Part shown: piece after piece, positions 1 to 47,628 of the stretch
How the letters are laid out: every line of letters starts with the position of its first letter
Numbering within the stretch: position 1 is the stretch's first letter
Origin: Girardia tigrina
Taxonomy: Eukaryota > Platyhelminthes > Tricladida > Dugesiidae
Direction: 5' to 3'
Length of the DNA: 47,628 nucleotides
NCBI GenBank assembly: GCA_001938485.1
Contig: MQRK01224637.1
Span: 10,413 to 58,040, forward strand
Notes under the pieces: model-generated
What the model was told of the DNA's origin: nothing
Seen by the model: only the letters and a program-made list of their open reading frames with translations
Database searches by the model: none
Made by a program: the position numbers and the translations under genes

Positions 1-700
1 CTACATAATTACTCAATATTATGACATCATTGCCTAACCATTGACCTACTTTTTGCATTGTGCACAATCCGTTTTCTGAAATCCGCATTTCATACTTGTA
101 CACCTAATATATATGAAACCCATGTGATATATGTATGTTATTTACCATCAAACAATACCTCATGAATCGCCCAATCTACCTCATCAACAATCACAAGTAC
201 CTTGGTTACCGTAACCAAGATACATAACCTTTTATTTTACTTGTAAAAACTACATGTATAAAACTCCTATTCTACTTAAATGGTTCATTGACATTATACA
301 TAACACCTGCATATACACAAATCATCTAATGTACCTGGGCCTAGGCATCAACCATCAAAAGTACCTAGATTACCGTAACCATGATACATTACCTTTTAAT
401 ATTATATATAAAAACAATCGAAAACACCATAGAAATCATCACCGTTATCTTTAAAACCATGAAAAATACCTTAAAAATCATCGAAAACATGTAAAAACCA
501 CCAAAATTACAGAAAAAAGTGCAAAAATCAATACTGTGTGTGTGGTTTTGAATCCCAAACAATGTTCTTCAATATAAGTTATACAAAACCAAAAATTATT
601 CTTCAAAATAAAATTCCTAATTTTAAAAAGTCTTTATACACTTCATTGATCGAAGGGGATTGTGTAAGGTGGTGCTAAATCTGGACAATACCTTCTAAAA
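1..700. repeat. Degenerate direct repeat in simple-sequence DNA
   Basis: No gene is seen. Two related blocks lie about 164 bases apart: the one around 191-232 and the one around 355-396 both read roughly AAGTACC..GGTTACCGTAACC followed by GATACAT.ACCTTTTA. Each contains the short dyad GTTACCGTAAC or its variant. The rest, including many ATC/ACC-rich short words at 420-540, looks like decayed tandem sequence. The 66-codon frame across the second block is a by-product of that composition and I do not call it a gene. Confidence 0.45.
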
Positions 701-716
701 ACATAGAATTTCCAAT

Positions 717-722
717 TTTATT
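717..722 (-). promoter_or_regulatory. Poly(A) signal AATAAA of the RGK-like gene
   Basis: On the minus strand AATAAA begins 37 bases after the stop codon of the terminal GTPase exon (stop at 759-761). Position and sequence fit a canonical cleavage and polyadenylation signal. In DNA this AT-rich the hexamer is common by chance, so support comes mainly from the exon beside it. Confidence 0.5.
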
Positions 723-758
723 GTTGAAACGAATAGCGTATTCAACAACAGAAATTTT

Positions 759-974
759 TTACTCAATCAGGTTGCTTGCTGTAAGGTTTGCGTCTACAGC
801 ACCAGATTTATCTAAAGTTCTACCGAACGGAATTAATAATTTTCTTTTCAAATTGATTTTGCTTTGTAGTAAATCAAGAAAATTGAGTGTTTGAGATCTA
901 ACACTTGTTTCAATCAAAATTATTCGACAGATGAACTTCTGATAACACGATTCGCTTCCAAAAACGGTTACCAA
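759..974 (-). CDS. RGK-like small GTPase, terminal exon (G5 motif and C-terminus)
   Basis: This exon would supply strand beta-6, the G5 loop and the last helix of a Ras-superfamily G domain, then a short tail. Seen in the sequence: IETSV, the G5 motif that in RGK proteins normally follows CKF, then a leucine-rich helix (LNFLDLLQSKINLKRK) matching the family's final helix that usually ends QIRLK, then about 27 tail residues and a TAA at 759-761. The proposed acceptor is AAATCAG before TTG at 974, phase 0; it places Gly-6 and Cys-16 close to the spacing seen after the RE of NKxDLxRSRE in vertebrate RGK proteins. Another AG, before AAG at about 938, would give too short a link. RGK proteins bind and inhibit voltage-gated calcium channel beta subunits and affect the cytoskeleton; that role is family knowledge only. 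The helix is divergent (no HNV), so this is the weakest of the three exons. Confidence 0.6.
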   Translation of the reverse strand: MVTVFGSESCYQKFICRIILIETSVRSQTLNFLDLLQSKINLKRKLLIPFGRTLDKSGAVDANLTASNLIE

Positions 975-3007
975 CTGATTTATATACAATCGGTGGTAAA
1001 TTCCGAATGATGTTGATCTTTTTTGGTTTATTGAGGACAAGCCGGTAAAAATTAAACCACTTGAACAAGTTTAGTTTGCAGTTCCACCGAACCTTTCTTT
1101 TCATTTCGCAATTTACCTTGACAGCTACTTTGCCAATGTAATTCTTTCTCAAATAATATTGCAACAATTAAAACTATAAAATATATAAATTTTATTTATT
1201 GCCACATTGTTATTACCACGAAAAAAGATAATGCCAGTCGCCATTGAACATAAATAAATGCCCTGGATGAACATACACCACAAAAATAAATAAAAAAACG
1301 TTATTTTAACATGGCACATGAAACGTTTCTTCAACCTAATATTTCTATAATTTATTTATTTTGTCAGTAAATAAATTTATAATTTTTAACAGATTTTCCT
1401 TATTTATAATTTCTTTAATAAAACTGAACAAAATAATTATGTATTTTATCAATTTGCCTTAAACCCTTTCAGATTTTTAGTAATTATTTTTATTTCACGT
1501 ACTCCACATAATTATTAATTAATCACTTTATTTAAAAAAAATATTTTCGATTTTATTTTTTAACTGTCATCTTCATATAAATTATAATTATTAATAAATT
1601 TTATTATAATAATTGTAATCAAAGATTTTATTAATAATAAAATATTTTTTTAAGAATAATATTTTTTCTTAAATAATTTTAAATTTGCATCAAAAACAAA
1701 TCAAACTGAAACTTTAATTACTTTTACGAGTGCATCAAGTTGTTTGATAAATAAAATTTGATTGTTGTTTTATTATAAACAAATAAATATTTAAAAAGTT
1801 CAAATAATATTTAAGAAAAAAAAAGATATTTTTTGTTTGAAATTATTGTTGATCAATGTAATTACAAAGGCTTGTTTTTAATTTTTTATAAGGTTTGAAA
1901 CCTCAAAGAAATTAGGGCTGACAATCTAGGTCAATTTTATGGTCCCGGGATTACTCGAATTTCTATTGTGTAATCCTTAGATCCTATGTTTTCCTGGGAT
2001 TGGTACCTTTTCGTATGGCTTTCGTTTCGTATAGGAGTTTAGACTATCAGACACCCACTAATCAAACTACCGCTTTTCGTTAAGACGAATAACACTTATT
2101 CAGTAATAAATTTAAGTAAAAAACATTTATTTTAAATACAACACCATAAAATAAATAAATAACATTTATTCAACTTAACATTTAATTTACAAACACATAC
2201 AGTGAAAGCAACGCAATATCAACATTTTGCACTGGCTGGTATCATGACATAATGTACAAAGATTTTTGTAGAAATATATCATAAAGTATGAATATTAAGT
2301 ATTTTGAAATGTTCTGTCTGATAAGGTCCTCTCAAGTTTCAACCCCATTGAAAGTGTTTTTTTGAAACATATATGACTACTACTACTTCTTTCTATTGTG
2401 TTTCTATGTGCACGTTTCTCATAATTAATTTCACTAAATCATGCTACAAAAGCATGTATAAATTCGGTTATGGATTTTTTGGAATATACAGTTTCAGATA
2501 GAAAATATAAGGTATCTTTGAAAAACAGGGGATTTTGATTAAATCATAAATTCCGCTTGGAAAGACAATGCCAAAATGATGAGGATATTTCTAAAATCCA
2601 TACGTAAAACGTTTTGTTTTCTAACAATATTGGGCAGATGGTAGGAAGGCAATGCCTTTGGTAATCCATAAAGGAAAGGATCGAAGTCCTATTTATAAAC
2701 AAAATCGTATCTTGGTTACTACTCAATCAAAATCCTGAGTTAACCAAGAATTAATTATAAAGTGGATCGACCATATTTTTCCATTGATTGATTAAAGCAA
2801 CGGTAAGTGTATTATTTGGGATTCGTGTCGAGTTCATTTAGGTCTACAAGCAAAAGATTTCAACGTAACATTAAAGGTCCTCTCATCATTTCAACGTAAC
2901 AAATCATTTCAGATAACATAGAAAATTTAATCGGTGTATAATTATTCAACAAAACAGTAAGATTGTATTAAAGAGATGAACAAGTTATTGTGCTTATTAA
3001 GAATATT
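975..3007. other. AT-rich start of the 7.2 kb RGK intron, no gene
   Basis: This holds no coding sequence I can support. At 1914-2000 there is a patch with TAGGGCTGACAATC and two TCCYGGGATT words, which resembles the ends of some hAT elements, but no partner end was found. Around 2540-2730 a 60-codon minus frame exists without recognisable content. Confidence 0.4.
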
Positions 3008-3198
3008 AATTGAGTTTCCTTTATATTTATTATTATCACAATTTGAATTGCCACTAGAACAATTCTCCGTAAAACTTGCGTAGCTCGTCATCGCTCTTGA
3101 TTGATAATCTTTAATAATATTCTTTAACGTCTTATTATTCAAACAAATTTAAAATACAATTTAATCAATACAAAAATAATTTATACTTTAAATTATAA
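3008..3198. repeat. Interspersed repeat, copy A
   Basis: The 191 bases here match 47438-47628 with 8 differences by eye (about 96%), same orientation, 44430 bases apart, without gaps. On the minus strand both copies read an open frame starting NKTLKNIIKDYQSR and continuing TENC; five residues differ in the first 45 or so, so nearly all changes alter the protein, which argues against a constrained gene. The copy is followed by AT-rich DNA and, at 3371-3391, by CTTCCATCTGGGTGGGAGAA, a word that recurs in similar form at about 9462-9481. Confidence 0.75.
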
Positions 3199-4232
3199 TT
3201 TAATTATTACAAAAATTATTTATAATTGAAATTTAAAATAATTTTTATTTATTTTAAGAAATTATTATTAAAATATTATTTATGAAATATTAGTTTAATT
3301 TTAAAGTGATTATTTAACTTTTAATAATTGATTAAACAACTCGACGTTTTAAAATATTTAAGATATCAATCTTCCATCTGGGTGGGAGAAATACAATCCT
3401 AAAACAACACACAATAAACACCATTCAAAAATATTCATCACAATGCTGAAAGTAAAAAAGTAAAAATTATCTTTAAGACATTATTATGGCAGTACTTAAA
3501 AATCCTAAACATCATTTTATAAAACTAATTATTGAAAAGATATTTATATTTAATTTTTAATTAATTTTATTTCTTGATTACAAACAAGATGTCCGATCAA
3601 CCCTGAGTTGTCCATGTCGTGGTTTCTTCTGACTGATCTCTTTTACCTCTGGAAAATTTCGATGATTATAATAGTTCTAAAAATCTTTTCTCTAAAAGGC
3701 CAAATAAGAAAGTTCTCAACCAAAAATCCAACATTTCATGGCAGGAAATATCAAATAATGTTATGAAATCAAATTTATTTCAATATCAAGCTTCCCGAAC
3801 GAAATCAAGGAAATTACCTTTAAATTTGGATTTATTTTTTGTGAGAGTATCGTCGCTTTGTGTCTCACAGTGAACTTAAATATCAAAAAAGACGTTAAAA
3901 AATAAATATCATGGTAAATGTTTTTAAAGGGGTTTTCGTATGTCAAATTATTTCAGATAATCGAATAAAGCTTATTGACCTCTTCTTTTCGATGTCAACG
4001 ACTGAAGGCTCAACTATGAATAGTCCCAAGCTTCATTCAAATGATGTAGATAATAAGAAAGATAATCTATTTGAGAGTTCTCATAAAACCCTTGATGAAT
4101 GTTGACGTCGAAATTTTGTGTAAGTTACATGAAGTAGTGTTGTTGAGAGAGAAAATATATTTTTTTATTCAACAATATAAATGTTTTTAGACGGCTCAAA
4201 AATATGTTAAAGAATCATTTTAAATAAATGGT
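3199..4232. other. Intron sequence, no gene recognised
   Basis: AT-rich DNA. A 64-codon plus frame at 3911-4105 has a natural-looking end (residues NNPKLHSNDVDNKKDN approximate the middle part) but no recognisable domain and no splice context I trust. Confidence 0.35.
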
Positions 4233-4523
4233 TCACGTAATCCGAGATTGAAACAGGGCATTATCGCCCTGAACAATAGTAGAAATCAATGTCTTGATTT
4301 TATTGTATAAATTCGATTTTCTCCCTTTCTTTTTAATAATTTCTTCGTTTGACAAATCAGAAATTATTTTATTAGATAAGGTTCTAATAGTACTCGACAA
4401 TGTAAGGTTCTAAATCGACAACAACTCTGAAATAGTTTTATCAGTACAACCATTATTTAGTTGTTCCCGAATTATTCTTAATATGCCATTTGTCATGAGA
4501 ATTATTGGTTTTCTGCGAGCCAT
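4233..4523 (-). pseudogene. Helix-turn-helix transposase remnant, Tc1/mariner-type N-terminus
   Basis: A 97-codon minus frame starts at ATG 4523 and carries one internal stop, TAG at 4410-4412. The first part has a small helix-turn-helix look: MARRKPI, then a helix with REQLNNG, then CTDKTISELLSI. After the stop comes a recognition-helix-like stretch, then KKKGRKSNLYNKIKTL and STIVQGDNALFQ, which matches the layout of Tc1/mariner DNA-binding regions, where a basic GRxxKL linker is followed by a second helix-turn-helix ending in a D-N-x-L-T-Q motif. No DDE catalytic part was seen on the low-coordinate side, so this looks like the first quarter of a dead transposase. It could instead be a domesticated DNA-binding exon, but the stop argues against that. 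Confidence 0.5.
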
Positions 4524-7500
4524 AACTGTGGAATTTAAACTTTCTATGTGATATACTTATTTAGAATTTGAATTAATTACAAATTGTAAATCAATCAGAT
4601 CAAACAAGCAACCAAAACAAATAAAAATACCTTTTATACTTTTTTTTCTTTCCAGAATTTCTTTTCAGATGTATTTATATCTCATGTTTTGAAGATGTGA
4701 ATTTATTTTGAATAAAAAGATTTATATTGTTGAATAAAAAATATATATTATGGATAAAAAAAATTATATTTTGGAATAACACTGTAATTAATATAATTTT
4801 GCCAAATTTACGGGAATTTGTATTTGCATTAAATGGTTGTGGATTTTCGAGACGATATGATGAACTTTGTCCTACGAGGAAAATGATAAAACGGAAAGAA
4901 AAAAAAACATTCGAAGATTTATATTGAATTAAATGGAGTTTCAATTGCGCTCACTTTGCGAACACAAGGCAAAAAAATTTTATTTATAATTAAAAATATG
5001 AAATCAGAACAAATATTAAATCAAATTTTTATAATTTAAATACAAAATATTGATTGCCAACCATACATTAGGAAATATTTAAGTTAAATACCAGTATAAC
5101 GTTGCAAAACAAATCTTGAACCGGCAAATAAATCAAATATGCCAGAGACTATCGTCCAAAATTCGCGATTCTCAATTACAATTTTACAATTAAATTTTCT
5201 AGTTTATTTTATCAATATTATTTGATTTACAGGACCTGATCTTTAGGACGTAGTTTTTCCAGACTTTTTCCCATCAGTATTTCTCGAAATTAGATTTATA
5301 ATAAATCGTATTTTACCATTGAAAAATACCTACTGAGTTCTTCATAAACTAACCTTTTTCAAAAATTTATCTAAATCCTATATAAAGGAACGAATGTGTA
5401 ATAATTTCGTGCTGCTTTATATTCTGTTGATTTCATAAATATAAATGCTCAGTGTTGGGAACGATCATAAAATATAAAATTTTTGAATCTTATCAAATTA
5501 TTAAATAAACAATTACATTCCGTAAAATATTGTTATAAAAATGTTAAAATAATATTTTCAGAAATTTAATGTAAAAAAAATTAATTTAAGTAGGAAATAA
5601 AATAAATTTTACGGTAGGGTTATTAAAAGATTTATGTAAAGATTTATTATAAAGTAAAAAAAGTTAATTTCAAATTTGATGAAAATATTTATTTGAAATA
5701 AAATAAAAAGTAATATAAGTTTGATATTTTATTTGCGAAATAAAAGTAAACTAAACCATTTTGGTAACTTAAATCAAAGTAACTTAAAAATGTGGTTATA
5801 ATTTTTTTGGAAAATGTAATTATAATTTTTGGAAATTAAAATTGGAATTAAAAAATAATTGTAAATCCATTAACTCGACTTAAATAAAAAATGCGATTTT
5901 AATTTTTTTTCGGAAAATGTAATTGAGAAACAGGTAAATTTAAATGTACCATAAAATTGAAAAATTAATAAAAGACGCAACAAAATCTTTGTGACAAAAT
6001 TTTAATTTACTATAATTTTTTATTAAAGAAAAATAGAATTTTAATTTGTAAAAAAATATACTAACGATATTTTTATTTATATCTATTTTTATTTATATTG
6101 GTTGTGTAAAAGAGAAAGTACAAAAGTTCCTCAAAAATATTTGTTTAAAAAATTCAAATTGTTATAGAAATAAATTTTTGTGTTCATGATAATGTCTTTT
6201 GATCGAGAACCCAATACTCAGTAAATAATCATGCAATTAGTAATCATTTGAAAATTATTCATTAAATGTTCTCTAAGAATATAAATAAACTTTATATATA
6301 ACTCAATATCAAATATGTATGTTAAAGATATAATGTTGACACTAAAAATGTTGAGATTGATGGTTGTTAGACATTGATATTTCAGACTTAGTTCAGCAGA
6401 ACAATCTTCTCTTCGACTACCAGATTATAAAAAAACTTGGTAGTAACATTGAGTGACTGTGGTTAACTATCGCCTGATTAACTGTCATCAATATTTCAAG
6501 CATCATTTGGTAGTTCAAAAATGTCATAACATTTAAAAGAACACCCTCTCATTTTCCAAAGCCAGATCATCAAAATTCTTATCAGCACCCTGAGTACTTT
6601 TATTTTAACTATCAATGATCGACTGTCAGCAATATATTTCTACTTATCTCTTATGTATATCAACACTCAATTAAACTAAAACGACACTTAAATCTCAGGA
6701 AAATTTTACTTTTTAAAATTCAGTACCAGAAACAACTGAATAAATCAACAATTCTAACGAATTTATAGTAATTTGTTTCACAAAAAAATACAATAAGTTC
6801 AAAATCACAGAACAATAAAATCATATCAATAATAAGTATTTCAATCATTTAATCTTTATGATCATATTTTCATTTCAGATCCACAACGACAAAATGTAAA
6901 ATCAATTAATCTTATTAATTAATTCATATTATAAGTATGATATGATGTCTATTAATTACATGATCGTTGCTTCTTTAAATAAGCCACAGAATTGATGTTA
7001 ATTTTTGTCTAAATATTGTAGGTTATCCATCGAGATGAATAACTAAAACAAGTTATACATATATACGAGTATATAATATAGTATACTATCTTAGTGCATA
7101 TCGTGACCTGACGATGAGATTATTATTATCTCGAAACACGCCGTCTTATTTTTATCCCTTTTATATAGATTTTACTGTACAATGTTTATATTCTGACGAT
7201 AAAAACAATTATTTTTTGAACAACTTGGAAAGAACAAAGAAATTCAAAACAAAATGTATTTTGTCGGTGTGTGATTGTTTTGCATTGGTCAAATGTGTTA
7301 TTATGCTGAATATCACCAGTCTCAAACCGGTACAATTGAGAGAACACAACGTTCTCTCAGATTTCCTTTTGGTCAGGCATTTCAGTCAAATTTCATCGAT
7401 GAGATTTCAGATTGTTTTTGATTTGATGGGAAGGCTAAAATTGAGTTCGATGCATTGATTGTGAGGTGTTTCATCTCAAAGATTAGCTTTTTGTGTGCTG

Positions 7501-7692
7501 TTAGTTGTCATCTTTATCTTAAGTCTCCGTTACCTTGTAAAGTACGGAACGATAGAGAAAACATATCGTTTTCTCAAATGGAAATTGATAGCTGCCAATG
7601 GTTGGTTTGCGAGAATGAGATTGATTGCATTTAGTGCAATTTGCTTAATTTTAAGGAAAAGTGATAAAAATATTTTAATCCAATAATTTATT

Positions 7693-7694
<2 letters not shown>
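4524..7694. other. Intron sequence, no gene recognised
   Basis: Mostly AT-rich. The stretch 7085-7680 is less AT-rich and holds two open plus frames (7114-7458 and 7495-7686) with no recognisable motif. I could not place them in a transposon family either. On the minus strand at about 5086-5183 there is a short frame with FWTIVSGIFDLFAG that I also do not recognise. Confidence 0.35.

Positions 7695-7734
<40 letters not shown>
7695..7734. repeat. (AT)20 microsatellite
   Basis: Forty uninterrupted bases of alternating A and T, seen directly, inside the 7.2 kb GTPase intron about 430 bases from the middle exon. Confidence 0.95.
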
Positions 7735-7737
<3 letters not shown>

Positions 7738-8163
7738 AATACAATTTTATTCGAGCACTAAAAAGATCTGTTAATTGATTCATGTATTGTCATCAAAATG
7801 AGCACGTATGAAATGTTTCAGCTTAATTGAGCATTGGGAAGTGGATACGAAATCAATTACAAGATTTACACCAGACATACAGATAGATGAAGCTTATTTA
7901 AAATTATGTAATAATAAAATTTTAAAATCGAGTTCAAAGTTCTGATTGTAAAAATAATTTGCCAATATTTTTAGAAATTTTAATAATTATCTTAAATCCT
8001 TGAGAATTATCAGCCCAAGGAAAATTGAATGATCACAAAACATGACTGATTGATCATTTTTCCTTAGTGAACTTTATTCTAACGAACAATATTTATAATT
8101 TATTGTATTAATAATATAATTATTAGTCTTCAAATATAATTCTGAAATACCTTTAGACTTCAC

Positions 8164-8334
8164 TTCTCTGCTTCTCTCAAGATCCGCTTTATTTCCAACT
8201 AAATACACTGCTCTTGTCGTATCAACCTTTTTAAAAATATCATTGAGAATTTGTTTGGAATACTCGAAGGATGATAAATCATCAATGGAAAACAGAACTA
8301 TATAAGCATTCATTCTATCCAATAACTCTACTCT
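8164..8334 (-). CDS. RGK-like small GTPase, middle exon (G4 motif)
   Basis: This exon supplies the core after switch 2. It begins RVELLDRMNAYIVLFSIDD, matching beta-4 of RGK proteins (xAYVIVYSxxDRxSFE), continues SSFEYSKQILNDIF (helix 3) and RAVYLVGNKADLERSRE, where NKAD is the G4 guanine-specificity motif and the DLxRSRE ending is typical of the RGK branch rather than Ras or Rab. Acceptor: ATTTTTACAG before AGA at 8334. Donor: GAA|GTGAAG after 8164 keeps phase 0 with the terminal exon. A second possible donor, AAAG|GTATTT after 8151, adds VKSK plus one base, and keeps the conserved Val of SREV, but its phase fits no acceptor I found downstream. There is no stop or frameshift. The exon is 57 codons, phase 0 at both ends. 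Confidence 0.8.
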
Positions 8335-8761
8335 CTGTAAAAATAATAATTTTATTATTATTTGAAATTAAATTCATAAAATATTCTTTCACGCTTCTCT
8401 AATTAAATCTAAAAAAAGAACTTATGTGATTTTTTTCATAAATTAACAAAAAAATACAAAGCAATAATTTTCATTTTGCTTGAAACAAAAAAATTAGAAA
8501 GGCATTTTTTCTAAATGTATTTAGTTGTCTCTCGAAAATAATATATAATTCGACGCATTAATTACACATTACCGTTTTTTTATAGTTAAATTTCCCATTG
8601 ATTATTTCCCGTTTCATTTTCCTTTCTTCGTTCTCGGACAAACATAATATTTCATTTACATTTTGTAACCTATATTTTCTTTATGCTTTATTTATAAAAA
8701 GAATTTCTTTTTAATTTTAGAATTACTTTCAAGAGAATAATACACACTATTCAGGAAATAT

Positions 8762-10322
8762 ACATCGCCCTCGCAAAAGTATCCGAGCACTAATTGGTTG
8801 AACATAACAAAAGACAAAAAATCGAACAATTCACCGTGTTTTCTCATTAAAAATAGTTTTCCTTCAATACAGTATAGTTCATAGAGATCTTTTAAAAAAT
8901 ATAGGTCTAACTGAAACTAGCGTGGCATCAGGATTGGCTCCAATTTAAGTGATGATCTAAGAGTCCTTTGTGAGGAACACCTCAAAAACAGCAGACACAA
9001 TACGCTCATTCAAAACGAGTGGAAATGATTCTTCTCTACAGGGAATGGCCTTCCTCACTCTCTTTCCAGTATATTAAGAACATTTAGACAAGTCGCGTTT
9101 GAACTTTTATTACAATCACATTTAGAGTCATTATGACTCTTAGAAAGTCTTTCATCGTTTGTCATCATTCTAATTGGTTTTCTTATTTTTTATTTTTAAT
9201 CACGATTATTCGAACAATTTTTCTAAGTCATTTATTTAAATATATTACTTAATTAAAAATAATAAATTTTACCATTTCTCAATAAATCCCAAAATAATAA
9301 AAATGTTATCAAATTATTAAAAATGAATTTAATTAAAATTTTACCAAAAAAATATTAAACTTAATTTTAATTGTGAAATTAAAAATATGAACTTATAAAA
9401 TTTATTTTTTAATTATGTTCAAATAGTCAATCACTTTAAATTTAAATAAAAAAAACCAATTTCCATCTTGGTGGGAGAATCACCATTCTAAATTCAACAT
9501 ACTTAAATCAACATACAGTATCAATACATTTACACATTCAAACAATTTAAAATATTCCTCACACAGTAGAAGGACAAGTAACTTAAAGAGGCTAGTGAAG
9601 GGAAACAGAAATACTTTCGTCACCAAAACTACTTCTCTATTCGCCACACCTCCAATCTCCAAGTGGATCATAACGAGATATCTGCATGAAATTGGTCAAT
9701 ATGAATAAATTGCAAGAAAAGTGTGCTCAAGTCGTTTTGCCTGACATGTCACTTTTAATTTTATTTAAATTAGATGGTCGATTATGTTTTTGACGACAAA
9801 CAGAAGAGCGGTGTTACACTGACGGTCAAGTATGTTCAGATCACATTTATTTCAATAAACATTAGTGTACAGAATTTAAGTTTTATGACGTTTTTTTTCA
9901 CGTAACTATTGTAAAACACAGTGGATGGTCGATGATGGTGTGAGTTTGATTTACCCAAAAGCCAATTGGAACCACTGCTTTTGAATCCCGAAAGAGTCAA
10001 TAGCCAGGAATATTTCAAAATTTGGAGAATAGTGTCATTCCAATTTGACCCGAGGGGAATGCAACGATATTTTTTGTTGAGATTAAAGAAATTCCGTAAA
10101 TTCTATGAGTACCTCTAATCCCCGACGTCAACAAAATAGAGAAGATGTATGACGAGCTAGAGAAGCCAGTAGAAAAAAAAGAAAACTATCCCTATGACGC
10201 TCGTTTTTCTGAGGCATTATGTGCAAGAAGAGTGGACCTCAATCTCAAAAGAATTTATGCCCATTATTGTAAATATCATGTCTGAGAAAGTTTCTGAGAT
10301 TATAAAATATCACGCATATTGA
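8762..10322 (+). pseudogene. Decayed Tc1-like DNA transposon
   Basis: The left part starts at TA followed by CATCGCCCTCGCAAAAGTAT (8764-8783), a Tc1-style terminal sequence. Around 8929-9060 a frame gives GSNLSDDLRVLCEEHLKNSR, like the first paired-type helix-turn-helix. From about 9569 the transposase resumes: KTTSLFATPPISKW, ITRYLHEIGQY and IARKV give the second helix-turn-helix, SMMV at about 9930 is the remnant of GGSVMVWG, and the end EEWTSISKEFMPIIV plus SEKVSEIIK matches Tc1 C-termini, stopping at 10320-10322. Reading moves among all three frames with several stops, so it is long dead. About 400 bases of AT-rich sequence (9160-9560) split the two helix-turn-helix parts and carry the TTCCATCTTGGTGGGAGAAT word also seen near 3371, so a second repeat probably inserted here. 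The right TIR was not found. Confidence 0.7.
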
Positions 10323-10536
10323 ATTCATGAAAATAAGTTGTCATTTCATTGTTAAGCTTTCTGTTGCTTCATAGAAAATAGTTATTCAATACTTAAAAAA
10401 CGATAGTTGTATAATTTTAAAACGTTTGACGAATATTTTCCATTTAGTTTTTACATTACATAATTTTTAGAAATATTTCCATTTTTTCTTTCATCTTTTT
10501 AAATATTTTTTATCCAATGAACTTTTTAATAGATTA
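10323..10536. other. AT-rich spacer
   Basis: AT-rich sequence between the Tc1 fossil and the MULE fragment. No feature is visible; it may contain the unrecognised right end of the Tc1 element. Confidence 0.4.
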
Positions 10537-11334
10537 TTGGGCGTACTACAATTCATACTCAAATTTTACAAACTTCAGGCTAATTTTACAAAATTAGCGC
10601 TAATTTTGCAATTTTTACAAACATATTTTTTACAATTTTTTACGCTAAATGGAAATTACAATAAAAATGAAAATTTTAATCAAAAAAACTTAAATATACC
10701 TTCATGTATAGAATTTATTAAAAATATCAACGATAAAAGAATAAAGAAGAATAAAAATTGGTATGAGGGTGCACATATTTTTGCTCCGTCGACAAATAAT
10801 GCGTTGGAATCTTTTAATAACGTAATAAAAACGTTGTATTTCAAAGGAAGAACAATACATATGCTAGAGTTTATTGACACTGCTAATAATATTCTACAAA
10901 ATTACACAACTAAGAAAGCAGCATGTAATTTATTTTGTGAACTAACTGACATCAACCTTGATTATTATCAAAACATTAATTCAGCCCATCAATATCAAAT
11001 TTATAGTTTTTCGGCTTGTGAAAAAAAATTGGTGATAGAAACATAAACTATTCGAATTTTTTAATGCTAAAAGCATAAATGAACTTTAAAATCTCTATTT
11101 CAGGTATTTTTTGTGTTTACTTGGTCGGAATTAGCGTCCGTATACGATGTATTGTGCACTTGTTGTACTTTTGTGAAGCTTAAACAGTGTCAGCATGTCT
11201 GATACGTATTGCATTTGAAAAAGAAATTGAATTTTTTGATTGAACCGATAACCGAAAAGACAAAAAAAGGAAGACCTCAAATCATTCGTAATACGACGAA
11301 TTGGAAATATTTTGATACAAAAAATTTAAAATGA
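10537..11334 (+). pseudogene. MULE (Mutator-like) transposase fragment with SWIM zinc finger
   Basis: An open frame from 10537 to a TAA at 11044-11046 (169 codons, opening with TTG, so the N-terminus is missing) contains NWYEGAHIFAPSTNNALESF, matching the conserved WYEG...PSTNNALEsfN block of MULE transposases; the E of NALE is probably the third catalytic acid. The same reading frame reopens at 11101 and shows CTC followed by eight residues and CQH, a C-x-C-x8-C-x-H SWIM finger, then EPITEKTKKGRPQ, like the basic GRP tail of insect and nematode MULE proteins, ending TGA at 11332-11334. Between the two lies a stop-rich 54 bases that ends in CTCTATTTCAG, which looks like a splice acceptor, so part of the gap may be an intron; one further TGA follows the finger. 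The two upstream catalytic D residues lie in sequence not found here. A dead 3' fragment is the best reading. Confidence 0.72.
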
Positions 11335-13786
11335 ATAAAAAATATTATAATTTTTATCAATAAATGTTTTTTAGTTTTTTATTGTATTTTCCATTTATCG
11401 TAAAAAATATTAAAAAAATGTGCGTAAAATGGTAAAATTAGCGTAAAAATTGGTATTTTAACATAGATTATTGATTTGTTTTATAAAAAAATTTTAATGT
11501 AAATGTACACATTATTTTTCATTATTAAAAAAATATCTTGAAATAATTTTGAAAAAAACGTTTTCTTTGCACAGAGAAAAAAATGTTTTATTTAAATTTA
11601 ATGTCTCAAAAATTTTTAAAATAAATATTTTTTGATTTTGATTTTCCGAACAAATTTCGAAACAATTTATTTTCTTTTTCTTATAGTTTTGAAAACTGAA
11701 AAAAATTATATTCGTGTAAATAAAAAAATATATTTATTAGTATAAAAAAATTATTTCCTTGTTTTGCATTTTTCAGTTTGTCTAGTTTTTCCCTTCTAAG
11801 AAACGGTGCTAATTATAAAATTATTAATATTTAAATTTTGTTTGGGAATTTCTTCTAACGACAATCGTAAATAGTTTGGAGGATAAATATCTTTTATTTC
11901 TGTTGTTTGAAAATCTAAAAAATACGGATAATTTTCAAAAATCTGAAAATAAACCTCTTTCGTAAAGTATAAGAAAAAATTTTGTAACATTTATTCATTC
12001 AGTGAGAAGTAAAAAGATATGCATAAGTTACTTTTAATTTTCGAAAAGTAATTTATGTCAATTGCTAATAAAAATTAATATTCATTACTGGGACTAATTT
12101 TTAGAGTTTCTTTAAACGTTAATTGACTCAGAAAATAAATAATTTTGGTGAAAATTCCTCATGGCAAAGATTTAACCATATAAATTAGAAAAATCAGGTC
12201 TTCGAAAATGTTCTTATTAACTACAGGGGATATTAATGAAATATACTGTTGATTTTTTTGTAAAATATTTAAAAAAACCAAATGTATTTTGTGTGTTTTT
12301 CTTTGTAAATAGTTTTTTAATTGCATTATTTAAACTCTTTACTTTTTGGATTTCGACTGAAATTTGCTATTGAAAAAAGGAATGCAAATTTTAATAGTCA
12401 ATATTCTTAAAGTTTCATTTAACTCTGAAACATATTATGGAGACGTTTATTTTTTTCCAATTCGAATTTAAAATAATTAACGATCAGTCAATGTTTTCAA
12501 AAATGTTACTCGGTTTTGCGAAATATCGAAACTTTTATGCTTTTGATATAAAGGTCATTGATGAGTGATTAATTTTTTATTGTCATTTTGGTCCTTGTAA
12601 AGGCCTTACACCAAAAAAAAATAAGAGTAATTATATTTTTAATTTTTAGAATGGCCAAATGTTTGTTTGTTTATTTGATTTATGCTTTTTTTTGACGTTG
12701 TTTTTTTTTTATTTTTTTTTACCCTTTTGATTTGGGTGTGTCGTTTGTTTTTTTTTGATTTTTATTTTTTTATTGCTGGTTTTTTTTGAAATAGAAAGTT
12801 TTAAAACGTGATCAAGAGTATATACGAATTACACCACCTCAAAAAAATGAGAAATAATTGATTTCAAGTCACACACATGAAATTCACTTTTCAAATTTCG
12901 CTTATTTACACAACAATTTTTAATTTTAAAAGTAAAGCAGTAAAAAAATCCGACGGACCCGAAGATGTATAATTTCAAATGTTTCATCAACTTGTTAGTT
13001 GATGAATAAAATATTGAAATATTCTCATTTTCCATAGAAATATGGAATATTTGAAATTAAAAAGTCAATAAAAAGAAATCGATAAAAATTTATTAAAGAC
13101 AACTCATTAAAAACGCTCATCACAAATCCGTCCGAATTTGCCCAGAAGAATATTTGAAGATCTTGATTGAAACAAACTAGTATTACAAATTATCAAACTG
13201 ATCATTATCTATTGTACGGTTATTTATTTGTTTTTTTTAATTAATTGAATTTTATTGAGAAATAGTTTTGTAATTAAATTGTTTATAAAATATAGAATTT
13301 TTAATAGTAATAAGCGGCGATATTTATTTATTAGTAACATTTGGGTAACTATTTGTTAAAGCTCCCCCTTTGGCCTACATCTTTTATAGAATAAAGAGTG
13401 AGCTTTACAGTCATGTTTCACAATCCAAGATTCATCGGTTTATTTTCCACCAATTTATTTGCAGAATAATTTTCGACAACCGTCGGATTATATGTGCTCT
13501 TTGAGTAACTAACCAAGCGACAAGTTTTACCGACCGCTCTGTCACCCCAATACAACGCAAATCGCATTAAAAATTGTAATATCAGTTATCTATTTTAAAA
13601 TTTCAACCCGATTCAAATTATCGACGCATTTTAAACAAATTTGTAGGAGGCAAATCAAAATTCAAAATTTTCGCCAAGAGTTTCATTTATTGTTTAATTT
13701 ATTTAAACACGAAATCTAAATATAATCACTAGGGTCAGTTGAAAATCACGGTAAAAAATCGCGAAAACACGGTTATCTCTTCAAAA
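11335..13786. other. AT-rich stretch with poly(T) tracts, no confirmed gene
   Basis: At 12650-12800 the plus strand is dominated by T runs. A 64-codon minus frame at 11796-11990 opens with ATG and includes DIYPPNYLRLSLEEIPKQN, which looks protein-like, but I recognise no family. At 13340-13570 base composition becomes more mixed without an open frame. TAGGGTCAGTTG at 13731-13742, followed by ACGG-rich words, could be one end of the hAT element next to it; no matching inverted end was found beyond 15843. Confidence 0.35.
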
Positions 13787-15843
13787 TTAAAAAAAAACAC
13801 GGTACCGTGTTACACGGCGTAAATTAAAACATGGAAGAGTTTTCGTGTTATCTATAGCAAATCGAACACATTTTATTGATTTCATGTATTTCTTCTGGAA
13901 GTGATTGCAAGAGACTGAAGTATATCCAGTATGTACCTTTAATAAAATAGAAAAATATATACGTACAGTACTTAGAGAATGATACTTAGAGTTAGAATGA
14001 TACTTAGGCAAACATAGTTTGTATAGCCAAATTTCTGTCAGTAAATTGTTGACGCTGCGTTCAGCGTCCACAGAATTCACAGGCACACACAAGTAGCGAT
14101 AGGCTAACTGGGAGAGTTGTGGAAAACGATCGGCATAGATACACCAATAGGACAATGGGGATACGTCGGTGGCCACTTCATGCAAAGCAGCTGTGTAACC
14201 TGGCAGCTCTGAGAGTGCGATAACGTTGTCTTGGAGAGATGGAATAGCCTCCACAAACCCATCTAATGAAAGTGCTTTGGCCTGCTGAGGGTCAAAGAGG
14301 CGAACTGCTTTGAAGAAGACTAGGCCTTGCTGATGGAATGTTGGACCTCTCACACCAACGGGAGCAAGAGAGTAATACTGCTCCAAGCGACTAGCAGTGT
14401 CTTCAAAGGCTTATGCATGCTCATGGGGGATTGTGGGATCAAGTGACTTATGTAAAGCCCAAGTAAGTAGATCCATCACGCGATTGTAAGCTTTGTGAGC
14501 ATTCACCTGCCTGGTTTCAAACCACGTAAGCAAATCGATAACTGCTTTGGTGTAACTGCAATCGATAACTGCAATGAATTTGACATCACGAATGACATCT
14601 TTATTCTCGAAAAGTCTCGATAGTTCATCCAATGCGTTGGTAGGGTGTGAACTATCAACTTCAAATGTGATGAATTGAGGGTGAAAATTCACGTATTTGG
14701 CATGATGTTCGACTGTGGCAAACCAGCTTCCCCAGCGAGTAGTGACGGGAAGTGGTGGTAGTGCGATTTCACTTGCGCCAATCATCTGTTGTAAGAAGGT
14801 CTTGTAGGAATGTTTCCTGGCTGTACAATGGGAGAAAATCCTCTTGAAAGAAGCAACGAGTCTGTCCACTTTGGGGAAATTCTTGCGCCACGTTTCACCA
14901 ACAAGATTTCTTATGTGGACATTGCAAGTAATATGCACACAATTGGGCAGTAGACCTTATAGATTCCCATATGCTTTGGTCATATAAGAAGCATTGTCAG
15001 TCACAAAAGAACACACATTGTTGAACTCCACGCCGTATTTATTCAAACACTGAATCTTGGCCTGGGAAACTGTTGTTGCATTTACCACTTCCAGGTAGAC
15101 AATATCAACACACAACGCCTCCAATGCAGATTTTTCCAAAGAGGGCATTGAATTTGTAGATGAAATTTGGGGAATGAAGAGGATATGAAGAATGTAACGA
15201 TCCTGGGAATCACTGGCTTCACCTGTCACAATGCTAATTGAGGGAGCAAAGGACACTTTAGCACGTAGTTTCTCAAGGAGCACTTCCAGCACCTTCGGTA
15301 GGTAGTCATGGCGCAACACTGTGGCAGTGGGTAGTAGTCCCACGTTTCTAACGTTAGCCTGCAAGTCAATAAAGAGTTTAAAGTGAGAAAAGTCTTACGA
15401 ATGGATCTAGGGATGATCTCTCTTCTTACCTGTAAGTATCCAAGCAGTTTTGGATGATCGAGTTTGTTCAGAGGGATATCTGAAAGCGTGAAAGCTTCCA
15501 CTAACTCAAAAATGTCAACATTGAGAGAATCTCGAACTTCTGTTTGTCTGTTGAAAGCCGAAACAATAGTGCACTGCCTTTTCAAAGGTAAATCTACATG
15601 TTCCTCTGCTACCATTCTCTTTTTGGAGTGCAGCGGAGTTTCCAAATGTCGATCGATGGTTCCCTTGCGAGTGTGATCCAAGGTAACATTGCAGGCAGTG
15701 CAAAACAATTTATCTCCATCTGCATGTAAAGTTCCTGGAGGGTACAGCTTAGCGCGATCAATCCAGCTGATATTCACAGCTTTTTTAGACGGTTTCGATA
15801 AATTGTTGTTGAATTTCAATCTCTTTCTGTCGGAATTTTTCAA
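13787..15843 (-). pseudogene. hAT transposase gene, CGGBP1-like BED finger, one intron, nearly whole
   Basis: The element cut and pasted itself using an RNase-H-fold transposase. Exon 1 (15843-15430) has a zinc finger with FCTACN, then DRHLETPLH (C-x2-C...H-x5-H), very like human CGGBP1, itself derived from a hAT finger. A 71-base intron (15429-15359; donor CAG|GTAAGA, acceptor CTTGCAG) joins in phase 0 to exon 2, which carries VTDNASYM (the catalytic region), NCVHITCNVHIRNL, TTRWGSW (the conserved R-W), and FPQLSQLAYRYLCVP followed by NSVDAERSVNN, the C-terminal hAT dimerisation block. Exon 2 stays in one frame but has two in-frame TAA codons at 14957-14959 and 14411-14413. The reading opens with TTG after an upstream TGA, so the start codon is lost or lies elsewhere. 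G+C is clearly higher than around it. With so few breaks it is young. TIRs were not found. Confidence 0.85.
15359..15429 (-). other. Spliceosomal intron inside the hAT transposase
   Basis: Seventy-one bases begin GTAAGAAGAG and end TTGACTTGCAG on the minus strand. Removing them joins LLGYLQ to ANVRNVG in frame; leaving them in shifts the frame. Donor and acceptor both match metazoan consensus. Confidence 0.8.
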
Positions 15844-15924
15844 TCATTTTTCAACAAAAATTGATTATTGTCCAAAACAATTCATATTATATATTTTTTT
15901 GAGATAACTCTTACAAAATACAAA

Positions 15925-16507
15925 AAAAATTAAATTATTTTTAATGGAATTTAATTCAAATTGTTCATTATGGTTAATTAAAATATTTTGATCTTTGAAA
16001 GCTTTGCTAAATTTTCGTTGACCAGAAAAGCATTGATTGAAACAGGCTGTGCAGTCAGATAATCTGGCCTCGTAGAAATCATTCTCATTTACTGTTCGTT
16101 GAGGTTGAAATTTCTAATTATCCATCAAAATCTTTTTCGAACTCTCCAAACTATCAAGTTCCTATTTCTGATTAGATAAAATTTGAATCGGTCTTATTCC
16201 TTTTTAACGGGAAATAATTTAATTCAGGCTCGAAAAAATCTTCATTTAAAAACAATTGTTTCAATGGATATTTTTCAAGTTCGTTATTTGGAGGATTATG
16301 TTTTTAATTATTAATCAAACGGGGATGCATAGACAAATTCGCTATAGTAGTGTTTTTGAACATGTAATAGTTACGTTTATTATCGAATAATTCATATAAT
16401 TCTTTTTCGGTAATATAATTCATAGGGTTTTGTGTCTCGACCGAGTGATCTTTAAAATTGAAGTCCAATAAACACAAGATTAACGGCATTCTAATATTTA
16501 AAGTCAT
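15925..16507 (-). pseudogene. Unidentified decayed coding stretch
   Basis: A frame from ATG 16507 to TAA at 16304-16306 encodes 67 residues including DHSVETQNPMNYITEKELY and NTTIANLSMHPRLINN. Straight after the stop the same frame runs on for about 43 more codons (HNPPNNELEKYPLKQLF, NEDFFEPELNYFPLKRN) before a second stop. Then another frame continues with ELDSLESSKKILMDN, a stop, and KFQPQRTVNENDFY, LSDCTACFNQCFSGQRKF. Amino-acid make-up throughout is protein-like and unlike random AT-rich translation, and the pieces follow one another on one strand, so I read this as one decayed gene with at least three breaks, or as exons with introns I cannot place. I do not recognise the family. It directly precedes the hAT gene on the same strand but has no hAT motif. 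Confidence 0.45.
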
Positions 16508-17148
16508 TTAAGAAATTTGATTCATACAAAAGTCGCATGATAAATTAATCAATATTCAAACATATCCCTTCAACACGGGACCAAAAGTATATCCAATAAT
16601 AATAATATTAGTCAACAATGAAATTTACAAGGCAGTATCATCACAAAGTCGTTCTATTTTAACATTTCCGCTTTAATGAGTATATCATGTCGAAGACTCG
16701 TCAGTGAAAATGTAAAGGACCGTGTTTCTAGACTTCATGCATTTAGATAGGAATTCGCATTTATGTTCTTATTTTGAAAATGAATTGTTGTTTTGTTTCT
16801 AGAAACAAGTGAGAATCGCGCTTTCTTTGCATTCTAATATATGTAGTGTCATCTATTAGACTTTTTAAAAACTATTACTATGTATAAAATTTAAATTGGG
16901 TAAAAGAGATAACTGTATTTTAATTTTTCAAATATGTTGCCATATGGCAAAAATGGGCTGGCAAGGGTTAATGAAAATCGAATCGACAATTATTATAAAT
17001 AGACCAGCTGAAAATCATTGGAATTGTTTAAACAATGATATTTTATCTATTTTTTGTTGATTATTTTATTATTAAATAATTGAATGTAAATGGTTTAAAA
17101 AATTATGTTGATTTTAAAATAAAAAAAAAATTGTAAAAAGAAATCAGT
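16508..17148. other. No gene recognised
   Basis: AT-rich intron sequence with scattered mixed-composition words (16560-16860). I see no repeat ends, open frame or motif. Confidence 0.4.
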
Positions 17149-17382
17149 TTGCATTGTTCTCGGCCGGGTCCACCGACATTTCTCAGATTTGAAGAAGAGA
17201 AAAAGATGGTCGTACGAGCGGCAAGCAAAATGACGATGAATGTTGATCGAATGGGTCAGATTCTTTTTCATTCTCCCTTCCCTCGTCCCAGAGTCTTCAC
17301 ATCCCCATCACCAAAGCATTATGATCGCGACCACTCTGCGCCTACTCTCGTACCAACATACACTATGAATAGGGAAAGATGA
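17149..17382 (+). other. Orphan higher-GC open frame, 77 codons
   Basis: About 230 bases near 48% G+C sit in DNA near 25%. The plus frame ends TGA at 17380-17382 and reads HCSRPGPPTFLRFEEEKK, MVVRAASKMTMNVDRMGQ, FHSPFPRPRVFTSPSPKHY and TMNRER. It opens with TTG just after AAATCAG, which could be a splice acceptor. I recognise no domain; it is arginine- and proline-rich. Neither other plus frame nor any minus frame stays open as long. It could be an exon of a gene nested in the GTPase intron, or a decayed transposon piece. Confidence 0.3.
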
Positions 17383-19254
17383 GTGCTGACGTTTTTAGAT
17401 AACTTATAACCGATTTAGGCATATCGATAAGAATATTATTAAAATTCGTACCGCAGGATTTTCAGTGGTGATTCGGATGGACGTACGTGAAAAATGGTAC
17501 ATTCCTATAAATCTTGGTATCCATTATCCTCCAGATTCCTAATCAAATCAAACGTTCTCTTAATTATTCAGACAAATCTTGATGTATTGTAGAAAATAAG
17601 TTTTTATAGCAAGTTTATGTTTAATCATAAATAGTATTCCCTTGAAAATACTATCAATATTGCAAGTTTCTAATTAATAATTTAATATTTTTTTGCAGAA
17701 AATATAAAATATTCATCAATTAATCTTAAGTTTTTTCGCGTTTATATCGATTATCTTTTGTCGAGGTTAATGAGTTTATTAATTTAATTATAGAAATTCT
17801 AAGAAATCAGAACAAAAAGACCGATTGAAGGATCAGAATTAAATTTAAAATATTTTAAACGGTTAAAAAAATAAAAAATAATTTTCAAAATTCTGAAAAA
17901 TTTAAATGCAACTTTTAAAAATATAAATAAATTTTTTATATCAATGAGAAAGCAAAATGAAGTGGTTAATGAGGAATGAATCAATCGCCAATTTGATTAA
18001 ATAAACCATAAATTTGGATAAAATTTACAAATGACTCTCAAATTATTCTAATTTTATTTGAGACTCATTTGATTAAATTTTAAAAGATACGAAAGTAATT
18101 AATGAGACAAACGAAAAATATAAATAAAAAATATTTTGTTCAAAATAAATTTTTTTAAAAATATTAATAATTAAAAAAAATTTATTTCAGTTAATATTGA
18201 ATAATATTATTGTTTTTAAATATTATTTTGTAAGGTACTTTTAATAAAAAATTGAAAGTATTTTATACTAATAATTTAATTAAATAAATAATGACTCAAA
18301 ATCTCGAGAATTGTCAATAACTAACTGACTTGTCTAAGAAATATCGGGGAGAAAACCTAAGGGAAACGGATAGACCTTTATAAGGCTCCTTCCTAATTGA
18401 CTGTGAACGAATAGTTGAAGATATCTGATGACAAATACACATTCGAATTGAATATTTTATAAAAACCGAACATGTTCACCATAAATAAATTTTGATGGAG
18501 GGATTTATAAAACAGATAACATTTGGGGAAGGGCTCTTATTTTTAGAGAAAGTAAAGGAGATAGAAATGAGAAGAGCTCAAAAATAAATACTAGATTAAA
18601 TTGAAATGATTTATTTTTCCTCTTTACAAAATGTTATTGTACACAACAAAACTACTAATTATTTTGTTCATTGAAGTGTTAGTTTCTGAAATCAAACAGA
18701 TTATCAGAAAGTATATTTGATAAATTTACGGCGTATTTCAGTCATGAAATCGCGAGTCCATTCTTGTCCACAACTGTACATTTTAATCCTTTATCAAAAT
18801 ACTCCCATTACAATATATTTTAGCAAACTTTTTTCGAAATCTCTAAAAATTCGTTGAATATCTAAAACATTTATAACATAGAACATTGTGAATGTGAATT
18901 CGATATTAAGGATAAGAAATTAAGTAAATGTTTTTTTTTGGAAAATATTTGGTTTATGCATAAGTTCTTGTTGTTTTATTTGCTGCAATGAAAACAAAAC
19001 AGCTTCATAGTTTTTGTTTGATGGAACCTTTTATTGATCATTTTTATTATTTCTATTTAAATTATTTCAGTCTCACCTTAACTTTCATTGCCAAGTAGAT
19101 AAAAATGAATATTTTAGGCACCCCCTTTGCCATTTTAATCAACATTTAAACGCAACACGAAACGCCAGCATTATTTGTTACGTTAGTGGAGAAAAGAGAG
19201 CTTGTGATCCCAAAATTGTTTTTGAAATTTAAAAAGGAACATTTTTTTATTTTA
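17383..19254. other. No gene recognised
   Basis: AT-rich DNA with mixed patches at 17400-17560, 18300-18570 and 19080-19240. The patch at 18325-18430 reads TDLSKKYRGENLRETDRPL on the plus strand before a stop, too short to assign. Confidence 0.35.
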
Positions 19255-20045
19255 AACAATGCACCTTAGTCATGCCGATTTTGATGAAAACTACTTTGAC
19301 CAACTGATTCATGATGATCAGTACCAATCGACGTTAGGACAGGCCATATATAGTGATAATACAGTTGTTTCTTGAAATCTCGAAAAAATGGAAAAGTCAA
19401 AATCTCGGAAAAGGGTACTTTACTTTCTAAAAGAAAGTCACAAACCAGTGGGGATTTATTCGCGAGTCAACAATGTGCTGTGTAACATCATAAATTTTTT
19501 CTTTTTCAAATTGTTACTTGTAACAAAAAATGGTGACAATAAGCAAATTTGAAAAAAGAAAGCTCCGGTTAGTCATCAAAGGCAACCATAACCACATCCT
19601 AAACATTAAGGAAATCAATCCAAATTTTTTTCTGTGTTTGCTTGGACCCAAATGATGTTATTCATTACTAAATTCTACCAAGAAACCGAACGGTCCTTGC
19701 TGAAATTTATTGTGAACAACTCAAGTGTGTAAATATAGCGATTAAAGTGACGAGGACTAATAAGAAGCAAATAATTTAACAGAATTGCAATGCTCGATCT
19801 CATGTCGCAAGAATGACAAAGTTGGCTATTGATGAGCTTGATTGGAAAGATCTTTCCATGTCCAATATATCCCCGATTTAACACCAAAGATTATCATCTT
19901 TAGTGCTCCATGTCGAACCATCTTTCTGGTCATATATTTTAACACTCAGCAATAACAACGAGAATTTTTCTACCAAAAAATGTGGAATTTCCAAACTACC
20001 AAAACGATGGAAAGCAATGATGGATTGTGGTGAAGAATGGTCCAA
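19255..20045 (+). pseudogene. Strongly decayed mariner transposase
   Basis: Parts in order on the plus strand: ADFDENYFDQLIHDDQYQS then NTVVS, matching the mariner second helix-turn-helix (DFDEDHLKxLIExxP...TTV); KKKAPVSHQRQP around 19555; VCLDPNDVIHY and LPRNRTVLAEIYCEQL, matching VWWDWKGVVYYELL...YCQQL; then NARSHVARMT, DELDWKDL and ISPDLTPKDYHL. The second catalytic D of QDNARPH has been replaced (QNCNARSH), while the third (SPDL) remains. Reading changes frame and meets many stops, so it is old, clearly older than the mariner at 21236-22662 and from a different lineage. TIRs were not recognised; the right end runs into the inverted-repeat element that starts at 20048. Confidence 0.7.
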
Positions 20046-20047
20046 GC

Positions 20048-20623
20048 CAATTGGTCGGGACACAATTTGTTGGCGACAATTGGTTGAGGTGACAATTACT
20101 CATGAATTTATGATTGGAAGACAATTATAATGAATAAGGACAAAAAAATTTATTAATGTAATTATTTTATTTAAAAATTAATTATTAAATAGAATTTATT
20201 AATTTTTATTATTAATTTTTAATTAACTTGTTAAATATATATTTATATATATGGAATCAAAAAAAATTTATACAATTCGGCGATCATATATCTTGCTGAT
20301 CAGTTATCGACCATAATAAATTGTCATTTTGAATAAATTATCTATCCTATATCCCCCTACTATTTGTCGCACCTACCAAAACGGTTATAGATTTTTTTAG
20401 AAAAAAAAGATTGCTTAAATGTTACAGCAACTAAATAAATAATTAAATATAATTATTTCCACAATTAGTCTTCTTTTTTTATTATGGTACATACGTTTTT
20501 ATGGAAACTCATTTGAGATTCTATGTATTGTCAGAAGAAAATAATCTTTTTGTACGCTCCGAAGATCATATATCTTGCAAAAAAAATTAAAAAATCCCCG
20601 ACAAATTGTATCCCGACCAATTG
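20048..20623. mobile_element. Inverted-repeat element (MITE-like), 576 bp
   Basis: The left end reads CAATTGGTCGGGACACAATT and the right end, read on the minus strand, CAATTGGTCGGGATACAATT; the match extends to about 27 bases with two mismatches. No coding region lies inside. GATCATATATCTTGC occurs twice within, near 20283 and 20566, and there are AT-rich runs. No clear target duplication flanks the ends (AGC at left, ACG at right), and no TA pair is present, so the family is open. It abuts the decayed mariner. Confidence 0.6.
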
Positions 20624-21233
20624 ACGTGTTCCCGGTGGAGAATACCTCATCGATTGAAATTTAATTTTTTAAGATAAATTTGATATATTTATCTGCTGAA
20701 AATAATTCTAATAAATTCATTTTATTATCTAAAATTTTTTACATGCTTTTCATTCGTGATCAGTAAAGCTTTATAATAATTGTAAAAAGACTCGCACGAA
20801 CCTATACACCAATGCAAAATAATTCTAAGATATATTTCGATTTTTTCTTACCTCATAATGAGCAATTATAAATATACAAAAATTATTAAAACAAATTCCT
20901 GAGAAATAATTTTCTTTTACTTATTAAAAATTTATATCTTTTAATTCAGATGGAGAAGAATCGTATTTTATAAAATTTTACACTAAAAATATTTTAAGCA
21001 AACAGAATAAGACACCTAAAACTTGGAAAATATTAATTTAATAAGCTCAGTTTAAGAGGTCAAACCCTCATTAAAGAACTCTCTTTGATAAATATTTATC
21101 GTAAAGATGAAGATTAAAAGGATTAGACTTGTTTGGAATGCATCTAGAATTAGGAGAAAAAAGCTATAGATAATTATATTTTCTGCGGCATGACAAGATT
21201 CCAATTTCAGAAAATTTGGTTGTTGACGACATA
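20624..21233. other. No gene recognised
   Basis: AT-rich intron sequence between two transposons. An 81-codon minus frame at 21052-21297 overlaps the mariner end and has no recognisable content. Confidence 0.4.
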
Positions 21234-21235
21234 TA

Positions 21236-22662
21236 TTAGGTGTATAACTTAGTTTTTTGGATTTTCTAAGAGATGATGTAACCTTTGTAATAAGCATTAT
21301 TTTACAGTCGTACGTACAGATTTTTAAAGTGCTGAAATCGAGGCATTAAAATTAAGTAGGTCATTGACCTTAAATGCGTCATAAACATATTTTTAATCAC
21401 GTTTTAGCATGACAACTTTCATATCAACAAAACAGCATTTGTGGGAAGCACTACCGTTTTACTTTAATCAAAAGAAAAAAGCTGCAGACAGTTTTCGGCT
21501 TCTTGAAGAAACTTATGGTCAACATGCACCAACTTAACAGACTTGCGAGAACTGGTATAAACGTTTCAAAAGTGGAGATTTCAACGAAAGTAACAAAGAG
21601 CGTTCCGGTCAACCAAAAAGATTCCAAGATGAAGATTTGGAATCATTACTGAAGTTAGATTCTACTCAAACAGAGAAAGAGCTTGCAAAACAGTTAAATG
21701 TTACTCAAGCAGCCATAAGTAAACGTCTACATGCTATGAAAATGATTCAAAAAGAAGGAAAATGGATACCACGTGNNNNNNNNNNNNNNNNNNNNNNNNN
21801 NNNNNNNNNNNNNNNNNNNNNNNNNNNNNNNNNNNNNNNNNNNNNNNNNNNNNNNNNNNNNNNNNNNNNNNNNNNNNNNNNNNNNNNNNNNNNNNNNNNN
21901 NNNNNNNNNNNNNNNNNNNNNNNNNNNNNNNNNNNNNNNNNNNNNNNNNNNNNNNNNNNNNNNNNNNNNNNNNNNNNNNNNNNNNNNNNNNNNNNNNNNN
22001 NNNNNNNNNNNNNNNNNNNNNNNNNNNNNNNNNNNNNNNNNNNNNNNNNNNNNNNNNNNNNNNNNNNNNNNNNNNNNNNNNNNNNNNNNNNNNNNNNNNN
22101 NNCATTCATGGAAGCAAGGTTATGTTGTGCATTTGGTGGGATCAGAAAGGTGTACTGTACTATGAGCTGCTGAATTTGAATGAAACTGTTAATGCAGAAC
22201 GTTACCAACAACAGTTAATGAGATTGAATGATGCATTGAAGGAAAAATGTCCTATTCCAGCCAACAAACAGCGCACAGTGATTTTGCTCCATGACAACGC
22301 TCGGCCACATGTCGCTAAACAAGTAGAAAACACGTTGGAAGCACTTAAATGGGAAATTCTACTGCATGCTGCCTATTCACTAGATTGTGCCCCATCAGAT
22401 TATCATCTGTTCCGATCAATGCAAAGCGCTCTTCGGAACCAGCACTTTAGAAACCAAGAACATATAAAAAAATGACTGGAACAATGGATCGCATCAAAAG
22501 ACCAAAACTTTTTTTTCGATGGAATTCATAATTTGCCTGAAAGATGGTCGAAAGTCATAATTAACGATGGAAAATATTTTGATTAGAATAAAACTTATTA
22601 TGTCATCTAAATAAACTTGTCTGTTCTGCAAAAAAATCCAAAAAACTATGTCATACACCTAA
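21236..22662 (+). mobile_element. Mariner element with both TIRs, interrupted by an assembly gap
   Basis: Left TIR TTAGGTGTATAACTTAGTTT and right TIR (minus strand) TTAGGTGTATGACATAGTTT agree over about 30 bases with few mismatches; each end abuts TA (21234-21235 and 22663-22664), the mariner target duplication. The transposase frame runs from ATG 21409 to TAG 22584-22586. Before the gap it shows NWYKRFKSGDF and TQAAISKRLHAM, the DNA-binding half; after it MLCIWWDQKGVLYYELL, LLHDNARPHVA (second D), HAAYSLDCAPSDYHLF (third D of D,D34D) and LPERWSKVIINDGKYFD. The first catalytic D falls in the gap. Breaks seen are TAA at 21535-21537 and TGA at 22473-22475, the latter where the family has Trp. 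The sequence resembles the Mos1 lineage. It cannot make a full protein as read, but is young compared with the other mariner. Confidence 0.92.
21776..22102. other. Assembly gap (327 N) inside the mariner element
   Basis: A run of 327 undetermined bases. Judged against Mos1, the missing transposase part should be about 200-220 bases, and the frames on the two sides do not agree if 327 is taken literally. The stated length is therefore probably an estimate, or extra sequence is inserted. Confidence 0.95.
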
Positions 22663-22664
22663 TA

Positions 22665-23103
22665 ACTTTATGACATTTAGTCATTCATTTTTCAGTCTTA
22701 TTTTCAAGGAAAAAGATTTTTTTGTCAGAAATATATTTGAAAGATTTAAACAAAATATTTACTAATAAGGATGTTGTTCTTAATGAAATAGTTTAATTAA
22801 AAATATTTTATTATTATAATTCTTTTGTAAAAAAATTAGTTTAGACACCAAAAATACGTTTTAGGTCAAATTTTTATATTTCATTTTTTGTGTTTGTTTT
22901 ACTGCATCAATTGCGGTTTTTATTTGTGTTAATTATGAGTAATAAATGAAATTCTTTGAAATTGGTTATTTGTGAATTATCAATTCGAATTTAAAACTAT
23001 TTCTGAATGTCAGTCAATATAAATTGTAATATATTTGAAATCGATATTAATACAGAAAAATGGATTTTTATTAAAACAATCTGATTAACAAAATAATAAA
23101 TGA
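22665..23103. other. No gene recognised
   Basis: AT-rich intron sequence to the right of the mariner element; no open frame, repeat end or motif seen. Confidence 0.45.
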
Positions 23104-23418
23104 CAAAATAAATTCTGTATTTTAAGAGAAAATTATATATTGTTGTACAAAGGAGACGAAGGACCTAAAAGGAAAAGGTTTAAATATTTCATTTTAATAC
23201 CTCATGGTGTTATTTATTTAAATGACTGTTTCATGCGAGAAATCGTGGACAGCAGCCAGTGTTGTTTCATAATCGAGAATATCACCTTCCAATCAAATTC
23301 GAAAACCGGCTATTCGAACAGATTGGTTGAAATAAGTATCAGCCGACAGGCTAAGATTCACTTTTGCTCTGTCGTTCCTTACGTAGAATGTGCTAAGAGA
23401 ATTAATATTCATCTATAA
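23104..23418 (+). other. Orphan open frame, about 104 codons, candidate exon
   Basis: The frame is open from 23104 to TAA at 23416-23418. Its most protein-like part reads KGDEGPKRKRFKYFILIPHG, NDCFMREIVDSSQCCF, NITFQSNSKTGYSNRLVEI and SVVPYVECAKRINIHL. The first ATG lies within it (CFM). Base composition is more mixed than its flanks. I see no known domain and no clear splice sites, and the strand is opposite to the GTPase. It could be an exon of a nested gene, or transposon debris. Confidence 0.25.
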
Positions 23419-24046
23419 ATTGAAATATATGGCTTTAATGCGATATACAATTACTTTTCCAGTCATCAAGGTTGCATAATAAGAATAATAACTAAAAGAC
23501 GAAGTCCATGAGTTATTTATGAATAGTTTGATTAAGTATGAACAATTTCCTATGAAGCATCACTTATCTCTTATTTAATGGTTCATGAAGAAGTTTCATA
23601 TATGTGATGAAATATTCAAAATTAAAATAAAGAATATATGTATAAATTGACGAATTTTAATTTCCAAATTTCAGGGACCTGAAAAATTGAATTTAGTTTT
23701 CTTATCTGCTTCTCCTTCAGAGGGAATCTATTCATCAAGAGGAATTATATACTTAAAACAATTTACATAAATGCAAAATTTTTCTAATAAGTAAATAGTC
23801 AGGAAAGAAACTAAATGAAGTGGAAATAATTGAAATTTTAAAAATACATTTGTTTCTGAAATCAAGAATTTTTTCTCGTATTTAAAACGAAATATTTTTG
23901 CTGCATATTTATAAGTCAAAGAAAACAGAAAAAAAGAAGCTCGAAATAATAATTACTGTCTAGATTGTAGGAAGGAGATTATCCTGATAATTTATATTTT
24001 TGAAAATGTAAAATTATTATGAATAATTAAAATATATAAATCTCAC
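23419..24046. other. Intron sequence, no gene
   Basis: AT-rich DNA at the start of the 15.7 kb GTPase intron. The donor GTGAGA sits at its right edge (24046-24041, minus strand). Confidence 0.5.
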
Positions 24047-24153
24047 CACTTCATTTACAGAGTCCAAACTCATATTGCAAGTATCGTGCAATAAAATGTT
24101 CCATTCTTTTCCATCGATTCGAAAAGAAAATAATTTTTCCTGTTCTTCATTTA
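24047..24153 (-). CDS. RGK-like small GTPase, beta-2/beta-3 exon
   Basis: The exon reads, after two bases completing a split codon, NEEQEKLFSFRIDGKEWNIL then LHDTCNMSLDSVNEV. This aligns with RGK beta-2 and beta-3: xEFGEKTVSVLLDGEExxLxFxDxx. The D-T of HDT sits where Ras proteins carry DxxG; RGK proteins are known to lack the usual G3 and to have DTWE or DIWE-like sequence, so the absence of DTAGQE supports the family rather than decay. Acceptor: a poly(T) run then TAG before TA at 24153 (phase 1). Donor: GTG|GTGAGA after 24047 (phase 0), which matches the phase-0 acceptor of the next exon 15.7 kb away, giving NEV|RVELLDRMNAY. The preceding exon, expected to hold GxxGVGKS, was searched for by eye on the minus strand to the end of the window and not found. 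Confidence 0.75.
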
Positions 24154-25547
24154 CTAAAAAAAACAATGATTTAATTGTTTTTCTTTCAGTACAATATAAT
24201 ATTATAAAAAAATAAAGTAAAGTTATTTAGACACAAAAAACCGGAGAGCATCACATTTTAAATTAAATCCCTATTTAATTAAATTAAATTAAAAAAGAAA
24301 TTTTAAAAATTGTATATAATTTTTATTGTTAGAAAAACTAGTAAAAAATAGTATTAAATGAAATATTTGAACAATATGCATTATAATAAATTAAGCTGTA
24401 AATAATTAATAATTAATAAATTTTCAAAACTGGAAAGAATTATTTGTTTACATTAGAAACTTTTTTGTTTTAACTGACATCAATAATTTGCATTAGGCTA
24501 AGTAAAATGCGATAAATCACAAAATAAACTAAATATTATCATTAAATATTTGCATTAGTTTTATTTGTGTTTAAAGAATATTGATTTAAAATTTTTCCCC
24601 TTTTTTCTAAAAATTATATTATTTTTAAAATCACATCAGAAATATAAATTGACTTAAAAATAGATTTCTCGGAAATTATTATTATTAGTAGTAGTATTAT
24701 TGTTAGGAGATTAAAACTCGGGTGGGAAAATTTTTGAAAAGACAGTCCAAAGAGGTAAGATTTTAGTTGTGTAGTAAGGTCATTGGAAATGATTTATTAA
24801 AGGGAATAGGAAATTAAGATATAAAAATGAAGAAGATAAATAATCGAAAAATTTTAAGTAAAACTAATATTAAATTACAAAATTAAAGTAAAATAAAAAA
24901 ACTTTTGTTCTGGTTTAATATCAATAGAAGTGAAAAATGTTTCCCAAAAACATAAAAACAAATTTTAGGAAGTGTTTAAAATATTCAGCTGATCGAGTGT
25001 ATAAAATAGTAGACTGAATATTATTTTTAAATTTGATTGTCAAATTGGTGTACTTCATCTATGTATTGTATTTGCATCAATAAAATAATCGGTGGACTTA
25101 TTAATGTAAATGGGTGGTGTACTTAACGAACTTAACAATTATTATTATTTTCCAATCCGATCTTAAGGCCTCACTGAAAACAGGATGGTGATAGAAGAGG
25201 CGCAAAGGTAGGATCGATGCTCTGAGGTTTTGTTTTGGGCTTTTTTATTAATATTCAGACTGATTCTCTCATTTTTTATATATAGCTAAAATAGATTTTA
25301 ATCAAAAAAGAATTCAAAAGTTCGAACACAAAAAATCGTTTTCAGTAACACAAAATTAATGCGATAAATTTGAAAACTGAAATTATTGTCAGACAATATT
25401 AAAAAAACTTCCTCAATCAAATGACAGCAATTTCACCAAAATGAAAATAAAGTAGTGATTGTAAATCACAATTTCATTGACTGCTTTGGTTAACCAATCA
25501 GAGCGAGTCATTTGAATCACTTATTGGCACACCATAACAACAAACAC
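24154..25547. other. No gene recognised
   Basis: AT-rich sequence. At 25140-25240 and 25440-25545 composition is more mixed; the latter contains TTGGTTAACCAATC, a small dyad with a CCAAT word, but nothing ties it to a transcript. Confidence 0.4.
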
Positions 25548-25604
25548 TTCCGAATAAGAATTATTGAGTCATATGACTCAGCGAACAATAATTACTATTC
25601 CGAA
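25548..25604. repeat. 57-bp dyad with a central TGAGTCATATGACTCA palindrome
   Basis: Outer arms TTCCGAATAAGAATTATTG (25548-25566) and, on the other strand, TTCGGAATAGTAATTATTG (25604-25586) agree at 16 of 19 positions. Inside lies the perfect 16-bp palindrome at 25565-25580, two inverted TGAGTCA (AP-1-type) words. It could be a small MITE core or a regulatory site; the sequence alone does not decide. Confidence 0.6.
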
Positions 25605-26300
25605 CAAAGAAGTCTTTTCTTCGGGATTTAGATCTGAGAAAATTTTAAACTATTATTATTATAAGTTATTATTATTTTTTAATTTTTAAATTTAATCGAA
25701 AAAAAACTGTGCAGGTCGTTAAATTGTTTAATGAACACCCATTTCGAATAATGTCGATTTGGATGATTCGTACAAGGAATTTCGTGAGAATTTTTATGAA
25801 AATACTAATAAAATATTTGTTTATTTGACAAGTGACGATTTTTATCACTTATTTACAAATTGTATTGCTAAAAATCAATTTAGTATAAATTTGCAAATTT
25901 TCGTTATTAATGATAATATCAAATTTTATTTATATAAGGTTAAGGTTACGATTATGATTAATGTTTAGGTTATTTTTTTTAATTATTAACACTCAATCAC
26001 TATCTTCCTACAAAACTAATTTAGTTATATTTTTGAAAATTTTAAAATTACGATAAAATTCGACGGTAAAGAAAATACATGAAGAGCTACTCGAAAACCG
26101 AGGAAATGACTTAAAAGAGAAAGACAACTTCGATACAGAGAACATCAGAAAGAAAATTCTGAAGAGATTCAACGACTGAAAATGCGATAAAAAGGAAGAA
26201 CCAAGAACGTTTATCGAATAAATGAAACTCCTAAGTGCTTAATTTTAATATTAAATTGTATTATATTCATTGAAAATTTTGTGGAACTAATTTTTTTCTG
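25605..26300. other. No gene recognised
   Basis: AT-rich sequence with a 69-codon plus frame at 25759-25968 (DDSYKEFRENFYENTNK near its start), not assignable. A mixed-composition patch at 26060-26220 is rich in GAAG/GAGA words and has no open frame. Confidence 0.35.
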
Positions 26301-26304
26301 TTTT

Positions 26305-26475
26305 TAAGGGCCGTCATGACGGGCAAAAACTTACTAAACATGTATGGCATTTATTCTAGAATAATAAGATTAAAAAATCTTTTCAATTTTTCAAATTTGA
26401 AATATTTACGAATAAAAGAGAAACTTTCAATTATGAAAATTTAGCTTTCCATTCCTGAATGACGGGTCCTTTTCT
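26305..26475. repeat. Cluster of CCGTCAT/ATGACGG dyad words
   Basis: GCCGTCATGACGGGC at about 26310-26324 is a near-perfect dyad, and ATGACGGGTCC follows at about 26459. The same core is the centre of the perfect palindrome at 36908-36927, and CCCGTCAT occurs near 30072. They look like parts of a short inverted-repeat family. Confidence 0.4.
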
Positions 26476-27419
26476 AGTAATAATAAAAATAACGAATATA
26501 CATAAAAATATTTAAATTTAAATTCAGAAAAATTATTATTATTAATACTATTTTTTTGTTTTTGGTATATCAATATTTGAATCCATATATAACTATAACA
26601 AATATAATATTATGAGTTATTTTATTATACACAAAATTAAAATAATGTTTCAGTCTTTCTTTCTAAATTAACCTTCATTTCCCCGATTAAAATGATCTTT
26701 TATTTTAAAATCATAATTTTCCTATTTTAATTTGAAAGCTCTCAAATTAAAAAAAAACTTTTAATTTTATCTTATTTAATTGTTCAAAAAAAATCATATT
26801 TAATTGAACATTAAAAAACATAAAAAATTGGAAATATTCTACTTTAATCTTAAATATTTAATTTTTACCTAGACTTAATATTTTGTAAATGTATTTTAAG
26901 TTTTCAATTATTTAAAGTTCGGTTAGCAAAATTAAAATTAACTAATAATAATAATAATTATTATTATTATTATAATTATTATCACTAGAAGAGTCATACT
27001 TTTAATGATATTACATAAATATATTCTTTTTTTCTGATTCATTATTTTTAATAAAATTAAGTTTATTATTTACAATATTTATTTTTTGGAATTAAATATT
27101 ATTATTTTTACCTTCATAATATAAACAAATTTCTTGTTAGCGGATGAAAGTAATAAATAATGAATCAGTTTGGGATTATCTAATCTGTAACAATTTGTCT
27201 TGTGTCATTTCCCATTCAATTATCCCTTCAAATATTCACTTATCATATATGAAGCATTAAAAAGGGATACCACAGAAATTATCAAGAAATAATTTATAGG
27301 CTTATCAAGAAACATTTCGTTTCAAATCGCGAAAAGTAAATTATTTTATGTTACATTAAATATTATAATTAACTTCTAGAAAAATCTAATTGAAAACCTA
27401 ATCAGAATAAAAAGAATGT
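26476..27419. other. AT-rich stretch with (TAA)n/(TTA)n palindrome
   Basis: No gene. At about 26943-26975 a (TAA)n run turns into (TTA)n, forming an inverted repeat that could fold into a hairpin. Confidence 0.5.
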
Positions 27420-28505
27420 AATCATAAAATTAATAAAAAAGGTAAAAACAAATAATCAAAAATACTGATAAAACAAATTGAAATTTTAATGTCTTCAATA
27501 AAATCTGTTCGTTTTGTTTTTGGGATCCAGTATTTATTGTCCTGAGTTGCCACGATGTCATTTTTTAGTGTCCATTTCCTCGTTTTCCCTTTTCTGATAT
27601 CTTCACCAATTTGTTTTATTTCTTCATTATTCCTTTGCCATTTGAAACCCTCTGACTCTTTGTTCAATGCAAGAATTCTCGTCTTGATCTTTCCTTTCTT
27701 GGCTTCTTCATGCATCGTCTGACATTGGCTACACAATTCTCAAGAATTTTTAGACATCGCGTCAGCATTTGAATGTTTCTCACCTTTCCGATATTCTATT
27801 GTCATGTCAAGACCACTCAGAAAATTTATCCATGTTTGAAACTGTGGTGTAATAGCGTTTTTCGTAGTCATCATAAAAGTGATAGCTTTATGATCCGTTC
27901 GTAACAAAAATCTTTTCCCATACAAAAAATGTATAAAATGCTGTGTGAAATAATAAATTGCAAGTAGTTCTTTCCTTGTAATGCAATAACCAAGTTCATG
28001 TTTATTCATTTTATGGGAACCATATGCAATTACTCTTTCTCTTCCACATATGTCTTTCTGTGATAGCACCGCTCCTATTGTATCAAAATTTGCATCTGTA
28101 TCGAGTATAAAGTCTTTGGAAAAATCAGGGTATGCCAAAATTGGTGTCTTAATCATTCTTTCTTTTAATTTTTGAAAAGCTTCATCACATTCTACAGTCC
28201 AAATCAGTTTTTTATCCTTGCTCTTACCACATAAACCTTCTAAAACCTTTGCATATCTAGAGTGATCTTTTATGAATTTCCTGTAGTAATTCGTCAAACC
28301 CCAACAGCTTCTTAAATGTTTGATACATGATGGGTTTTGAAATTTTCTAATTGCATCAGTCTTTGTTTTATCTGTCTCAATACCTTCTTTACTTATGATA
28401 TATACTAAAAATTTCGGTTTTTCTACTAGGAATTGACATTTCTCTGGATTTATTCTCAAGGCGGATTCTTTAATTTTCTCAAAAACGTTATGTATTTTTA
28501 TGTAT
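27420..28505 (-). mobile_element. Ty3/gypsy LTR-retrotransposon fossil, part of pol
   Basis: This is an old, partial copy of a Ty3/gypsy element. Recognisable parts, in order on the minus strand, are the end of the reverse transcriptase (INPEKCQF, LTNYYRKFI), the RNase H region (LDTDANFDTIGAVLSQK, TDHKAI) and the start of the linker that leads to the integrase. LTRs, gag, protease, the front of the reverse transcriptase and the integrase core were not found in the neighbourhood, so only about a fifth of a full element remains. It is broken, with at least one interruption within the piece besides loss of both ends. Age is moderate to old. Confidence 0.9.
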
Positions 28506-28521
28506 CAAAAAAGTTTTTAAA

Positions 28522-28758
28522 ATGTGTTTAATCTTTCGGTTAAATGAATTGAAATTTCATCACAAATCTTTGTTCGTTGATTTGATCTTAGAATTTGAAT
28601 TTGAACCTCAATTAACAAATAAAAAAATGTATAATTACAATCCTTCGTTGTCAAACCCAGCAAATGTTCAAAACGAGAGCTATGTTTTCAATATCTCATT
28701 AAAAACGATAATTGCCGAGACACGGTTTCCGCAAAAAAGTATATATATATATATATAG
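28522..28758 (+). other. Orphan open frame, 78 codons, candidate exon
   Basis: The frame opens with ATG at 28522 and runs into a short (TA)n at 28740-28756. It reads MCLIFRLNELKFHHKSLF, LEFEFEPQLTNKKMYN and SLSNPANVQNESYVF then TIIAETRFPQKS, which looks protein-like. AAAAA|GTATAT at about 28740 could serve as a donor. No family is recognised. It lies immediately beside the gypsy fossil on the other strand. Confidence 0.25.
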
Positions 28759-31083
28759 ATATGTACAAAAAAGCAAGCAAAGGGTGATAAATGCTTTCAG
28801 AGATTGTCATTCAAATATTATCAAGTTCTCTTTCTTCTTTTCTCCTTTCATATATGAATTTGAGTGAGGATGAGAGATATATTCGAAATATACATAATAA
28901 TTTCTCTTATAAATAATAATATGAAATTTAAATTCCGAATAATAATTTATAAAATTAATAATTATTAGTAATTATATTTACTTTAGAAATGCAATTATAA
29001 CGGTGAATAATTATTAAAACTCTTCTTTTTTTTAAAGGAAAAGGAAATTCTCATCTTGCGCTTAATACTGATGAAAAAAATAACTGAATTAAAATATTAA
29101 GAAATGTTTATTTGCTTTTTAATGTTGTAAAATTTATTTATTATGAAACAGCGGGAAACTTTTGGTTTGACTTAAATTTCTCATTCAGTAATAGATGTAA
29201 TGAACAGTTACGAAATCAATTTTACTCAATGAAATCTGATAAAATTTAGAAATAATAAATAATAATAATAAAAATTAATGCGTTAATAAAATATTATATT
29301 CTACATCAGGTGTTCATTTTTACAATTGTAAAAACAAATCTCTTGGAATTAACAAATTAATATATGTTCACCATTCGGTTATTTGTTCACCAAGAGTATT
29401 AAATGACACTAAAGAATTTGCAATTGAAGTACGAAAAAAGAAACTGATACAGTGATGGTTTATATTTATGATTCTTAGGAAAACAAACGCATGGTGTTTT
29501 TTTCTTGAACAAGAAATTCAGGTTTCTAACATTTTTTTAGAAATTATTTATATATTTTAATATAAACTACGTTATATACCGCTTTACGCCTTTGAATGAG
29601 AGTGACTCGTCATCAAAACTGGTTCCCGAAAAAACAAGATAAGTGATGCTCGTTCTGATAAAAAAGATAATCCCTAGAACCCATACGGAATTGTTAGAGC
29701 ATTTAGTTTCCTATAAAACTGACACTTATAGGAGACTAAGAGCAAGGTGTAAATGTGTACTCAAGAACACTTCTTTAACTAAAAAGTAGTTCGATGGTAC
29801 ACCAAAACATACATATAAACTTTTAAATCTTTCTTATCAATGTTTTATCTACCGATGAAGCATTTAGATTAGTAAAAATATTTTGTTAAACTTTATTTGG
29901 AAGTCTAGCTTAATGCCCGGGGCAGGCGCAACAATCTGTACATCTTTCATAAATTAAAATAAATATGAAAGTTATGAATAAATTTTAAAAAAATATTTGC
30001 AACTGAGTAATATCAAAAGAATAAACCAATTAAAATGTTTAATTTTCTTGTTTATTACATTCGACGGATTGCCCGTCATCACCAGAACCGATGATTATGA
30101 AAAAAATTGTTACTTATAAAGTGTAGGTAATGATTATGCAACAAATACGTAATCAGGACATTATATAAAAACACTCAATAAAGTTTTAGAGAATGTAGTT
30201 TAAACATTAATTTTAGGATCCAAAGATCTTATATATAACGCTTCACAAGTCACTCTCTCCCAATAATTTTTAACTTGAGAGCACTGAATTGGAAAATCTG
30301 CAGATTTTATTTCTCCCTTTCAATGCACTGCTATATTACTCTCTCGCCGGTAAGATATAAAAGGGTTGTTAGTTATTATTTTTACAAGAAAATTCGATAT
30401 AAAGTAAAAGAATGAGATTTACAAGTAAGAAATTGTTTTGTTGATTAACATTTATTTAAATAAATAGAAATATTTTGACGAAAAGGATGTGTTTTGTAGA
30501 AAAAAATGATGAAAGTTATTAAGTAATAATGTGAAAATGTTGTCTTTTCAAATTTTGTTTGAAAAATTCTTCGGCAAAACAGAGTAATTTGTTAAAATGT
30601 ATTTATTTGTGTAGCGAACTTTGCTTTCTTGGCAGACATACTATGGTTCTAGAATGATGCTTAAATTTTCATGTCGATTGTCTGTATATATTTTTTATCA
30701 CAGATTGATTTTTGTAACTTTCCCTCTGGTACGCAGATATTTTTTTTGCGTGTTTATATTTTTTTTATATTTAGCCTGCGACGATTTTTATTTTACCACA
30801 ATTTATTTATTGTTTTTTTATTTAGTTAGTCTGTCTGAGCGTACAAAAAATCTATTTTTATTAGTTTATTTTTATTCTTATCACTTTAGCCAGGAAAGCT
30901 GACTAAAGTAAATTAATTATAATATTACGATGAACAATATAATTCGAAATTTTAAAATTGAAAAAAAATCGATGAATCGATCACAATTATAAAACGAAAT
31001 AGAATTGTTGATACGAGTCGGAGAAACGACTTCTTAACCAGAAAACTCTCCAAAGAAAGAAAATTAACTTTCCGTATTTTACT
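28759..31083. other. No confirmed gene
   Basis: Mostly AT-rich. At 29580-29790 a more mixed patch holds a 45-codon plus frame (PRTHTELLEHLVSYKTD, YRRLRARCKCVLKNTS) starting at ATG 29648 or so, not assignable. A T-rich 93-codon plus frame at 30621-30902 is hydrophobic by composition (many TTT/TTA codons); I do not call it a membrane protein. Confidence 0.3.
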
Positions 31084-31440
31084 TTGACTTACATCAGAGG
31101 ATTGATTAATCTGTTGATCTTGGACGATACGGGAACATTCATTATTTTTGCGGTAACTTTTTACAGAAACGATTTCGGCTGCATTCGAACGAGAACATCA
31201 AATAATTTAGCCAACAATTTCCACGACACAAATTCAAGATTCAAAACCAAACTCTGTATTCCAGTGTTTCTTTATTTTATCATACAAAATAAACGCTTTT
31301 TCTGTCCCACCTGTAAGCGATCACCGACCGTTGAATCTGGACGATTTGAATACAGTCTACTGAAGGTCCGACCTTCGAAGTAACTGTTTAATTCACTATT
31401 TAACGATCTATTCTTTGACTCTACTACCTAACTCTATTGT
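31084..31440. other. Mixed-composition segment with open frames on both strands
   Basis: About 350 bases are less AT-rich than their flanks. The plus strand has a 99-codon frame ending TAA at 31381-31383 (FCPTCKRSPTVESGRFEYS near its end). The minus strand has a shorter frame reading LNSELNSYFEGRTFSRLYS then PDSTVGDRLQ, followed by CAG|GTGGGA, a possible donor. Neither is recognised. The minus frame lies in the right direction to be a 5' exon of the GTPase gene, but nothing in it identifies it as such. Confidence 0.3.
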
Positions 31441-31717
31441 GTGACCCATTACTTGATTCTTTCTAATTCTCTCCGTTATTGAAATTTTTGGTTTAATATA
31501 AGTTATCATTTATACTATTTTATTCATATTTTTTGTAATTAACTCAGTAATTATTGTGTAATCGAGTTGATTAGATCCTTTGGTCTTATCAGCTTGCTTC
31601 CGTAATAATTTGCAAGGAAGACGTTGTCTTTGATTACAAGAATGGTAATTTTTAAGTGTTGCTCAATTTCCCTAGTGACGATATTATTACGAAAGTATTT
31701 GGAACATACTTTTAGAA

Positions 31718-31772
31718 ATTAGTTAAATAAGTTATCACATAATGCCATTATGTGACAACCTATTTAACTAAT
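31718..31772. repeat. 55-bp hairpin, probable MITE ends joined
   Basis: ATTAGTTAAATAAGTTATCA... at 31718-31744 and its inverted partner at 31746-31772 agree at 25 of 27 positions and meet at a single base (CACATAATG C CATTATGTG). This looks like two terminal inverted repeats with the middle of the element deleted. Confidence 0.65.
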
Positions 31773-31785
31773 AGCTTTTACTAAT

Positions 31786-34006
31786 AGACAAGCCTAGGCA
31801 ACTGCCCAGGGGCGCCAACCAAAAAAGGCTACTTAATTTTCTTTGGAAAATTTTATCACATATAAGTAACTGCTCTTCGGAATGCAGTTTTTTATTTTTG
31901 AAAAGATTAAAAATATATTTATGATCAAATATAAAAGAACATCACTTAAATGCATTATCGATTTTATCATTAGAAACAGATTTTACGTTAAATTTAGATT
32001 ATTCCGATATAATTGATAACTGTGCTGAAACAAAATAAAGACAAAAATTTTAATATGTTAAAGAATGTAAAGGTAAAGTTCATTTTCTTTCAAATAAATA
32101 AACCAAAACAACCAACAAATAATTAGTTTTTCCATTTTTTAGCTTACTTTTTATAAAGATATATGTTCATGCCCTATACACCAGCAAGACTATACAAAAA
32201 AAATCATAAACATTGCTGCAAACCTTATTCGTAACTACTTCCGTAAGTATCTAAAGGCTTGTTCACATTTTTCAATAATTTCATATGGCCGTGAAATTAT
32301 TTCAGTTTGTATTCGTCTGCTTGAGACATTTCAAGAAAAGCCTAAAAAGATGGAAGTAGTAATGCGATTGGTGGAGACCGAGAGAATTTCATGAGAGTCT
32401 ATTGCACTGGCTATCAGAAATGCACTGGAAGAAGAAAGAATTAACATCAAGAATTGTAGAGGGCAAACATATGATACAACGGCTTTCTATGAGTTCAGAC
32501 AGAAAATGGTTTCAGACTTTCTGAAAAAAATGGGAACTGTGAGCAGTATTTGTAACGTCAATATCAGAAGTCATTTTACTCAAATCTTTATTATAAAACA
32601 ACATTCAAAAAAATTTTCCAACTATTTCCTTAATTAATAATTAATCCGCTGATCTTTATGTTCAAATATTTTTTCATCCATCAAATCATAAATAACATTC
32701 AACTTTTAAATTTTTAAATAAAAATATTTGTCTAAATGATTGTATATATATTTAATATTTTTAAAATTATTTAATGTTAAAATTTGTTTTTTTACTTTAA
32801 TCCTTTTAAATTTTTTTTTATAATTTTGTTTTTCAACTGAAATCTTATATGTTGTTTTTTTAAAAAAAAACCATTTTTATTATTTTATTATTTTAGAAAG
32901 TTTAAAAATACGTTATATTTAAAAAATACGTTAAATTTTTTATTTTTTTAAATATTTATTTTTTTTATCATATCAATAAATTAATTTAAAATTTGAAAAT
33001 ACATTTTTACAAATATTATTTTTTTAATCGGATTTAAATTATTTTAAAAATACTGTTTTATTTGTTATCTGTTTTGATCACTCATTTTTTCTATTAAAAT
33101 ACTATTTTAATTCAAAATAAATTTATAAATAATGTATTTAAATTCAAACTTAAAATACTTAATTAATGCTAATTAATTTTTAAAATTTTCAATTTGATTT
33201 TAATTCAAAATAATTTTTTTAAAAAATATTTAAATTTTGATCAGCGAACCAAAATTATTTATCTCCTCATAGGAACTATTTGCAGACTACCAGGGATATG
33301 TCCTTCACTTTTAAGTCTAACAATTTGCCATGGATGTGACATTTTGTCTATAAGAAATATGATAAATTCTTGTCAACAACTGTTTTCTTTTTTCGATAAA
33401 TCACCAAAGCGCCAACGCTTTCTCCAAAGGGTTATTTCTCCTAAAGCACCGGAGTTAAATAAAACAAAGTTGAAGAACCTTTGCAAAACATGATAACTTG
33501 AGCGTCAAAGCACATTTAATACCATTGAAAATCTTTACATTTACATTGTTCGCGCTCTTGATGAAATCATAACACCTTCTGATGACCACGATCTGTATGA
33601 TAATATCAAATCAGAAGCATAAAATTGGGATTCTCAAACTAGTTCTAAAGTCAATGGATTATTACATATATTTACTAACTACGACCACATTGTCAATTTT
33701 GTTGTGACAAAGGAAGGTTTGGAACCAATGCAACCAATTCTATCATGTCTTCAGGATGAGTTAATAGAGGTTTATCTGGCCTTTCAAAAGGTTTCACAAC
33801 ATAGAATATACTCTTAATTTCGTAAAAACAAATGTTAAAATATTTTAACGTCAAGGAAAACTGTTTTCAAATCGTGGCCACCTCCCCTTGCAAAATCTTG
33901 GATCCTCCACTGAGCTGAACGATATCAGTGCGTGTGCGTGTGGCTGAAAGTGTTATGTAATAATCAATATCCCCCTTCAAAATGAAATCCTGGCTACGCC
34001 CCTGCA
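31786..34006 (+). pseudogene. Decayed hAT element, ZMYM/DUF4371-type transposase
   Basis: The left side begins with GCCTAGGCAACTGCCCAGGG and GCGCC, a terminal sequence style of hAT elements; the right side ends CCTGGCTACGCCCCTG (33991-34006), whose reverse complement CAGGGGCGTAGCCAGG is a classic hAT end. The two ends do not match each other, so pieces of two related elements may be present. Between them the plus strand has ALEEERINIKNCRGQTYDT at about 32422 (family pattern CRGQxYDxxxxMSG), then from 33311 GCDILSIRNMINSCQQLFSF, SPKRQRFLQRVISP, LNKTKLKNLCKT (pattern LKxLCxTRWxER), ENLYIYIVRALDEI and KVNGLLHIFTNYDHIV. AT-rich DNA at 32570-33240 separates the parts and replaces the cysteine/histidine region. 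Several stops and frame changes show it is dead. Confidence 0.75.
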
Positions 34007-34037
34007 TAATGGTCGAACTAAAGTTTATATGTTAGTA

Positions 34038-34246
34038 CAGAGTGGCCCAATGGGTACGCAGCCTCTAATTTTTGCATATCCATTTTTATAACAAAATTCT
34101 GAGTTTCAAAATTTGACCTTTATTGCGCATAAAGGTCAAGTTCTGGAATTTTTACACCTCACATGTTATATATCAAAATACTCGTCTTGACGAGTAGATT
34201 TAGAATATGCAAAAATTAGAGGCTGCGTACCCATTGGGCTACCCTG
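34038..34246. mobile_element. MITE, 209 bp, Tc1/mariner-type (TA target)
   Basis: The ends read CAGAGTGGCCCAATGGGTAC (34038 on) and, on the other strand, CAGGGTAGCCCAATGGGTAC (from 34246); identity continues to about 42 bases with two mismatches. TA flanks both ends (34036-34037, 34247-34248). A second dyad lies inside (TTGACCTTTA TTGCGCA TAAAGGTCAA), so the whole element can fold. It has no coding sequence. Near-identical arms suggest recent mobility driven by a transposase elsewhere. Confidence 0.9.
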
Positions 34247-34248
34247 TA

Positions 34249-35973
34249 AAATCAATATTTGAATTTATTAATAGCACAATAATAATTTTTCTTATAAACA
34301 AAATTCGAACAAATTTTCTACTTATTTTCCTTATTTAATATTCAATTTGCCGATCTTTATTAATTAAATAAGCTTGTATTTTAAAATCAGAATTAAATTT
34401 TAGAGTTAAAAATAATAATTAATAATATTTTTTAATACAATTTTAATAATAAATCCTTGCTTTAAATTATTAATTCAATTTCTAAAATGATATATAATTG
34501 TACTTAAATTATAAGACTTTTCTTTTATTACTTTAATTTAAAATTGTTAAAAAATAGAAATAATATTCAACTTTGATCTTATACATAAAGATGTTTGTTT
34601 GTTTGTTCGCGCATCAAATGAAGACGGTTAGACTAAACACAACAAAACTTTCAACAAACCTTTTTTATACAAAGGAGCAAGTCGATGTAAACTTTCTTTT
34701 CGAAAAAAATAATGTTCCACCGGAGAAAGCAGCAAGTTTTTCTTTTGTTTACCCCTTTTTCTGCATGGTATGCGTTTTAAGATTGTACGAGTTAATGTTA
34801 CAAAACTTTCCACATAATTTTCATGTTAAAATAGGTCGACTCTTCTGAAAAAATCAACCTTGCCTTTAATACTGGCCAATAGAATTTCAAAATATAAAAG
34901 GCTGTCGTTAGTGAAAGTGAACGAAGCCTGTTGGGTTTTGGATCAATATTAGAATTCATTAACACCAAAAATTTATTAATAACACAAATAACAATTATTT
35001 AAAAAATTTTTCTTGAGGAACTTTTTGTTTTCTTTCGACCAAATTTCTTATACATAAAAATATGGAATTATAAATACTGATAAGCTATTTATTAAAATGC
35101 GATTTTAGAAATTAAAATTTTTTCATTAATTTTATAGATTAGTATTATATTATTTGATAAAATTTAATTTAAAATCAGTATAAAATCAAAATTTATTTTA
35201 ACGAAACAAAAGAGTTTAACGTATTATTTATTATCAATATTTAAATTTAAAAATCAATTTTTATTATTTGAAATGCAGGTTACGATTTATAATACACTTG
35301 ATGAATTTAAAATACCAAAATATTTTATTTAATCAATATTTAAATTTATTATTATTTAACAGTATTAATATTATTTAATAATAAATTTATTATTATTTAA
35401 TAGTGATTCATTAATTATAAAATTTGTAATAGCAGTTTTTATATATTATATATTTTATTAATTATTTATCGAATTTTAATTTGCAGAATTTCTAACTGGT
35501 TTTTATATCTAAATTATCTTTTTTATTACATCTTTAACAACAAAAATTTCATAAAGTTATTCTTCGAAATAATTTTTTAAAATAAATGCAAAATAATTAA
35601 AATTCAATTATTTCTAAAAATAACTCTTTTTTTTAATTAATTAAGATATTTAGTTATAACTGTTTTATAACTTTTGATTTTAAATGTTTTTTTTCTTTTT
35701 TTAGAGATTATTTACAAAAATTAATTATTCAAAAATTTAAAGAATGAGCCCGTCCTTCACCAAGCCAATTTGAGTGCTTATCTACAATCATTAGCACGTT
35801 CGATTTACTTTGAGATCACCACAAATAAGTTAAATAATTATCATCAGATTTTCTAGATACACGGAGGGTACCTCCCCCAGTCTTAAATATTTTAATTGTA
35901 CCTGAATTTAAAATTTTTGCAAATCTATTTTAGGTTTTTAATTATATAAATCTCGACAGGATAAAGGAAAAAG
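34249..35973. other. No confirmed gene
   Basis: AT-rich. A 91-codon plus frame at 34573-34848 (QMKTVRLNTTKLSTNLFYT, NNVPPEKAASFSFVYPF) lies in a less AT-rich patch; no family is recognised. The remainder is long A/T runs. Confidence 0.35.
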
Positions 35974-36098
35974 TATATATATATATATATATATATATAN
36001 NNNNNNNNNNNNNNNNNNNNNNNNNNNNNNNNNNNNNNNNNNNNNNNNNNNNNNNNNNNNNNNNNNNNATATTGTATATATATATATATATATATATA
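35974..36098. repeat. (TA)n microsatellite containing a 69-base assembly gap
   Basis: Alternating TA runs flank N at 36000-36068 on both sides. The gap is most likely the unassembled middle of the same microsatellite. Confidence 0.9.
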
Positions 36099-36712
36099 CA
36101 ATAGCAACAAAATATTTATTACAAATAAACATTAAATTTATTATAGTCATTTATTTTCCGCCAATTATAGAGAAATATTTAAACTTGTTAAAAGAAATAA
36201 TGAAAAATGGAAATAATAATTAAAGTTGTATAATCTCAAAATAATAAAGAAAACTTATTTGAAGTGACAAATCTTGATAAAATTTAAAATATAAATAAAA
36301 CAAATAAAATCTAATCAGATAATGAGCGTCATACCAACGAAAATGTCAAATGTGGCACAGTTGTGATCAAATATTGTCAGTGGGTCTAAACGTTGTAGAT
36401 AAAATCTTTTTCATTATAACTTTAAATATTATAAATCGAAAATTATTTTAACTACAAATAAAATCACACTAAAAGTCTTGACTAAAATTTATTATAATTT
36501 TATTTAAAAAATCTGAATATTTTAAAGTCGGTCAAAGTTATAAATTAGAATTTGTGAATAAACTCTGTAAATTTATTTATTGATTCATGTAACATATTAA
36601 TTTAATCAAATTTTGTCATATTAAAACGCCAGTGAATGAATAGGAGAGCATGCAACACCGTAAAAATAAACAGGTCAGATAAACATTTGCTCTGTATTCA
36701 AAGGGTATTCAA
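36099..36712. other. No gene recognised
   Basis: AT-rich DNA with one mixed patch at 36320-36400; nothing assignable. Confidence 0.45.
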
Positions 36713-36776
36713 CTAGACTGAATCCATCCTCATTCATATACCAAAGAAAGTAAATTGTAAAAAGTGCACCGACTTA
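36713..36776 (+). repeat. Orphan 64-bp LINE fragment
   Basis: Starting CTAGACTGAATCCATCCTCA, this stretch matches 38851-38913 in the LINE with about six differences. It corresponds to the reverse-transcriptase segment that reads TESILIPI.KKVNCKSAP. Flanking sequence does not match the LINE, so only these 64 bases were copied or survive. Confidence 0.75.
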
Positions 36777-36907
36777 AATTTGAATACACTCGAAGGTGTT
36801 TTTCTTTTGGGAATCTCAAATGTTTCACAATGGACAATTGAAAGTGGGGTCAAGAATGTACACAGTACAATAATTTGAATGGGATCTTATGTAATTACTA
36901 GTAAATA

Positions 36908-36927
36908 ACCCGTCATATATGACGGGT
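36908..36927. repeat. Perfect 20-bp palindrome ACCCGTCATATATGACGGGT
   Basis: The two halves are exact reverse complements. The core is shared with dyads near 26310 and 26459. It could be a hairpin at an element end or a fused pair of short TIRs. Confidence 0.8.
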
Positions 36928-37157
36928 ATAATTATAGAGTTATAATTTCAAATAAATTTTCAAAATACGTTTTTTTCTTAAAATTCATTTATTTTCAACA
37001 TGAATTATTAATGTAATTATCTACTTACAATTGTAAGCATTTTTATACAATACAATGACGTAATAGCGTTCTTGATAGAATCAGTAAATCAGTCAGTCAC
37101 AGATCAAGACAAATAATAATATTTATTTTGAGATGTAGAACTTTTGAAAAGAATTAT

Positions 37158-37385
37158 TCAGTGATGTATTTTTTTATCACTTGAATTATTACTAGCGCTA
37201 ATGTTATTGTTGTTGTCACTCGTTTGCTCGCAAGATCGTCTTTTGATGTTTCGATTATTCCCACTTCGAGTCGACATAATTGCTTTTCGTTTAGGCTTTT
37301 TATCTATTTTTGCTTGAATTTCCAACAAAGCATTATTAGTAATATTATTTATAAAGCCAAATAATCGATTGGAATATTTTAATCA
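37158..37385 (-). other. Orphan open frame rich in Arg, Asn and Ser
   Basis: A minus frame without stop from about 37385 to TGA at 37158-37160 reads YSNRLFGFINNITNALLEI, KIDKKPKRKAIMSTRSG, NIKRRSCEQTSDNNNN and ASNNSSDKKIHH. From the only late ATG (37277) it has 39 codons. The basic, low-complexity tail resembles a disordered nuclear protein end. Its layout loosely recalls the minus frame in the repeat at 3008-3198 (basic helix, MT/MS, then Ser/Asn-rich), but base identity is too low to claim a relation. Confidence 0.25.
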
Positions 37386-37592
37386 ATGAATTAAATATGA
37401 CAATTAATTATCGTCCTATGCGGGAGACGAGGATCAAAAACTAATTGCCGAATTATCCAGGTTTTTTGGACTTTTTCGCGAACTTTGTGGTGGTCATTGA
37501 TTATTTTTCTTTTGTTATTTTTGTTTATTTGATAATATAGTTTTCTTTGTTTTTTGTGTTATTTTATTTAATCATTTTTTTATTTATTTAAT

Positions 37593-37666
37593 TTGTAAAA
37601 CCTTTATTTAAAATGTTCTCTGTTTAGGGGATTATTTGAAATTTACGATAAATAAAGGTTTTACAA
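37593..37666. repeat. Hairpin A with 17-bp perfect arms
   Basis: TTGTAAAACCTTTATTT (37593-37609) and AAATAAAGGTTTTACAA (37650-37666) are exact inverted copies. The right arm is preceded by ATTTGAAATTTACGAT, which is also found, inverted, in hairpin B at 37897-37940. Confidence 0.8.
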
Positions 37667-37896
37667 CAATCAAGAAACTGACAGAGTCAGGAAGAGGACA
37701 TATAAGTGTAATTGAAAATCAAGATGGAAACATACTAAAATCAGTACAGAAATTCTAAGGAGGAAAGAATATTGCAGTGAACTATACAACTTCAATGCGG
37801 ATGTCGACAAGAGTATTTTTTTCTGAAAATTTGAAAACAAAAAGAGATGACAAAGATCAGGAATACGAAATTTTAAGATCAGAGGTAAATGCTACT

Positions 37897-37940
37897 GTAA
37901 AACCTTTATTCGTCGTTAATTTCAAATAAAGGCTTTACAA
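37897..37940. repeat. Hairpin B, inverted relative of hairpin A
   Basis: GTAAAACCTTTATT (37897-37910) pairs with AATAAAGGCTTTAC (37925-37938), and the loop side carries AATTTCAAATAAAGG, the inverse of the TTTATTTGAAATT word in hairpin A. A 230-base LINE piece lies between the two hairpins. Confidence 0.7.
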
Positions 37941-38700
37941 GCGAAACAAAATAAAATAATGTAGATAACAAATGAAACTATATTAATTAATTAACAAAGA
38001 AATATAAAAGAAATAAACACAGACCATAAAAAATAATTTCCAGTGAAAAGGATTGAGTTGGTAATTGACATTGGATGCTAATAGGGAAACAATTGTTTTC
38101 TAATACAGCTTATCTCTGAATTATCTCTGAAAATCCACTAATCCATTGCGTATTGATTTTTTTATTTCAGTATATTTTTTTATATTATTTATATTATAAT
38201 AAATAAAATTCCAAATCATGCTTGACGAACAGTTTAATAAAATAGAAACATCTTCGTTTATCTCATTTTGAAAGCAGAATTTCAGCAAACAATTTATAAA
38301 TATTTACAATCTTCTTTTTCATCAAGATAACTCTTTGAAACACTTATACTCTTTCAGCAGCATTCGAGCAGCATATTCCTATTCGAAATCAGAAAAGAGA
38401 AACGTAAGATTTTTCCTTGCTTTTCGACAATGAACTCTTTATTCGATACTTTCGTCAGAGACAATTTTCTTTCATTTCTAATAATTCTTGAAGAGGAAGA
38501 ATATCAATAAAAAGTACATTTTCAGAAATAGAATCCCGATCGTTTTTTCAAAATAAATAAATAAACAAACATTCGAAAGCACAATCAACAATGAAAATAC
38601 ACACATCAAACACGAAAGAAACATCAGAACACTCGAAAGTAAACACGAAGGTCAAAAAGCACACAAATAAAGTAATCACGCAGTGTCAGTAGTAGGGCAC
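37941..38700. other. AT-rich insertion interrupting the LINE
   Basis: The LINE linker ends near 37896 (EVNAT) and the next LINE residues resume near 38705 (IIKGFMMNK). The 760 bases between hold no coding frame; 38530-38690 is rich in CAAACA/GAAA words. Together with hairpin B this may be one inserted element, although its right end is not evident. Confidence 0.5.
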
Positions 38701-39860
38701 TACAGCTATCATTAAAGGTTTTATGATGAATAAAAGCTGAGGAATGGATAGCATCAATGCGGAACTAATCCAAAATCTAGGCTAAAATACAGGGACCATT
38801 CTCCATGCAATATGCAACAAAATTTTAAACAGTGAAGTTTGGCTCTCACACTAGACTGAATCCATCCTCATTCCTATACAGAAGAAAGTAAATTGTAAAA
38901 GTGCACCAACTTATGAACCCTTAGTTTCATAAGTCACACATCAAAAATTATGTTGAAAGTGTTAGAAAGAAGAATCACATAGAAAGTTAAGAAAATTCTT
39001 AGCTAAGCAGATTTTATAGAATAAATGCAATTGTTTTGACAAACCAGAAATTTAGCGACTGGTTTAAATCATCAGTAGGAGTAAGACAAGGCTACATTCT
39101 TTCACCAGTACTGTTTCTTTATTTCCACGAGAGAATAGTTATGAAAGCAATAGACGATATGGGCGATTTTGAAATAAACTACATAGGAACAAGAATAACA
39201 GACCTAAGATTTGCTGACGACATAGACCTCATTAGTAAAGATGAAGCAGAGATTCAGGAATATACAAATAGACTTCACAAAAATAATGGTTTCAAAAAGT
39301 CATAACAGCAATGTTAAACTGGAAATTGACATTGAAGGGGAAAAGCTGAAATAAGTTAAGATTTCCAAATACTTAGGCTCCACTATCACAGAGAATAGAG
39401 AAACGGAAGAAGAAATCAGAAGCCAGATTGATGCTGCAACAAGAGCTTTGATTAAGCTTGGCACATTTTTTAACTTCAACGAAATCAACCTCAGGAGTAG
39501 AATTAAAATCACTAAGGCTATTGTTTAGGCACACTTTTCTATGGATGCGAAAGTTGGACAATAAATCAGAAGAGCATGGATAAACTTAAAGTCTTTGAAA
39601 TGAAATGTTACAAGATAATGCTGAAGATCACGTGAAAAAAAGGTGACCATCGATTTTGTCTGTAAGAGAGTGAAAAAATACTAGGTAAAAACTAGAATCA
39701 ACCGAAAAGACTATCAAGAAAAGAAGTCAAAATTCTACAGAAATTAGATAAAAATACAAGCACAAAGAAGAATGGAAGGAGAAAGATCAAAAGGTAGGCC
39801 ATCAGAGACAATGGACTGACGATTTAAATGAATAGAGTTGATTTACCCTGAAAAGTCTGA

Positions 39861-40631
39861 GAAGAGAAGCTACAAGTAGAGTGATTTTAAGTAATAATAC
39901 CTTAGTTTAAGAAATGTCCAAAAAATCAATATTAATATTAATACTATTATTATTATTATTGAGAGTAATCAGGAAGAAAATTTTTTTAAAAATATGGAAA
40001 TAAAACGGACAAAGTAAAAATAGAAATTTTAGAAAATTTAAATTTAAAATCATAGAAATTGTGAAATTAACAAAAGTAATACGTTCTAAGAAATAGTAGA
40101 AATTTAAAATTTTTAATATGAGTGAATTGAAATGTTCAATTTGCTAAATAATTTATAAAAATTTTCAAAAGATAAAATGCGAAGATTTATTAAAAAAAAA
40201 CAATAATTCAAGAAAAATTTTTGATGTAGAACGGAATAAATGATTTTGAAAGAAATTAAAGTTAAAGTTAGTTAAATATTTTTTAACAAAAGTAGTAAAT
40301 TTCAGAGGTAAATTTTATTAGTGAATGTTTAATAAATCTGTAGAATGTTTAATACAAAAGTAGAAATTTGACTTTGAAGAAAAATTAATGAATGGATTTT
40401 GGTGGATGATTAAATTGGATTAACGAGGTGAAATTTGTTTTAATTGGTGTGTAATTTCTATTTATAAAATTTTTGTGTGGAATTATAATTTCTAATCCTG
40501 AATCAACCATCGTCGAAGACAATGTCAATACAAACTTATGAAAATCTTGGTATGGAATTTAAAGTTGGAAATATTTGAAAAAAAGAAAAGTTTTACGAAA
40601 TGAAAATATAAAAATTAATATGAGTATTCAT
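39861..40631. other. No gene recognised
   Basis: AT-rich sequence; a (TTA)n stretch at 39935-39960 probably marks the tail region after the LINE. Confidence 0.45.
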
Positions 40632-41106
40632 CAGAGCCGTAGTAAGGAAAAATTGCGCCCTGTGCGAAGTTCAAATCTGGTGCCCCCAGCGCGAAAAAGA
40701 TTCACTAGTACAAATTATGCCTTAAAAGAATTAAATTAAATTCACATGCTCTATGACGCAGCATTGATGATTAAGCCTTGCATCGCCTAGCTCTAAGAAA
40801 ACATCAATTTATTCGGATAAATTCATGGATGCTTTGCCATTAAACAAAAAGACTATTATTATTATTATTATAGCGATAATAATAATTAGATAATAGATAA
40901 TTAATAAATAATACAAAATAACTTAAATAGTTGTTGCAATATTGCACATAAAATAATAACCAAAAAACTAACAAATTTTGATTTTATAACTTTTCAACTT
41001 TAATATATAATAAAAACAAACTAAATTAAAATTGGTCATTTTGCGATTTTGGCGCCCATGCGCCCGGTGCGGCCGCACCGCTTGCACCGCCCTTACTACG
41101 GCTCTG
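40632..41106. mobile_element. hAT-type MITE, 475 bp, perfect 8-bp target duplication
   Basis: TIRs are CAGAGCCGTAGTAAGG at 40632-40647 and its exact inverse CCTTACTACGGCTCTG at 41091-41106. GTATTCAT flanks both sides (40624-40631 and 41107-41114) without mismatch; 8-bp duplications and CAG-starting ends are hAT hallmarks. GC-rich subterminal parts (GCGCCC, GGCGCCC) surround an AT-rich centre with (TAT)n. It has no coding capacity, so it moved by a transposase in trans. It is young, judging by its unbroken ends. Confidence 0.95.
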
Positions 41107-41114
41107 GTATTCAT

Positions 41115-41629
41115 TATAAATAATTTTAATTGATTTTGGTTAAAATTAAAAAAAATAAAATTTCTATAAATAAAAAGAAAAAAAAATAAAATATAAGTTT
41201 TAAAAAGATATGAAAAAATAAATTAAAAAAAATCTGACTATTATTTTGGAAGATGTGCCAACAAGATATAACAATTATTATTATTTATTATTATTATTAT
41301 TTTCACTGATCCATAATGAGATGTCTTTTGCTTTTGTATTTATAAAAGCTTCCTGTTTATCAAATCGAGCCATAATAAAATTAATGCAAACGAGGAGAAT
41401 TTCATTTAATTGAAAAATGTTATTAAATGATTTTTTTATATTTATGCGTAAAAAGAATTATAATTTCTAAAAATAAACCTATGAACATTAACATCATTTA
41501 CTTAATTTTATCTTGCCAAACTGCAATATTATTTTGAATAATAATATTAATAATAAGAATTGGAAAAGTTTGGTGAAAAAGCTGGGTTTAGATTGGTGTT
41601 TTGCGATGTTTGGGAAATATTATCCGAAA
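41115..41629. other. No gene recognised
   Basis: AT-rich sequence with ATT/TTA microsatellite patches near 41275-41300 and 41530-41555. Confidence 0.45.
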
Positions 41630-42050
41630 ATAAAAGGGCATGTGTCTACAGCGCAAATAGAAGTGCAGCTGTAAAAATGGTCTTAAAACATTAATAGCAC
41701 TATCTGTGATCATTTATGATCACCCACCATTCAGTGAGGAATCTAGTAAAAAAAATGACAAATGAAAAAATCTTAAGAGCTCCAATCACATTTCCAAAGT
41801 ATTTTTCGCCAGAAGTGTAAAATCTTATCAAGGGACTTTTTAAGCTCCATTCAAAAGAACCCCATGGATAAAAACACAATGTCTAAGATATAAAAAATCA
41901 TATTTTTTTAAAAAAGATATAGACTGGGATCAAATATGTAACAAAAAAGTCGAACCTCCATTTAAACGAGATCTCAAATCAGTCGCTGATATGATTTTGC
42001 AGAAAATCATATTTCCGAAGATATATTTACAGACGGAAAAATTGATGCGG
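41630..42050 (+). pseudogene. AGC protein-kinase pseudogene, ribosomal-S6-kinase family (RSK/MSK/S6K)
   Basis: Parts in order on the plus strand: ALSVIIYDHPPFSEESSKK (pattern LGVLMYEMLTGxxPFxxxxxKK), KILRAPITFPKYFSPEV (pattern KILKxxxxxPxxxSxEAxxL), NLIKGLFKLHSKEPHG (LIxxLFKRNPxxRLG), DIKNH (IKxHxFF), then FFKKDIDWDQICNKKVEPPF and KRDLKSVADM, the boundary of kinase domain and AGC C-tail (INWDxLxxRxVEPPFKP), and FAENHISEDIFTD, the FxxEFT turn. Only the C-lobe and the C-tail start remain; no ATP-binding lobe or catalytic HRD/DFG was found. At least three stops follow the SPEV, EPHG and KHNV positions, and at least three frame changes occur, one in a run of T and A at about 41900. No introns are apparent, so a processed copy is possible. 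Which S6-kinase type it came from is open. Confidence 0.7.
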
Positions 42051-42441
42051 GTCGGACACAGTCACGTCTCAGAATGTCAGAAAATAATAAAAGATGATAT
42101 TCCTGGATCCCAAAAAATCATTATTAATTCCAATAAATTTTACCGGAACAAACACCATAATAGATTTAGTAAATCTTGTAAAGTTTCTACGCTTATGGAC
42201 AAGTGCAATGGAGTGATCAAACCTTCATCAAGTGACCTTATCTGCGATGACATTGACTAGTAAAGGTTCCATCAAAAGTGACCTAGCTTCATTCTCCAAA
42301 GTCAATGAGAAAAAGTCAGTTGAATCTCGTCAGTCGAGGAGTAACGGTGGGACATTTTCTCAAGCTATTCGTCAAAAACAAATACTCCATAATGTAATCA
42401 AATTACGTCACAGTATTATTCATTTTCCGTGTATTTATTGA
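42051..42441 (+). other. Mixed-composition tail after the kinase pseudogene, unassigned
   Basis: Open plus frames continue (to 42260, and 42232-42441), with SSSDLICDDID and SKGSIKSDLASFSKVNEKK, SRSNGGTFSQAIRQKQ. They look protein-like and could be a further decayed part of the same kinase copy, for example its C-terminal region, or an unrelated piece. I found no motif that decides. Confidence 0.3.
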
Positions 42442-43364
42442 TTTCTTATTATTAGGTTCGTGATTAAAATTGGAAGTCATAATTTTGTAAACTTTATTTC
42501 TATTACAATTTTCATTATTGAAACAAATATATGAGGAACAAAAATTTAATTACATAATCTAGATCTCAAAATTCTAAATATAAATAATAATATCGATAAA
42601 TATACAAATATGTTATTTTATTCAATTTTGTATAAATCATATGTTGTTTTTTGTTTTATTAATTTTTTACAATGTTTATTAATTGAAATCTTAATTTAGA
42701 TTTTTAAAAAATTTTTTAAAAATTCAATTCTTAAATGTTTTTTTTGATTTTTAATCATTAAAATAAAATAAATAATTTTTAAATAAAAATCTTTTATTTG
42801 ATTTTAATAAAATTGCATTCTTTTTAAAATTTATTTTACTTGATATTGATTTTATACATTAAAAAATATTATGATTTTATTTTAAATAGTGTTACAAAAT
42901 ATATCCAAATCTTCTTTACAATATTCTTTAACTTCGAAGATGATATTTAATTGTGAATTTTTTAAAACTTCATTTTTATAAAAATTTGTCCCAATTTAAT
43001 TAAAATATTATCATTACTCTAAAATTTTTTAAAAACTTATTTCATTTTAATTAGTAATATACTATCTGTGAAATATAATTTTTACAAAAATTATTTCGAT
43101 TTAATTTGTACAAATGGTACTATAAAATACTATAAAATATTTTTTTTAAAAAATCTTATTTATTTTAATTAGTAAATATATTACCTATAACTTAAATTTT
43201 TATTTTAAAGAATTATTTCATTTTAATTAATCAACATTATTTTTACTTTATCTAAAATATAAATATGATTTTTAAAAATATCAAAAATTCAAAGTTCACC
43301 AAAAGTAACCCCAACACTTATTACTTTACTATTTGACGGTATGTTTGTGTGTGTTCAAGGTTAG
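42442..43364. other. No gene recognised
   Basis: Very AT-rich sequence with long A and T runs; a repeated ATTTTAATTAGTAA-like word occurs near 43045 and 43155, suggesting a degenerate local tandem repeat. Confidence 0.45.
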
Positions 43365-43574
43365 TTGAATATTTCAAGCGTGTGCGTGTGTTTTGTATGT
43401 GTGTATTGGTGTACGCGACTAATTTTGTTTAGTCGAGTCAATATGAAAAATTCGACGCAAAAGCCTCGCAGCCGCGCAACCGCCGCGCAACCGCTGCGCA
43501 ACCACCGCGCAACCGCTGCGCAACCCACTCTCGCACCGATTGGTTTCTTTTCTGGACCACTTGATGTTTTTTAA
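43365..43574 (+). other. Open frame spanning a GC-rich tandem repeat
   Basis: The frame (69 codons) reads NSTQKPRSRATAAQP, HRATAAQPTLAPIGFF and ends TAA at 43572-43574. Its only marked feature is the 11-bp repeat inside, whose length is not a multiple of three, so the protein pattern shifts from unit to unit. A GT-rich stretch precedes it. I would not call it a gene without transcript support; a first exon or promoter region is possible. Confidence 0.25.
43471..43525. repeat. GC-rich minisatellite, 5 x 11 bp (GCCGCGCAACC)
   Basis: Five head-to-tail units: two GCCGCGCAACC, then GCTGCGCAACC, ACCGCGCAACC and GCTGCGCAACC. About 75% G+C in a 25% G+C neighbourhood, with several CpGs. Confidence 0.95.
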
Positions 43575-44188
43575 CGAAAATTAATTTTGAAATATTAAAT
43601 TGCAATTCAATTTTTAGATGTATATTGAATTTTAATTGTTGAAACTCAACTTTATTAAAAAAAATTGTTGTTTTAATAAATATGTAATTGCGGTAATCCC
43701 ACAGAGTTGTGCAAAAATATAAAATTTATAAGATTGGCTTTCAGAAGTCATTGCTTTGGTATCGATAAGAAAAATTGAGTATTATTTTATTTGAATTATA
43801 CTTCGAATTTGTATATTAATACTAGAGAAGAAGAACATATAAAAGAAACTTGTAGTTCTGATCAAGTAGCGATGATGTTGAACTCTATACAAATCAGGGA
43901 ATGAAACACGGCCCTAATTAGAACATTAATAAATGGTTGTTGGATGGGGAACGACCCCACATACTGAACCTTTTTTCTCCAAACAACAACTAATATAATA
44001 ATAAAGAAGTAATCATTTTAAATAAAAGAAAGATAAAAATAATAAAAAAACATTTGAGATTTCAAAACATATTTCTTATGAATAATAAATAATATTTCCG
44101 ATTTAAATTAATTAATAAAAAATACTACAATAATTACCAGTCAACATCAACGATTATCCTAAATTAAAAATGAATTACTTTGCTACAT
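43575..44188. other. No gene recognised
   Basis: AT-rich sequence with a mixed patch at 43690-43960; no repeat end or motif seen. Confidence 0.45.
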
Positions 44189-44220
44189 TATATATATATA
44201 TATAATATAATATAATATAA
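44189..44220. repeat. (TA)n grading into (ATATA)n microsatellite
   Basis: Alternating TA turns into repeated ATATA units, seen directly. Confidence 0.85.
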
Positions 44221-44769
44221 ATAATTAAACAAAATGGAGTCTTGAATATTCTTCTCAAATCTTCAAATTGCCAGAGTGACCATCATTTATTGATAAAAAT
44301 AATTCGAAATAATTCAATTTAATAAAATGGATATGTTCCTTAAAAATAATAAGAAATGACAAACAACCGTTTTAAATGATGTTATCTCTATTTATTTTTA
44401 TTTATTACTTTTGCGTTTCTGTTAAATTAAATTATGTTTTCACTGATGATATTTTGATAATTAAATTTTTTTGTAGAATTTGTACCTCGATTCAACTTTT
44501 GATTTGGTGAAAAAATGTTTTGGGATGCTCATTCCTAAAATCATAATTCCAACTGCCTTTTGTTTGCTTTTTTTTAATAATGAAGTGTACATAATTTCTG
44601 TCTACATTTACGTTTTGTTGTTTTTTGCTTTTTTTGAACAATAAGAAAGAGTAATTTAAGTGATATTTTGACAAAAAAAGATTGTTCACTTTAGCAACCA
44701 AAAATATCCAAAAACCTTCGAAACACATTGATCAAACTGATCTAGTAAAAAGCTCTTCACAAATTGAAC
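44221..44769. other. No gene recognised
   Basis: AT-rich; a 78-codon minus frame at 44492-44728 has no recognisable content. Confidence 0.4.
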
Positions 44770-44771
44770 TA

Positions 44772-45044
44772 CATGGTGCCCAGTAAAAAACCAAAGGATT
44801 TTATGAAACCAAAGTATATATAATCAAACACAAGATAAAGGCAAACAATTATATTTACATAAATAAGCTTTCTGTTCAGAGGTGTTCAAAATGTTCACCG
44901 TCATTGTTGCAACACTTTCGAAGACGTAGTTTAGAAGACGTAGAATCCTGGAAGCTGTGGTCTTTAGAATTCTTCAATGTCAATATTTAATTATATAATC
45001 ATTTTGGTTTCATAAAATCCTTTGACATTCTACTGTGTACCCTG
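44772..45044 (-). mobile_element. Deletion-derived mariner/Tc1-like MITE, 273 bp
   Basis: Ends read CATGGTGCCCAGTAAAAAAC and, on the other strand, CAGGGTACACAGTAGAATGT; after these divergent first 22 bases both share CAAAGGATTTTATGAAACCA exactly. TA flanks both sides (44770-44771, 45045-45046). On the minus strand inside, RLRKCCNNDGEHFEHL precedes a stop; it matches the C-terminal tail (RRRxQxCIxxxGGHFEHLL) of a Tc1/mariner-group transposase. So this is a full-length element that lost its middle but kept both ends and the last codons of its gene. Confidence 0.85.
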
Positions 45045-45235
45045 TAGCATGGCTTGTCCGTAATCAATGTGATTTTTCATCTTGAAAGGATTTGGAAGGT
45101 TTATATTAGCTGTTAAGTAGTATGAAAAGACTCTCTTATTCCGTTTTAGTCTTTTCTTTTGTTACTTTGTATTTTTCTACTTAATTTTCAACATTTCAAA
45201 CATTATTATGATTTAAATAAATATTAATTTATTAA

Positions 45236-45820
45236 ATTACTTAGCCACTGAACCGGCTCCTTCATCCAGAGCAACCTGACTGAAGCGGGTGTGTGGACAC
45301 CTATCAGCAGTGGTAGGATTCAAATAATTTAAGAACCGGTTCGGTATGATGACTAAAAATATCAATGAAAAATCTAAATTACCCACTTTTACGTAACAAA
45401 TAACAATAATATCAGATCAAACCTTTTCGTTACATTACTAATAATAGTTCAGTACATTAATTAATTAAAAAATGCATAATTTTTGTTTACAATAAGTTAT
45501 GTTTGTCAGTTATTTTTGAATTTTAATTTGTTAGTAACCGGTTCGCTGAACTCAAAAAATTTTAAGAACCGGTTCTAGCGAACCAGTGCGAACCGGCTGA
45601 ACCCCACCATTGCCTAGCAGGATGAAAAAAACCTTGCAAAGGGGAGATGAGCTCTTTAGAGCCAACGGCCATTCATACCTGAAGAAGAGATAGGCACCAC
45701 CAGGTTACTTCCCTACTGAGACACTCAAAAATATGCAAACCCAAGCCATAATGCTTGTGCATAATTGAGTGCACCCACGGTCCAACGCCTAGGGTACAAA
45801 AAATATTACTTCAGTCATCC
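45236..45820. repeat. Higher-GC repeat-like unit split by a hAT MITE
   Basis: GCCACTGAACCGGCTCC through GTGTGGACACCTATCAG (45243-45307) and CCTAGCAGGATGAAAAAA onward to about 45800 share a composition unlike their AT-rich flanks. They probably formed one unit before the MITE at 45308-45612 inserted. No open frame and no convincing tRNA-type A and B boxes were found, so a SINE or a LINE tail is only a guess. Confidence 0.4.
45308..45612. mobile_element. hAT-type MITE, 305 bp
   Basis: Left end CAGTGGTAGGATTCAAATAA with AAGAACCGGTTC just inside; right end, on the other strand, CAATGGTGGGGTTCAGCCGG with GAACCGGTTCTT inside. Flanks CCTATCAG (45300-45307) and CCTAGCAG (45613-45620) are an 8-bp target duplication with one change. 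CAGTGGTGGGATTCA-type ends with inner AACCGGTTCG words are typical of a widespread hAT MITE group. Ends and duplication have both drifted, so it is older than the MITE at 40632. Confidence 0.88.
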
Positions 45821-47437
45821 TTGAATACAAAAAATCTTCTTTCATACGTGTATATATCAACAAATAACGAATGCTCTTTTGTATTTTAAGTACATTTTGC
45901 ATGTAGAGAGAAATTCTAAGTACATTTTTCACAGTCAAAATGTACTTATTCGTTAAAATGAATAATTAAAAAGAAATATCCTGTATTCTTATTTTACTTT
46001 GTGTCCAAATGAAACGAAATTATAAATAATTATTTTTTTCCAAAATAGTTAATCGTGAAAAATATTTGTCAGATAATCCTTTAAAAGTAATTTGTATTTG
46101 CGAGCTAAAATTGTATACAAATTTTTATGTAACTGATGTCAACATTGGAGAGACAATGTTATCTTTGCCCTCCTATTTGTGAGTACATACATCCACGTCA
46201 TAAGAGTCTGTGAACATTTGATATCGCATCAGAACAGAGAGTCGGGCAAATTAAAAAGAAATCTTCGATTCTGATTTCGAATTTTGATATACTTTTGAAA
46301 AGAAAATATTGCGAGTCATGATCAGGCACCATAGCATTGTCATAGATGTTCAAAAGAGAAATAGCATAGCTGTTACAATGTGTAATATTTTTATTAAGAA
46401 CACTGATATGACTTTTAATATTTTTATTTTTACAACAAGTTTGAATGTCCTCAGGACAATCTTTGTAAAAGCTTTCGTAAGATTACATCCGTCTAGTTAA
46501 TTAATGACTTTAATCTTATTATTTGAGCAAATGAAGAATTACAAAAATTGTTACAATATTTATTCAAAATTTTATTGATTCGAAATTAAAATGATTATTA
46601 ATTATTTAAAAAATATTAATTTCATTAATTTATTTAAAAGTTGTAAATAGAATTAATTAACTTATTTAAAATTTTACAATTATTTTAAATTAGAAATAAA
46701 TTTAAAAATTACATATTTTCAGATAATAATAATTAAATTATTAATCATCCATTTGAGTAAGAGAGACACATTTCCAAATTAACATACAACATTTTTATCT
46801 TTGATACTTTAATTTTGGAATATTTCTATTTTTATAGTAAATTTAAAAAAAAATATTAGTTTTTTTAAATTAAGTTATTAAAATAACATTAAATAAATTT
46901 CAGTCTTAATTTTCTTAAATGCTCAGAGAGTTTTTTGTTATATTTGAATTAAAAATATTATTCTTGTATAAAAAATTGTAATTCATGGTAATTATTTTAG
47001 TAATTTAATATTTTTCAATATGAAAGTTTTCCAATAATATTTTTGTATAATTTAAAATAATTAATTAGATATTATAATGAAAAAAGTTATTTCTCATTTT
47101 TATCTATTTTTGTCTAATTGTTTTTCTACTAAATTGATGGATAAATGGAGGCCGGAAAAGATTCTTTATATATTTGTAGTGACCAGTTTTAACGCAACAA
47201 TTAATATCATATTATTTACCTCTAATCAACGTGTATAAGCCTATATCTATATGTAATTTTGTATAATTATTTATTTATTTATTTATCTATTTTATTTATC
47301 CTTGGCAGTCATATCCGGGGAACTAAGCACTAAGTTCTGGCAGACGGACAGGTGACACTAAAAATTATTATTATTATTATTTATATTATTATTATTATTT
47401 TTATGTTATTATCTAAATAATTTTTATAAAGAACAAT
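45821..47437. other. No confirmed gene
   Basis: AT-rich overall. The piece at 46140-46500 is more mixed and has a 63-codon plus frame (46309-46500) with no recognised content. At 46740-46800 a word resembling CATCCATTTGAGTAAGAGAG loosely recalls the repeat edge near 3371 and 9462. At 47295-47357 a GC-richer stretch (CTTGGCAGTCATATCCGGGG ... GACGGACAGGTGACAC) precedes (ATT)n, like the end of a retroposon. Confidence 0.35.
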
Positions 47438-47628
47438 AATTGAGTTTCCTTTACATTTATTATTATCACAATTTGAATTGTCACTACAACAATTCTCCGT
47501 AAAACTTGTGTAGCTCGTCATCGTTCTTGATTGATAATCTTTAATAATATTCTTCAACGTCTTATTATTCAAACAAATTTAAAATACAATTTAATCATTA
47601 CAAAAATAATTTATACTTTAAATTATAA
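47438..47628. repeat. Interspersed repeat, copy B, cut by the window edge
   Basis: Matches 3008-3198 in the same orientation with eight differences, six of them transitions. Similarity starts near the word AATTGAGTTTCC and is still running at the last base, so the full repeat is longer than 191 bases. Confidence 0.75.

Follow-up and report, generated by a model that had tools for sequence, protein, structure and literature searches.

The window analysed here, a stretch of 47,628 nucleotides, is eukaryotic-type DNA with a G+C content of ~27% in which several transposon classes are present as remains. Three exons on its minus strand would together form part of a highly divergent RGK-related small GTPase gene, a reading that their sequence makes somewhat more probable than all others taken together. 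The candidate gene, from its upstream exon to the end of its last exon in the window, has the following parts:

24047..24153, minus strand: upstream exon, covering beta-2/beta-3, with an aspartate but no DxxG (FRIDGKEWNILLHDTCN); the frame is open, the acceptor strong and the donor GTGAGA; the weakest of the three exons
8335..24046, minus strand: putative intron of 15.7 kb, holding a Rac-like fragment besides remains of hAT and mariner elements
8164..8334, minus strand: middle exon, covering beta-4 to G4 (AYIVLFS...VGNKADLERSRE); matches Pfam Ras, with RAD, REM1 and GEM as top matches in the PDB
975..8163, minus strand: putative intron of 7.2 kb, in which no transposon protein was recognised
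759..974, minus strand: last exon in the window, with G5 (IETSV), an alpha-5-like segment and a stop codon at 759-761; placed by an end-to-end alignment test
717..722, minus strand: candidate poly(A) signal AATAAA, read from the sequence

The exon boundaries carry AG/GT; the acceptors are, in order, TTTTTTTTAG, TTTTTACAG and AAATCAG, and the donors are GTGAGA and GTGAAG. The entry into exon 24153-24047 is in phase 1; at each of the two inner joins the phase is 0. When joined, the three exons give 163 codons with zero stops, whereas the probability of 163 open codons by chance at the local composition is ~7e-7. All three exons also display the coding-type excess of purines and of G at the first codon position. 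Re-reading the sequence confirmed the exon coordinates, open frames, splice dinucleotides, 0/0 phases and absence of stops given in the original prediction. These exon signals and the open spliced frame are direct observations, and splicing of the gene is predicted from them. The prediction had also placed a poly(A) signal after the last exon; AATAAA is indeed present at 722-717, but it is weak evidence because that strand has such a hexamer every 240 bases or so.

Family placement of the middle and joined exons

The middle exon (8334-8164) alone matched the Pfam Ras profile (PF00071) with 33.3 bits (E 4.4e-8), and the joined exons reached 41.1 bits; the curated cut-off is 21.6 bits, which places both in the Ras superfamily. 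When an RGK profile was compared with 2,659 six-frame fragments, the middle exon was the sole significant match (E 1.5e-8). Judged by its sequence, this exon is certainly a Ras-superfamily segment. No relatives of it were found among viral contigs.

Other continuations of the middle exon were rejected. Straight read-through of its donor to the stop at 8074 was no better than random (P 0.14-0.34). An alternative downstream donor (AAAG/GTATTT, phase 1) gave partner peptides that were short and chance-like, and the best of these, ending in VFDCFYI, sits inside a 21-base tandem repeat.

Against the PDB, the joined exons matched REM1 with 37, RAD with 35 and GEM with 34 bits, followed by Rheb (25 bits), Rit1 and DiRas (24 bits each) and REM2 (23 bits). 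The seven top PDB sequences were all REM1, RAD or GEM, with a lead of ~9 bits or more over the best other GTPase. A better score against another GTPase family had been named as counting against the original assignment, and in this search RGK leads the rest (REM1 37 versus Rheb 25 bits); that RGK is the nearest family is an observed result. In a maximum-likelihood tree built, like the profile, on provisional reference sequences (human RGK, other Ras proteins and two arthropod RGK proteins), the joined sequence groups with RGK with support of 96/97; its branch is very long, at 2.65 changes per column. Stretches of the human REM1 and RAD references agree with the PDB alignments, and the arthropod RGK references are provisional.

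It is very improbable that the exons come from a different Ras subfamily (e.g. a divergent Rheb-like or Rit-like member) and resemble RGK because a few residues have converged. The middle exon alone would allow such an assignment: its best PDB matches, RAD, REM1 and GEM, score 22-24.5 bits and Rheb ~20.5-21 bits, a lead for RGK of just ~2-4 bits. However, the lead widens to 9-12 bits once the exons are joined, the tree groups the sequence with RGK, and the joined exons combine DG(K/E)E...D lacking DxxG with DLxRSRE after NKAD.

Membership of the outer exons

The outer exons, each alone or joined without the middle exon, gave zero GTPase matches. Added to the middle exon, the upstream exon raised the local RGK profile score by 3.8 to 5.4 bits, depending on the donor, and the downstream exon raised it by 7.8 bits, gains that random candidate exons matched. 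Both results are what would be seen if the middle exon alone were a real GTPase segment, the outer two matching by chance and its genuine neighbours being located elsewhere. We regard this as quite unlikely, and it is the end-to-end and splice-aware tests that speak against it.

In the end-to-end test, a candidate exon must align fully with the RGK segment expected from its position. Here, exon 974-759 scored 18, the top of 22 downstream candidates, while the next independent one scored below 0; among 13,207 candidates drawn from shuffled windows, just 1 reached 18. Membership of this exon is therefore strongly backed by its alignment with RGK. Its acceptor is weak, with pyrimidines at 7 of 14 positions.

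Exon 24153-24047 was likewise the top candidate, in its case among 231 upstream candidates on the minus strand, with a score that was equalled in 39 of 160 shuffled windows and that is not significant without splice criteria. With two further requirements, a donor of the form GTRAG and an acceptor rich in pyrimidines, this exon alone scored positive, and 600 shuffled windows yielded no such candidate. Because these criteria were picked post hoc, once the site had been seen, the splice-aware result is supportive, not conclusive. We continue to favour a single RGK-related gene comprising all three exons.

Intron contents and the P-loop half

The introns had been described as packed with transposons. 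This is overstated: one dead hAT and one mariner account for ~3.5 kb of the 15.7 kb intron, and the 7.2 kb intron gave no recognisable transposon protein. The recognisable elements in the window are:

13787-15843, minus strand: broken hAT transposase (Pfam Dimer_Tnp_hAT, E 9e-11)
21234-22664: mariner element whose inverted repeats, 32 bases long, are 94% complementary
27422-28504, minus strand: Ty3/gypsy-like RT-RNase H fragment, upstream of the first exon
39003-39305, plus strand: LINE-like reverse transcriptase fragment, upstream of the first exon

The hAT remains contain in-frame stops at 14411-14413 and 14957-14959. Their G+C content is ~41%, against 27% in the surroundings, and they may have arrived recently from a genome that differs in composition. 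Approximately 370 bases in the middle of the mariner element are given as N. The two reverse transcriptase pieces would be intronic only if the gene extends past the window. At the window edge (88-107, minus strand) there is a lone sequence resembling a mariner end, TTAGGTGTACAAGTATGAAA, which may belong to the end of a further element of mariner type. A dispersed repeat of 205 bases occurs at 2994-3198 and, 44 kb away, at 47424-47628, where the copy runs off the window end; the two are 95% identical.

No fitting G1 P-loop exon (GxxGxGKS) for this gene was found in the window, the 23.5 kb upstream of the first exon included. The P-loop half of the gene may lie beyond the window, which would put the P-loop and switch I exons more than 23 kb upstream.

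Inside the 15.7 kb intron, at 13421-13585 on the minus strand, we observed a Rac-like GTPase fragment of ~50 codons (GDRAVGKTC...KPMNLGL) that the original prediction had not mentioned. Over 46 positions it shares 59% identity with Rac1; it has two in-frame deletions and a stop codon at a conserved Trp, and no further Rac exons were found within the window. From its sequence it is probably a piece of a Rac pseudogene. Its P-loop, at 13.5 kb, was considered as an exon of the RGK-related gene and ruled out because the fragment is Rac-like (42 bits) and carries the stop, while the middle exon scores only 5 bits against Rac.

RGK hallmarks and predicted biochemistry

The translated exons do show NKAD, RSRE and IETSV and do lack DxxG, as had been claimed. 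The G3 of the upstream exon reads DTCN, neither DxxG nor DXWE; RGK proteins depart from DxxG at G3, and the DXWE of vertebrates is not conserved outside them (PMC4081519). In mouse Gem, the CaV-beta contacts are R196, V223 and the nearly invariant H225, and the C-terminal C-7 motif of RGK proteins carries an invariant cysteine (PMC4081519). Here, the R196 equivalent is kept as the arginine in NKADLER; equivalents of H225 and V223 are absent, and the last exon has no histidine at all. The C-7 cysteine is also absent, the tail ending TASNLIE with no cysteine, and the start of the published C-7 motif has no match in the six frames of the window. A further C-terminal exon may lie past the window edge. 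Of the claim that the gene is RGK-type, the affinity stands (PDB lead, tree support of 96/97) but several family-defining residues are missing, and for this reason the gene is either a diverged relative or a copy in decay.

Decay would mean that an RGK duplicate has become a pseudogene: what remains of its exons is still free of stops, but it has already lost the C-terminus and the contacts to CaV-beta, and perhaps also the half with the P-loop. The missing C-7 and contact residues fit this account, as do the long tree branch, the lack of a P-loop exon in the window and the presence of a second, broken GTPase fragment in the same 15.7 kb intron. However, the splice sites are intact and the 163 codons have stayed free of stops despite the large divergence, which speaks for constraint during most of the sequence's history; the pseudogene is possible but less likely.

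We favour instead the proposal that the three exons encode the C-terminal two-thirds, from beta-2 onwards, of a strongly diverged RGK-related GTPase, in what would be an animal with an AT-rich genome. The protein, if made, would most likely use an ordinary G4/G5 pocket (NKAD, ETS) to bind guanine nucleotide. RGK proteins have been proposed not to use the usual GTP-hydrolysis switch, and without DxxG this protein would not be expected to use it. The known mode of holding CaV-beta is probably lost, because the contact histidine and valine/isoleucine are gone. The gene could thus be a fast-evolving RGK relative with a possibly changed partner; its expression and function are predicted from sequence. 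A more specific version, in which a functional RGK paralogue has kept its nucleotide pocket, lost the CaV-beta contacts and C-7 tail and no longer targets calcium channels, is possible, if doubtful.

If expressed, the gene would provide a naturally occurring relative of RGK proteins that lacks the residues believed to hold CaV-beta. Such a protein could reveal RGK activities independent of the calcium channel, a question raised previously (PMC4081519). As matters stand, it adds another long-intron gene to the divergent small GTPases.

The RGK proteins (Rad, Gem/Kir, Rem1 and Rem2, with RGK-like protostome homologues such as Drosophila Rgk1-3) score highest of the solved families when all three exons are taken together, with identity of at most ~31%. 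Rad, Gem and Rem proteins are calcium-channel regulators, and inhibition of high-voltage-activated calcium current is one of several criteria for RGK. Rheb, which ranks next among PDB families on the middle exon (beta-4 through G4), is ~9-12 bits weaker than RGK over the joined exons and keeps DxxG, which this gene does not. RGK proteins lack DxxG after the G3 aspartate as this gene does, and the two also share NKAD followed by DLxRSRE, the arginine of Gem R196 type and an ETS(A/V) G5. In contrast, the C-7 cysteine motif, H225, V223 and the vertebrate DXWE are RGK features missing here, and this gene has a two-residue insertion before G5 and a shorter tail. Since it resembles RGK proteins most but fails two of the tested features, it is best named RGK-related.
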